Shown: piece by piece, positions 1 to 64,000 of the stretch
How positions within the stretch are numbered: position 1 is the first letter of the stretch
Layout of the letters: every line of letters begins with the position of its first letter
NCBI GenBank assembly: GCA_963082975.1
Contig: OY720345.1
Location: 27,288,611 to 27,352,610, forward strand
Source of the DNA: Labia minor
Taxonomy: Eukaryota; Arthropoda; Insecta; Dermaptera; Spongiphoridae
Reading direction: 5' to 3'
DNA length: 64,000 bases
The notes under the pieces: generated by a model
Told to the model about the DNA's origin: nothing
Database searches by the model: none
What the model saw: the letters and a program-made list of their open reading frames with translations, nothing else
Made by a program: the position numbers and the translations under genes

Positions 1-720
1 ACTTACAGATTTGAGAAAGGTGTCATTAAAGTATTAAATCTATTAAATAATAATAATAAAAAAAAAAACATTCATTTTTAGCAAAAGATAGTGTCAATTT
101 ATTTCGTTATCATTAGCTGCCATTAATTCAGTTTTCTTGATCGTTTTCTTTATTTGAGGTCAATTTCCGATTAAAGACAAGTTAAATAAAGATAAAATCC
201 CTTTAAGTTTATCTTAATGGAAAAGTTACGTTGTATTCTTTTTTTTTTATTTAAATTATTTATAAAGCTTATTTTTTTAAACGAGGTTTAATGTGGTAGG
301 AATAATAATTCAGATTGAAATGGAACGATTAAAAAGATTAAGAAATCAAAAGATAATAATAGATAATAAAATCAAAATGGGTATTAATTCCTGGTTCAAA
401 AATTATAGTATGATAATATATTTTTCTAAATATTTTATGCTTAGTAGCAAATTCAATTTTTTAATGTGAATATTTTCATTTAAAGTTATATTTTATAATT
501 ATACAATTTTGAAACAATATTTTATTTCTTTAAATTCAAATTATAAAAAAATATCATAATAAACAGGCAGATGTTAAGAAATTTTAAATATAAATATAGG
601 TAATATAAATCAAGAGATTGATTAATTATTCACTTTATTAAAATATTAAAATTTTCCAAGTTCTAACAAAATAAATTTGAATTAAATTTTATCAAGTTCT
701 CCAAAAGGATAAGGGAATCA
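1..720. other. AT-rich non-coding interval
   Basis: Very A+T-rich with many short A and T runs. I see no reading frame, structured repeat or RNA gene. Confidence 0.6.
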
Positions 721-836
721 TCACTTTAATCGTTTTTATCTCGTAAACTAAAAGCAACCCGGAAAAATTGCATAAGAAAAGTTTATTTGGAATTTAAAAA
801 AAAAACCCACTGGTAAAGGTTTATCCAAATCCATGA
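721..836 (+). mobile_element. Arm fragment of the long-TIR (Merlin-like) MITE family
   Basis: This stretch matches the right arm of the two better-preserved elements at 8974-9346 and 10846-11372: the block around CTCGTAAACTA and the block ending in TTATCCAAATCCA occur in the same order. The outermost TIR and the left arm are missing, so it is a truncated copy. Confidence 0.6.
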
Positions 837-1064
837 TCGGATGACCATTCAATAGACCCCCTAAATTGATTTTGATTTTTTATAAAGGATTTACCTTTTG
901 TTTTTAGAGACATATATTGGGAAAAAATCAAAACATGTGTCAAAAGCCATGTCGGAAAATTGATTTACCTTTTTTTTTTTTTCTTAGATACATATTCAAA
1001 AAATCCATGTCAGAAAACAAGTGGAGGTTAAAATAGACCCCAGGAGTCCCACTTTGGGAACCTA
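837..1064. repeat. Loosely repeated AT-rich segment
   Basis: The motifs AATAGACCCC and ATTTACCTTTT each occur twice here (near 852 and 1032; near 889 and 964). This suggests an old internal duplication. No family was recognised. Confidence 0.3.
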
Positions 1065-1366
1065 TGGTATAAAGGAAAAAAATCAAAAGATAATGACTCT
1101 CTTCCTGTTGAGCTGCACTTCTCAAAAGTTGATAGAAAACTACAAATTTGAATAATGCCCATGTACCAAATTTCATGATTCTAGCTCAAACCGTTTTTGC
1201 GTTATCTTGTCTACATACACAACACACATACACACATACACACAGACATTTTTCTCAACCTTAGTGAAAATGATTCAGGGACCTTCAAAACGTATAAAAA
1301 CATCAAAATCTCAACATCGAAAATTTTCGTGATCACAATACTATCTGGCGAGATAGTAAAAATGGG
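1065..1366 (-). mobile_element. Hel-A copy, 5' half only (Helentron-type, non-autonomous)
   Basis: Shares the Hel-A 5' blocks (AATTTCATGATTCTAGCTCA, a CA-rich microsatellite, GACATTTTTCTCAACCTTAG) and ends at the 5' motif, here GCGAGATAGT on the plus strand. The 3' half with the hairpin is absent. Orientation is set so that the hairpin end of complete copies is 3'. Confidence 0.6.
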
Positions 1367-2741
1367 AAATACTTCCAACGAATTTTAATTTAATTTTAAT
1401 CGATTAATTGGGACCTGGATTTTTAAATTACATTTTCGAATTTTACATAGACAAGATAATTCATCCAATAATCCTTGAACTATTTTTTGTTTTTATTTAA
1501 ATATTTTAAATATAATTGGTCTCTGGTCATTTTTTATCAGTTCATTTTAGATTTAAAAACATGTTTTCATTTAATTTTATGTTTATATGAAGAATTGTGT
1601 GTGCTTGGCAAGTGTGTTTGTTATATCTTCTACACTCCTGTTGATCTCAGTAATTGGGTCTGTGAGCCTTTAAGCCTCTTAGAGCAACGGTTTTTAATTA
1701 AAAAAAAAAAAAAAAAAAAAAAGAATCTGCTTGTTGTAAATTGGGCATTCGTTCAATTACCATCAAGATCGTACTTCACCATTCAAGCATGTGAGCATAA
1801 ATTCAACGAATGATGAATTCATAAAGAAAATAAATAGATATTGCTTTTTATTTATAATGATTTGCATCTTTATTTCTGTTTTGTCTGATCGTTTTGTTCA
1901 ACAGTCTTTCAGTTTGAAACGGAAATATTCAATTCTTGTCATAAAAAAAAATTTTATATCATACATTCAACAGAATAGCTTGTCGCTGAGGAAATAATTA
2001 AAAAATATTTAACGATTTAATATATATATATATATCAATTGATAATAATTATGTATAACAGGAAAGTTCATGTTTTATAAAATGAAAATGATGTCAATTA
2101 CCTTCCTAAATGAATTGGTCTACTCTTTCTCCCCTCCATTATTTCTATTCAAATTTAAAATGAATGATTATATTAAAAAATGGGACAAGAATTAGGAAGA
2201 AAGTTATTTTCTGAAGTTGATTCTATTTTAATTTATTTTTTATTCTTTATAAAATAATAAATTAATACTATTAATAATAATAATAATAATAATAACATTT
2301 CTGAATAGATAGAGATTTTAATAATACAATCAGATAAAATCTTTTTAAAAAATAGATAATAGTGAAAAAATAATAAATAGTCAAATGAAAATGGTTTGTA
2401 ATTTCTAAGGATAATAATCGACTGATGATTTGTCTTTTTAGCTATTTTTTATTATCCCAATGACCATTGGAATCAAACCCCCCATTTTAATCATGCATAT
2501 ATATATAAAATTTATATTTTCGATATATTGCAATACATTTTAAATAATTCATTCATTCTTTTGAATTATTTTCTCATATAGTAAAATTTATTATTTTTTT
2601 ATATTAATTTTTTTTTTAATATACCCATTAAATATTAATTTAAATTTCATTATTAATTTAATTCAATTAATCTAATTTTTGAACATAATTGATTTATTAA
2701 TATTAATTTAAATATTTCAAATTTCATTCTATCTATCTATC
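1367..2741. other. AT-rich non-coding interval with microsatellites
   Basis: Holds an A run of about 23 at 1700-1722, a (TA)n near 2020-2035 and a (TAA)n near 2261-2296. Small reading frames here show no codon bias or domain. Confidence 0.6.
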
Positions 2742-2940
2742 CTTGTGGCTCTACGGAACTCGAAGCAATCATATTTCTCCAAGTGTCGCTAACCTGACCA
2801 ACAAAAAACATCCAACCCCTACCTTCTCCAATCTCTCTCATCTCCCTTTCTTGGTCTTCCAAGTGGACGTTTTCCCATCGATCTCTCCAATATAATTTTC
2901 GCAATTCTTTCTTCTCCCATTCTAGCCACGTGCATTTTTC
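2742..2940 (-). mobile_element. LINE (non-LTR retrotransposon) 3' end fragment
   Basis: On the minus strand one frame reads RMGEERIAKIILERS followed by MGKRPLGRPRK. This is the basic 'GKRP.GRPR' segment found at the C-terminus of many arthropod non-LTR retrotransposon ORF2 proteins. It then runs through GTTCCGTAGAGCCAC into a (GATA)n tail at 2729-2741. The same end sequence recurs at 22290-23300, 23936-24310 and 38160-38366. It is a 5'-truncated dead copy; the clade cannot be assigned from this tail. Confidence 0.75.
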
Positions 2941-2984
2941 TATGTTTTTTTATTTAATTTTTCTAAAAAAAAAGTTTTGTTCAA

Positions 2985-3283
2985 TGATAAATAAAATAAA
3001 AAAACCCTCTGACTTGGAACGTCCTACCCAAGGACAACGCCTATCAACTCGATTATATCAATTAGGTGTCCTATGATCAGTAGAATGGGTCCTATCAACC
3101 TTTACCTTGATTTTCTTGACCGAAGGCGCTATCAAGTAGCTTTCCCAATTTTGATCCCCGAGGCTGAGTTGGTCCGTCCCATAGACCCCAACTAGAGAAA
3201 TTCCCTTGCCAGGCCCGGGACTTGAACATGAGACCACGAGAATCTGAGGCAGTTGCGCTAACCTCTCACCCTGTGGCGCCTAT
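2985..3283 (-). mobile_element. SINE-A, tRNA-derived, near full length
   Basis: Read on the minus strand it starts GGCGCCACAGGGTGAGAG. An A-box-like TAGCGCAACTGC follows at about 3249-3260 and a B-box GTTCAAGTCCC at 3217-3227, so the head is tRNA-derived with an internal RNA polymerase III promoter. The body contains GGGGTCTATGGGACGG and GATCAAAATTGGGAA, and the tail is T-rich. Related copies lie at 39888-40112, 48453-48565 and 61891-62153. Confidence 0.8.
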
Positions 3284-4242
3284 GAAAAACAAAATAGAAA
3301 TCATTAATATGTTAAAAGAATAATAATGTTATTTTGATTATACGATAGGTAAAATTTTGTCTTGATTAATTCACATAGATCTAGAATAGATGAGATTAAT
3401 GACCATGTTTTTGTGTAATACCCAAAAATAGATATGTTTAAGAATTCATCAGGGTGTTTTGCATACAAATCAATGGAATGTTGATGTCGTTATAGACTTC
3501 GTAATATCTTGATGGGTTTAATAGGCAATTTTAAATCTTCATACTCATGTTTTTTTGTTTTGTTTTTTTGTATTTGTATATAATTCATTTGACATAACGA
3601 TCAAATAATTCATTAATCATTTTACAAAAACAAAACAAAATAAAATTATTTTAAATTATTCAAAGAAATATGTCATGGTTCAGGTGGTAGGTTAATAGAA
3701 TTCCACTACAAATATATACTTGAGTTTATACATCTATACATTTAATTTAAAAGATAGCTGAGTTTCTTTTACGTATCCATTCACTATTATTGAATAAAAT
3801 TTGAAGATAATTTTATCTCCACCAATTTCGTCTGTTCTTCTATCTTAATGTTGTTTTAGGTACTCAACGTAAAAACTCATTTCGTGTGGAAGTTTTAATT
3901 GTTTGCGTGGTTTTAATGAGCTCTTCCTCTTCTCTCTTCTCTTTCTCCCTCTATTTCCTTCTCTCTCCATTTCACCATACTAAATGAACAAAAATTCAGT
4001 AAATGTCCATTTATAAGTATAATATAATTTTTTTTTATACAATCTAAATTGTTTCAATTAATTCATTCCGATAGTCAATATTTTTTTAACTATTATTATA
4101 CCCATGTATTTTTTTCTTTTGAAATTGTTTTTTTTTAATATACAAAATTAAAATCTTTCAGTATATAATTAAATAAATTTCTATATAATTTATTTTATTT
4201 AACATTTGTAATTTTTTTATATTCAATATATTAAAAAAATTT
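3284..4242. other. AT-rich non-coding interval
   Basis: No gene seen. A C/T-rich tract lies near 3926-3970. The rest is A+T-rich with mononucleotide runs. Confidence 0.6.
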
Positions 4243-5060
4243 GGAGTGTCTCCACTCGACTATCTCGCAAATTTAAATTGAATTAATTAACATATATTAT
4301 ATTTAAATTAAATTTAATTAATTAAATTATAAATTAAAATTAATAAATAATATTTATTATACCAGCGCGTGTTTGGCTCTTTGTTGATGGCACAACGTTA
4401 CGTGCTGGCGCGTGATTGCCAGTCAACGTGTTAAAAAATAATTCCGGTACTTTCAATCAATTAATCTGAAATATATAGCAGTTTTACACAATTTTTAATG
4501 ATGTGAAAAACTATCAACACCAAATTTGAATTGGATTAAATAGCATATATTATATTTAAATTAAATTTAATAAATTATAAATTATCAATTCAAATTAATA
4601 AATAATATTTATTAAACCAGCTCGTGTTGGCGCTTTGTTGATGACTCCATGTCAAAAAATTAAAAAATTAATTCCGGTATTTTCAGCGAATCAATCAAGC
4701 TGAAATTCTATATATAGCAGTTTTATACAATTTTTAATCATGTGAAAAACTATCAAACATATATCTTTATTTTTACGGTCAGTTTAGAGGAAAAAAAAAT
4801 GAAAACGTGGTAGGTAATAATGACCTTCTTCCAGATGAGCTACATTTCTGAAATAGTAAATTACAAATTTCGAATAATGCCCGTTGTCCAAATTTCATTA
4901 TTCTAGCTCAAACGGTTCTTGTCTACATATACACACATAGACATTTTTCTCAACCTTAGTGAAAATGACTCAGGAACCTTCAAAACGAATAAAAACATCA
5001 AAATCTCGACATATAAAATTTTCAAGATCGCAATATTTTCTCTGGCGAGATAGTAAAAAT
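4243..5060 (-). mobile_element. Hel-A, full-length copy with internal duplication
   Basis: Hel-A is defined by a 5' motif ACTATCTCGC and its inverse near the 3' end, followed by a GAGTG-loop-CACTC hairpin. Here, on the minus strand, the 5' motif is at 5045-5054, the 3' inverse at 4259-4268 and the hairpin at 4243-4258. This matches non-autonomous Helentrons (HINEs), which carry a short 5' inverted repeat paired with a subterminal 3' copy plus a terminal hairpin. This copy has a roughly 240-bp internal duplication: the block from AACATATATTA to GTGAAAAACTATCAA occurs at about 4259-4517 and again at 4520-4757. No open frame. Confidence 0.65.
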
Positions 5061-6015
5061 AGTTATTAATTTAAAAACAATATTATACAAATTATTTTAT
5101 TAAATTATTAATTATACAAATTCGAAAACAATTAACCAACATATATCATAATTTAATTTTAAAAGAAAAAAATCTTTTTTTAGTAATTTCTTTTAAACAA
5201 ATGAATAAATGAATGAATTCCAATCATTTGTATGTAAGATATTATATAGGAAATTGTAAAATAATTATTTTTCTTATCAATTATTAAATAGTGACAATAA
5301 AGATTGCTTAAAATTTTCATTTTATTATACTTATATATGTATCATAAAAAAGGGAAGGATTACAAATTTCTGAAATTTTATTTTTTTTTAAGTATATAAC
5401 ATCAAAATTATATTTTATTCATTTCATTTTCATTAACCCATATAAAATTTATTGATATAAATAAATAAAATTATTTTTCTATATGTTTATTTATTTAAAA
5501 GGATAGATAGACTGAAAATTTATCGATTGTTTTTTTAATTTATCACGCATTAAATTCTTTTTTCAATTTCACGATTATCCTACTCTCCCTTGATATATTT
5601 ATCTTGTACAAATTTTCATTGATTAATAAAATACTTTTTTATTCATTCATACAAGTTCAAATTTTTTTTAAACTTATAGTGGATGACACATTTTTTTAAA
5701 TCTTAATTCATTAATTAAATTTAATTGATTGATTTAACTTTTATATGGGAAAAAAAATTTTCTTATTTACAGAATTAAAGGGATATAAATAAATTTGTTT
5801 TGTAATGGCTAAATTTGTAAAATGTTACCCTAAAAAAATTTATTTAATTTTCAAATACTTTTAATTAAGTTTTACCAGTTTATACAGGAATTGATTTAAT
5901 TTTTTTTTTTATATTGTTTATTTTTTTGATAATTTTATTAAATTAACCAAAAATAATTATTATCATTTGAAAAGATGTAAATTAGAACTAAATATACTTA
6001 TAAAATTAATCCTTT
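5061..6015. other. AT-rich non-coding interval
   Basis: Only A+T-rich simple sequence. No coding, RNA or repeat feature recognised. Confidence 0.6.
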
Positions 6016-6021
6016 AATTGG

Positions 6022-6255
6022 GCCACTCAGAAGCCAAAGCGATTAACTCCACATTTAAAGAAACTGAGAAAATGAAGCCTAAAGTTCTACAGCTTATAGA
6101 AAATTCAGGTTTATTGATTACAGAAAAATGTATATTGCATTGCAATATTAAGATTATCAAGTTCATTATTCACTTCAAATGTTGCAGATTACATTACATT
6201 ATATTACTAGCAAAATTTTAAAAATTGGAGTTAATCGGTTTGGCTTCTGAGTGGC
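6022..6255. mobile_element. MITE with about 33-bp terminal inverted repeats
   Basis: The ends are inverted copies: the left starts GCCACTCAGAAGCCAAAGCG and the right, reverse-complemented, starts GCCACTCAGAAGCCAAACCG. The match runs about 33 bp with few mismatches. The interior is 170 bp of unrelated AT-rich DNA. A 4-bp AATT may flank it if the ends are taken two bases further out, but the target duplication is not clear. The superfamily is unassigned. Confidence 0.65.
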
Positions 6256-6291
6256 AAAATTATAAACTAACATAGATTTATCAATGTGTAT

Positions 6292-6554
6292 CAGTGCTGT
6301 ATTGGGAACGCGGGGGAACGACGTTCCCTTACCTTTTTTTCAGAACCCGAACGCGTTCCAGTACTTTTTCATGTCCCAACACCTCCCACTTAAATCTACT
6401 ATTGGAATTTATTTTTATGTGTTTTATAATATTTTGTATATTAATAATAAGAAAAAATAAAAACTTATATGGAAAAAAATAGTTTGCTGAAAATAGGACT
6501 TTTTTTGCTCCCACTATGCGTTCCCTTACTTTTTATTTTACCAATACATCACTG
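6292..6554. mobile_element. hAT-like MITE, 263 bp
   Basis: Left end CAGTGCTGTATTGG and right end (reverse complement) CAGTGATGTATTGG form a TIR of the CAGTG type used by hAT elements. GGGAACG-type subterminal motifs occur near both ends. No 8-bp target duplication is visible, so the flanks have diverged or the copy moved by rearrangement. No transposase sequence. Confidence 0.6.
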
Positions 6555-7533
6555 GTTACAATGTAAAATAAAATTATCTTATAATCATATTTATTGTTTC
6601 CTAGCAGTAAAATACTTTTTTACTAATATATGCATATCAACTAAGCATTAGTGAAGGATTCAGGACCATGTAATTTGCCAATAAAAAATAATTTCCATTA
6701 TGTAATTTCAAGTCCAATATTTTTATCGATGATATTTAACTCTCTCTTGTTTTAATTGGTAGAACATGAAAAGAACTAAATACAATTACAAATAGTAACT
6801 AGTAACTATCCAAATGAAAATGACTCTGGTCCGAATTAAATCACGATTTCTAATTTCCATTTATATATCATATTTAATCATTTCAATTACAATTCATCAT
6901 ATAATTTGAGACTGATTAGTTTTTGAATGCATAGTCCTAGCTGGAAGGGGTTGCTTTTATTATTTTGAACAATCATCAATATTACATATAACAATAACCC
7001 ACACATTTCAATGCTAATGAAATGGTTGCAACTTTCACTTTTGTTATTATTTTTTATTTTTATTTTTTTATATATTTTAAATGTAAAATTTATTATTTTC
7101 ACTCAATACGCAATTATTACAATTATTACAATTATTATTAAATTTATGTGATCAAGTCAATCAATGTCTTTTTACTAAATTAACAATATAATTTGAAAAT
7201 TAGAATTGGATTATAATGTTATTATTATGTATTTCTGAATAATACCGAATTTTAATTGATTCTATTTTCTATTATGTTATTTTTTTTTTAATTAGAAACA
7301 ATTTTCTTTTATTAAATTTATCATTGATTTAATTTAATTATTGTTTTTTTTACAAAATACAAAGAGACAAAATTATTTTAACGATATTTTCAAAAATTTC
7401 CAAAACCCTTTTTTGGAAATTATATTTCCTTATAATTAATGTTTATTTTGAAATTTTACTCATTTTGTGAATTTATTATTTTTTTCTTACATTTTTAATA
7501 CAAATTTATTCTTATAGAGAGGAGTATTGTTCT
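6555..7533. other. AT-rich non-coding interval
   Basis: A+T-rich with (ATT) runs near 7105-7140. Nothing recognised. Confidence 0.6.
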
Positions 7534-7834
7534 TTATAGGTGGTATCTTCTTCTTAAGGTGCCGTCTCCCTTTCGGAGTTTGGCTATCATCATGACAATG
7601 ATAGACTTAGAAGCTGCCCAGCCATGATGATTTTTCTTGGGAATGTTAATGCGGTGGTTTTCCGTTGCCTTCCACATGTATAGAATCAGGAACTGACAGT
7701 TCTTGGAGCCGGAGGCAGCTGATGTTAAATTGAATTTTATTAAAAAAATTGTTTAGTTTGAATCGAACGCCGACTTCTTGTGTAGAAAATTGCTACGCTA
7801 CACTCTCGGCTAGCTGCCCCCTTATAGGTGGTAT
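7534..7834 (-). mobile_element. SINE-B, full length with 13-bp target duplication
   Basis: The SINE proper is 7547-7821. TTATAGGTGGTAT occurs immediately on both sides (7534-7546 and 7822-7834), the long target duplication expected of LINE-driven insertion. Read on the minus strand, the head carries an A-box-like GTAGCGTAGCA and a B-box GTTCGATTC. The middle contains GGCAACGG...ACCACCGCATTA and the 3' part ATGATGATAGCCAAACTCCG. A second copy with its own duplication is at 53390-53650. There is no poly(A) tail; it ends CCTTAAGAAG-like. Confidence 0.88.
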
Positions 7835-8965
7835 AAAAACATATAATTAATTAATTCTCTTCCCTTCTCCGCCACCCTAAAGCCATCTAAATTTGACTAT
7901 ATGAAAGTTTGTTTTATTAATATTTACAAAAATTCAGCTTTCAGGTCATGATTGAGGTCTGGGTTATGAAAAAAACATCTTCATTTGCCTGTCTAACTGA
8001 AATATTAAAGAAATATTCTTATTGAATTGAAATAATTAAATGAATGAATAATAAAGATATAGTATATATATATATATATATTGTAAATAACTATAAAGAA
8101 TTTATTATTACTATTCAAATGTATAATATGTTTAATACAATATAGGATTAAAAATAATGACTCTTTGTATAATAGAGAGAAACAAGTATTATTATTCTAT
8201 AATTGAAAATATTATAATATTAATATTTTTTAAATTCGAATATGAACCGTTATATGCATAATAGATAATTATTTGCACACTCAACTAACGATTATTGTTT
8301 ATAAAGAAGATAATTTGATTATTAAATTGAATGTTATAAGTGTTATAAGTACTATATATAAAAATATTTATACTTTTTATAACTTTCAAATTAACTCTTT
8401 ATATATTTATTTATCTTTCATTTTTATGCTAATTCTTAAAAATTTTCCAATCATATTTTTAGTATATCTAGTAAATGTTATCTTTAAAAAAATTTTCTCA
8501 TCTGACCATATCAATGCGATTCATAATTTTTTTTTTTTTCATAATCAGCTTTCTTAATTTCATACATACCTATCTATTTCAAAAGTTGATAATAATTTCC
8601 TAGAAGTATACCTATCTTGTTTAGTTAATTTTTTTTTTATCAGCAATCACTTTGTTCCCCTCCCCTCTATGAAGGTTGTTATAGAGAATATATATATATT
8701 TATAATCAATATTTTGCTTCGTTTCTAATATTATATTTATCTTAACTTGTAAGCTTCTGGCTTTTGTTTACTTGAACAGATTAACAAAATGAGGTTGATG
8801 TTTTTTTTTAATGATGAAATTCATTAATAACAAAAGTCATTCACCATAAAATCGAGACCGAAATTTAAATTTTTTTTTTTATTTTATTTACATACATATG
8901 ATTTTTAATAATGTTGAAAAGAGGAAGAATATTAATTAAATTAATTAATTATAAATAATAGATTT
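7835..8965. other. AT-rich non-coding interval
   Basis: Contains a (TA)n near 8057-8080. The small open frame at 8273-8557 is A+T codons only and is not credible as a gene. Confidence 0.6.
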
Positions 8966-9354
8966 AAAATTTCGGTAATTTTTCAGGTAAACGCATTTTC
9001 GTGGATTTGGATAATAACCAGGTATAAAAATTGACTAATTCACTAATTATTCACTTATTCACTAATTTTCGGTTTTTATAAGTTTTTATAGGAAAATTAT
9101 TTAATTAATTTTTTAATTTTAATAAATCCAACCGAACATAAAAACCGAAAATTAGTGCACCCTCTGGTAGTCAAACGAATAACTAAATATCAATGAATTT
9201 ATTTGCAAAATTTAATAATCTTTATCTCGTAAACTAGAAGAGGCCCTAAAAAATTTCATAAGAAAAGTCTATTTAGAATTGCAAAAGGAACTAACTGTTA
9301 AAGTATTATCCAAATCCACGAAAATGCGTTTACCTGGATAATTACCAGAATTTC
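8966..9354. mobile_element. Long-TIR MITE copy A with 8-bp target duplication
   Basis: The element is 8974-9346. The left end GGTAATTTTTCAGGTAAACG and the reverse-complemented right end GGTAATTATCCAGGTAAACG begin a TIR that continues through GTGGATTTGGATAA. Flanks AAAATTTC (8966-8973) and AGAATTTC (9347-9354) are an 8-bp duplication with one mismatch. GG-starting TIRs with 8-9-bp duplications are typical of Merlin elements, but no transposase is present, so the assignment is tentative. Confidence 0.7.
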
Positions 9355-9539
9355 TATTTAAGTAGAAGGGATTTTGGAGATCCTAATGATTATATTGATT
9401 TATTAAATTACTTAGGATATATTATAATTGAAAAATACTTCCTTCCGGTTTATCAGTATACTCTGTTTAATAAACAAGCAGATGAATTCGGGTTGGGCAG
9501 CTAATTGTTAAATAAGTAGCCAATTATGTAAATGTGCGA

Positions 9540-9895
9540 TTTTACCTCTTGTAAGATATTTGTTAGGATAATGCCTTGGGGGCTAGCTGGGCTGCAAAGG
9601 GGAGAAAGGAAGGGCCGCCACCTGAGACGTCGTCCCATCGATCCGGTGCCACGGACCAATTGGAAACAAGGAGATAGTGTCCAAAAAGACAAGGAATGAA
9701 AGACCGACGATCCAAACGGGATTCAAAAAGCCATCACCAAGGGTAGAAGTGAACGAAAGAGAGAGGGGGTGGGATGGGGGAGGAGCCAAAGAACTTTCCC
9801 TTCCTCGACAACATACAAACGGGGAGTGAATTAATTTGTTTGAAAAAGTCATTCGCTTGATGAGGGAAGACAAAAAATAGGGGGAATTTATACGC
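9540..9895. other. GC-richer non-repeat block 1
   Basis: Stands out from the surroundings by CpG-containing sequence (GAGACGTCGTCCCATCGATC, GGCCGCCACC) and a purine-rich run near 9757-9785. Overlapping open frames on the minus strand (up to 96 codons) have no recognisable domain. Could be regulatory DNA or a non-coding exon of a host gene. Confidence 0.35.
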
Positions 9896-10837
9896 TTTTT
9901 TTAAAAAAAAATTACTTATCAATGGTAATTAATATTATAATTAATATTCAATGGGAAAATTAAAACAAAGAAGAAGACGGGATAATAAATTAAATCGATA
10001 TTTACATCCCAAAACAAAAAATAAGGCAAACAAAAAACAAATCATGGATTATCTGGGAGTAGAAATGGTATCATTTTATTTTTAATCACTCAAAAATAAA
10101 ATAATAAATTTTAATTTTGAGTTTGGTTTTGTTTTTCTAATCGATCTAAATGTTTAGTTAAAATGTTTATCAAATTCAATTTAAGTAAATAAACATAAAT
10201 ATTTAAACATAATATATATATGTTAATGAAGTTAATGCTCTTTTGAAAAATAATTTTATTTTTATATATAACCTATATATAAATAAAATTCTATTCAATC
10301 GTTATATAAATGACACTCTATTAAATGATCGAATAACAAGATAGCATTTATATTATTAGGCTTGATAAAAGAGCCCAGGCAACATTTGATAAGCGAGGCT
10401 CACTCAACACCAAAAGATTACAATATATGCAGATAATTACCCATAATAAACATACAGTTAAAATCTTCATTAGCCCTTCATTTCATCTGTCTTACAATTA
10501 GTTTTGATTTTTTTTTACCCTTATAATCCATAAAAAACATACTTGAATTCGAATATTGGATTCAATCACGAAATTAGAGCATATAGAAGAAGAAGAACTA
10601 GTATATTATTTAAATGTAATATTTGGCTATAATGGCACTGATCATATCCAACTGTTGGAGTCATTATTTGGGCACTATAACCACTGGTCAAGTCGAAGTG
10701 TCAAAAATATATTTTTTTAACAAAAACTATGGATTAAAATTATGTAAAGTACGAGTTTATGTAGGTATGTAGATTAACTCCCAAAAAAAAACTTTTTCCA
10801 ACTACAATCACCTTTTTCTCTCATTCCAAAATAAATA
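9896..10837. other. AT-rich non-coding interval
   Basis: No gene or recognised repeat. Slightly more complex sequence near 10340-10440 and 10620-10700 matches nothing else in the window. Confidence 0.5.
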
Positions 10838-11380
10838 TACATTTCGCTAATTATTCAAGTAAACGCATCTTCGTGGATTTGGATGAAAGATTACCAATGG
10901 GTTCCTTTTGCAATTACAAATAAACTTTTCTTATTAAATTTTTTCGGCCCTCTCCTAGTTTACGAGATAAAAACTATTATAATAAAGATTTTTTAAATTT
11001 GACAGATTAGTTATGAACGTCGAAATGTGCCATTAAGTAATGTTTTGTTGACTAATTCATTAATTATTCACTTATTCACTAATTTTCGGTTATAAGTTCG
11101 CTTTGGATATAGGAAAATTATTTAATTAATTTTCCTTTATCCAAACTTATAAAATTCGAAAATTAGTGCGCCCTCTGGTAGTCAAACGGATAAAACATGA
11201 TAGCTAAATAGAATATCAATGGATTTATATGCCAATTTTAATAATTTTAATCTCATAAACTAGAAGCAACTCGCAAAAATTGGATAAGACAAGTTTATTT
11301 GGAATTCCAAAAGGAACTCACTAGTAAAGTATTATCCAAATCCACGAAAATGCGTTTACTTGAATAATTACCAACATTTC
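10838..11380. mobile_element. Long-TIR MITE copy B with 8-bp target duplication
   Basis: The element is 10846-11372, 527 bp. Its arms are inverted copies over about 150 bp, from TAATTATTCAAGTAAACGC through the AAACTTTTCTTAT / TAAGACAAGTTT blocks. Flanks TACATTTC (10838-10845) and AACATTTC (11373-11380) match at seven of eight bases. The centre shares CACTAATTTTCGG and GCGCCCTCTGGTAGTCAAAC-like blocks with copy A. Internally palindromic, so it could fold back on itself. Same tentative Merlin-like assignment. Confidence 0.72.
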
Positions 11381-13064
11381 AATCTATTATTTTATATAAA
11401 TATCGAATATTCGTTTTTCACAACAATGAATTCAATATATATATATATATATATATTTATTTAAATTTATATACACTTACATTTAGTTTCTACGTTTATG
11501 TATGAATTGGTATTTAATTTTATTTCCATTTGTCAATAAAAATCAACAAAAGAAATTCAATGGTTGCGATTTTATTTTTATCTTTAACTATAATTAGGAA
11601 AATTGATTGAGTTTTGTCTTTGTTTATACATCAGAGAGAAGTAGAGGGAGAGAGATGTAAATCATGCAGCCTCTTCAATCGTTATCAAATCATCACATTG
11701 ACAGAAACTCAAAAAGAAGTACTTGTCATTTGTTTCAACAACAAAAAAAAAATAAAATAAAAAATTCAATTATATCTGTTATGTAAATAACATTTAAAAA
11801 TAATTATAATAAAAATAATCTCCATCGAAAGATTTTCATTCCAATTATATTTTATTTATTTTTATAAATTTTTTATTTTGATAATTTTTTCTAAATAACA
11901 CTATAATTTTGTTTGTTTTGTTTTTTAAATAAAAATCATTATAATTAATATAATTTTTTATGTTTTATAAAAATATAAAATAAAAATTATAAATTTGATT
12001 TCTATTGAATGTGGGGACTTAATAGATTCATGAACACACGAACATGAAAACAGCATGGAATTTGCCATGAAATATTGTATATTTATTAATTTCATTTATT
12101 AAATAAATAATTTTCACCCATTGGCCATACTTTTGATAATAGAATTCATTTTATCAAATTAAATTAATTATAAAGAAATTTTTTTAACCCGCTTATACCA
12201 CCCCCTGAATTAATGAGAGTTTATAAAAGAATGGTAGACTTCCAAAAATGAATCCTACTATTTTTTTCATTACTTTATATTAGTAAATCTTGAGGCATTA
12301 CAATATCTTATGTTCAAGTTAAAAAATAGATTTTTTATTAATTTTCCACCATTCTTTTTTAAATACCCAATATATATAATTCTTAGGTCTAAATAAAAGA
12401 GAGTTTTTAATTTTTTATTTACAATCAAAAATATTTTCTAAAATTATATAATATATAATATATAATTATTATTAATTGAAATATTAATAATTTTTGCATG
12501 TTAATTAATGTATATATACAAATAATTATTATAAAAAAATTAATTTACCAAAATATTCAAAAAGAAGAATGTGGTATAATTTTTACTAACATTATATCAT
12601 TTTACGATGATGACTATATAATTAAATATTCATTAATAAATTTTGACAGCTTAATTGTACAGAATCCTATAGTGGTCGACTTTGCATATTAATTTATTAT
12701 CAATATTTTCATACCTATTTTTCTGAATGATAGACAATGATTTTATATTATAACTGTGTGTTATATAATCTCTATAATTCTTTAGAACTCGAAAGTTCCT
12801 GACCTCAAGAAATTCAATCTTGTTCATTATCTGTATCGGCTCCACAAATTTTTTATCTTGAATTAATTATTTTAATTTAATCTAAAATACTTTCTTGTCC
12901 TTGTCTTTATTCACCAATTGTTTCTCAAATGGTTAAAATAAATTAAATTCGTTTTGTTATAAATAATTACTAAGTAGAAATAAATTCTTTCGAACTATTA
13001 CTCCAAATTTCAAACAATCCATTTTTAAAATTACTGTTTAATATTTCCGTGACAGTTTTTATTA
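11381..13064. other. AT-rich non-coding interval
   Basis: (TA)n at about 11434-11456 and long A/T runs. The two overlapping 64-codon frames at 12498-12845 lie on opposite strands in AT-rich DNA and show nothing protein-like. Confidence 0.6.
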
Positions 13065-13066
13065 TA

Positions 13067-13218
13067 TAAGAAGTTATTTTAAGTTTTTTTTCACGTTCTA
13101 TTGAGAGATTTGAGTTTCGACATTTCAAGAGAATCTTTTGAAAATGGCGCTAAAATGGGCGCCAACTCGTCGTAACTGAAATCGAACAAATAAGAAATAA
13201 CCTAGAAATAACTTCTCA
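13067..13218. mobile_element. Short TA-flanked MITE with GGCGCC core, copy 1
   Basis: The ends TAAGAAGTTATTT and (reverse complement) TGAGAAGTTATTT are 13-bp inverted repeats and TA dinucleotides flank both sides (13065-13066 and 13219-13220). The core AAATGGCGCTAAAATGGGCG recurs almost unchanged in a second copy at 32685-32849. A TA duplication points to Tc1/mariner-type mobilisation. Confidence 0.6.
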
Positions 13219-13220
13219 TA

Positions 13221-13560
13221 ATAAATGTTTATTTAAGCCAAAACATATCTTTTTATAATTAACAACTAATATATAAATTCTTAATTATTTTTTCATTTTT
13301 TTAATAGTTTCAGTATTTGTAAAATTAAAAAAAAAATATTTTTTTATTTAATATCTTATGACCATTTTATAATTATATCTTTTCCATGTATTTATAATTA
13401 TAATTTTCAATTTGTCTTGAGTGTGAAAAGATAGTTATAATATTTTATAATATGAATTTTATCTTTTTTTTTTGACAAATGATAATAAAGTCATATGAAT
13501 TAATATTAACTAATTTTATATAACATAAATCTTAGAATAGAATGCATTTATTGATAATCA
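13221..13560. other. AT-rich interval upstream of the first candidate splice site
   Basis: A+T-rich only. Its last 20 bases include TGATAAT, a plausible branch-point sequence for the acceptor at 13581. Confidence 0.4.
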
Positions 13561-13675
13561 TTTTTTTTTTATTTGTTTCAGGTGAGTGAAGACCGTTAAT
13601 TTTTATTGCATTTTATCTCTTTCTCCTTCATTCCTGCCCCCTTACTTCGACATTAATAGCCACCATCGAGTAAGT
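13561..13675 (+). other. Candidate recursive splice site 1 with downstream donor
   Basis: A T-run acceptor (13561-13581, ending TTTGTTTCAG) directly abuts the 5' donor GTGAGT (13582-13587), leaving a zero-length exon. This is the layout of Drosophila ratchet points (polypyrimidine-NCAG then GTRAGT) that split long introns. A second strong donor GTAAGT at 13670-13675 would close an 88-nt pyrimidine-rich 'recursive exon' (13582-13669). Two further plus-strand sites with the same layout occur at 43.87 and 56.64 kb. Splicing itself is inferred. Confidence 0.45.
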
Positions 13676-14582
13676 AAGTTCGTTCATTCAACTCGTCTTC
13701 ATTTTTAGCTCTTTATTCTCAGATATTTATAGATTCTCATTTACATCTTTTTATTCATAATCTAAGAAAAATATCATCTTCATTAACTTGACGTATATTC
13801 GACTACAATTTCTCTTTTACTTTGAAAAAATAGCATGAAGGGTAATAATAAAATATTTAAATTAAATATTTAATTTTTATTAAAAAAAAAAATAATAATA
13901 ATTCGAATTATTAATTTTTAAAAATATATAATTTGATTGAGATTTACATATTATATTCAAAACGATAATGTAGAAAAAAAAAATAATTAAATAATGGAAT
14001 ATATTTTTAGTTAATTGAAATTATTTTTATTTAAAGTTGAATGATAGATAATTTTAATTTGTTATTACTTTTCGTGCACTTAATTGGCGACCTGCCCTCA
14101 AAGCAAACACATTCGTCCTCATGTAGTCTTTAAATAGTATTCAGTAATGATACTGAATTCATTATCAAATCGTAGTTATTTAATTATGGGTATGTTATTG
14201 GTTTTTAATACGTTTAGAAAATTTCAAATGAATTCGATATTCGAAACTGAGTATATTATAAACATATGACATAACTCAAGAGTAGTGAAGCAATCAATAT
14301 ATGATCATCCACTCATCAGGTGCATTTAAGTTTAAATTATTAAAAATATAATCATTATATAAGCGTTATAAAGACAAAGCATATGATAATTATAATAATA
14401 ATAAATTTTCTATTAACAATAAATAAAAAAATTATCATTGATATATTATAATGTGAAAAACCATTATATATATACAATATATGTATATAGATACGTATAT
14501 ATTACAAATTTGTTATATCACAATTTGATTCAATTATTTATGATGCTTTTTAAACTGTCTTGGAAAATTGAATGATAATTCC
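13676..14582. other. AT-rich non-coding interval
   Basis: No gene or recognised repeat. (TA)-rich near 14465-14500. Confidence 0.6.
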
Positions 14583-15093
14583 TACAAGGGCATGTCAATA
14601 AGTACGTGATTTTTTGAATGAAACACGGGTTTTTGGATAAAAAATTACTTTATTTTTCAACGTAGTCTTCTTTGGGCTCTATACACTTCGTCCAAAGTTT
14701 TTCCAATATTTTTATCCCTTCCAAAAAATAAGATTTTCGGGGATATCAAAATAGGAATTTGTTTGTGAGATGATTTCATCGTTGGAGGCTTTTCCGCTGA
14801 GCCATTTCTTCAGGTGTGGAAACAAGAAATAGTCATTCAGGGCTAAATCCGCAGACTAGGACGAATGACGGAACAAATCGCATCCCAATTCATGAATTTT
14901 CATGGAAATTCAATTTTTTAATTTTCTTCTCTAGTCTGCTATTAATGGATGTCAAACAAAAAGTAAAAGACCCAGCTGGTTCAAATTTCGACAGGAGTCG
15001 GCTGATAGTTGCCTGCTGACAGCAGAAGTGTTCTCATTTCATTTAAGAGACGGAAAATTAAAAAAATCACGAACTTATTGACTTGCCCTCATA
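14583..15093 (-). mobile_element. Mariner deletion derivative, copy M1
   Basis: The element is 14585-15091 between TA dinucleotides. The TIRs match over about 30 bp: left CAAGGGCATGTCAATAAG, right (reverse complement) TGAGGGCAAGTCAATAAG. The minus strand retains the C-terminus of a mariner transposase (segments LNDYFLFPHLKKWLSGK and GIKILEKLWTKCIEPKEDYV, then a stop). The catalytic DD34D region and most of the N-terminus are missing. Two more copies with the same residual parts are at 36036-36538 and 43237-43718, so the deleted form itself spread. Confidence 0.82.
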
Positions 15094-16104
15094 TTATTAT
15101 TATTATTATATTTAATATAATATAATATCCTTATTGAGACCCCTAATTGGATCTATCATATAAACTATATTTTCGTTACAATCAAAAATAATTGTAATAT
15201 TAATTTCTAATTTAAATATTGGTTTAGAAAAATTTATTATAAATAATGATTTGAAAAAATACTATTTCTATGTTTATTATTTTTAGTACTGTACCGCCTG
15301 GTGATGCAATATACATATATATTAGTTGTTGATAAATAATGTTTAACGGTTATTATTTAAAACCAGGATATCGTGTAGAATACTCGTTGAAAGGGATTAT
15401 ACCATCACCATTTTGAACTAACCAGTTCATTATATTATCCCTTATTTATACTGAATCCAACTAAATATTACATCTCTCTCTCTCTCTCTTTATATATATA
15501 TTAAAATTATTTCTATAGCCAAATACGTTTAACATTAAATGTTTAAAGGGTCCATTAATAAATTATTCTCATTTGTGGTTATGGAACATTAATATGATTT
15601 TATTTTAATGTTTCTATTTCTATAATTTGTCTTGGATATTATTTATTTAAATAAAATGTTTTAATAATGTAATTGATGACTTTTCTTGAATGGGTCACCG
15701 TGATCAATACTTTTTTCATATTTTATATAAGAAACTTTTCTTTTGAACATTAAAAAAAAATTATTATCCAGTTGATAAATCTTGAGATTTTAAAAAAATT
15801 GTGATAACGATTATCTACATATTTTATTTTTTAAAATATATATATGGATCTTTTAAAATGATAAAAATTTATAACATTCATTCTAGACACTCTGATTAAT
15901 CTAACCAAGAGGTGTTGGTTTTTTTTTGAAATTCATTTTTACTATTTAAAAAATTAAATGAAAAAATAATTAAAAAAATAAATGAAAAAATTTCAGATAT
16001 TTTAAAAAGGAACAGAAATTAAAAAAATATTTATTTATGCTTTTCTAATTGTAATTAATATTATTAGGTCATATTTATTTTGATTAAGATATTCTATAAT
16101 TTTT
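15094..16104. other. AT-rich non-coding interval
   Basis: Holds a (CT)n at 15475-15489 followed by (TA)n, and complex sequence at 15290-15450 with no match elsewhere in the window. No gene. Confidence 0.5.
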
Positions 16105-16470
16105 GGTGAAAGATTAATAAATATATTCCGTAATTTAATTCTAAAATATTATTAAAATCAATATTTTTAATTTTATTTCGAAATTAAATAAAAATTTTAA
16201 AAATATTTTAAATATAAAAAAAAACATTAATACATTTTCAATTAAAAAAGAATGGCAAGAGGAAAATATGGATGACATATTTAAATTAAAATAATTTAAA
16301 TTAAAAAAAAAACTTATGAAGCTGATTTTTCCCGAGGCTGAAACCAATACATATCAATTTGTCTTTATAAATATTATCTGTGGTGTAAATTTGAAAAAAA
16401 AAAATTAATTAATTTCAAAATATACAAATACATATATATACAATTTTTCTAGTATAATAAGATAAGATTT
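16105..16470 (-). mobile_element. HP-family element, partial
   Basis: Contains the HP blocks TTTTTCCCGAGGCTGAAACC and the terminal TAGTATAATAAGATAAGA at its plus-strand right end. The hairpin end is missing. The strand is set so that the hairpin end of complete copies (54862-55492) is 3'. Open frames here are simple A/T translations. Confidence 0.6.
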
Positions 16471-16563
16471 AAATATAAAAATAAAGGACTATTGTATATA
16501 TATATATATAGATTTTTCCTGATATGGACTACTGTATATAAATTTATGAATTATTATTTTTTT

Positions 16564-17116
16564 CAAAATTAAATTTTATTATTAAATAAATAAATATTAA
16601 ATATTATTGTATCCTATATTTATTATACCAGGGTAGAACCAACCACCTACCTATCTGGATGATAAATTATGGTATTTTTTTTTAGTTAAAAGTAACAAAA
16701 TTAAATCCGTCTCGAACGTCTTGAAGGTTTACCAGCTCTGGCCTTGCACTGACCACTTTTTACACTGATTGATAGAAAATAACTAAATAAATAAATTTTA
16801 TATCATTATATTTCATCTTCTTTTTTTATTGAAAACAATTTAATTCAATTTTTTATTTTACTTTTTATTGTATATTAAGTATCGTCTGTTCAGTAAATTA
16901 TTCGGGATACAAATTGTATTTTTTTTTACAAAATAAATATAATTCCATATAATATGATTTTTTGTTATCAATTAATTTTAGAAATTATATTGCTATAAAA
17001 TTTTAATTTATTTATTTGAATTTTTTACATCATTTAGTAGGTCCTACCCTGATATAATAAATATAGGATACAATAATATTTAATATTTATTTATTTAATA
17101 ATAGAATTTAATTTTG
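16564..17116. repeat. Inverted repeat with 77-bp arms (possible MITE)
   Basis: Arms 16564-16640 and 17040-17116 are reverse complements with three mismatches, separated by 399 bp. The shared core includes TATTATACCAGGGTAGAACC on the left and its inverse on the right. The interior is unrelated to other repeats here. No TSD could be fixed because the flanks are low-complexity. Confidence 0.65.
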
Positions 17117-17400
17117 CAAAAACATTTGATTAAAATATTTTTTTTTTTACTAAATTAAGATATTAATTCATAAATGGTTGTGTTTACTTTAATTATTTAT
17201 TAAATTAATAAAAATTATAAACTTAATAATACGTAGTTATTTTTAAAATACTAATTGTCTTGTCTGTTAGAGTTAAGTCAGTTAAGTCAGTCTTATGTAT
17301 TCAATGAAGTGGATTATGAATTTAATTTATTTGAAAATTTATTAATTTCTCTTTAGTGATTTTTATTCATATTTTTAAATTCTAAATCCTTCTTCATTTA
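17117..17400. other. AT-rich spacer
   Basis: Contains a small direct repeat AGTTAAGTC/CAGTTAAGTC near 17273-17290. Otherwise nothing. Confidence 0.4.
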
Positions 17401-17864
17401 TACCAACCGACGATAGGAAGGGAAGGTATTTCACATGTGGAGATTTTTACATCACGAATCATGCATTTTGTTAACAGAAAAAAGTATTTTTAGCATGATG
17501 TCTGTCCGTCTGTCCATTGTGTGTCTGTTTAAACGTGTTTTACTCAAACGACTCAACGGATTTTGATAAAATTTGGTATATTTACTTAATGCATCAGTAG
17601 CATAAATTGGTTTATATCCGTATACCGGAAGTGGTACTTTACAAAGTATTAATTTTATATTCATTATCGGAAATTTTTCACTTAAAATATAGTAATAATT
17701 AATAATTGAGTAATTAAACTGAAAGTAAAAAGCAAGATAATGTATTTTAGTCATTTTAATTCAAGTTTTAAAAATATTTTTTTTTTATACTTTATATATA
17801 TGTATATAATATTGTTTGGAAATTTCGAATAGTCGGTCGGTTCTGTGCCTGGCCACAGATCATT
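17401..17864 (+). mobile_element. Hel-B element (mini-me/DINE-1-like), short subfamily
   Basis: Hel-B has a 5' motif ACCGACCGACG, its inverse CGTCGGTCGGT near the 3' end and then a hairpin. This copy starts ACCAACCGACGATAGG, has the inverse AGTCGGTCGGT at about 17830 and the hairpin CTGTG-CCTGGC-CACAG. It carries a GTCTGTCCGTCTGTCC tract at about 17500-17515, then AACGGATTTTGATAAAATTT and CCGGAAGTGGTA. (GTCY)n plus (TA)n tracts inside such an element are the known hallmark of dipteran mini-me/DINE-1 elements. Confidence 0.7.
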
Positions 17865-18240
17865 TTTTAATTAATTATTTAAAATATCTCCACCCGGAAT
17901 AATTACTTAACACTTTAAAATATTGCTTTATCAATGAATGTGCAATTTACAACATTCCAAATTTTTAAGTATCATTTAATTGTATCAGATAAGATAAGTT
18001 AAGATTTCTAATATCGACTTGATATCTTCCATTTCAGATGATATATTTTCGTTGTTTATTTCATTCGCTTCCTCTTTCCCTCTCTATCTAAAAGTCTGTG
18101 TGTCTATCTTTTTTATATTTTACTTTTTTTTTTTTTTTTTTTTTTTTTGCAAAAGAAATTTATTTTCTTTTCTTTTCAAAAAAAATGTAAAGTTCTAAGT
18201 CTCGTTTTCTTTTGTCTGTTACCTAAATTTCCCCCCCCCC
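17865..18240. other. AT-rich interval ending in T and C runs
   Basis: A T run of about 25 at 18124-18148 and a C run of about 13 at 18230-18242 followed by (CT)n. No gene. Confidence 0.6.
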
Positions 18241-18289
18241 CCTCTCTCTCTCTCTCCTTTGAATTGTGAGATATTCTTTCTATGTTTGT

Positions 18290-18840
18290 TTTGTCTCCTT
18301 CCACGCATTCTCTCCTCCACCTCTACTATCACCCCTTCACTCTTTTCTATGGATATTATTGCTATGCAGAGCTAAGCCGGCCGATTATTGATTATGATGG
18401 GACAAAAGTTCTATATCGCACTACGTTTCTCTCTCTCGAACGTTTGTACATGTATATATATATATGTGAGTGTATATATATGTATAGCGTGTGCGCCCCG
18501 CTTACGACTGGTTCGCCCGGCCGCCACCCCCGGCCCCTTACCCCAAAAGGGGTTGTATTTCGACAGAGAGGGTGAACCGCCGCCAGGGCTAATTCAACGC
18601 GAATCAATAAAGGCCATTGTTTGTGTATGTCAGCACCAATCCCCCTTCCTCCCTCAGGGATGCATAGTGACGTCACCACCCACTGCAGCCTGAAGCCACA
18701 AGAAGAAACCGCACTGTTTTCATTAACGAGTGGACAAACGATTATTCGTGATTTTTCGAGGAGAACACACCTGGTTTAAGAAATTGTATTCAGCCATCTC
18801 TCTCCCGGTTCCTGTATTCTAAGAAGGGGAAATTATACGC
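18290..18840. promoter_or_regulatory. GC-richer CpG-bearing block 2 with consensus CRE
   Basis: Far richer in G+C and CpG than its surroundings (CCGGCCGATT, GGTTCGCCCGGCCGCC, GTGAACCGCCGCCAGG). It holds a perfect CREB/ATF palindrome TGACGTCA at 18668-18675. Several overlapping open frames of 95-101 codons occur on both strands but none shows a domain. A promoter, enhancer or 5' non-coding exon of a host gene is plausible; direction unknown. Confidence 0.4.
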
Positions 18841-18963
18841 TTGCTTAATCCATTTGCTTTGAATATTTCACATAAAGAAGATACCTTGTTTAACTTAAGA
18901 TAATTTCTTTTAATATCAAATGAAAAATGAGAGATAAAAATATATAGATAAAATGTTAAAAAA

Positions 18964-19000
<37 letters not shown>

Positions 19001-19234
19001 CTGGTACTTTAAAAAAAATTATTCCTTATCAACTATGAATATTTAAGATTATGGTTATTATTTAAAATAAATAAACGATAAAATATATGAAACAATTCCA
19101 TATAATTTAAAAGAACAAAAATTTAAAAAAAAAATAGTCATAAAACATACAGCCCTTAAACGTTCGTAGTAATGCACTGAAAGGCAGAAAAGTATGCCCT
19201 GTGGATATAACATAATATATATTTGATTTTGATT
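18841..19234. other. AT-rich interval with (TA)n
   Basis: (TA)n at about 18969-18997. No gene recognised. Confidence 0.6.
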
Positions 19235-20372
19235 ACAAAATATTATTAAAATAAATATTTTTAATTTTATTTTATTTATAATATTTTGTATTTAAGGAAG
19301 CGCTATCCGGCGTTGCCCGGTGTGATTTTGTTAATTATTAAAATGCCTATTTTAAATTAAGAAAAAACTAACCAAGAGGATTTTTCCCGAGGCCGAAACC
19401 AATACAGAATGATTTTTCTTTATAATAAGTTGACCTGTGGCCAGGTCCGAACCGACCGACGGTATGAAATAAATTAATTTCCAGCTAAAGAAACAATTTC
19501 AAATAATTTTAATATATCTATTAATGTAATAAAAAACAGATAAGCATACATAAATAATAAATATAAACATTTTTAATTTTATTTTATTTATAATATATAT
19601 GCAAGACCAGGCTGTGACGTCATGAATGGCTGGATGACGTCATATAATTTTAAATCAAGAAAAAACTAATAAATATGATTTTCCCGAGGATAAAACCAAT
19701 ACAAAGTGCATGATTCGTGGTGATATATAAAAAAATCTCCTTATGTGAAATTTTGTGTGAAAATAACCCTTCCCTTATTATCGTCGATCGCTAATACTAC
19801 CACTTCCGGTTTCCGGATTTGCACCAAAAGTTGATCAATTCATCCCACTGATGCATTAAATAAATATACCAAATTTCATCAAAATCCGTTCAGCCGTTCA
19901 GGCTGTACACATCTATACGGACAGACGGACGGACGGACGGACAGACGGGCGGACAGACAACATGCTAAAAATACTTTTTTCTGTTAAGAAAATGCATGAT
20001 TCGTGGAGATATGTAAAAATCTCCACATGTGAAATTTGGTGTGAAAACAATACCTCCCTTACTATCGTCGGTCGGTAAAAATTATCTATGGTGAGAATTT
20101 CAAAAAAAATAAGAGAGCGGTTTAATTTATCCAAAATATATATATATTATATATTTAAGTATTTCCTCTTAAACTCATATAAAAGTTTAAAATATTTATC
20201 CTGGTGATTAAAGGTAAGATAAGCTTTATAATAACCAAAAGATTTTTTTTGTGAGACGTATAGTTTCAGTTTTTTATAAAAGAAAATAGTGGCAAGAGCG
20301 CTTAAAATGTCATCTATTGGTGCCAATACCTTATATACAATTTTTCCTGGTATAATAAGATAAGATATATAA
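19235..20372 (-). mobile_element. HP-family element interrupted by Hel-B
   Basis: HP sequence runs to about 19426 (ending CAATACAGAATGATTTTTCT), is broken by the Hel-B copy at 19427-20077, and resumes at 20078 with ATTATCTATGGTGAGAATTT, ending in GGTATAATAAGATAAGATAT at 20352-20371. The two halves join in the order seen in uninterrupted HP copies (16105-16470, 46078-46460). HP was therefore there first. Confidence 0.65.
19427..20077 (-). mobile_element. Hel-B, full length, left arm of large inverted pair
   Basis: On the minus strand it begins ACCGACCGACGATAGTAAGG and ends with the inverse motif followed by the perfect hairpin GACCTG-TGGC-CAGGTC (19432-19447). It carries a long GTCY tract (19919-19960) with roughly eleven units. 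Two TGACGTCA palindromes lie at 19615-19622 and 19635-19642. Its own 5' block is repeated inside it (ATCGACGATAATAAGGG on the minus strand near 19785), so the element is a composite. About 95% similar by eye to the inverted copy at 20831-21461. Confidence 0.75.
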
Positions 20373-20830
20373 ATTTAATTGTTTATATGTGGAGAATGGG
20401 AATTAGTATTTTATAACTGTTGGAGGTCAATATTTGGAACATTATTATTTAACATTTATAAATGTTTTATTAAATATAGCTGAGTTCTTAAGAAATAGTA
20501 AACCAGTTCTTGATATAAAATAATGGTGAGATTGTAACCATAAATGGCCATTGCCTGCCCTAGAAGAAGCTGTCATGAAGTTAAATGAACGAGAGGAAAA
20601 TTAATAATAAACTTAGATGAAAGTTAATAAACTCTTTTTTTTAACAAATATTAATATAAATATCGATTTTCGGCTTGCTTTTATTCAACAAGTGGATTTT
20701 ATGATTTTCATTTTTAATTAATTAAATATATAAATTAATTTCTCAATGAATATCTATATAATTGAAAACCATCTCTAATTGAATAATAATATTAATAATA
20801 ATAATAGAGTCGGATATCATCTTTAGTTTT
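20373..20830. other. AT-rich spacer of the inverted Hel-B pair
   Basis: AT-rich with (AAT) runs near 20785-20806. No feature recognised. Confidence 0.5.
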
Positions 20831-21461
20831 TACCGACCGACGATAGTAAGGGAGGTATTGTTTTCACACCAAATTTCACATGTGGAGATTTTTACATATC
20901 TCCACGAATCATGCATTTTCTTAACAGAAAAAAGTATTTTTAGCATGATGTCTGTCCGTCCGTCCGTATAGATGTGTACAGCCTGAACGGCTTAACGGAT
21001 TTTGATGAAATTTGGTATATTTACTTAATGCATCAGTGGGATGAATTGATCAACTTTTGGTGCAAATCCGGAAACCGGAAGTGGTAGTATTAGCGATCGA
21101 CGATAAGAAGGGAAGGGTTATTTTCGCACCAAATTTCACATAAGGAGATTTTTTTACATATCACCACGAATGTATTGATTTTATCCTCGGGAAAAATCAT
21201 CTTCATTATGTTTTTCTTAATTTAAAATTATATGACGTCACCCAGCCCTTCATGACGTCACAGCCTCGGGTAACGCCGGCAACGCCGGCTACTTCAGCTA
21301 TATATTATAAATAAAATAGAATTAAAAATATTTATGTTATATCCATTTCTGTTTTTTATTACATTAATAGATATATTAAAATTATTTGAAATTGTTTCTG
21401 TAGCTGGAAATTAATTTATTTCAAACCGTCGGTCGGTTCGGACCTGGCCACAGGTCAACTT
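20831..21461 (+). mobile_element. Hel-B, full length, right arm of large inverted pair
   Basis: 5' motif ACCGACCGACG at 20832-20842; exact inverse CGTCGGTCGGT at 21427-21437; hairpin GACCTG-GCCA-CAGGTC at 21441-21456. This is the clearest example of the Helentron-like architecture here. The GTCY tract is short (GTCTGTCCGTCCGTCCG). Two TGACGTCA sites lie at 21233-21240 and 21253-21260. A second, internal copy of the 5' block (GATCGACGATAAGAAGGG) starts near 21094. No open frame, so it depends on a partner element for movement. Confidence 0.78.
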
Positions 21462-21639
21462 ATTTGTTTATTTATTTATTCATTTATCTCATCGCATGAC
21501 TAATTTATATAATTTTGCATGAGTGGAAGGGCTTTCCTTTTTCCAACATATTTAAATCTTTCGTCGTTTTTATTTATAGAAATTGATCGAATTATGAATT
21601 TTATTCGGATGCAATTAAAAACTAAAATTATAGGTAGGT

Positions 21640-22060
21640 GATGGAGTGGACTTGTCATAAAATGAAATAAATGTGGGGTAGATATGCGGTGAATGGGGGG
21701 GGGGGCGTTGCGCTCTGGATGGCTTTTAGAATGGGTGAGCCCGTTATACCGATTCACTTGATAGCAAGGAGGCGGACACACACACATACACACATTAGTT
21801 TTTTTTTTTTTTTGTCCTTTGTTCCACCTCCTATACAGGGACAACGAATGGCGGGATTGAATTGGATCAATCATTGGAAATCGTTTTGGAAGACGAGTAT
21901 GAGAATATACAGTAGATGGTGGAGCACGCATGCGTCATTCGTATTGGAAGTAGAAGAAAAAGAAGAAGAAACAGAGAAGAGGAAAAATGTACTACATACA
22001 AATAAAACAAACGGGGAGGGGTAGAGAGAATGACAAAAAAGGGGGATGGAGTTAATATGA
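21640..22060. other. GC-richer non-repeat block 3
   Basis: Contains a G run of about ten near 21697-21706, a (CA)n at 21777-21795, a Sox-like CCTTTGTTCC and CACGCATGCGTCA, close to an NRF-1 site. Opposed frames of 117 and 143 codons translate simple sequence and are not convincing. Possibly regulatory. Confidence 0.3.
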
Positions 22061-22285
22061 ATTTCATGTAAGACACCATCAAAATATCATCGTAATACAA
22101 TTTAAAGAAGCAAAACAGGATAGGAAATAAATATTGACGTTAACTTTATTTCGACAAATAGTATAATATAAAATACCTACTCTTATATTTTATATAACAA
22201 TAAATCATTAAATATTTAAATTAAATAATAATATTTACTAAACCAACATACAAATAAAAAATAAATAAATAATAAAACGACTTAA
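22061..22285. other. AT-rich spacer
   Basis: Nothing recognised before the LINE fragment. Confidence 0.4.
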
Positions 22286-23300
22286 ATATAATAGGAAATT
22301 CGACAATTGCAATTAAAGATATCGTAGAAAAATTAATCGAAGCAGGAAAAGAGGTGGAGTTTGAAATTAATATTGATAAGACAAAATATTTAGTAACAGA
22401 GATAAACAGTATTAACACATAAAGTCTTAACATACCAAAAGTAGAATTTGAAAATGTAGAAAAAATTAAATACTTAGGTTATGTTATGTTATGTACGAGG
22501 GTGGTCTGAAAAGTTTCCGACCTGGCCAAGAAAAACGGCGTTTTTCAATCTTTTTTTTTGTTTTATTTTTCAAAATTCAAGATAATTGAGACCTGTACGA
22601 TGTCAGCTGAACGTGTGCAAAATATTTTGCAAAACCATTTGAATATGGAAAGCTGTGTGCAACGAGGGTGCTGCATTTTCTAACATTAGACCAAAAATTG
22701 CTTCGAAAAAACATTTCTAACGACAATTTGGCGCTGTAGGCGTAATCCAAACGAATTATTGCGTCGATTCATAACTGTTAATGAGACTGTTGACTCTTGT
22801 TATCATGCAGTAAAGGAGCATATCTCGTCAAAATTATTATCAAAGGGGACCAAAATTAAAATACTTTAAAACAATTATTTTGCCGGTTGTGTTGTATGAC
22901 TGTGAGACATGGTCAATGACCGTTGGTAACGAGAGTAGATTTAGAGTATTTGAGAATAGGATTCTTTGTAGCATTTAAGGGTCAAAAAAAGAATGGCGAA
23001 AACTGCATTAAAAAGAATTGCAGGACCTCTATACATCTGCAAACCAAGAAGGTTGCGTTGGACAGGACACTTAGCAAGGGTGATGATCTACTAGCCAAAA
23101 ATATATTTGTGGGGAAGGTAAACGATTGGTTGAAAGACCAAGGACGGAGTTGCTGAACAATATAGGAAAGGGCGTGAGAGAGAGTAGGAGTTGGATGGGT
23201 GTAGCTCATGATAAGAATATTGGAGGAATATGGTTACTACGGCTAAAAACTTTCCAGTTCCGTAGAGCCACTGAGATAAATAAATAAATAAATAATAATT
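22286..23300 (+). mobile_element. LINE fragment (reverse transcriptase C-terminus to 3' tail), interrupted
   Basis: The part to about 22490 reads IVEKLIEAGKEVEFEINIDK then TKYLVTEI, and VEKIKYLGYV: the end of a non-LTR reverse transcriptase domain. After the mariner insertion it resumes near 22797 with YHAVKEHISSKLLSKGTKIK, then VVLYDCETWSMTVGNESRFR and VFENRILCSI, the post-RT segment typical of arthropod LINEs. Downstream frames are broken by indels and stops. The end CCAGTTCCGTAGAGCCAC matches the other LINE tails and is followed by (AAAT)n. Part of the LINE around the insertion point is missing. Confidence 0.8.
22494..22795 (+). mobile_element. Mariner fragment M4 nested in the LINE
   Basis: After a TA it starts CGAGGGTGGTCTGAAAAGTT, a mariner-type TIR. 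The interior encodes, across shifted frames, SAERVQNILQNHLNM, KNISNDNLALLRRN and LLRRFITVNET, a mid-region of mariner transposase leading up to the first catalytic Asp, which is lost. The helix-turn-helix N-terminus, the catalytic C-terminus and the right TIR are absent; the sequence passes straight into LINE. Confidence 0.72.
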
Positions 23301-23935
23301 TAATGTAATTTAATGTGAAAAATAGTAACATTTCTTAATATTTTGATTTGAGTCCGAAATTTTTAATTCAATTATGTTATTCGTTTATTTGTTAAAATAT
23401 GTATTCATTTATTATACGAAACAAATTAGCTTCTATATATTTTCATTTTTTTTTTATTATTTATTATTAATTGAATTTTTTTTTAATGCAATTTTTAGTA
23501 AGCATATATTTTTTTTCATCTTTTGTAGAATTACTCTATAATTAAATTAACGTTTATTCGGAATAAAAAACCGTCCAGTGGAGTTCAAACGGCCAACAAC
23601 GATTATCTGTCACTTGTTACTAAAAAGCTCTCCTCTGACAATTTAATTTCTGCTTTTCACAAAACCCAATTGCGATCATTCTAATCGATATGATGCTTTA
23701 CTAATTAAATTGAATATAAAAGTGTTTACCTATCATTCTATCAGAACAACCGTGTAATATTACGATTATTACAACTTGTAGATGATTCATCTGTTTAATT
23801 ATATTTAGAACATTTAGATTATTCATTCAATTTATTAAATTGTAATATATAAGTATATATAAAATAAAAAGTATTGATAAAACCCTGAATCTAAAAGAAC
23901 TGAAATTGGAAAATTAATAATTATCTATATTTATT
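23301..23935. other. AT-rich interval with a more complex patch
   Basis: The patch at about 23565-23790 (e.g. AACGGCCAACAACGATTATC) is unlike the repeats here and may be conserved host DNA. No reading frame. Confidence 0.35.
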
Positions 23936-24310
23936 TCTGTGGCTCTACGGAATTCGAAAGTTTTTGGCCGCAGCAACCACATTCCTCCAAATATCCCTAT
24001 CCTGAGCCACAGCCATCCATCTCCCATTTCTCTCACATCCCTTACTACATTGTCCACCATCCGTGCCCTTGGTCTTCCAACCGGTCTTTTCCTCTCGATC
24101 TCCCCACAAATATATTTTTCGCTAGTCTATCATCACCCATTCATTCATTGCTACGTGTCCTGTCCATCACAATCTTCTTGATTTTATTTCTTTAACTATA
24201 TAGAGATGCATAGAGGTCATGCAATTCCTCTTAATGCAGTCTCAGCCATTCCCCGGTGACCTCTTTCTTTGCCCCTTAAATGCTTCGTAGAATTCTATTT
24301 GCAAAAGGAA
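23936..24310 (-). mobile_element. LINE 3' end fragment
   Basis: Minus-strand reading gives RKRPVGRPRARMVDNVVRD then VREMG and, at the end, LLRPKTFEFRRATE, the same LINE tail as at 22286-23300 in the opposite orientation. Upstream frames are disrupted. The 80-codon plus-strand frame over it is a shadow. Confidence 0.75.
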
Positions 24311-26348
24311 AATTAAAAACACTTGTGAAAATTCACCAATAAATTTTTTTTTTAAGTTAAAACACATAACTTAAATATAATATTATCTTTCAAAAGAGAA
24401 GTAACCAATTAATACATTAATTTACAGAAATATTTATTGAAATAGTAAATAGTAGTTATTGATTTAGTATAAATGATCGACCATCTGGATTAGTTCATAC
24501 ATAAATTGAATAAATAGAATTAATCTTTCAATTTTATAGTAATTGGATTCAATTCCTAAATATATTATAATATTAAACTAAACCTTAACATTCTATTAAA
24601 TGATCTTGGTATTAAATATTATAAATTGTTCGATTAATATTTAAAGGATTATATTTTTAAAATTTGTATTTACATTGATGACAAAAATCCAAACATTAAG
24701 AAGTAGTTGTGCTAGGTAAACATAAAAGTATTGGGTGTTTGCATATAAATTTATTATTTTTAATTAACACATGTGATTTTATGATTTTGTGATACATTTC
24801 TGGTGATAACTAAAATATAGAAAAGTTAATACAAACTATAAAATTTATTATTATTATTATTATTATTGGGGGCTAAAGGCAGCTAGCTTGTTGTCATCAT
24901 CCATCATAAATTGTTTTTTATCAACTTTTCTTCCATTATCTTCGCAGGGGACAGCCAGCCATGCAAACAGTAAATAGATGAATTTTAGACAAAGCATTTG
25001 TCTACTTAAGCGATTTATTTATTTAATGATTCAAGGTTACAGGTTGAGGCATACGTGAGTAAAGATACCTTAAATGTGAAATAGTGGCATCTTAATAACT
25101 GTTATTATCTTCAGGATTTTGTATCCATACCTTTTATGTTTACTAAGCTGTTTAATAATTCTATCTTGGTATTTTTCCGCTAGTGTATATGTTAAATATT
25201 TAATATTAAAATATACTTTGATATATAGATTGAAAAATTGATAAATGTCCGAATGTAACTGTAATTTTTTCTCAACCAAAAATATACAATTTGAAAAAAG
25301 TGAAAAATGAATTATTTAACATTTTAAGAGATATTCTTATTTTTAAATGTTTCTAATAATCTCTTTTAAATGTTCTAAATCACACTTTTATTGGTAAAGA
25401 ATATCAAATTATTAAATTAAAATTTTTTTTAAATCACTATATTTATGATGATATTTTTTTAAAAAAAAAATTTTTTCCTGGTGTAATTAATTTTAACTAT
25501 GTTCAACATTTTGCAATTTAATAATATTCATTGACTTATTAATTTATTCTATAATTGATGTTAATATCATCATAATTATAAATTATTATTGTGTTAAATA
25601 GAAAAATAGATTAAACGTACAATAATAACTACAATGTAAATCGGTTGTTAATTTATCTCTCATTACCAATATATAAAACGGGGTATAGATAAAAACTAAT
25701 AAATTAAATATAAGCATATGTTTAAAAACAATAATGATAAAATTATCAATTATGAAATTTATTTATTTATTAATAAATGAAAAAATACATTAAAAAAAAA
25801 TCACATAATCATAATGTATTAAATATATATGTATATATAATATTATTTGATGAATTATTAATTGACTTCTAATAGGTGTTTATTTTTATTATTTTTTTAA
25901 AAAATAATCCATTAATATTTTAATCATTATTTTTTTTATCGATTTTACAAAATCAAATTTTAATTAATTTATTTATTTATTTTAACTATATATATATAAC
26001 TTTTGATTTGATATATTGAATACTATTTAGAAACCTATTCATATTTAATTTATTTTTATTAAAAAATTGACTAATTATATAAATATACTAATACACTGAA
26101 TTTTAAAGAACACAAATTATTTTGGGAGAGATTATTAAAATGAAGCAAAGAAAAAAAATCATTTCTTTTAACAAAATCATTTCAAAAGGATGTATTCTTC
26201 CAATTTACTGATCAATATTTTCATTTTAATAGTATTATTTTATATTCATTGATTTTGATTGCTCAATTATTTTCAATTAGTCATGATACTTAACGTGACA
26301 TTTATATCTATGATTGTTCTGATGTAATAATTTATTAAAATAATATTA
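24311..26348. other. AT-rich non-coding interval
   Basis: About 2 kb of A+T-rich DNA. (ATT)n at 24848-24867 is followed by a short more complex patch (GGGGGCTAAAGGCAGCTAGC). No gene recognised. Confidence 0.55.
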
Positions 26349-26822
26349 CATTAGAACAGTGGTTCTTAAACTGTGGTCCGCGGACCCCTGGGGGTCCGCG
26401 AAGCCTTTACTGGGGGTCCGCGGTCCTCGGAAAAAAATCATCGTAAAAATATATACATATATAAATATTTAAAGTTCATTGTTTAACTATATCCTCCTAG
26501 AGAATTACGGCTATAATTTAATACTATTAATAATACTATTTTATTTTATTAAATTGATAATTATGTCAATTAATTTTTTGTGAATAAATAAACATATATA
26601 AAAAACTATATATAAAATTTGAATTTTCATCCATTCATTCATTTAAAATCATTTTTCGATTGTTCCTTTAAAATAATCCCTCTTAGGGGCTCGGAAGGGG
26701 AGGCATATAAGGGAATTTTCTTTCACTTTGTTATTGGGGAAAACCAGGGGAGGGGACAGTCTTACCCGGAAAAACCCAAATTGTCAGCGTCCACTCTGGG
26801 GTTTTAAACAGTTTTAAAGCAA

Positions 26823-26935
26823 ATGTTAATTATAAGTTCATTTCTCAACGAGTTGTATCTTTAAATTATTTTTATTAATGTTAATTATAAGTTCATTTCT
26901 CAACGAGTTGTATCTTTAAATTATTTTTATTAATT
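26823..26935. repeat. 54-bp tandem duplication in the hAT leader
   Basis: The block containing TAATTATAAGTTCATTTCTC and AACGAGTTGTATCTTTAAAT occurs twice back to back, the second copy starting near 26878. It lies between the left TIR and the transposase start. Confidence 0.85.
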
Positions 26936-27116
26936 TAATTAATTATAATTAAATTATAGCTAATAATAGTTTATTATAGCTAATAATTTTTTTTAATTTT
27001 TAGTGTAATTTGCATGATCATTATTTTATAAAAACACTAAACACATTTTGCAATTTCCCAGAAAGGCTGTTTTTGAGAGTAAGTATAAGTTAGTTTTATG
27101 AATAAAAAATATTTAT

Positions 27117-27402
27117 TTTAATAATATTTTAGAATCAAATTACGAAATTAATAATATTTTAGAATCAAATTACGAAATTAATAATATTTTAGAATCAAAT
27201 TACGAAATATATTTATTATATAAATTAATATTCATTTAAAATGATATTAAATCATTTATTTAAAATGATTTAAAACATTTATTAAAATGATTTAAAACAT
27301 TCATTTAAAATGATATTAAAACATTCATTTAAAATCATATTAAAACATAGCTAGTAAATAATAATTCGTTATATTTATATTATATTTATATTATATTTAT
27401 AT
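27117..27402. repeat. Tandem repeats just upstream of the transposase
   Basis: Three 30-bp units each containing ATATTTTAGAATCAAATTAC (27117-27209) are followed by four or five imperfect CATTCATTTAAAATGATATT units (about 27228-27346) and a short TTATATTTATA repeat (27366-27402). Such arrays in a hAT leader could bind transposase or act as promoter spacing; only the repeats themselves are seen. Confidence 0.85.
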
Positions 27403-27437
27403 TATTGAAGTTCAATGTTAATAAATTACTCCATAAA

Positions 27438-29297
27438 ATGGATCGTTGGCTACAAACTGGTTCAACACAGAAACGGAAAGAATCAGATGATGAGGCATCA
27501 ACAGCAAACTCTACCAAGAAACGCAAAACTAGAAAATATTCGGATGATTATTTATCATTTGGATTTACTTATATTTGCAACAATGATGTGGAAAGACCAG
27601 TCTGCGTTTTATGTCAGGAAAGTTTATCCAATGAAAGTATGAAACCTGCTAATCTCAGACGTCATTTACAAACAAAGCACAGCGAGCATGTTAGTAAGTC
27701 TATCGAATTTTTTAAAATGAAAAAAGAAGAACTTAATTCAAGTCAGAAATTGATGGTAAAGACGGGATCTGGTGGTATGAGTAAGAAAGCAGTAATGGCA
27801 TCATATGAAGTAGCTCTACTTATTGCTAAAGCAGGAAAGCCGCATAATATAGCAGAGCAATTAATTCTTCCTGCTACAAAAGTAATTACAAATATAATGT
27901 TAGGAACTAAAGCAGCAAACGATATAAATTTGATTTCATTATCAAATGATACGGTTAAGAATAGGATTGAAGACATGTCATGTAATATAAAAGAAGAATT
28001 AATATCGAGAGTGCGCAAAAGTCACTATTACTCATTACAATTGGATGAAAGTACTGATGTCACTAATAATGCCAATTTGTTAGCTTTCATTAGATATGAG
28101 TTTGAAAATCAAATACAAGAAGATGTATTGTTTTGTGATTCACTACCTTCACGAACGACAGCTAATGACATATTTAACAGTTTGAATAATTTTATAACCG
28201 AAAATGAAATAGAGTGGCCAAAATGTGTTGGAATTTGCACTGATGGTGCTCGTGCAATGTCAGGTACAAGAACTGGATTGATTGCTCTTATTAAAAATGT
28301 TGCGCCTCAGGTTGTTTGGAATCATTGCTGCATTCACAGAGAATCATTAGCAGCCAAAAATATGTCACCAGATTTGAAAAGAACATTAGACGAAGTAGTT
28401 AAAATTGTCAATTTCATTAAGGCTCGTCCACTTAATTCCAGAGTTTTTAAAATTTTGTGTGAGGAAATGGGTAGTCAACATACACATTTATTATTACATA
28501 CAGATGTACGTTGGTTGTCCCGCGGGAAAGTACTCATTCGCCTTTTTGAGCTTCGAGATGAAATACGATTGTTTTTAATAGATGCGCATTTTGAACTGAC
28601 CGAATGTTTCAATGATTTTATCTGGTTAGCTAAGGTGGCTTACTTGACTGATATTTTTACAAAATTGAACGAACTTAATTTGAGCCTGCAAGGTACTGTT
28701 GTAAATATATTTAAAGTTGAAGATAAAATAGAAGCAATGATTAAAAAAATCGACTTGTGGTCGAAACGCATCCAGAACGGTGTATATGAGTCTTTTCCAA
28801 CTCTCAATGATTTCATAGAAAGCTCCAGTGAAAAATTGCTTAATCAAACGCGTCAATTATTTGTTGAACATTTAATTACTTTGAAAAGCAACTTCAGGAA
28901 GTATTTTTCTACTCCTGATCCTTGCAATAACTGGATCAGAGATCCATTTAATATGGAAATTACAAATGCTAAACATTTATCTGCACCTGAACAAGATATT
29001 CTCGTGGAATTATCATGTGATACAACTTATAAACTAAAATTTAACAAAACTGAATTGAGCAACTTTTGGTTACTTCTCAGGTCAGATTATCCTGCGCTTG
29101 CAAATAAAGCACTTCAACACTTGATTCCATTCTGCACAACATATTTATGCGAACAAGCTTTTTCGGTACTATTTTATATTAAGTCTAAATATAGAAACAA
29201 ATTAAATGTAGAGCCGGATCTTAGATTAAAAGTTTCCAATATTAAGCCAGATATTGAGATTCTTGTTTCAAGAAAACAACTGCATACATCTCATTAA
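27438..29297 (+). CDS. hAT transposase, BED-finger (ZBED5/Buster-like)
   Basis: A 619-residue open frame with no introns or stops. The ATG at 27438 (MDRWLQTGS) is preferred over the upstream in-frame TTG at 27405 because related proteins begin MD.WL.TG. Residues 27-33 (KKRKTRK) form a basic, nuclear-localisation-like patch. C56-x2-C59...H76-x4-H81 is a BED-type zinc finger for DNA binding. The RNase H-like core shows the hAT triad: D203 in LQLDEST, D269 in CTDGARAMSG and E572 in CEQAFS; CCIHRESLA (297-305) and HTDVRWLSRG (354-363) are further family motifs. The insertion domain sits between D269 and E572. Closest known relatives are the domesticated vertebrate ZBED5/SCAND3-type proteins, but here it lies within its own TIRs and is a transposon gene. 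All key residues are present, so the enzyme looks functional. Confidence 0.93.
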   Translation: MDRWLQTGSTQKRKESDDEASTANSTKKRKTRKYSDDYLSFGFTYICNNDVERPVCVLCQESLSNESMKPANLRRHLQTKHSEHVSKSIEFFKMKKEELNSSQKLMVKTGSGGMSKKAVMASYEVALLIAKAGKPHNIAEQLILPATKVITNIMLGTKAANDINLISLSNDTVKNRIEDMSCNIKEELISRVRKSHYYSLQLDESTDVTNNANLLAFIRYEFENQIQEDVLFCDSLPSRTTANDIFNSLNNFITENEIEWPKCVGICTDGARAMSGTRTGLIALIKNVAPQVVWNHCCIHRESLAAKNMSPDLKRTLDEVVKIVNFIKARPLNSRVFKILCEEMGSQHTHLLLHTDVRWLSRGKVLIRLFELRDEIRLFLIDAHFELTECFNDFIWLAKVAYLTDIFTKLNELNLSLQGTVVNIFKVEDKIEAMIKKIDLWSKRIQNGVYESFPTLNDFIESSSEKLLNQTRQLFVEHLITLKSNFRKYFSTPDPCNNWIRDPFNMEITNAKHLSAPEQDILVELSCDTTYKLKFNKTELSNFWLLLRSDYPALANKALQHLIPFCTTYLCEQAFSVLFYIKSKYRNKLNVEPDLRLKVSNIKPDIEILVSRKQLHTSH

Positions 29298-29332
29298 ATA
29301 TGTAAGTTATATTTAATGAGATAGATGCAGTT
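29278..29332 (+). other. 24-bp-stem hairpin over the transposase stop codon
   Basis: Arms 29278-29301 and 29309-29332 are inverted copies with one mismatch (left includes TGCATACATCTCATTAAATA; loop GTAAGTT). The stem contains the last codons and the TAA stop. In RNA it would be a long stable stem at the 3' end of the coding region; its role is unknown. Confidence 0.8.
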
Positions 29333-29691
29333 ATTTTTTAAAATATTTCTTATTTAATATTTTCTGAAAAAAATTATAAAATATTTATATGAATTTAATG
29401 TAAGTACCCATTATAATTTGTGAGATTTGTTGCTATGACAATGTTTGTATTTTCTTTCTTCAATATTATAATTTCTAATAAAATGTGTTCTACAATATGC
29501 AAAAAAATCGTTATTCACCAATCACTGTTAGAAATATTCATCATATATCCTTGTCCTTATGAGATCGTAAGCCAGAAATTAATTAATAAAATGACGTAAA
29601 GTACCTAAAGTTGTGATGGGGGTCCGTCAAAAAAAATTTTTTCAAGTGGGGGTCCGTGGAGTACATAAGTTTAAGAACCTATGCATTAGAA

Positions 29692-30056
29692 GAAATGTTA
29701 TTTTACTTTATCGAAGAATAATATTCAAGCTATGAGAATTGAAACAACTGACATATCAGTTTCATCAGTCGTTATCATTTTATAAAACATTTTAGAAAAA
29801 AAAAAAAATTACACCTTGGCTTAGGTAAATATAGAGAATGTAGCGAATGTTATTCAGTTCATGGGAATTGATTGGATATATATATTTCTAAAAAAATATC
29901 AAAACATTTATATATATAATTTATTTTTAATTACACTTTCTCTTAAGAATATAGATTACATATAGTTACAATAAATATGAGTTATGTGATAGACTTAATA
30001 AGGGTAGAGTAAATTAATTTACTAAGGATGTATTATTTAACTTATTAAAAATTTAA

Positions 30057-30090
<34 letters not shown>

Positions 30091-30371
30091 GTAACAATGA
30101 TTCAGAAAGTCGTGCGTGCTTATTGGTTGATTTGGATTTTATACTACCTGAAAGTATTCGTAATTCGCATGGATGAAGGACTAATTAAATTAATAAATAT
30201 TAAATTTAACGTGGATAATTACTTAAATAAACCTAAAGAATTCCATTCTTAGAATAATTTCAATAAGTAAATTTAATCTTTGTTACCCACTGATACACTG
30301 TTATCAAACAAACGATGGAGCCGAATTTTGTAAGTACACGTAGGTCCTAGTCAAATTTTTAAAAACTTTCT
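29692..30371. other. AT-rich non-coding interval
   Basis: (TAA)n at about 30058-30090. Nothing else recognised. Confidence 0.6.
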
Positions 30372-30990
30372 TATCTTATCTTATTATGCTAGCTAAAATT
30401 GTATATATGTATTTATCTATATATATTGGTTCTCAAAAACCGCTCTAACGATTTTTTTCAAATTCACACTAGATATAGTATTTATAAAGAAAAATTAAGT
30501 TTTATTGATGATATCTCTTGAAACATACAGCTTCATTATTAATTTCTTAATTGAAAATTATATATGGAAAACGTCAAAATTTTTAATACTGCCTGCTAAG
30601 ACAGTAAAAAAATGACAATTTTTTATCTAAATACATATAGTCCAGCGGTTGGACTGATGTTTTAACGAGTGGATTTCGTCGGTTCGAAACTCGCCGGGTG
30701 AATCGTTATTTAAAAATGAAAATAATGATTTTGTTATTTTTTTTTCTTTTTATCTATTGTTTACTTTTTAATAAATTACTATTCTATATTTATTTATTCA
30801 TTGTTCTTTTATTAATAAAGTTTTAGATAGTTTTATAAGTTTTAATATTTTTTCAATAAAATATTATTCAATATATTTATTAATATTATTTTATTTATTA
30901 TTATTGAGTAGCCGAAGTTCCATTCATTTTAATCAGATTGATGCAATGATGCAACAGTTAATAATTGTAATATTGTAATAAATTTCTATC
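30372..30990 (+). mobile_element. HP-family element, hairpin end lost
   Basis: Begins TCTTATCTTATTATGCTAGC and continues through AACCGCTCTAACGATTTTTT to TTATTTTAATCAGATTGATG-type blocks, in the order of the complete copy at 54862-55492 read in reverse. A tRNA-like insertion sits at about 30640-30705. Confidence 0.6.
30640..30705 (+). repeat. tRNA-like segment (SINE head or tRNA pseudogene)
   Basis: TAGTCCAGCGGTTGGAC resembles a tRNA D-arm with A-box, and GTCGGTTCGAAACTC resembles a T-arm with B-box. The anticodon and acceptor stems do not pair properly, so it is not a working tRNA gene. Confidence 0.4.
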
Positions 30991-31099
30991 TTGAAAATTG
31001 TTACATATTATTCAGGATATTTTAAAAACTATTTCTTTCTTTAATTAATATTCATTTTTTCTATAAGTCAGATATATTTCCAAATATTAAATAATTTTT

Positions 31100-31580
31100 G
31101 AAGTGAAAACTTCTTTAGCGGCGTTGAGCACTTTTGCGGGATGGGGAAAAAGTATAGAACTCGCGTGATCGTGACCAACACCATGAAACCATCTGCTTTC
31201 AAATTTCTTATAACAGAGCGCGAAATTTGAATTGTCATTAGAACTGTTTTATAAATTATCTCTAACATATAAATATATATTTATTATGTAAAGTTCATTT
31301 CATATATACATATATAATCAAAATTATACGAAATGAACTTCACATAATAAATATATATTTTATGTTAGAGATAAGAATTATAAAACAGTTCGTATTGCAA
31401 TATTTTAAACAAAGTTGTGTATTTATATATATATAAATATAAGTTACAAATTTGTTTAAAATATATGTTTAAAATAATATATAAGTTATATATATATACA
31501 TGCATATGAAATTCATCTTTCTCGTGAAATAGCGCGAATTTCGTCTGTTTTAAAATTTCTTACGCAGAAGTTTTCACTTC
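31100..31580. repeat. Nested inverted-repeat element, family unknown
   Basis: The outer 15-bp perfect inverted repeats GAAGTGAAAACTTCT (31100-31114 and inverse at 31566-31580) enclose a 480-bp segment. Inside is a second inverted repeat with about 64-bp arms (31241-31305 and 31329-31392) around a 23-bp loop. The left part (GCACTTTTGCGGGATGGGG, ATCGTGACCAACACC) is of higher complexity than the flanks. Possibly a foldback or MITE-type element. Confidence 0.5.
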
Positions 31581-31742
31581 TGTCGGCCAGTCCCACGACT
31601 GCCAATTTTGCTTTTTTAATTCCGAAAAGCTGCAAAGCACGTTTTTTTGTCTTTAGTTTGTTTTATAACCACTTGGGGCGCTAAACAGTTTTTCAAAAAA
31701 ACACTATAGAAAAAAAATATATGTACCTATATATTATATATT

Positions 31743-31978
31743 TATGTATTATTGAGGAGCACAAGTTCATTAATTTTAATCAGATTGATGCAAATGTGTA
31801 ACATTTAATAATTGTAATAAATAATTAAAGAATTGTGTATCAATATTTTTTAAAGGGTAGAGCGAGAGCTCGGTGTCCCAGGTATTAATATTACCAGCCA
31901 AATCCAATAATAATGAATCATTTTTTTTAACTTAAGTACCGAGCCGAGGCTCGGGGTCCCGGTTCTTAAGCACCTAAA
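31743..31978 (+). mobile_element. HP-family element, hairpin-end half
   Basis: Contains AATTTTAATCAGATTGATGC and ACCAGCCAAATCCAATAATA, and near its end the hairpin CCGAGCC-GA-GGCTCGG (31939-31954) followed by GGTCCCGG. It matches 54862-55075 in inverse orientation. The other half is absent. Confidence 0.6.
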
Positions 31979-32089
31979 ACCCAAGAGGATGGTACATTTA
32001 TGTTCTAAATCCGTTGTGGTGTTTTTGAGAATTCGTTAAGAGTGTGTGAGTCAATCCGTGCATTTGAGCCTTATATATATATATATATA

Positions 32090-32673
32090 TACAGGGGTTG
32101 GACAAAAATATGGAAACACCTTTAAAAAAACATGTTTCTTTGCTTAAGCACGACCAGCAATTTCCTGTTTATGAAGCTCCCTTCTAATTGTTTTGGTACT
32201 CACAGGGTTCGGTAACACAACATTCATTACAGCAGTAACTTTTGCAGCTGTGATCTTCTTATTTTTCGTCACAATTGCCCTTAATGATGTCACGATCACT
32301 CAGGACACACTTTCGTCCGCGCTGTGATTTAGCAGATGATGTTTTTCCGCTTTTCAAATATGCGGAATAAATCTTCGATACAGTACCTCTTGTAACACTA
32401 AACACCTCGGCTACCTTGCTTACGGAAGCACCTACCATACGTGCTCCAACAATTTGCCCACGTTCGAAGTCTGTTAACTCTTACATAATGCAATGACAAC
32501 CTCACATAACAGTACTCCGACAACAACTGAACTGTTTAGCACACTTACGAAGTTGTATAGGTGGCGTCAGTAGTCAAAAACGCCAGCGGCACCTACATAT
32601 TTCATTAAAATCATTCTTTCTTTTCAAACATGCATTTCACAAGTTGTTTCCATATTTTTGTCCAACCCCTGTA
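32090..32673 (-). mobile_element. Tc1-like deletion derivative with perfect 27-bp TIRs
   Basis: The element is 32092-32671 (580 bp), flanked by TA on both sides. The ends are identical for 27 bp, starting CAGGGGTTGGACAAAAATAT. From 32486 down to 32144 the minus strand encodes the paired helix-turn-helix N-terminus of a Tc1 transposase: ELTDFERGQIVGARMVGASV, SKVAEVFSVTRGTVSKIYSA, then after a one-base shift KITAAKVTAVMNVVLPNPVS and TKTIRRELHK. Codon 2 is a stop. The whole catalytic DDE domain is deleted. The perfect TIRs suggest recent movement by a transposase supplied elsewhere. Confidence 0.88.
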
Positions 32674-32684
32674 TATAATTATAA

Positions 32685-32849
32685 TGAGAAATGATGTTGG
32701 GATTTTGAGTTGAAGTCCAAAATCATCCCAAATCCCAACCTCGACTTTTGGTCAGAGAATCTCTAAAAAATTAATCCTAAATAGTCCCTCTTGAAAATTG
32801 CGCCAAAATGGGCGCCAAAAATTCAAAATAACCCGGAAATAATTTCTCA
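32685..32849. mobile_element. Short MITE with GGCGCC core, copy 2
   Basis: The ends TGAGAAATGATGT and (reverse complement) TGAGAAATTATTT resemble those of 13067-13218. The shared core AAAATGGGCGCCAA lies at about 32805-32818. A TA follows the right end; on the left it is off by one base. It sits 13 bp from the Tc1 element's right end. Confidence 0.5.
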
Positions 32850-32851
32850 TA

Positions 32852-33934
32852 AAAATCAAAACTTTCACGGAAACTTAAACAAATATATATATATATATAG
32901 AAAGATTAGATATCTTATCTTTTAATATTAAATAATTATCCAATTTGTTATTTCATTTGTTAATAGATTTCTAAATTATAAAAATTTATATGATCTGTTC
33001 TTTATTCTTAAATTCATTCATGGGGTACTCCCATCATCTAGTTCATTTATTATTCAAAATTAATCTAAGTCTTCTAATATACATATATCGTATCTTGAAT
33101 AGCTTGAAAGTGCAATAGAAGGCAATGTCACGGAACGTTCGTGTACGTGCCGGGGGTCGATTGTCGTAAGTTGGTTATGCCGAAGTCGGTGCTCAGTTCT
33201 TTGACACGCTTATTTGGAGTACGAGGAACGATTATTAGTGAGAACCGTTATTCATTTCCATCTATAGAAATTCAAATTAGTCCTTTTGATAGACGAGCAA
33301 TAGAATATTTCTTTTAAATAAACAGAAATTATTTATATATATATATATATATATTGATTTATGGAATATTTAATATATTTCTTTTTATAATAAATAAATA
33401 TATAGGTCAATATAAGCAAAAAGGGTGGAGAGGAGAGATGTGTTTATAAGATAGTCTTTATTATATATAACTATTAATTAATGAGTGAAAATTTATGGTT
33501 GATAACAGAGTTGAGTGTTAATTCGAATATCCTTTATCAAAGGTAGCCAACTTTCCAAACTAACCACGAGTCTTTTCAAACAGATAGTGGTCAAAAGTAT
33601 AAACCAAACCAGTCCCCTTTCATTTAATTTAATAATTAATATATAACTATTATAAAACAATTATTAAAATATATTATTATATTATAATACTGTCTTTTTT
33701 TATCAATTATCTCAAATAATATTTCAAAAATTTCCTAACAAAAATGAGTTATGCTCAAGCACACATTTAAATTAATTTCCAAACCACATTATATATATAT
33801 ATATATATACATTATTATTACTATCAGATTATATCCCTGATAAATCTGATAGTAATAATAACAATAACATTCTCGGAAACCTAAACCAACATATATATAC
33901 ATTATATATATATATAAAGTAAGTATATAACTAA
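32852..33934. other. AT-rich interval with a GC-richer patch and a hairpin
   Basis: The patch at 33118-33250 (ACGGAACGTTCGTGTACGTG) is CpG-bearing and unique in the window. (TA)n tracts lie at 33334-33355 and 33790-33809. A 20-bp-stem, 12-nt-loop hairpin lies at 33811-33862 (arms ATTATTACTATCAGATT and inverse; one mismatch). No gene. Confidence 0.5.
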
Positions 33935-34267
33935 GTTATATTACTTTGGTTTTTATTTTTAGTTTAATTACTCAATTATTAATTACTACTATATTTTAAG
34001 TAGAAAATTTCCGACAATGAATATAAAATTAATATTTTGGAAACTACCACTTCCGATTTCCGGATATACGCCAAAAGAATTCATGCTACTGATGCAATAT
34101 GTAAATTTACAAAATTTTATCAAAATCCGTTCAAGCAGTACACGTCTATACGGACACACAATGGACAGACGGACGGACGGACAGACAGTCAGACGTCATG
34201 CTAAAAATACTTTTCTGTTAACAAAATGCATAATTCGTGGAGATATGTAAAAATCGTGGGTCGGTAA
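33935..34267 (-). mobile_element. Hel-B element, 5' half
   Basis: Minus strand starts ACCGACCCACG, carries a GTCY tract (plus-strand GACAGACGGACGGACGGACA near 34163) and runs through ACGGATTTTGATAAAATTTT and CCGGAAATCGGAAGTGGTAG. It then follows the short subfamily of 17401-17864. The hairpin end is missing. Confidence 0.65.
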
Positions 34268-34715
34268 TAATAATTTGTTATGTAATTAAAAGAATTATTA
34301 TTAATCTAAAAACATTTAATTTAAATCAATATAAATTATTATATTTAAAATAAATTTAGCAGAGAGATGTCGAGTAAAATGATGAATCGAATGAATTACT
34401 CTATGTTTTCAATTTTCTCTTCAAATAATCATCTTAATTGCGTTTCTTTATCTTGTTATAACATTAAAAATAAAATTGTAAAACGATCTCTTTTTTTTAA
34501 TGTTTTTAACCATACAATTTTTATAAATCTTCTATATATTAAATTGATGAAGGGAACAGTAGAAATAGTTTAAAAATACTTTAGATAATATCCTGTTGCT
34601 CAGTGGATCTTGAAGAAACGTGATTTTCCTGAATTGTCTGTGTACTTTGAATTTTCTGGTTGATTTTCTAATGTCTTTTGAAATGACAACCATGATGAAT
34701 TCAAACGAAGATTCG
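34268..34715. other. AT-rich interval
   Basis: No feature recognised; small frames only. Confidence 0.5.
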
Positions 34716-34920
34716 AGATAGGATGAAGAGAAGGTGGGGAGAGGGGGGGGGGCAAGTAGAGTGGATAATGTAGAAGGAACGACCTCACCTGATGCATGGC
34801 CGGCATTTCGCAACCAGGTGATACATCGGCTGCCTCCATTCACCTCAATCGGCTCCACTCTTTTCTCTTCTCCCATTACACTGATGCCCACTTCTTCCCC
34901 AAAGAAAAGTAAATTGAAAT
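34716..34920. other. GC-richer non-repeat block 4
   Basis: Starts with a G-rich run (34733-34752) and contains CCTGATGCATGGCCGGCATT. Open frames on both strands (65-119 codons) lack recognisable domains. Confidence 0.3.
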
Positions 34921-35159
34921 TTGTACTTTGACTTGTTGGTTGTTAAAACAAATTGATATTTATTTCGCATTTAAAGAATCACAAAATAAACAAAAAAGAA
35001 TTTAATTAAATGAACTGTCTTTTAGGTTAGATAATCATTTTTTTTTTATTTTTTTCAATATATGTAATTAAAATTATTTAAAATTTTATTTTTTTTAGTT
35101 TTGATAATTATTGAATTTTAATGACATATTGTACATTTTTACTATCTCTTTTTTTTTTG

Positions 35160-35440
35160 ATAATTTTTCACAAGATTAGAAATTGTATAAAACTGCTATA
35201 TATAGAATTTCGGCTTGATTGAATCTCTGAAAGTACCAAAATTAATTTTTTAACGCTACAAATCACGCGCCAGCACGTAACGTGGTGCCATCAATAAAGA
35301 CCCAAAAACGCGTTGGTTTAATAAATATAATTTATTAATTTTAATTTCTAATTTATAATTAATTAAATTTAATTTAAATATAATATATATTATTTAATCC
35401 AATTCAAATTTGCGAGATAGTCGAGTGAAGACACTCCAGA
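35160..35440 (+). mobile_element. Hel-A element, 3' half
   Basis: Runs from TTGTATAAAACTGCTATATA through ATCACGCGCCAGCACGTAAC to the inverse motif GCGAGATAGT (35412-35421) and the terminal hairpin segment GAGTGAAGACACTC, then CAG and T-rich flank. The 5' half is missing. Confidence 0.65.
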
Positions 35441-36033
35441 TTTTTTTTATAAAGTTTCTTCTATCGATATATTTCAAAATTTTATAATTAAATTACATAA
35501 ATAATTTTTTTGGTTTTTAAGTGTTTTCAAGTAAATATATAATTTATACATATAAGCTTAACTTTTAAGGTTTTTTCTTTGACTGTTACATTCAAATTTC
35601 ATCCCTTCTTAACAACCCTATTAGAATGCATAGAGAGGAAGAAAGAGTAAGAGAGAGAGGGGGAGAGAGAGCACTAGATAAACTATATTCACTCATTATA
35701 TAGACTCAGACATTTCCTCGTAATTTCATTTTATATACGTTCAAGAAAATTTTAATTTTCATTACAGTTTAAATCTATTTTCATCTTCTAATTTGAAAAT
35801 CCGGCTTCATTCATATAAATGAGACAATCGACATAATTAATCTTTGTGTAAATTGAAAGTACTTTCAATTTTCTATAAATCCTATTTCTTAATTACAATC
35901 ATTATTATTGAAAACATTAATGATTTATCTTAATGTATATTTGATGAAATTAATTAATAAGTGGTACCCAAAGAAGAGCGCAATACAGTCAATGCTCTTC
36001 CAACTACAACATTCGATTCTATCCATTATATGA
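35441..36033. other. AT-rich interval with (GA)n
   Basis: A purine-rich GAGAGAGAGGGGGAGAGAGA tract near 35650-35670. Nothing else. Confidence 0.5.
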
Positions 36034-36540
36034 TACGAAAGCAGGTCAATAAGTCTGTGTCTTTTCGAATGAAACTCAGGTTTTTGGCTAAAAATTTATT
36101 TTATTTTTCAACGTAGTCTCCTCTGAGTACTAAAGACTTCGTCCAAAGTTTCTCCAATTTTTTATCCCTTCCGAAAAATAAGATTTATCGAGGACATCAA
36201 AATAGGTATTTATTTGCGAGATAATTTCTCTCTCTCTCATCGTTGGAGTCAAATCCCTTTACTCCAAACCATTTCTTCAGGTTTGGAAACGAGAAATAGT
36301 CACTCAGGACTAATTCCGGTGAATAAGGTGGATGAGAGCGCAATTCCCAATTCATGAATTTTCATAGAAATTCACTTCACGAGGTTGTCTGCTATTAATG
36401 GATGTCAAACAAAAACTAAAAGACCCAGCTGGTTCAAATTTCAACAGAAGTAAGTTGATAGTCGCCTGCTGACAAGAGCAGTGATCCATTTCATTTAAGA
36501 GACGGGAAATTCAAAAAGTCACGGACTTGTTTATATGCTA
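36034..36540 (-). mobile_element. Mariner deletion derivative, copy M2
   Basis: The element is about 36036-36538 after a TA. It is collinear with M1 (14585-15091), including CGTCCAAAGTTTCTCCAA (inverse of the transposase C-terminus), GAAATAGTCACTCAGGACTA and GGATGTCAAACAAAAACTAA. The right TIR has decayed. Confidence 0.75.
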
Positions 36541-36734
36541 CATCTCATTGATTCAATCATTTAAATATTTAAATTATTTATTTAATATTAATATTTGAAA
36601 TTTTATAATATAAATATTCACTTCTTGAGATATTTTTGTATTTCTAATATTATTATTAATTGTTTAATTTATTTTATTAGTGGAATATTAAGAAGGAAGA
36701 TATTATTTTAAAATGAAAAAAATCTCATGACCCA

Positions 36735-37330
36735 GTAATAATGTTTGCTCAGGCGCATTGCAATCGACCTTTGGGCGCTTGCTACCCTTTGTGAAAAATG
36801 TTTTTCCAATTTCCTCCCTCATTCCAATTCCACCATTCCAACCAGCAACGCTGTTGTATCTATCCCATCCATGGATATTTGTCCAAATTTCCATTTCCCG
36901 TAATGAATGTTGCTTTGTTAGCGTTGCGCATAGCGCGCCTTCCCTTTCCGAGATCTCATCCGAAGCACCGGCATTCATACTTCCATACGCACACTTTCTC
37001 CTGATTCGATTGGAATTTCCGATGGATGGCTGTGAGCCAGGGGTTGAGGGAGGGGGAAAGGGAAACAAGGTGGCAAACAAGATGGCGACGACGACAACGA
37101 CGACCACCACTCGCAGCTCCATCCCGTTCGGTTCAGTACAAATAGCCAGGAAAAGGTGACGTAACCCCGCGAGGTGAACCGGACCCTCCCCGTCATTCCA
37201 CACACCAAACAAAAACTATTAATCCCATTCTCGGGTCGACTCGAATTCCATTCTTCGCTTTTTTTTCCTCTGTGTGTCCTCTCTTTCTTAACAAACTTCT
37301 CTCCAATCTAATCAACACTCTTCTCCAATT
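36735..37330. promoter_or_regulatory. GC-richer CpG-bearing block 5, possible promoter/first exon
   Basis: The longest GC-richer block. CpG clusters include AGCGTTGCGCATAGCGCGCC and GTGACGTAACCCCGCGAGG. CAAGATGGCGACGACG at 37078-37093 combines a YY1-like AAGATGGCG with a well-placed ATG that opens MATTTTTTTRSSIPFGSVQ then IARKR and a stop at 37157. It may be coincidental. The opposing 169-codon minus-strand frame has poly-Val and poly-Pro segments from simple sequence and no known domain. No repeat family matches this block. Confidence 0.4.
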
Positions 37331-37502
37331 TTTTTTTTTGTATACTCACTCATAAATAATATTTAATTTATTTTATAGTAATATTTATACAATATTATAA
37401 TTATTTATTTGTTTTTTTTAATTTTTTTTTCATGCTATTTAAATTATTAAATTGAAAATTAAATTAAATTTATCACATATAATTTTAATTTATCACTATT
37501 AC

Positions 37503-38032
37503 CTTATCTTATTTTATTATACTAGCAAAAATTGTATATATATAAAAATTTGTATATTTTTGTGATATTAAACTGCTTTAAGGATTATTTTTGCAATTCA
37601 CACCATAGATAATATTTATAAAGATAAATTGATCTGTATTGGTTTCACCCTGGAGAAAAATCATCTTCATTAGTTTTTTGTTAATTTAAATTTATATGAG
37701 GTCACAAATGAAAAAAAAAAATTTAAAATTTATTTGTCTTGCAAACATTGTAAGTTTATTTTTGATATTTTAAAAATAATTTTTTGTTTTGTTAATTCTT
37801 ATAAATTTTAATTAGATAATGTTTTTTTTTCTCTTTTCGTGTTTTATTAAAATTACTAATTTATATTTATTTATTCATTGTTCTTTTATTAATTAATTTT
37901 TAGATAGTTTTATAATTTTTAATATTTTTTTACTAAAATATTATTTAATATTTATTATTTATTATTATTATTTATTACCCCAAGTTCCATAAAGGGTTGA
38001 GCGATAGTTCGGACTTCCAGGTACTATATATA
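37503..38032 (+). mobile_element. HP-family element, eroded
   Basis: Starts CTTATCTTATTTTATTATAC, contains GGTTTCACCCTGGAGAAAAA (the HP 'CCCGAGGCTGAAACC' block inverted) and ends GGACTTCCAGGTACTATATA, the HP hairpin end with the hairpin degraded. Confidence 0.55.
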
Positions 38033-38159
38033 ATACTCACAATTTAATTTATTATTTAATCATTAAATTATACATTTTTTATTTTATTAAATTTATTAGG
38101 TAATATAGTTAATTTTCTCGATCATAAATTTAATTAATTAAAAACAATGAAAATAAATT

Positions 38160-38366
38160 TATATATTTCTGTGGTTTTAAAGAACTGGCTAGTTGTTGGC
38201 TGCAGCAACCACACTCCTCCAAACTTCCCTGTTGTGAAAAACCCACATCCAACTTTTATTCTCTCCCAATTCCCTTATTTGTCTACCAACTGATCGTTTC
38301 CCAAGCAATTTCCCTAAAAACAAGTTTCTTGCCAGTATTTTGTCTCCCATTCTAACCACAATGAAT
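38160..38366 (-). mobile_element. LINE 3' end fragment
   Basis: Plus strand begins TTCTGTGGTTTTAAAGAACT and contains GGCTGCAGCAACCACACTCC and CCAACTGATCGTTTCCCA. It is the decayed inverse of the LINE tail shared with 23936-24310. Confidence 0.65.
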
Positions 38367-39060
38367 ATAAATTAACTGTAATCGATTGAATTTAAAAAAC
38401 AAAATTTCAATATTATTTTTTTTATATACTTTGAGTTTGCCATTATATTGTAAGTCTTTTCTAAATCTCTCTTTTAAAATTATATTTTTGTCCATTTTTT
38501 TTTAAAATACCTTTTTTTATCTCATTCTTTGTTTATTTGTTGATTTGTGTTTATATAATATGCTTTTATCGATTTCATTAACATTAGAGGCTAATTAAAT
38601 AATTTTACAGCTGATTACTATCAAAATTAAATTATTCAAATAGATTTAATAACGCCCTTGAAATTCAAATGAGTTGCACAATAATATTTATTTATTTATT
38701 CATTTCACCACAATTGTTGGTATATATTTCCATGATTAATATTAATAGTCTACAAGGTTTACTTAACATATTATAAATTGTTCAAAAAAGGGAAAGAAAT
38801 TGATGTCAGTGTGAAATTAAATTGAAATTATAATTATCAATTTTTGAAGATTTTTTTTCTTAATTTTTTTTTATTTATTCGTTTAATTGGACTAAATAAA
38901 TTCAATGAAAATTAATGCTTTAAATTAGATGAAATTATTTTAAAATTTATCTATTCATAATATATCCAATTAATTAAATCAATTTCATTCGAAAGATGTT
39001 TAATAATAATTTTTATTTGTTTAATTAACAAAAAATCACATTTATAAGTGAAATAGAAGA
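38367..39060. other. AT-rich interval
   Basis: Nothing recognised. Confidence 0.5.
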
Positions 39061-39380
39061 TTTTTTTCCGGATTGTCATCGCCATCGTTACACTCCCAGT
39101 TGGTAGCAAACGCCGTTTCTTTTCCACTGAGTCTTCTTCGTTGTCGTCCATCTTTTCTATCTCAATCTCGATACGTCACCTCACTTGTCGTCCAGGCCTT
39201 AGAGTCAACGAAAATAAATGTCCATTCACGTTCAAGATGGAACTCTCATTTAATTCTCCTCTTTGACGTTTTCTTTTCAATCAACTCAGCTTCCATCCCC
39301 TTCCCCCTTCTTTTTACCTACAATCCCTTTTGGTCAATTCTATTTTTATCATTTTCTTATGATCTGTATCGATTCTTTGA
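39061..39380. other. GC-richer non-repeat block 6
   Basis: Contains CATCGCCATCGTTACACTCC, ATACGTCACCTCAC and GTTCAAGATGGAACTC. The 133-codon plus-strand frame over it is Ser/Phe-rich without domain features. Possibly regulatory. Confidence 0.3.
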
Positions 39381-39887
39381 TAAATCCTGGTCAAAATTTT
39401 TATTTCATTTTCAAATAAAAATACATTTTTTATTATATTTTCTGAAAATTAGAAAAAAAAAATATCTTAAATAATCTGTAAATTACTAATAAACGGAAAA
39501 CAAATTTATTAAACTATTTTTTTTTTAAGACTTTAGCGATGTATCTCCATTTTAATCATTCTAAGAATATTAATTTTCTTATTTTAAAATTTTTATCTTG
39601 TCAGTTTTGAACCATCCTTTTCAAGTTCCATAGGTCACGACTTTACCATTTGAGCTTAGCTTGGTTATATGTAATTTTTTTGAATTTATAAAAATTGTAT
39701 TTATGACTTTCATATATCACCACTAATTATATATATATATTAAGACTTACACGACAACAGGCCACAGACCATGAGATCTAATCGTTGAAGAAGATTATGT
39801 CCGAAATTGACACTATTTTTTATTTATTTTTAATAATTTTAACCCCTAAGTGAGTTCATCAATTATAAATTATAAAAGTATTTTCCC
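39381..39887. other. AT-rich interval
   Basis: No feature recognised. Confidence 0.45.
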
Positions 39888-40112
39888 GCAAGTCCCAGGG
39901 ATTTTCTCTTGCTGGGGTCTATGGGACGGAGTCAATCCAGCCTCCAGGATCAAAATTGGGAAGCTACTTGATAAAAAGTAGCGCCTCCGATCGAGAAAAT
40001 CAAGATAGGGGTTAATAGGACGGGTCCCCGTTCTTCGGATAATAGGACACCTCATTAAAATAATACCGATTTGATAGGCTCTTTCCTTGCGTAGACTGTA
40101 CAAAAGTCAGAT
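39888..40112 (+). mobile_element. SINE-A, head lost
   Basis: Begins GCAAGTCCCAGGGATTTTCT, just after the B-box. It runs through GGGGTCTATGGGACGGAG, GATCAAAATTGGGAAGCTAC and GATAATAGGACACCTC to the T-rich tail GTCAGATGTTTTATTTTATT. Confidence 0.75.
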
Positions 40113-40675
40113 GTTTTATTTTATTGATTTCCTAATTATAAACATATTTAATATATATAGATATTTTAAATATTGTATTATGGTTAACAAAAATAGATTA
40201 CCACTCAAAATTAATTTTTTTGCATAAAATATCGGAGAATATTCCGAAAGAAACTCTGACCTATAGATAATAAATTTGATTTTTTTTTACTCACAGGTTC
40301 AACTTTCTTCTTTGTAGATGTAGTGACCTAATTACGTCATATCTCTAATTATTTTCCCTGAATTTGTTTTGTAGTCAGTTGGTTCCCCTATTCCTGGCCG
40401 TCTAATTTAATTAGACCTTCCGCATTAGATATATATCCTGATATATCGAACCAGGATATCTTCAAAAACAATCAAACAGATCCTAAAATTCTAGATAATT
40501 ATAAACATATTTTTTTCTTTCTATTGATTTTCTTAAATGTTAAGTAAGATAATACGTAACTTTTCCAATATCTGGAAAATGTATGCTTTATGTTGTTTTT
40601 TTTTCTAAACAAAAAAGACAATCTAAAAAACATCAAAGTCCTGACGATGCTTTGAAATCGCGTCAGGTATTAATT
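40113..40675. other. AT-rich interval
   Basis: Includes a small imperfect inverted repeat at 40433-40463 (ATATCCTGATATATC / CCAGGATAT). No gene. Confidence 0.4.
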
Positions 40676-41175
40676 AATATAAACAAGGAATGAACAAGTG
40701 GGTGGGCAAGGCGTGAATGGGTGGGGGGAGGTCGGCGTAAAGGTGGAAACTGAATCGAAGGGTGGATGGAATGGGATTTTCAAAGGCAAGTCGCGCTGAG
40801 TAGAATAGAAAATAAGTCGGTGTGGTTGTTGCGTTACTTTACTTCTCCATCTCTTCTCTCCCAACGGATGGTAGGATCCATGGGAGAGAAAGAGGAGAGA
40901 GATAGAGATAGTTTGTCGGAGCATTAATTTAATTTATCAGCGGCGAGGACGAGAGTCAACGAGATGAGCGACCATCTTGGGTCCCCGTTTCCACAGAACA
41001 TTGCATTCCTGTTCGGACGCTTCGCCGTTCTTTGAAACAATTATGATCAAGTAGCTAAAATGAAAAAACAAGGTTAATTCTCCTTCTCCTTCCTTTCCCT
41101 TCCCTTTCCTTCTCTCCTAGCTTCACACACACACACACTCGTCGCCGAAACCTTCCACGCTCTCCCTCTTAACAT
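40676..41175. other. GC-richer non-repeat block 7
   Basis: Contains GGCGAGGACGAGAGTCAACG, GACCATCTTGGGTCC (YY1-like), CGGACGCTTCGCCGTTC, a (CA)n and long C/T runs. No domain-bearing frame. Promoter or enhancer possible. Confidence 0.35.
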
Positions 41176-41723
41176 TTTTATCACTTTATTTAGAAATAGA
41201 GCAAATAATTTAAATAAAAAATAAAAATTAAGAAATAGAAAACAATTTTAAATTATTCAAATAGTTGTTGGTAGTTGTTAGCTAGAATCATAGTAATAGT
41301 TCAGATCATGTAAATTTTGACCTGGATTAATTTCTACCGGTTTATCTTTTCCTATACTGTCAAAGCGTAATCTTTCAAACAAAATTAAAAGATTAACTGT
41401 TATTACTCACTGATTATATTAAATACCTTGACCGAAACTTGTTAATTATGCTTTTATGTATATGTAGTTAATTTTGTAGATCAATATACAAAAATGTTAG
41501 ATAACACTAAAATATGTTATATTTTACATTTATTAATATTTATTTGAATTTGAAAATAGAACATTAATAGCAAAAATATTTCATTATCATTGAAAATTTG
41601 AGTTGAGGTAGGAATATTCTCGACTATTTGTGTCAAATTAGTAGTTGAATTATCGAGTCTATTTTTATTGATGAATCATATCATTTGACAGGATAAAACA
41701 TACAGAAATTTTCACGCTTTCTG
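41176..41723. other. AT-rich interval
   Basis: Nothing recognised. Confidence 0.5.
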
Positions 41724-42301
41724 TTTTTACTATCTCGCTAGAGATAGTATTGCGATCACGAAAATGTTTGATGTCGAGATTTTGATGTTTTTATATGTTT
41801 TGAAGGAGCCTGAGTCATGTTCACTAAGGTTGAAAAAAATGTCTGTGTGGGTGTGTATGTAGACAAGATTATGCAAAAACGATTTGAGCTAGAATCATTA
41901 AATTTGGTATACGGACATTATTTAAAATTTGTAGTTTTTTATCAAAATTTGGGAAATGTAGTTCATTCGGAAGAGGGTCATTACCTACAACGTTTTTATT
42001 TTTTTTCCTCTAAAATGACCGTAAAAATAAAGATATGTGTTTGATAGTTTTTCACACGATTAAAAATTGTATAAAACTGCTATAAATAGAATTTCAACTT
42101 GATTGAATCGCTGAAAATACCGGAATTAATTTTTTAATTGACATGCAGTTATCAACAAAGAGCCAAACACGAGCTGGTTTAATAAATATTATTTATTAAT
42201 TTGAATTTATAATTTATAATTTAATAAATTTAATGTAAATATAATATATGCTATTTAATCCAATTCAAATTTGGGAGATAGTCGAGTGGAGATACTCTAG
42301 A
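41724..42301 (+). mobile_element. Hel-A, full-length copy
   Basis: 5' motif ACTATCTCGC at 41729-41738; inverse (GGGAGATAGT) at 42273-42282; hairpin region GAGTGGAGATACTC after it, ending CTAG. In between are the conserved TCGAGATTTTGATGTTTTTA, a GT-rich microsatellite, CGATTTGAGCTAGAATCATT and AACTGCTATAAATAGAATTT. The 75-codon frame over it is a chance opening. Confidence 0.7.
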
Positions 42302-42344
42302 TTTTTATCAAATGGAACGGTGAAAAGCTAAATAAAAGAAATAA

Positions 42345-42985
42345 GATTGGTTGTTGTTGTTGCTGTTTGTGGGGTTGTTTTTCTGTATTTTTCCACGAGG
42401 TGAGATGACGTCTCTCCTTGACGCCAACTCAAAGGTCACCGGCAGTCTTCAGCTTGTCAACGACCATTTTGCCAAGAGGGTGTCTTGTCTTAGAACGAGT
42501 TCTCTTTCTCTCTCTCTCTCTCTGTTTTTCTTTCCTAACGTCGTCGTCGACGACGTATTGACCGCAAGAAGCAGCCACACACCCATCGATGTGCTTGGCA
42601 ACCAATCGCGTTCTTTTGTCTCGGAACGCTTTGGAACCATGTCACAAAAAAAATGATATCACGCTCTCTGGCCGGTTGAGCTAATAAGGCCCGAAAGCCA
42701 AGAAGACATTCCGCCGCCATCTCGGAGAGAGATTGTATCTCGTCTCTCTTCTCTTCACTCTTCTCGTTCGTTGCTATGAGGCGAGAGAAATCCCAAATGA
42801 CATTCATAAAGCATCGCCTGACGGTCCTCGCTATGCTTTTTTTTTATTCCCATTTCTCTCTTTTGCATTATTCAAAATATCAATCAAAAACAACCCTCCA
42901 ATCGGAAGGGGCTAAACCCAAGAGCCATGTTCATCCCTCGACCTCTCGTTACGATGTTAATCATTCATCTTAACATGAGGGAGGG
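42345..42985. promoter_or_regulatory. GC-richer CpG-bearing block 8
   Basis: CpG-dense for this window (AACGTCGTCGTCGACGACGT). It contains TCAAAGGTCACC (extended nuclear-receptor half-site), CCGCCGCCATCTCGG (YY1-like) and TTTGTCTCGGAACGC, plus a (CT)n. Several opposed 60-101-codon frames exist, none with a domain or agreed start. Likely regulatory or an untranslated exon. Confidence 0.38.
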
Positions 42986-43236
42986 ATGCCTGCCTCTTTA
43001 TCGATTAAATCAAAACCGGATTACTCTTTATTGTAATTTGTCAAAAATAAAATATAAATATTTAGATTGAAATCAAAAATAATAATGAAGAAATAAGTAA
43101 ATAAAAAATATCATCACCCAAAACATGGAAAGAAAAATTAATATAAATTTATTTTTTACAAAAAATTTAATTTCTGTCTAAATAATAATTTATTACAGTC
43201 TAAATTTTTGTATTTATTTATAAATATGTAGATTCA

Positions 43237-43718
43237 GGATTAAAAATGGATTAAAAATTATTTTATTTTTCAACGAAGTCTTTTGAGCTCTATTTACACT
43301 TCGTCCAACGTTTCTCCAATTTTTTTTATCCTTTCCAAAATATAAGATTTGTCGAGGACATCAAAATAGGAATTTATTTGCTAAATGATTTCATCGTTGG
43401 AGTCAAATCTCTTTCCGCTCGCCAAACCATTTCCTCCTGTTTGGAAACGAGAAATAGTCACTCGGGACTAAATCCGGTGAATAGGGTGGATGAGAGAGCA
43501 ATTAGTATCCCAATTCATGGATTTACATGGAAATTCATTTCATTTTCCTCTTAAATCACGAGGTAGTCTTCTATTAATGGATATCAAACAAAAACTAAAA
43601 GACCCAGCTGGTTCAAATTTCGAAAGATGTCAGGCGATAGTTGCTTGCTGACAGGAACAGTGTTGCCATTTCATTTAAGAGAAATTCAAAAAGTTACTGA
43701 CTTATTGATCTGCCCTTG
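43237..43718 (-). mobile_element. Mariner deletion derivative, copy M3
   Basis: Collinear with M1 and M2: ATTTTTCAACGAAGTCTTTT, CTTCGTCCAACGTTTCTCCA, GAAATAGTCACTCGGGACTA and GACCCAGCTGGTTCAAATTT. The right TIR ends ATTGATCTGCCCTTG followed by TA (43719-43720). The left TIR is lost. Confidence 0.75.
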
Positions 43719-43844
43719 TATTTTATATATGCATTTATTTGCTATTAATGAATTATATTTATTAATTAAGATTTTTTTGAAATAATATTTCACTTATTAA
43801 TTCTTAAAAAAGATTATTTACAAACAATAAAAAAAAATTAAATT

Positions 43845-43940
43845 AATGTTTTGTTTACTTTTCTTTTTTGCAGGTAAGAAAGTACAAATATTCTTCAATT
43901 TTCTTGTCTTCTTCTTCGTTTATTCTTCTTCAAAGTGAGT
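43845..43940 (+). other. Candidate recursive splice site 2 with downstream donor
   Basis: Acceptor TTTACTTTTCTTTTTTGCAG (ends 43873) directly abuts donor GTAAGA (43874-43879). This is the best match here to the ratchet-point form. A consensus donor GTGAGT follows at 43935-43940, giving a 61-nt pyrimidine-rich 'recursive exon' (43874-43934). No upstream AG intervenes in the 25-nt tract. Function inferred from sequence form only. Confidence 0.5.
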
Positions 43941-44495
43941 TTTAATTAAATATAAATATTTCTTTTATTTTTTCAAATATTCAAATGAAATAATTGATAC
44001 AAATCACCATCTGAAATTGACACTAATATTTTTTTTTTATATTAATTTTGTTCAATTCAATTATATAATTTGATAATTTAAAAAAAAAAAAATTATCGAG
44101 CTATGAACGCTTTGAAATTAAAATTCATGCTTAAATGCCTCCGGGCGTAGTTTAGGATACTTGAAAATCAAGTATAAAGAAAATATAATCGTTTTCAAAA
44201 GATAACTTCTACTAGGTTAGTGTAGGTAGAAGACAAAAAAAAAAAAATAGGAAGGAAATAATTATTTTATAAATGGAGTAAAAGAAAGGCATTTTAATTT
44301 AGATATTAAAATATTGAATATTTTATATATAAATAATATTTATTATTGTTTAATTGTAAGATTAATAAGAAAATCTCAAACTCACTCAAGGAAAATATAT
44401 AATCTTTAGCATATTTTTTTTTTTTAGAAAAAAAATTAATTATGTTAATTTTTAATCTTTTTTTTTAGAAACAAAAATCCAACCAACAATTTTTT
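43941..44495. other. AT-rich interval
   Basis: Nothing recognised apart from A and T runs. Confidence 0.5.
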
Positions 44496-44640
44496 TAATC
44501 ACCCCCCTTCTCTAGTGCCTTCTCATTCGCCGTGGCCACCCTCTTCATCCCCCTCTACCCCTTACTATCACATCTCATTTGCGTACAATTCCCTTTCTCT
44601 TTCCTCTCAGTTTGTTCACCCCCTCCCCCTTTTTCATTCA
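44496..44640. other. C/T-rich block 9
   Basis: Pyrimidine-rich plus strand (CACCCCCCTTCTCTAGTGCC, CTCCCCCTTTTTC). Not repeated elsewhere. Confidence 0.3.
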
Positions 44641-44684
44641 TTCATTTATTCATTCATTAACGTATTTATAATTTATAATATTAA

Positions 44685-44687
<3 letters not shown>

Positions 44688-44729
<42 letters not shown>
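44688..44729. repeat. (TA)n microsatellite, about 42 bp
   Basis: The longest uninterrupted TA tract in the window. Confidence 0.9.
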
Positions 44730-44734
<5 letters not shown>

Positions 44735-46077
44735 TTAAATATAGTCCATAAATTATAAAACGAGAATTTTATTATAATGTTCGTTTAATTGATAATAAAA
44801 ACAAAAGCAAAAAAAAAATCTATTATCAATATTTTGTTAATATAATACTTAAAGAACTCAAGAAAATTACTTTATTGACATTTTAATTAATCAATAACAA
44901 TATAAAATTTATTATGAATCTACAAAGCGATTTAATCTCTCAATTAATATAATAATAATAATAATAATTAATCAATAGATTAAAATATTAATAAGGTAAT
45001 CCAATTTGCTTAATTAATCTTTTATAGATGAAATTGACATAAAGAGGATTAAGTAGATGGCGTAGTTTAGGCACGGATGTGGGAATATATGGTAGTTCCT
45101 CTATCAATCTATTTAACATATTCCTGTCTTCTCCATAATAGGTCTATTTGTTTTATGTGGCGGCTTGAGCCACCGGTGGTACATGCCGGCGGGAACATGT
45201 TAAATAAATAAACATTTATATTAACTAATTTATTTATATATTGTAATATATATATATATATATATATATTTTATATATATTCGAATTTTATAATTTACTT
45301 ATTACATTTTTTCACTTATTTTCAAATTTGATTTAAAAATGTATTTGTAAGTTATTCTATGAACAATAAATCGTCATTTATTTTTACTTTCTGATGACTA
45401 ATTTATATTTCCATTCTGCTAATTATTTTCTTTTACTTTTTATTTCTAATTAACAATGTTATAAATGACTTGTTGAAAAAGAATGTCAATAAATTTCCAA
45501 TAGTGGCGTAGCGAGTTTTATTTACCATCAGGGTCAAAAGAAATACAAACAACCTGTGCATAGCAGTGATGCCATTTCAATTATTTAAAAAAGATAAAGC
45601 GTTATAATAAATACATACACAGGTGGCACAGCATAATAGTGAATTTCCAATAAACTTGTATGATTATATTTTATCCCCATGTAAAAAATATAAATTAACG
45701 AAAAAAGGAAATTTGTTTCCTAAAATGGTACAAATTAATTAAAATAACTTGATTTTCATTTCAAGATGAAAAATAAATTCAAATTTACTTGATAAAATAT
45801 TTGATCCTAGATTATTCATATATATGTATGTGGACTAATAATTAGATTGCTTCAGTTTTATATTTTTCAAAGTTTGTTTCAAAGACTGTTTCGACCAAGA
45901 ATTACTACTGATTTTTTTCTTTTTAGTTATAATAATCAAATAGCATATATTATTTATAATTTAATGTAAAAAACATTTTAAATATAATAAGTAAATAAAT
46001 TTATTTAATATTATTAGATCAAATTTATTCCTTTCTTTATAATTGTTCATATGTTGCTAAGTTCATGACTATTTTTT
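44730..46077. other. AT-rich interval with an unassigned retroelement-like end
   Basis: At 45050-45210, GGCGTAGTTTAGGCACGGAT through GGCTTGAGCCACCGGTGGTA and CATGCCGGCGGGAACATG ends in an (AAAT)n tail, as a LINE or SINE 3' end would, but no family is recognised. (TA)n at 45246-45268. The rest is AT-rich. Confidence 0.4.
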
Positions 46078-46460
46078 TTTTTTGTGGTGGGGACTGATAA
46101 ATATATTTTGTAATTTTATAATATTATTAAACTAAATATTTTTAATTTTATTTGGAAATTAAATAAAAAATTTTAAATATAAAAAAATATGAATACAATA
46201 TCAAATAAAAAAGAATGGCGGGAGGCAAATTTTTTATGGATGATGTGATTTGTGACATTATTTATATTTACTATTTTAAATTAAGAAAATACTAATAAAG
46301 TTGATTTTTCTCGAGGCTGAAACCAATATAGATCAATCTTTCTTTATAAATATTATGGTGTGAATTTCAAAAAAATTCTTAAAGCAGTTTAATATCTCAA
46401 AAATATACAAATATATGTATATAATTTATATTCAATTTTAGTATAATAAGATAAGATATA
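46078..46460 (-). mobile_element. HP-family element, partial
   Basis: Carries TTTTCTCGAGGCTGAAACCA and GTATAATAAGATAAGATATA at its right end, and AAAAAGAATGGCGGGAGGCA near the middle. The hairpin end is absent. Confidence 0.6.
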
Positions 46461-47158
46461 TTGTTTTAAAAATATTTGAGTAGTCAAAATATTCTACAAT
46501 TCAACGATAGAAATAATATATCATAACCAAATGTATAAATATTATAATAAATAATCTTGAAAACACAATATTTTTAATAAAAAAAAAATTAATAAAATTA
46601 TTAGTATCGGAAATCCGGGAAAATGTGGATTCATTCAAGATTGTTTTTTTAAATATTATTATATAGTTTATAAATAATATAAGCCGCAGGGCTGGCCATC
46701 AACTGAATAATACGGCCGTTTAGTTTTTTATTGACTAATAAAAATAAATTTATTCGACTCGTTATCGTTTCTTATTGGATAAAAGATATCGTTCAGCCCA
46801 ACCAAGTTCACCATCACCTATTCACCCTTTTCCTTCCCCCACTCCGATTTTCGGATTCTATCTGCGAATAAAATATACAAACAAAAAAAAAAACAAACAA
46901 ACATAGAACTTGTCTAGGTCAGTTTTATTCTAGAATTTAGTTTTCGTATCGTTTTCCATAATAAATGTTGTTTGTTTGTTGTTCAACTATCCAATGAACA
47001 AGATTATAACTTGAATAGAAACCACTTCATAGAAAGAATTGTATTCTTCAATTTTTTTTATTCAATTTCTTGACCTACTTTTTAAAAAAACTATTTATAA
47101 AATATAACTTTAAGGAGAATTTAACTGTATTTTTTTTTTTAATAAAATACTTTTAATG
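46461..47158. other. AT-rich interval with a more complex patch
   Basis: 46680-46960 contains non-repeat sequence of higher complexity (GGGCTGGCCATCAACTGAAT, TCGTTATCGTTTCTTATTGG). No coding frame. Confidence 0.35.
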
Positions 47159-47535
47159 ACTTAACTCAGTGGTTTCCAACCTTTCTGAATCGGCGCCCCC
47201 CTTTTTTTAAAAAAAATTCTTGCGCCTCCCTTAATTTTTGTAATAATCTAATTTCATAAATACTCACTTAATATAGTATCCATATTGAAAAAATTGAAAA
47301 AAATTGAAAATGTTTAAGACCCTGATCGCGAAAACATTTTACCTTTTTTTTTAGAACCTTCTTGAAAAAAATCGAAAAAATGCGGACACTTGAAATGGCT
47401 TTGTGAGCACCAGGTTACCGACCGACCCCTGTTATAGATTATTATAGATTTTAGAAAAAAAAATTGATTCTAATACATTCGCGCGCCCCTTACAACAGTC
47501 TCGCACCCCCCAGGTTGGAAAACACTGACTTAACT
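47159..47535. mobile_element. hAT MITE with 8-bp target duplication
   Basis: The element is 47167-47527 (361 bp). Left end CAGTGGTTTCCAACCT and right end (reverse complement) CAGTGTTTTCCAACCT are 16-bp TIRs with one mismatch. ACTTAACT flanks it exactly on both sides (47159-47166 and 47528-47535). Subterminal C-runs (GGCGCCCCCC, GCGCGCCCC) mirror one another. No transposase. The end sequence is of the same CAGTGGTT class as the complete hAT at 26357 but the subterminal motifs differ, so that element need not mobilise it. Confidence 0.88.
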
Positions 47536-48452
47536 ACTTACAAATGGAATATTTGTGGAGATTAGCTTCTTTCTGTTTGAAAGTCAGTTCATTTCATTTT
47601 ATTTATATTATTGTAATTCTTATTCACTTCTTAAATATGTAATCTTATTATAAACATAATAAAATGTACTATTCTTTGGTGGCTATATGTTTTAAATAGA
47701 TTTTTTAAAATAATAATAATAAAAAAAAAACCTTGGAGACTGAATAATAGGGATGAATCATTTATAAATGGAGGTGAGAGTGAACCGCCGACCGGATGGG
47801 GTACATAAAATCAATAGGAGCACATTCAGGGTGTTAATCGTTTATAACGAACATTTATTTATGTTATACTCGTATACGATGTTTAATCAATAGAGAAGTT
47901 CACATCCACAATTTCCATTTGACAATAACATAGAATTGTTGTTTTTTTTTTCTTTTTTGGGAGTAGTAAGTAATAATAATCACTTACTAAAATATTTAAT
48001 ATATATATATAATATATAATAAATTATTTCCTCATTAAAATTATATTATTGTAGTGCTCATCATTATTCATAAGGATAATTCTGTTTTGAGTAGATAATA
48101 ATATAAATTAAATATTTTTCTCCCTCTATAATTCATTTAATTTCATTTACATTTGATTTTACTGTATAAAAGTAACTAAACATTTAATAATTATTATTTA
48201 CTTACTATTATAATATAATTTCATATTTATTAAATGAATAAATTTCATTCCATTGTATTTTTTTTTTATCTCAACTTGGAAATATTTTTTTTAATACTAT
48301 TAATGGATTATTTTTTTAAAAATATTTATTTATCAAATTTCCAAGTATAAATAATATTTAAAATATATATAAAGAAAGCATCTTTTATATAAAATATAGT
48401 TTTATTTACGTTTCTATGTGTGAATCGGATTAAATTTGAGTGTACCCGTTCT
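47536..48452. other. AT-rich interval with a more complex patch
   Basis: 47755-47930 (GAACCGCCGACCGGATGGGG, TGTTAATCGTTTATAACGAA) is non-repeat and may be host regulatory DNA. The rest is AT-rich. Confidence 0.35.
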
Positions 48453-48565
48453 ACTGATCAAAGAACACCTTTACCCCGCTTAGACGGAAACCGACTATAG
48501 GCGCTATCCTTTTGGATACAAAAGCCAGAGGTTAATTTTATTGAATAATATTTTATTTATTATAA
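48453..48565 (+). mobile_element. SINE-A, 5'-truncated end
   Basis: ACCCGTTCTACTGATCAAAG and ATAGGCGCTATCCTTTTGGA match the last third of SINE-A (copy at 2985-3283, inverted), ending in the T-rich tail AGAGGTTAATTTTATT. Confidence 0.6.
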
Positions 48566-49335
48566 ATATTATATATATATATATACAAATATTCTTCACA
48601 TGCTTTTAATGATCTTAGAAATCTAAATCTATTATATAAATTTATAAAATTAAAATAGAAATTAAATCAATCTAATTATAATCATATTATAAATGATACA
48701 AATATTGGCTTTAGTTATTTATTTCCCTTTTCACATTTAGATCTGTTTGTTTAATATTAAATTACTGAAGAGAAGTAGAATTAATTAAACATGCGTATCA
48801 TTTTTCTGGCGATTATTTAAGATGTTAATATATTAAGATTATTAAATACGTAGGTCGTTATAACTTGTTGCATGTAGAATTAATTAGATCGTGTCTTATT
48901 TCTAAAACTAAGTACATTTTATGGGGTAAATTGAAGAAATTATTTTATTAATAATCTACTCATCTAACTCATATTGAAACTAAAAATATTAACAAAAGAT
49001 AATATTCCAAGTTGGGGGTAAAATACAATTATAGTCATCAGAAAAATAATTATTTGATTGTTTTAATCATAATTACGATCTCGAAATGATATTCATTTTT
49101 TTTTTAGATATTTTATTCAAATTTAATTTTTATAATTAGTTTATTAAACATTTTTTTTAAAGGTCTCTAATTTCATGTTTTTTTTAAACATTTTTTTCAC
49201 CTTTTTTTCCTCAAACTTTTTTCTCCTAAAAGGTTTTAAATCAATTCTTAGTATTTTTTTTTCATTTTATCATAATATTAATCGAATATATACAATGATT
49301 TGAAATTATAGTCTTGAAATTAAAAAAAAAATAAG
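48566..49335. other. AT-rich interval
   Basis: T-runs near 49090-49260. Nothing recognised. Confidence 0.5.
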
Positions 49336-49588
49336 CTGGAGTGTCTCCACTCGACTATCTCGTAAATTTGAATTGGATAACATATGATATTTAAATAAAT
49401 GTAATTAATTATAAATTATAAATTAAAATGAATAAATAATATTTATTAAACCAGATACATACATATATATATACAGACATTTTTCTCCATCTTAGTGAAA
49501 ATGACTCAGGGACCTTTAAAACGTATATAAACATCAAAATCTCGACATCGAAAATTTTCATGATCACAATACTATCTCGCCAGAGATT
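49336..49588 (-). mobile_element. Hel-A, internally deleted copy
   Basis: Hairpin end CTGGAGTGTCTCCACTCG with the inverse motif ACTATCTCG at the left, the AATATTTATTAAACCAG block, then a jump directly to ACAGACATTTTTCTCCATCT and the 5' end ATACTATCTCGCCAGAGA. The middle third is missing but both ends are present. Confidence 0.65.
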
Positions 49589-49799
49589 GAAATACTTGAA
49601 TCTTATTAAAATGTTTTTAAATTGGTATATGGTTTACACATTAATCAAACATTTTTTTATAGATTTACAAAATTGATAATTACTTACATGTTTTATTCTA
49701 ATTTCTTCTGTGCCTTCAATAGAATGATAATAATGAACAGAAAAATCAATTGTTTCAATTAAAAATGAATAATAATTTTTGGATAGAATTTCTCTTTGA

Positions 49800-50100
49800 T
49801 CAGAGACTGGGTTTTGAGAAGAACGAATATTGAATTTCATTTCATCCTAATACCCCCCCCCCCCACACTCCTCCCTTCTCTACCTTGCTATAGAAGAACG
49901 GATCCTCCTCAGCGTGACACCTCGAGGAGTGGGTTTTCGCGAGGTCGTTGCCTTTTGATCCTCATCGACTTCGTTGTCGTCCTCCTTGCTTCTTATCCCC
50001 TCTCATTTCCATCACTCCATTTTGAGTTGATCTATTCATTCCACTTGATTTCTGCCCCGAAACTACTTTTGAAACCGGCTGTTAATTTTTCTTTTTCCTT
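49800..50100. other. GC-richer non-repeat block 10
   Basis: C run (49853-49864), then GACACCTCGAGGAGTGGGTT, TTCGCGAGGTCGTTGCC and CATCGACTTCGTTGTCGTCC. The 33-bp segment at 49819-49851 is repeated exactly at 50519-50551. No domain-bearing frame. Confidence 0.35.
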
Positions 50101-50518
50101 ATAATAATATTTTTTCTTTGACTTTTAAATAAATAACATGCTGTCAATGAAAAAGTGAAATCATTGCTTTACTATAAAATTACCATCGTATTATAATATT
50201 AATCAAACGACCATATGTGCGATGACAAGTTATAAAAATTCACCTTTTAAGAACAATTTACTCATAAATACTAATGAAATGTTAGAGGATTTTTTTTTTA
50301 CTCTTGTTTATCGATAAACTTCATTGCATTCTTTAAAATAAACTTCTTTTTAAAAATATGTAAAATATCAGCCTAATCATCTTTCTATCTTTTAACTATA
50401 TAGATCATTTTTATATTTATTAATTAAATTAAAGTTTTGTTTTTAATTTTAAATTAAATTAAATTGTCCCCTTTACAGTCACTCTAATAGATATCTATTA
50501 TATATTTTCAAATCTTTA

Positions 50519-50551
50519 AAGAACGAATATTGAATTTCATTTCATCCTAAT
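50519..50551. repeat. 33-bp exact repeat of 49819-49851
   Basis: The segment starting AAGAACGAATATTGAATTTC occurs twice exactly 700 bp apart and both copies are followed by a C run. The second copy borders the Hel-B element that begins about 22 bp later. Confidence 0.85.
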
Positions 50552-50610
50552 CCCCCCTCCCCCCATTTGATATTACAGCTTGAACGGTTCAACGGCTTTT
50601 AATAAATTTT

Positions 50611-51170
50611 GGTATATTTACTTAATGCATCAGTAGCAAGAATTCATTAACTTTTGGTTTATATCCGTAAACCGGAAGTGGTAGTTTCCAAAGTATTAAT
50701 TTTATATTCATTGTCGGAAAATTCTCGCTGAAAATATAGTAGTAATAAATAATTGAGTAATAAAACTCAAAATAAAATCCAACATAATATAATTTAGTCA
50801 TTTTAATTCAAGTTTTAAAATTTTTTTTTTATTTTTATTCTTTATATATATATACTCGTATATATGTATATATACACGGTGTGGACAATAAGTATATTTA
50901 CTTAATGCATCAGTAGCAAGAATTCATTAACTTTTGGTTTATATCCGTAAACCGGAAGTGGTAGTTTCCAAAGTATTAATTTTATATTCATTGTCGGAAA
51001 ATTCTCGCTGAAAATATAGTAGTAATAAATAATTGAGTAATAAAACTCAAAATAAAATCCAACATAATATAATTTAGTCATTTTAATTCAAGTTTTAAAA
51101 TTATTTTTTTATTTTTATTCTTTATATATATATACTCGTATATATGTATATATACACGGTGTGGACAATA
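50611..51170. repeat. 280-bp near-perfect tandem duplication
   Basis: Units 50611-50890 and 50891-51170 differ by about one base in the T-run (near 50823 versus 51103) plus junction bases. Each unit ends in the first 16 bases of the mariner left TIR (CACGGTGTGGACAATA), but only the second continues into the mariner. The duplication therefore followed mariner insertion and is very recent, or is an assembly artefact. Confidence 0.9.
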
Positions 51171-51770
51171 ACCAAGGTGACTGAGACCATAAAAACAAAA
51201 CGGGTTACAAATTTATAAATTTTATTTCAGATTATTCAAAATACATCCCTTCCTCATTGATACATCTTACAAATCTTTTGTAAAATGAATTGAAGCATAA
51301 ATAGAAGTTATTCTTTTGGAGCCCCTTTAGGGCCGCGGTTACGTAATTCTGGATTTCTTCCACCGATGAAAAATGCTCTCTCTTCATGGCCATTTTTAGT
51401 TTAATGAATAGCCAAAAGTCAGATGGGGCGCTTGTCTTCATTGAAAATGTTCTTACGACTCATGGGGGGGGGGCTTCCTCTCCGTGTGCTTTTTGAATCA
51501 TTTCAAATGTTTATGTGGCTGTATTTCCAAGCTTGAAAGGGAATTTGATGTTGGCGCGAAGGATTCATGGTTTCTTTGTGACAAGGTAGAAAAAGTTGAT
51601 CTGAAAAAAATTGGATTTCTGAAATAGTATCAACACTAGAAAACTGAATTTTTTTTTGATTATCGAGTGTTCGTATACCTATTTAATTATGTTTTGATAA
51701 ATATCTTAGGTGTAGCTCCGTGAAAAGGAGTTACAACACCAGTCACCTTGATTATTGTTCACACCCTGTA
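51153..51770 (-). mobile_element. Mariner deletion derivative M5, nested in Hel-B
   Basis: The element is 51155-51768 between TA dinucleotides. The TIRs match at 24 of 27 bases (left CACGGTGTGGACAATAACCA; right inverse CAGGGTGTGAACAATAATCA). On the minus strand the N-terminal helix-turn-helix piece (KLGNTAT, stop, TFEMIQKAHGEEA) at about 51550-51465 is followed by the C-terminus (APSDFWLFIKLKMAMKREHF...YKRFVRCINEEGMYFE, stop at 51232). The catalytic centre between them is deleted. A different mariner lineage from M1-M3, judging by TIR and C-terminus. Confidence 0.85.
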
Positions 51771-51839
51771 TAATGTTGCTTGGAAATTAATTTATTTCAA
51801 ATCGTTGGTCAGTTCTTTGCCTTGCCACAGCTCATTTTT

Positions 51840-52590
51840 ATTCAAATTTTCAGATTAACAAAAAATTTTTTATTCATTTTTTGTTTATTTATATTTTTAT
51901 CATAAATTTAAAAAAAAAAATTATAAAATTGAAATATCACCATTTTATATTTTACATTTATGTTAATCTTAAGATAATACGTGCAATAATTCATTTTTCT
52001 ATTAACAAAAGTTTTCATTCATATTAAAAAAAATTTTATTTTATGAATGAATCTTTGAAAAATGATAAGAAAACTTGATTATATTTTTATTAAATAGAAT
52101 ATATCATATATCATTTTGTACTAGAAATTCTGTAAGATAATGATTTTGAAATCATACATATAAATATAAATTCGTTGAAATTTACATCAAAATATATGAC
52201 ATATACATCGTTATTATTCTATTTGAATAAATAATCACTTCTTTAGTGATCATGATTATTTCTCTCTCCTTCACTTCTTTTGTAACATTAAAATTATTGA
52301 AATTTATTTTAATTTATAAATATATTAATACTATTACTATTTAAATTAAAAATGAAAATTTCGAAAAAAATATTTCCATCATTAAAACTATTGTCTTCTT
52401 TGTTACAATTATAATATGCTCATATAAACGGTTTAATGAGTATCAATATAATTATTTGTTTACCCCTTATGAATTTTTTTTTCATGTACTCTCTTTTATG
52501 GTAATAAATTCAAAGATTAAAACAAAAAAAAAACAATTGAATGATAAAAATGAAATATAAAAAGATTTGATCCATATGACATGCTGATCT
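51840..52590. other. AT-rich interval
   Basis: Nothing recognised. Confidence 0.5.
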
Positions 52591-52830
52591 TCTCTAAGAG
52601 GAAATTTAATTGAAAGGCGGTCCAATCTCTTTGATCTTTGACTGGGCGCTTGTTTGTCCTATTTCTAATATTATTAATAATAATAATAATAATACATAAA
52701 CTCGCCCTCATCCTCTTTAAAATAATTAGCACCGGCAACAGCCACATCCACCCCATCCTATTCCCTACTCTGTATGCTTGTTGATGCGTCAATAATGAGC
52801 TGACTTGTCAAAATTGACCTCTCCTCGAGC
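52591..52830. promoter_or_regulatory. More complex non-repeat patch with overlapping TCF-like sites
   Basis: TCTCTTTGATCTTTGACTGG at 52626-52645 holds two overlapping TCF/LEF-type CTTTGA motifs. Further on, GAGCTGACTTGTCAAAATTG and TGATGCGTCAATAATGAG occur. Not similar to any repeat in the window. Enhancer function is a guess. Confidence 0.25.
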
Positions 52831-53375
52831 AGATTCAAATCAATATAATAATAATAATAATTCGAGCATGAACAGTAACAATAATAATAATAATAATATT
52901 TCAGTCAAATTGAAATCATGTACAAAATTAGTGAAGGGTTTTACAATGTAGACGATTAAAGAGTGAGGGGTGAATATGGGATGAGATTTTGATGATTATG
53001 AATGAAGTGGAATTATTAAGTACTTAAAAAAAAGTATGCAAATAGAAAAAAGTTCCAACTCCAACATTATCTCCCTCTCTTTCTCTGTCGTTTGTTAATA
53101 TTGATCATTAGTTCAACTTAAACCACTTGTATCATCTTAATTACAATGTTTAAATCATTAATTAATAATTAATAATATTTTTTTATTTAATTTAAATCAT
53201 ATAATCCCCTAAGGGAATAAATATATACTAATCTACATTTGTCGAACGAACCAGACGTGTTTTAGTGTTAAGTAGTAGGGCCAAGAATTTTTCAAATTTT
53301 CAGAACACACTAACGTAAGTTAAAGATTACTTCATTCAACTCCAAATCTTAACATTGACTCGAATATTCTTAAGT
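52831..53375. other. AT-rich interval
   Basis: (AAT)n at about 52842-52860 and 52880-52898. No gene. Confidence 0.5.
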
Positions 53376-53664
53376 AACTAAAATTTTGGAGTCAGCTTAG
53401 ACGAGAGTGTAGCGTAGCAATTTTCTACACAAGAAGTCGGCGTTCGATTCCACCTAAGAACAAATAAATTCAATTTAACATCAGCTGCCTCCGGCTCCAG
53501 GAACTTTCAGTTCCTGGTTCTATACATGCGAAGGCAACGTAAACCACCGCATTAACAATCCCAAGAAATATCATCATGGCTGAACAGCTTCTAAGGCTAT
53601 CCTTGTCATGATGATAGCCAAACTCCGAAAGGGAGACTGCACCTTAAAAGAACTAAAATTTTGG
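53376..53664 (+). mobile_element. SINE-B, full length with 14-bp target duplication
   Basis: The SINE is 53390-53650, flanked exactly by AACTAAAATTTTGG (53376-53389 and 53651-53664). The head has an A-box-like GTAGCGTAGCA (53409-53419) and a B-box GTTCGATTC (53442-53450). The central GGCAACGTAAACCACCGCAT and the end GATAGCCAAACTCCGAAAGG match the copy at 7547-7821. The intact duplication implies a fairly recent insertion. Confidence 0.9.
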
Positions 53665-54861
53665 CATATTATATGTTGAAATTATTTGTTTTATTTCTAG
53701 AATCTAAATTCTTACTCTTTTGTTGTAGCATTTTTGTTAAAATAAATATTTTTATTTTTTTTATAATAAAAATTAAGAAATAACTATTTTATATTTTCAT
53801 CCTCTTAATTTCAAAATCTTTTTCCCTCTCTGTGCCTTTGAATTTTGTATAACAATTTGCTTTACATTTTATTTTTTTAATCAAAATCAACCTTAATTTT
53901 ATTTTTATCTTTTTCATTTTTTTTTAATTTAAAGAGAAAATAAATACTATCCTTTATATTGAATATATGATATTTTGTTTGTTAATAATCATTTTAAAGA
54001 AATTTTATTTCATAATTTGACTTACTAAAATCTAAAGAACTATAAGATTTGAGTTGGAATTTTTGTAAAATTTAAAAAAAAACTAAAATTAAAATTTTCT
54101 AATCTTAATTTAAATTTACACCTTAAATATTATATTGACTGAAGTTTCAAATTGATTTATTCGCTTGTTTTATGAACAATTAAGTTTAACTAATATTTAC
54201 ATATTATAGAGGGTTGCTTCCTTTAGAAGTTGCCAAGTAATGAAACTCTGGCCTATGGATTCACCTATTATATTATTGAGATTCCAATTTTGAGCCTATA
54301 TTCTTTCATTGCTCTGAATACACAATGAATAATTCAAAAGTTATATTCGAATTCTTCAGGTTATGAAACATAAAGATCTGTTAAAATTTTTAAATACTAA
54401 TCATTGTATAGTCAAAACCCTTATTTATGTATACGGGAATATAGGAGATAGATTGTAAATATATCTGAAGTGATATTCACATCAAACATCGAGTTAGGGG
54501 CTATCATTGACCTCATTCTTTTCCATTCATGATTTTATAACATGCGTGTAAAATATACAAAAAAAATATGTACAATCAATGGAAGGTACACAGTATTATA
54601 TATTTGAATAAAATAAAAAGTTTTTCTAATAATTTATAATTCTGAAAATAAAATATGCCGCTATTAGTTTATATAACAATATTTATTAATATAATATTTA
54701 TATATACAATAGAATATCAAAGTAAATTTAATTATTAAAAATCTTTACAATTATATTATCAATTAATTTTAGCCTCTAGGATAATTTGCATTAATTTGCA
54801 AGAATTGTCTTTTATACATATATTTAAATATTCGGTTATATTATGTGTATTATATATAGTA
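53665..54861. other. AT-rich interval
   Basis: No gene or repeat recognised; moderately complex near 54195-54330. Confidence 0.5.
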
Positions 54862-55492
54862 CCGGGACCCCGAGCCTCGGCTCGCTACTTAAGTTAAAAA
54901 AAATAATTCATTATTATTGGGTTTGGCTGGTAATATTAATACTTGAGATACCGAGCTGAAATACAATTCTTTAATTATTTATTACAATTATTAAATGTTG
55001 CATCAATGCATCAATCTGAATAAAATGAATGGAACTTGGTGTCCTCAATAATACATAAATATGTATTATTAGGTATGTTACTAAGTGAATGAATATTTTT
55101 TTTTATTGGAAGAATGATAAATATATATCGTAATTTATAATTATAAAATATTATTAAAATATATATTTTTAATTTTATTTCGAAATTAAATTAAAAATTT
55201 TAAAATATTTTAAATATTTTATATAATAAATATTAATACAATAACCTTTAAAAAAAGGCGGGAGTCAAATTTCAATATGGATGTCATTTGTGTCGTGTTC
55301 CATATATAAATTTAAATTAAGAAAAAAACTAATTAAGATGTATTTTTCCTGAGATGTGATTAATAAAAATCAATTTTTCTTTATAAATACTATATCTAGT
55401 GTGAATTTGAAAAAAATCGTTAGAGCGGTTTTTGAGAACCCATAGCTATATATATATACAAACAATTTTAGCTAGCATAATAAGATAAGATA
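54862..55492 (-). mobile_element. HP-family element, most complete copy
   Basis: Hairpin end at left (CGAGCC-TC-GGCTCG, 54871-54884, within GGGACCCCGAGCC). Then come GGTTTGGCTGGTAATATTAA, ATGCATCAATCTGAATAAAA, AAAAGGCGGGAGTCAAATTT, the decayed TTTTTCCTGAGATG block, CGTTAGAGCGGTTTTTGAGA, and the other end AGCATAATAAGATAAGATAC. A GC-rich tail TAGCCGTTCCCGGCATCATA...GCTGCCGGCGTC follows to about 55560. Non-coding; superfamily unassigned, though the hairpin end suggests a Helitron relative. Confidence 0.6.
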
Positions 55493-55496
55493 CTAG

Positions 55497-56595
55497 CCGT
55501 TCCCGGCATCATATGCTGCCGGCGTCATCAAACTCTTAGGGACAGGCGGCTTCTAGCCGCACGAGATTGATTAATAATATTAATTTATAGGAAATTATGT
55601 TTCAAATACTTACAAAACAACACAATGTTTAAATATAAAATTAATAATTTTATTCAAGTCGTCGTAATATTTTTTTTTAAATTTTTTTTTTTCCAATATT
55701 TAATAATAACAAAACAAAATTTAAAAAAATGAAATTAACAATTTCTGTTAGGTTTCTTTTTATGTTTATTATGTTTAATATATATATAAATTCTCTTTTA
55801 TGATAAAATTAGAATATTTCAATTTGTACTTTAAATTTTTTTTTTTTATTTCAAATTCTATTTCATATTTATAATAATTGTAAATTGTAAAATTCTAAAT
55901 TTGTAACTAACTTCATAATGTTACAAACATTTCATACATACCTAAATACATAGGAAAGTATATATATATATATATATATATTAATGTAGTATTTATAATT
56001 AATATTAATTAATTAATATAATCTATATTATTTTTCTTTTATAATAATAGAGTTATTATTATATTGAAAATAATTGTATCAATTTCAACTATTTGAATAA
56101 GTTATGGTAATAAAATTATAATTATATTTGACTAATGAATAATCCTAATAATTAATAATAATCCTTTATCAGTATTTTCTCCAAACCTTGTCATTTAGAA
56201 CAAACATAACCCATAAACATAAATTTTAGTATTTTTTTTTATCGTTGCCACAACAGACAACATTTCTCTTAATCTGAGGCTTAAAAAAATAATTCGTAGG
56301 GCATTATTTTATCTCTACTTTGCCTGGGAAAACAAAAAAAAAAATCTCACTGATATTTAACTCTCCCTCGTTCACCATTCTCTCTCTCTCTCACTTTTAA
56401 GATCTAATGCATATTCATATTCATTTCTTTTTTTTATTTATTTTTTTTTTAAAGAGAAATTTTTCTACTTCTTTTGTATGAAAGTCATCTTCTTGTTGGC
56501 GAATTTTAATTCTCTTCCTTTCTCTTTCATTCGTTGATTTTGAATAATTTTTTTTTTATATTTTTTTATATTATTGCATGTTAATAATCCATCTT
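55497..56595. other. AT-rich interval
   Basis: (TA)n at 55959-55980 and (CT)n at 56378-56392. No gene. Confidence 0.5.
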
Positions 56596-56614
56596 AAAAA
56601 TAATTAATGAGAAT

Positions 56615-56689
56615 TTGTAATTTTTTTATGTTTCAGGTAAGGAAGAATATTTCTCTCTCTTTTCATCTTAAGCCCTTCAGAAAGTGAGT
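56615..56689 (+). other. Candidate recursive splice site 3 with downstream donor
   Basis: Acceptor TTTTTTTATGTTTCAG (ends 56636) directly abuts donor GTAAGG (56637-56642). GTGAGT follows at 56684-56689 and closes a 47-nt pyrimidine-rich segment (56637-56683). The layout matches sites 1 and 2 and lies on the same strand. TTAATGAG upstream could serve as branch point. Confidence 0.47.
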
Positions 56690-57385
56690 AAAAAAAAAAT
56701 AATGTAAAAAAAACAAAATTTTAATAAAATAATTAATTTATAAAGAGATGTTTAACATAAGGGAATTTAATGAATGGATGGATTGTTTGAGTTTTTATTT
56801 TTCAGTACAAAAACAAAAAAAAAACTGACCTCCATTTATTATTCATCTTCTTAATATATATTTATATCAAAGTAACAAATTTCACTATTTCGTACCATCT
56901 ATTGGGAAAAATTGTAAGGGAGATATTTTATTATGTGGTTCGAAAAATTTCACTACAGATACAATTTACGTTAAAATTTACATTTGATCAATGGGGTGAT
57001 ATTTTGACCTTATATCCTATAGAATACTTTAAACCTTATAGAATATAAATTTTGGTTATTCTTTTGTTGTTGTTGTTACAGAATAGTTAACTTTTAATTA
57101 GTATTTATTATATAAGATTAATGGAAAGTTTATTTTTGATGAATTTTGAAATTGAAATCAGTAAAATGTCAAATATATTCCGAGTGTGTGTTGTTTGTAT
57201 TCTTTACTTTATATATTCAAATTTTTATATAATTTGTATAAATGAAATTTTTTATTTTAAATTTAAAATTTCTTCGAGTTGTCTTCAATCTGATTAGACC
57301 AAAAATATAAGTTATGATATTTTTAGCTAGAGAATATAGAATTAGTTTTATTTTAAATTATATAAAATTCATTTTAGATACTTTT
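56690..57385. other. AT-rich interval
   Basis: Nothing recognised. Confidence 0.5.
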
Positions 57386-57963
57386 TTTTACTATCTCGTC
57401 AGGCTATTGCGATCACGAAAATTTTCGATTTCGAGATTTTGATGTTTTTATACTTTTTAAAGGTCCCTGAGTCATTTTCACTGAGATTAAGAAAAATGTA
57501 TGTGTGTATGTAGACATGATTATTCAAAAACGATTTGAGCTAGAATAATGAAATTTGATACACGGGCATTATTCAAAATTTGTAGTTTTCTATCAACTTT
57601 TGCGAAATGCTCATTCGGAAGAAGACCAGGTTTTCATTTTTTATTATAAACTGACCGTAAAAATAAAGATATATATTTGATAGTTTTTGCAAATGATTAA
57701 AAATTGTATAAAACTGCTATAAATAGAATTTCAGCTTGATTGAATCGCTGAAAGTACTGGAATTAATTTTTTAATACTGCAAATCAAGCGCTAGCAAGTA
57801 ACGTGGTGCCATCAACAAAGAGCCAAACACGTGCTGGATTAATATATATTTATTAATTTTAATTTATAATTAATTAATTTAAATTTAATTTTAATTTAAA
57901 TATAATATATGTTAATTAATCCAATTCAAATTTGCGATATAGTCGAGTGGAGACACTCCAGAT
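57386..57963 (+). mobile_element. Hel-A, full-length copy
   Basis: 5' motif ACTATCTCG at 57390-57398; CGAGATTTTGATGTTTTTAT; GT-rich microsatellite; CGATTTGAGCTAGAATAATG; AACTGCTATAAATAGAATTT; CAAGCGCTAGCAAGTAACGT. The inverse motif is degraded (CGATATAGT). The hairpin GAGTG-GAGA-CACTC is at 57945-57958, then CAG and T-rich flank. Confidence 0.7.
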
Positions 57964-58068
57964 TTTTTTATTTTATTTTATATATGGCTAAAATTTTTAA
58001 ATTAGAAAATTCAGGATGTGAACTGCATTGGCAATTTAAATAAATATGCAAATTTTTATTCTAGTTTT

Positions 58069-58112
58069 TTTGTCGACATTTCGGGTGCAAATTTGCACCC
58101 TTCCTCAGTGGT
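58069..58112 (-). repeat. Penelope-like/hammerhead-like motif (candidate)
   Basis: GTCGACATTTCGGGTGCAAA...TTTGCACCCTTCCTCAGTGG contains a perfect 18-bp palindrome (58083-58100). On the minus strand it reads CTGAGGA, stem (GGGTGC/GCACCC), GAAA, TGTCGACA. This is the order of conserved parts in hammerhead ribozymes known from Penelope-like retroelements (CTGANGA, stem II, GAAA, GTC). Stem III and the cleavage site are not convincing, and no reverse transcriptase lies nearby. Confidence 0.35.
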
Positions 58113-59445
58113 AGACAATTGTTAATTATAAATTGCGGTAGTGCACATTTAATGATTGATTATAAATATTATAAAATTTTGATTATATATATATATATAC
58201 TTTTTTATTTTTTTTCAATAATATATATGAAATATGTTAAGCTTGATGGATAAATTTGTGTTTTTATTTAAATCGCTAAGCTTCATCCTAAAACTTCACT
58301 TTAATATATATAATTTAATTGAACAATAGCCCTGGAGAGGCAACTAAACAAAAAAAGGAAATAAGGTGGTGAATTTCTATTCTCTTATGCTCTCTCTCTC
58401 TCTCTCTCCCTTTCAATTTCGAGCCTATCCAATCGACAAAAGCGTTTCCTCAGGGAATTCACAAAAGTATCTATCCATCTCAACTATTAAATCAACAAAG
58501 TTGATTGAGTTATTCATCTGATATTTCTAATAAAATAATACCTATCAATCACTTTAGATAACAGTTCAATTAAATCATTTATATAATATTTATTTTTATT
58601 CATTTTATTTATTTATTAAATGATACTATTATCACATTTCCTAAATAAGACAGATCCCTTATTTATTTATATTTTATTGGTTAATACGAAATTCAATTAA
58701 ACATATTTTTGAAATGTGAATTAATTGTTTTTTATTTCTTGTTTCGTGTTTAAATAATAATATTTCATTTTGTTTTTTAATTTGAAAGGAATAGTAGCTT
58801 GTATCGTGGTAAAAAATAATAAATAACATTACGGAAGTTAAATAAAATTGATTATATAGATATATATATTAAATCATTAAAGGGTTTTAAATATTCGATC
58901 ATAAATTTCTTATGATGGATTTATTTACTTGTGGAAATTTGAAAATAAAAAAGGAAAAAGTATCAAATTGAAAAGAAGAAATCATGAAATAATTAATTGA
59001 TTGTCTAAATGCTGTTTCATTTAATTATTATGGAAAGGATTTATAAGAAATTAATTTATATATAGTTTATATCCATGATTTGTATGTTATATTTTTAATA
59101 TTAGTTTATATTTAGATAAACATTAAATATAAATTTTATACTCACTGAAAAATATTTTAAATATTTATTATTATTATTATATATTAAATATTAAATAAAT
59201 GCGGATCGGCCTTTTTTAGACTATTAATTCTACATTTAAATTGTATTGGCCTATAATTTTTAAATAAATAAATAATAAATATATTAATAAACAAAAAAAA
59301 GTGGCTGTAAAAGGACTACCTGAACTAGACTAGAATAAATAATTATTTAATTATAGCTAACATCAACCATAAATATATAACGACAAACTGGACTAACAAA
59401 CAAAGTTCTTTCAACACCGAATTATATTATATAAATTAATACTCT
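58113..59445. other. AT-rich interval
   Basis: (TA)n at 58182-58198 and (CT)n at 58391-58409. No gene. Confidence 0.5.
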
Positions 59446-59515
59446 TCAGTGTTTTAGTGGTTAGGACGACAGTCTATCACACTGAAGAATCGAGTTCGAG
59501 CCGGGCCTAGAAAAA
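59446..59515 (+). repeat. tRNA-like segment (tRNA-Asp-like pseudogene or SINE head)
   Basis: TTTAGTGGTTAGGACGACAG resembles the tRNA D-arm/A-box and CGAGTTCGAGCC the B-box. A 4-5-bp anticodon stem around CTATCAC can be drawn, but the D, T and acceptor stems do not pair. Not a functional tRNA gene. Confidence 0.45.
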
Positions 59516-60454
59516 TTCAATAATTAATCATTTGTCTTTAAAGCTCTGCGTGATTCTAATTTTATTTGTCTGAATTTAATAAAGTTTTATTTATTTATTT
59601 TTTTCAATTCATTTTAACTTTTTTTTAAATATTTATATTACATATCTAATATATTTAAATAATTAAATTATTTTTTTAACACGCTTCATGTCCTTTTAAT
59701 TAAATATATTTGTCCTATAGAATTTATTCTTTGTTTTAATACAATTTAGTTTTTTTTTTCTTTCTAGTCTCCCTTTGTTACTGTTTCTGACATTTTCTGG
59801 TAAAAGTAAAATACTCTAAAAGGACTTTGTATCTCCATCAGCCCTTTCTCTTACACCAATTGTCTTTTCTTCTCTTTCTCTACTTTTAATGCATTTTTTA
59901 TCACTGTTTTATGGAGGCCAAGTGCTATCCAGATTAAATGTCCTGATGATTTTCTTTATTTGTTGCAATAATATTAAGTCCACAATTTAAAACATAAAAT
60001 TTTATTTATATCAACTACTAAAAATACATAGGCACAAAAAACAAGTATCTTTTTTAAATTTGTTTTTAAAATTAGATTATAAAATAAAAAAAAAATATTT
60101 AAAATTAAAAATAATTTCATAAAAATTAAATTTGATTGTATATGTAAATTTATTTGACTTCTTAAATTTATAAAAAAAAATTCCCTTCTTATTAAAAATG
60201 GGCCTATTTGTTTCTTTTTAAAAAAAGGAAACGAAACTGATTACATTAGCTAGGTAACAGAGCGATTTCTTTTTTTTTTTTTTTTGATATTTTATAAAAT
60301 TCCACATCAAATATTATTATATTAGAATGCTGTGAAAATATGGGAGAATATTAATGCAAATTCAGACGAAAATATTTAATCTAATATTTAAAGATTTTCA
60401 TTAAGACAAACTTTATAGAAGAAACTTTAATTCTATATTTCCATTACTTAATTA
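59516..60454. other. AT-rich interval
   Basis: T and A runs only; no gene recognised. Confidence 0.5.
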
Positions 60455-61225
60455 TTCGTAACTCTTTAGTAAAGCATATGATTCAGTAGATCGTGAAAAT
60501 TAGTTCGTACGATTTCAGTTTGTCTCGAAGATAGTAAAAGGTCAGATGAAAAAATCAACTATCATCAACTTTTGAAAAAGGCTTAAAAGGAGACTCATTA
60601 TCACCAATTTTATTTAAACTAACACAAAAATGCGTAATTAAACAAATTGAGGAAAAATCGAACAAAATATAATTAATTAAAAAAAATTAGGTTACGAGGA
60701 CGATTTAAGTACCTATATTAAGCTACTCGCTGAATTTAAATATGGCATGAAAAAAATGGATAGAAAGAACAGGAAAAGAAAGAAAAGAGTAATATATAAA
60801 ATCTTTAAGTATAAGACATAAATTTGAAAATGTAGAAAAGTTTATATATTCAGAATTTCTTCATAAAATTTATGGACCGATGAAAGATGAGGTCACAGGA
60901 GAAATTCGAAGATTATAAAGAGGAATTTCAAATCTTATAATGCATCTTCAAAAATAGTTAGTCATAATATTCAGAAGATTACGATGAGGGGAACTTGTAA
61001 CTTAAATCGGAGCGGAAAGACCAATGAGAAATTTATTTACGGAGAAACCAATTGAAAAGTGGTCGGTTGGTAGATCAATAATCTGTTGGGTAAACAATAT
61101 AAACGTAAATATGGGGGAGTTGTGTGAAGAAGATAAGAATTGGATTAGTTGGAGGAATTTGATTGGTGCGAACAAGAACTTACAAGTTCAATAACGCTAC
61201 AAAGTTATTTATGTAAATAAATAAA
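60455..61225 (+). mobile_element. Decayed LINE fragment, reverse transcriptase to 3' tail
   Basis: Short in-order matches survive in mixed frames: FSKAYDSVDREN (reverse transcriptase), KRRLIITNF corresponding to the 'GD.LSP.LF' region, LGYEDDLSTYIKLL around the catalytic dipeptide (YEDD in place of YADD), KIYGPMKDEVTGEIRRL, then ERPMRNLFTEKPIEKWSVGR and a tail with (AAAT)n. Many stops and frameshifts. Related in layout to the LINE at 22286-23300 but more diverged, so older or another subfamily. Confidence 0.75.
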
Positions 61226-61890
61226 AATATAAATCACTTTATTTTTCTTCTAGGGTCGTGTCTATTTTTGTTTTTTTATTGCGGGTCTCGATTTAAATAT
61301 ACAATCCATTTTAATTGAAATCTAATCAAAACGTAGTTAATTTATTTATTTATTTTTGTCAATATAGAGTTTATTTTACTCGTTCAACTGATTCAATGTT
61401 AGAATAGAATGGGAACTGTAGAACCAACCAGGTTACTGGAAAAATTAACTTTCATGAAGGCAGATGTTTTTGAGGAGGAGGGGGTGGAAGAGATCATTGT
61501 ATCAATTGACTCATTCTGTTAAATAAAGCTAATTATGTAAAGTTACTGTTATTTTATAAAGTTTAATTAATTTGATTTTTTTATTTTTAATTATTTTTTT
61601 TTAATCTTCTATTTTAATTATTAAATAATAAATATTAAAATATTCTAATGGGAATTAAATTAAATTTTACATTATCTGTGAGAAATCCTTAATAATAATC
61701 AATTTCTATGATCTTGATGGTATTTATTTATAATAATTCAAGTTATAAAATCAACAAGGTTTAAATTTTTGCAAATTAGAAAAAAAAGATAATTTATGTT
61801 AATAAACAATGTAATTTTATTAGGTACACGTAGACAAGTAATGGAAAATTTTTGAAATTAGAGTTAATTTTCTTTGTTTATTTTTATTTT
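61226..61890. other. AT-rich interval
   Basis: No feature recognised. Confidence 0.5.
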
Positions 61891-62153
61891 GACTCTTGTA
61901 CGTCCTACGCGAGGACAAGTCGGTTATATCAATTAGGTGTCCTAGCATCAGTAGAACGGGTCCTATCAAACTTTACCTTGATTTTTTTTATCGGAGGCGC
62001 TACTTTTTATCAAGTAGCTTCCCAATTTTGATCCCGGAGGCTGGGTTGACTCATAGACCCCAGCTATAGAAATTCCCTTGCCAGGCCCGGGACTTGAACC
62101 TTGGACCACGAGAATGTGAGGCAGCGACGCTAGCCTCTCACCCTGTGGCGCCT
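61891..62153 (-). mobile_element. SINE-A, near full length
   Basis: Minus-strand head GGCGCCACAGGGTGAGAGGC with A-box-like TAGCGTCGCTGC and B-box GTTCAAGTCCC, then GGGGTCTATGAGTCAACCCA and GATCAAAATTGGGAAGCTAC, ending near GTCCTCGCGTAGGACGTACA. Confidence 0.8.
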
Positions 62154-62550
62154 ATTTATTTTAATTTTATTAATATTAATTAATATTTACTCATAAATTC
62201 AATAATTATTCTTAAATAAATCATTAATAAACAATATTTTCTATAAATAATTTGCTCAACACATTAAAGAGTTGCGAAAATACTATTAAAATTTTGCATC
62301 AGTTTATTCTCATTAAATTCTTGAAAATTTAATGTTATTAATATTTAATGTTTCAAAAAGTCACAAATTTTCCTCTTCAAATCACTAATTCGCTTCTCAT
62401 TTTTTTAATCTCTATTTTTTTTTAGTTTTCGTTCTTATTCATTTGTATTAAGAATTATTCTAATAATAATTTTGGATGTGCATCTTATTTCATGTTGCTT
62501 GCTCCTTTCTTATTTTTGAATGTTCAATCCTTTCTATCTAATAAACATTC
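62154..62550. other. AT-rich interval
   Basis: Nothing recognised. Confidence 0.5.
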
Positions 62551-62720
62551 TTCTCCAGGAGAGATGGAATCGCAAGGCGTTGGCCCTTTGCCAGGGCCCA
62601 TCTGGCCCTAAGCCAACGTCCCTGTCTGCTTGCCTGCCTGGGGAATTTTCGCTTTAATTGCATCGCAAACTGACTTACATTCCCACAAAACAACCAGGTC
62701 TATCAATCTATGCAAATTTC
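62551..62720. other. GC-richer unique block 11, possible exon or regulatory element
   Basis: Opens after CATTCTTCTCCAG, an acceptable 3' splice site, with GAGAGATGGAATCGCAAGGC and GCCAGGGCCCATCTGGCCC. It is followed by TTTTCGCTTTAATTGCATCG (homeodomain-type TTAATTGCAT) and TGACTTACATTCCCACAAAA. One plus-strand frame stays open for about 38 codons but matches no known protein. No repeat family resembles it. Confidence 0.3.
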
Positions 62721-64000
62721 TTCTTTTTTTCTTTCTACTTCTATTCCGTCTTCTTCTTCTTCTGTTCCCACTCTAATTTAAAATAATTCTTCAAATTTTT
62801 TTTAATCTTATTCACTTAACTTAGTTTAACATTTATTAAATTTATTTAACCTGATTTTACATATCCTAAAATAAGATATAAATCTCTAGAATACATATCT
62901 AAATATATATATGATGACATTATTCTTAATTAATTATTAAATAATTAATGATATAATAAATAATAATTATTGAATAATAATCTGTTGTTAATTGATAATA
63001 ATTTACTCTAACAAACTGATTACCATTAAGAAATTATATTTATTTTCAATTTCTTGGGAAATTTGCTCAATGTGAATAAACATGAACAAATGTATTTATT
63101 TTTTTTTTATTCCTTCTAATCGATTTCTTTGTAGTCATTATCTAACATTATTTTAGAATTAGCTTTGGTGTGTGCGCCTGTGTGTGCCTCTGTATATAGA
63201 AGGAGGGGACTGCAGCAGCTGAATTGAGGTGAAGTTATGTGTGGTGTTTTTAAATAGCAAATGCATTGATGCATGAGATGAGGACACATCTTAAGTGGAA
63301 TTGCTTACAGATGCCTGAAATAAACAGTGGATTACTTTTCTTTGCCATTTCAAAATTTTTTAATATATTATCGAGTATCGATTAATATACTAATAAAATA
63401 TAATATAAAATAAAAACCTAATACTCTTATTCAATATTTTTATTAATATTATTAGAAAAAAAAAATTATTAAATTCACCCTTAATTTTCTGCAACCAACA
63501 ACACACTTCTCATAAATACTCCATTAATTATTTGAACCTTAAATCAAATTGTGAAGAAAAGAAATCGATAAATTTTTTTATCCTTAATTTAGAGCATAAA
63601 ATTTATTACTAATTTGATAATAATATTCAGTTGAAAATATTTGCAAGTTTACGTTTTTTTTGTAAAAAAAACAAGAAAAGAGATATTCATTTAGAAAACA
63701 TTGAAATAGTAATAAATCATCAGGAAACCAGAACGCAGATTCTATTAAAATAGCATCATTCTTTTTTTCATCTCTTACACAAGATTGTTATTTTTATCTA
63801 TTGAAAAATCTATTTCAATTTATTTTTAAATATCAATATTAGATCTGATAAGGAAGATTTAGAAAAATCAACATCTCAAATGTGTGATATTTTAAAAATA
63901 AAAACACTTAAATAAAAAAAATAGAAATAATAAAATGAAATACATAAATATATTGATTTTTTTTTAACTTTGAATATTTATTGCATTAAAAGGGAAAAAA
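62721..64000. other. AT-rich interval with one complex patch
   Basis: 63160-63350 (GTGTGTGCGCCTGTGTGTGC, GGGGACTGCAGCAGCTGAAT, AAATGCATTGATGCATGAGA) is of higher complexity and unrelated to the repeats. The rest is A+T-rich. No gene. Confidence 0.4.

Follow-up and report, generated by a model that had tools for sequence, protein, structure and literature searches.

Do three plus-strand sites in this 64,000-nt stretch of DNA (the window) act as ratchet points, at which a long intron would be removed stepwise by recursive splicing? An initial annotation had proposed so, placing the window inside a single intron. The best explanation, which we hold to be quite probable, is that these are three recursive-splicing ratchet points (RP1-RP3), each with a cryptic RS-exon, and that they lie in one or several long introns of the plus strand; it is preferred because Drosophila ratchet points that have cryptic RS-exons are built in just this way.

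All three sites have a juxtaposed acceptor and donor of the ratchet-point form (Y)nNCAG|GTRAG. At RP1, the acceptor (pyrimidine tract plus CAG, 13563..13581, plus strand; 14 of the 16 nt ahead of the CAG are pyrimidines) adjoins the donor GTGAGT (13582..13587), so that the junction reads TTTTTTTTATTTGTTTCAG|GTGAGT across 13581|13582. A putative cryptic RS-exon of 88 nt follows (RS-exon 1, 13582..13669) and ends at a second donor, GTAAGT (13670..13675), which is overlapped by an extra GTAAGT at 13674-13679. RP2 comprises a tract ending in GCAG (43855..43873, plus strand; 14/16 pyrimidines) and the donor GTAAGA (43874..43879), with the junction TTACTTTTCTTTTTTGCAG|GTAAGA at 43873|43874; the putative RS-exon 2 spans 61 nt (43874..43934), and its second donor is GTGAGT (43935..43940). 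RP3 has the weakest acceptor of the three (tract plus CAG, 56618..56636, plus strand; 12/16 pyrimidines), joined to GTAAGG (56637..56642) as TAATTTTTTTATGTTTCAG|GTAAGG at 56636|56637; a putative RS-exon 3 of 47 nt (56637..56683) precedes the second donor GTGAGT (56684..56689). The coordinates and motifs given by the initial annotation were thus exact, and the second donors that it had described are present at all three sites, at distances comparable to the roughly 50 nt expected downstream of a ratchet point.

Such sites could arise by chance, since AT- and T-rich sequence sometimes yields a pyrimidine tract followed by CAGGTRAG, and the three were picked by a reader as the best. Over the whole window, CAG|GTRAG with a tract occurs three times on the plus strand and not at all on the minus strand, as had been claimed. 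The three plus-strand CAG|GTRAG matches each have 12-14 pyrimidines in the preceding 16 nt, and the one minus-strand match, at 34789, has 8 of 16 and thus no tract; although 34789 is the second-best U1 match of all 4919 GT sites, we rejected it as a candidate for lack of the tract. No Markov strand among 800 (both strands of 400 generated sequences; order 1, 300 strands; order 3, 300; order 5, 200) reached three tract-bearing sites, and the average number of such sites per strand was 0.017, 0.007, and 0.040 for orders 1, 3, and 5. In contrast, the bare 8-mer YAGGTRAG is within chance expectation (four matches on both strands vs 2.35 expected; 21 of 100 shuffles reach four). The chance count that had been suggested as a check is favorable for the tract plus CAG|GTRAG and unfavorable for the 8-mer by itself.

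A less strict test than the tract count, with hand-written splice-site weight matrices, ranked RP1-RP3 first to third among 243 AGGT sites, with RP3 (7.1) scoring barely above the minus-strand site 34789 (6.7). The highest-scoring individual sites of the generated strands reached 14.1, 11.2, and 16.1 (orders 1, 2, and 4) and can thus surpass the window's best, 12.2. Sites matching the third-best score averaged 0.13, 0.20, and 0.44 per generated strand, and three of them occurred together in 0, 1, and 1 of 300 strands at the respective orders (2/900; Poisson P = 0.0003-0.01), which leaves chance some room. Overall, the motif is commoner on the plus strand, which is taken here to be transcribed, than on the complementary strand or than chance would give, and the fact that all three sites share a strand also counts against coincidence. 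One further minus-strand candidate, TAG|GTATG at 55942 (12/16 pyrimidines), was set aside because it has a weaker donor and lacks a second one.

The second donors bear on the same question. GTRAGT lies at +30 to +120, a range chosen after the three distances were known, in 3/3 ratchet sites compared to 7/241 other AGGT sites (Fisher 5e-5) and 2/149 other tract-YAG sites (Fisher 2e-5). With a looser criterion that accepts every GT whose U1 duplex reaches -5.7 kcal/mol (as strong as the weakest of the three second donors), 38/241 control AGGT sites also have a second donor, and the contrast loses much of its strength. Indeed, the second donors are ordinary by U1 energy, with 1.5-5% of GT sites equally good. 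Taking these results together, we consider chance an improbable origin for the three sites.

The surrounding sequence offered two further kinds of observation. Branchpoint-like yTnAy matches precede each site, namely TTGAT at RP1 (A at -28), TTAAT at RP2 (A at -28), and TTAAT at RP3 (A at -30), each being one among several matches. The narrow motif yTrAy occurs at about 0.22 per 13-nt slot in the window, and we discarded branchpoint spacing as evidence for ratchet sites because chance matches are too frequent. Separately, T exceeds A on the plus strand in all four segments (by 0.028-0.042), an excess that would fit plus-strand introns.

Repeats are abundant in the window, which holds 87 self-similar pairs plus hAT, Tc1-like, and mariner-like pieces, and this raises the possibility that a transposon or repeat family brought in splice-like sequence. 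We regard this as very unlikely. A self-BLAST of the window, a search that families with a single copy there would escape, placed none of the 87 pairs over any site, and on this basis a transposon origin of the ratchet sites was rejected. The repeat nearest RP2 ends at 43763, 110 nt upstream. Another plus-strand candidate, CAG|GTGTGG at 14813, does lie within a repeat copy (14590-15135), and the second-donor count did not pick it up. The mariner-like fragment matches Mos1 (E 0.003). Together with the base composition, this fragment and the Tc1-like HTH one point to animal DNA, probably from an arthropod and perhaps an insect. The hAT protein had no PDB match at E 0.1 and no confirmed relative in viral_contigs or genome_contigs (18 genome_contigs stretches fit the pattern, none confirmed); a 20-base RP3 pattern had no matches in viral_contigs, and no Rfam family reached its gathering score in the window.

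What gene might these sites belong to? The window contains 106 stop-to-stop ORFs of at least 65 aa, 40 of which were scanned with Pfam (E limits of 0.001, 1, or 0.1 depending on the ORF batch; short exons escape such a scan). Among these 40, the sole match above cut-off was a Tc1-like HTH fragment, with no host gene domain; hits that stayed under the cut-off (Spore_YabQ, DUF2615, HTH_TANC1, and others) were too weak to be kept. The sites suggest plus-strand transcription with an intron around each. The initial annotation went further, to a single intron of over 43 kb, which does not follow: small or non-coding exons may lie between the sites, and the ORF scan revealed no host gene. Transcription, splicing, the order of the steps, and one intron shared by the three sites are features that we infer from the nucleotide sequence.

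If these are ratchet points, the recreated donor should be able to compete with the donor downstream. In their genomic context, the first donors all rank within the top six of the 4919 GT sites by U1 pairing: -13.0 kcal/mol for RP1 (with its genomic CAG; rank 1), -11.0 kcal/mol for RP2 (tied fifth), and -11.5 kcal/mol for RP3 (third), compared to -7.2, -5.7, and -7.3 kcal/mol for the respective second donors. When the same CAG is placed before the second donors, these pair at -13.7, -12.2, and -13.8 kcal/mol, better than the first donors, so the order of the donors depends on the exon-side bases. At every site, the first donor outpairs the second for 16/16 upstream-exon ends in G; across all 64 conceivable ends, it wins in only 22, 16, and 16 (RP1, RP2, and RP3). 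The ratchet-point donor would therefore be stronger than the RS-exon donor, provided that the upstream exon ends in G.

That proviso matters for another reading, in which the intervals are cassette exons (ordinary or poison) or expressed RS-exons that normally use the downstream donor and are kept in the mRNA. With any base other than G at the end of the upstream exon, the second donor would mostly pair better with U1, and every interval does have an acceptor and a downstream donor. Two frames are open in RS-exon 2 and one in RS-exon 3, and expressed RS-exons are known, as in the Ubx microexons described in passages of PMC8605326. However, RS-exon 1 has stop codons in all three frames, and none of the three lengths is divisible by 3, as would be expected of cryptic, out-of-frame exons. 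Ordinary exons would also not be expected to begin with a strong donor, as 3/3 do here. On balance, retained exons seem to us a distinctly improbable account.

Under the preferred reading of ratchet points with cryptic RS-exons, the short exon (88, 61, or 47 nt) would first be recognized by exon definition, from acceptor to downstream donor. The upstream exon would then be joined to the CAG| of the ratchet point, and the joining would recreate a strong donor at the junction (GTGAGT, GTAAGA, or GTAAGG). This recreated donor would outcompete the downstream donor, so that the cryptic exon would leave together with the next intron segment and the mRNA would keep no trace of it.

This scheme is already established in Drosophila. 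According to Joseph et al. 2021 (PMC8605326), recursive splicing within Drosophila introns depends on a cryptic RS-exon of variable length (about 50 nt) that is followed by a donor, RS-exon exclusion is decided by donor competition, and the RS-exons are short and mostly out of frame; the same passages cite Joseph et al. 2018 for Drosophila ratchet points with cryptic RS-exons. The sites described here share with these the juxtaposed acceptor|donor with its pyrimidine tract, as well as the short, out-of-frame exon with a second donor at its end; very long Drosophila introns can likewise hold several ratchet sites, and here there are three. Unlike the Drosophila system, the genome of the window is very AT-rich and site use is read from sequence; the RP2 and RP3 donors also lack the +6 T of GTAAGT. 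The RP1-RP2 spacing of 30.3 kb exceeds the 9-15 kb typical of fly segments (PMC6110457), which counts against the ratchet-point reading. Vertebrate RS-exons (Sibley et al. 2015, via passages of PMC8605326) are likewise recognized first through exon definition that relies on a downstream donor, after which this donor competes with a recreated one. In mammals, these passages report only nine fully suppressed long-intron sites vs >6,400 potentially expressed RS-exons; unlike most of the mammalian RS-exons, the three candidates here look fully cryptic.

Outside Drosophila, passages of Shepard et al. 2009 (PMC2773006) predict that large introns carry RP-sites in bee, beetle, mosquito, and sea urchin, with sense/complement ratios for (y)nncag|gtaagt in introns >50 kb of 4.0, 8.0, >>10, and 8.2, respectively. 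The motif is the same as here; these passages concern motif scoring, and second donors and RS-exons, present in the window, fall outside them. A 3-nt bee exon is stated to be no recursive substrate in passages of PMC8553928. Within the portions of the open-licence literature available, we found no description of RS-exon recursive splicing in an arthropod other than Drosophila. Nevertheless, the initial view that the acceptor-donor-second-donor layout would be notable in an arthropod does not hold, since for Drosophila the downstream donor has already been published as the rule, and the 2009 study had predicted ratchet-type sites for bee, beetle, and mosquito. Altogether, its ratchet-point reading survives the strand, Markov, and second-donor comparisons, with U1 pairing in conditional agreement, and loses its novelty and its single intron. 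As a mechanism, there is nothing new beyond what flies show.

A fuller reading, to which we give about even chances, is that a non-Drosophila arthropod carries out full recursive splicing, based on RS-exon definition followed by donor competition, with three successive cryptic RS-exons in one intron >43 kb, and that this intron has remained functional despite hAT and repeat insertions between the sites. The three well-formed sites provide exact coordinates at which RT-PCR or junction reads could be applied in another genome, and they would aid the annotation of long insect introns. If the fuller reading is true and the species is non-dipteran, the mechanism would date to early holometabolous insects or further back.

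Each of the three putative plus-strand ratchet points (RP1, RP2 and RP3) has the form that the initial annotation described, with a pyrimidine tract and CAG abutting a first donor, and a second donor downstream. The interval between the junction and the second donor is the putative RS-exon, a short exon that is spliced out again in recursive splicing. RP1 (13581/13582) has the first donor GTGAGT at 13582 and a second donor starting at 13670, 88 nt past the junction; RP2 (43873/43874) has GTAAGA at 43874 and a second donor at 43935 (61 nt); and RP3 (56636/56637) has GTAAGG at 56637 and a second donor at 56684 (47 nt). These are the only plus-strand CAG/GTRAG matches in 64 kb, and all are tract-preceded (14/16, 14/16, and 12/16 pyrimidines, respectively). 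The one minus-strand match, at 34789, is without a tract (8/16 pyrimidines), giving three tract-preceded sites on the plus strand versus none on the minus strand. Branchpoint-like motifs lie at −28 (RP1 and RP2) and −30 (RP3), as well as at other positions, and are frequent throughout the window.

The short core alone is no evidence for ratchet sites: YAGGTRAG has four matches over the two strands combined, where 2.35 would be expected, and four or more turn up in 21 of 100 shuffles. Once a tract of at least 12/16 pyrimidines is included, no Markov strand out of 800 (both strands of 400 sequences generated at orders 1, 3, and 5) has three CAG/GTRAG sites, with means of 0.017, 0.007, and 0.040 per strand. 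On the question of chance raised by the initial annotation, the bare core stays within the shuffle range, while core plus tract lies beyond the generated strands. In a softer test, hand-written weight matrices were applied to 243 AGGT sites, and RP1–RP3 took ranks 1–3. RP3 scored 7.1, barely above the 6.7 of the tract-less site at 34789. By these matrices, sites that equal or exceed RP3 average 0.13–0.44 per generated strand, three are reached by 2 of 900 strands, the Poisson P is 0.0003 to 0.01, and generated strands do yield single sites outscoring RP1. RP1 and RP2 are strong sites; the case for RP3 depends on its second donor.

GTRAGT starts 30–120 nt downstream of all three RP sites. Of the remaining AGGT sites, counted over the two strands, 7 of 241 have such a donor (Fisher P = 5e-5), as do 2 of the 149 remaining tract-YAG sites (P = 2e-5); this range was picked once the three distances were known, though it still encloses the published length of ~50 nt. 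Under a looser criterion, any GT with U1 pairing of −5.7 kcal/mol or lower, 38 of 241 control sites have a second donor, so the weight of this argument hinges on scoring by the GTRAGT consensus.

Donor strength was taken as pairing with the U1 5' end across 4919 GT sites on both strands. In genomic context, the first donors rank 1 (RP1), tied 5 (RP2), and 3 (RP3), and the minus-strand site 34789 ranks 2. First donors pair at −13.0, −11.0, and −11.5 kcal/mol versus −7.2, −5.7, and −7.3 for the second donors of RP1, RP2, and RP3, where the first-donor energies count the genomic CAG, which ligation would replace by the upstream exon's own end. With exon-side letters made equal, the second donors out-pair the first. 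Across all 64 upstream-exon ends, the first donor wins for only 22 (RP1), 16 (RP2), and 16 (RP3), and at each site it wins for 16/16 ends in G. Because exons usually end in G, the first donor is likely the stronger at all three sites. This order matters because, in Drosophila, the cryptic exon is retained in mutants that have a weaker donor at the RP than at the end of the RS-exon (PMC8605326).

Could the three short exons instead be coding cassette exons? They are poor candidates, since none of their lengths (88, 61, and 47 nt) is divisible by three and RS-exon 1 has stops in all three frames; RS-exon 2 is open in two and RS-exon 3 in one. They match what is expected of cryptic RS-exons; those of Drosophila are out of frame as a rule (PMC8605326). 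All three have purine-rich starts, GTGAGTGAAGA (13582–13592), GTAAGAAAGTA (43874–43884), and GTAAGGAAGAA (56637–56647), followed by a C/T-rich body. GAAGA, present in two of the three, resembles a splicing-enhancer motif.

No host coding exon was recognised in the 40 of 106 ORFs scanned against Pfam, and no Rfam family was found in the window, which fits an intron interior as well as intergenic DNA; the case for transcription is made by the splice motifs only. The window is 74% A+T, and none of its 87 self-BLAST repeat pairs overlaps an RP site. Between RP1 and RP2 lies a complete-looking plus-strand hAT transposon (26357–29683) with a perfect flanking 8-bp target-site duplication (CATTAGAA), imperfect 16-bp terminal inverted repeats (14/16) beginning CAGTGGTTCTTAAACT, and an uninterrupted open frame of 648 codons (27351–29297), the C-terminal region of which scores 19.4 bits against the hAT dimerisation family, slightly under the 21.4-bit cut-off. 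It is probably a recent insertion within the putative intron. Decayed minus-strand fragments comprise a Tc1-like transposase (32259–32480; HTH_23, E = 2e-6) and a mariner-like transposase (51232–51459; Mos1 match, E = 0.003). An inverted repeat (19424–20084/20824–21464; arms ~640–660 bp, 86% identity, spacer ~740 bp) could, if transcribed, form a long hairpin RNA. Further pieces of its family lie at 17396–17804, 33927–34255, and 50574–51134, the last region overlapped by a tandem pair of 280-bp units (50612–51171, 99.6% identity) that reflects either recent duplication or an assembly effect. A ~500-bp repeat has three plus-orientation copies (14590–15135, 36041–36538, and 43247–43763; 78–80% identity); a single ORF per copy was scanned against Pfam, and none matched.

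In flies, most introns >40 kb have recursive sites, with 63% carrying one of high confidence; typical segments measure 9–15 kb (PMC6110457). The spacings here are 30.3 kb (RP1–RP2), extended by the 3.3-kb hAT insertion, and 12.8 kb (RP2–RP3). Ratchet-site prediction in non-Drosophila insects is already published: relative to the complementary strand, such sites are enriched at ratios of 4.0 (bee), 8.0 (beetle), and >>10 (mosquito) (PMC2773006). In the literature searched, mainly open-licence and mostly at listing level, we found no arthropod other than Drosophila for which recursive splicing had been described experimentally or at the level of RS-exons. The initial annotation considered the downstream donor a vertebrate feature, notable in an arthropod; in fact, it is the Drosophila rule, and RS-exon definition followed by donor competition is the mechanism in print there (both PMC8605326). 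By analogy, this mechanism most likely applies to RP1–RP3. As polymerase advances, the upstream exon would be joined to each CAG successively, every step requiring definition of the short exon through its second donor; the first donor, recreated at the junction, would then outcompete the second, and the cryptic exon would be removed together with the following intron segment. Given the downstream donor known in Drosophila and the earlier insect predictions, RP1–RP3 would therefore belong to a known kind of site.
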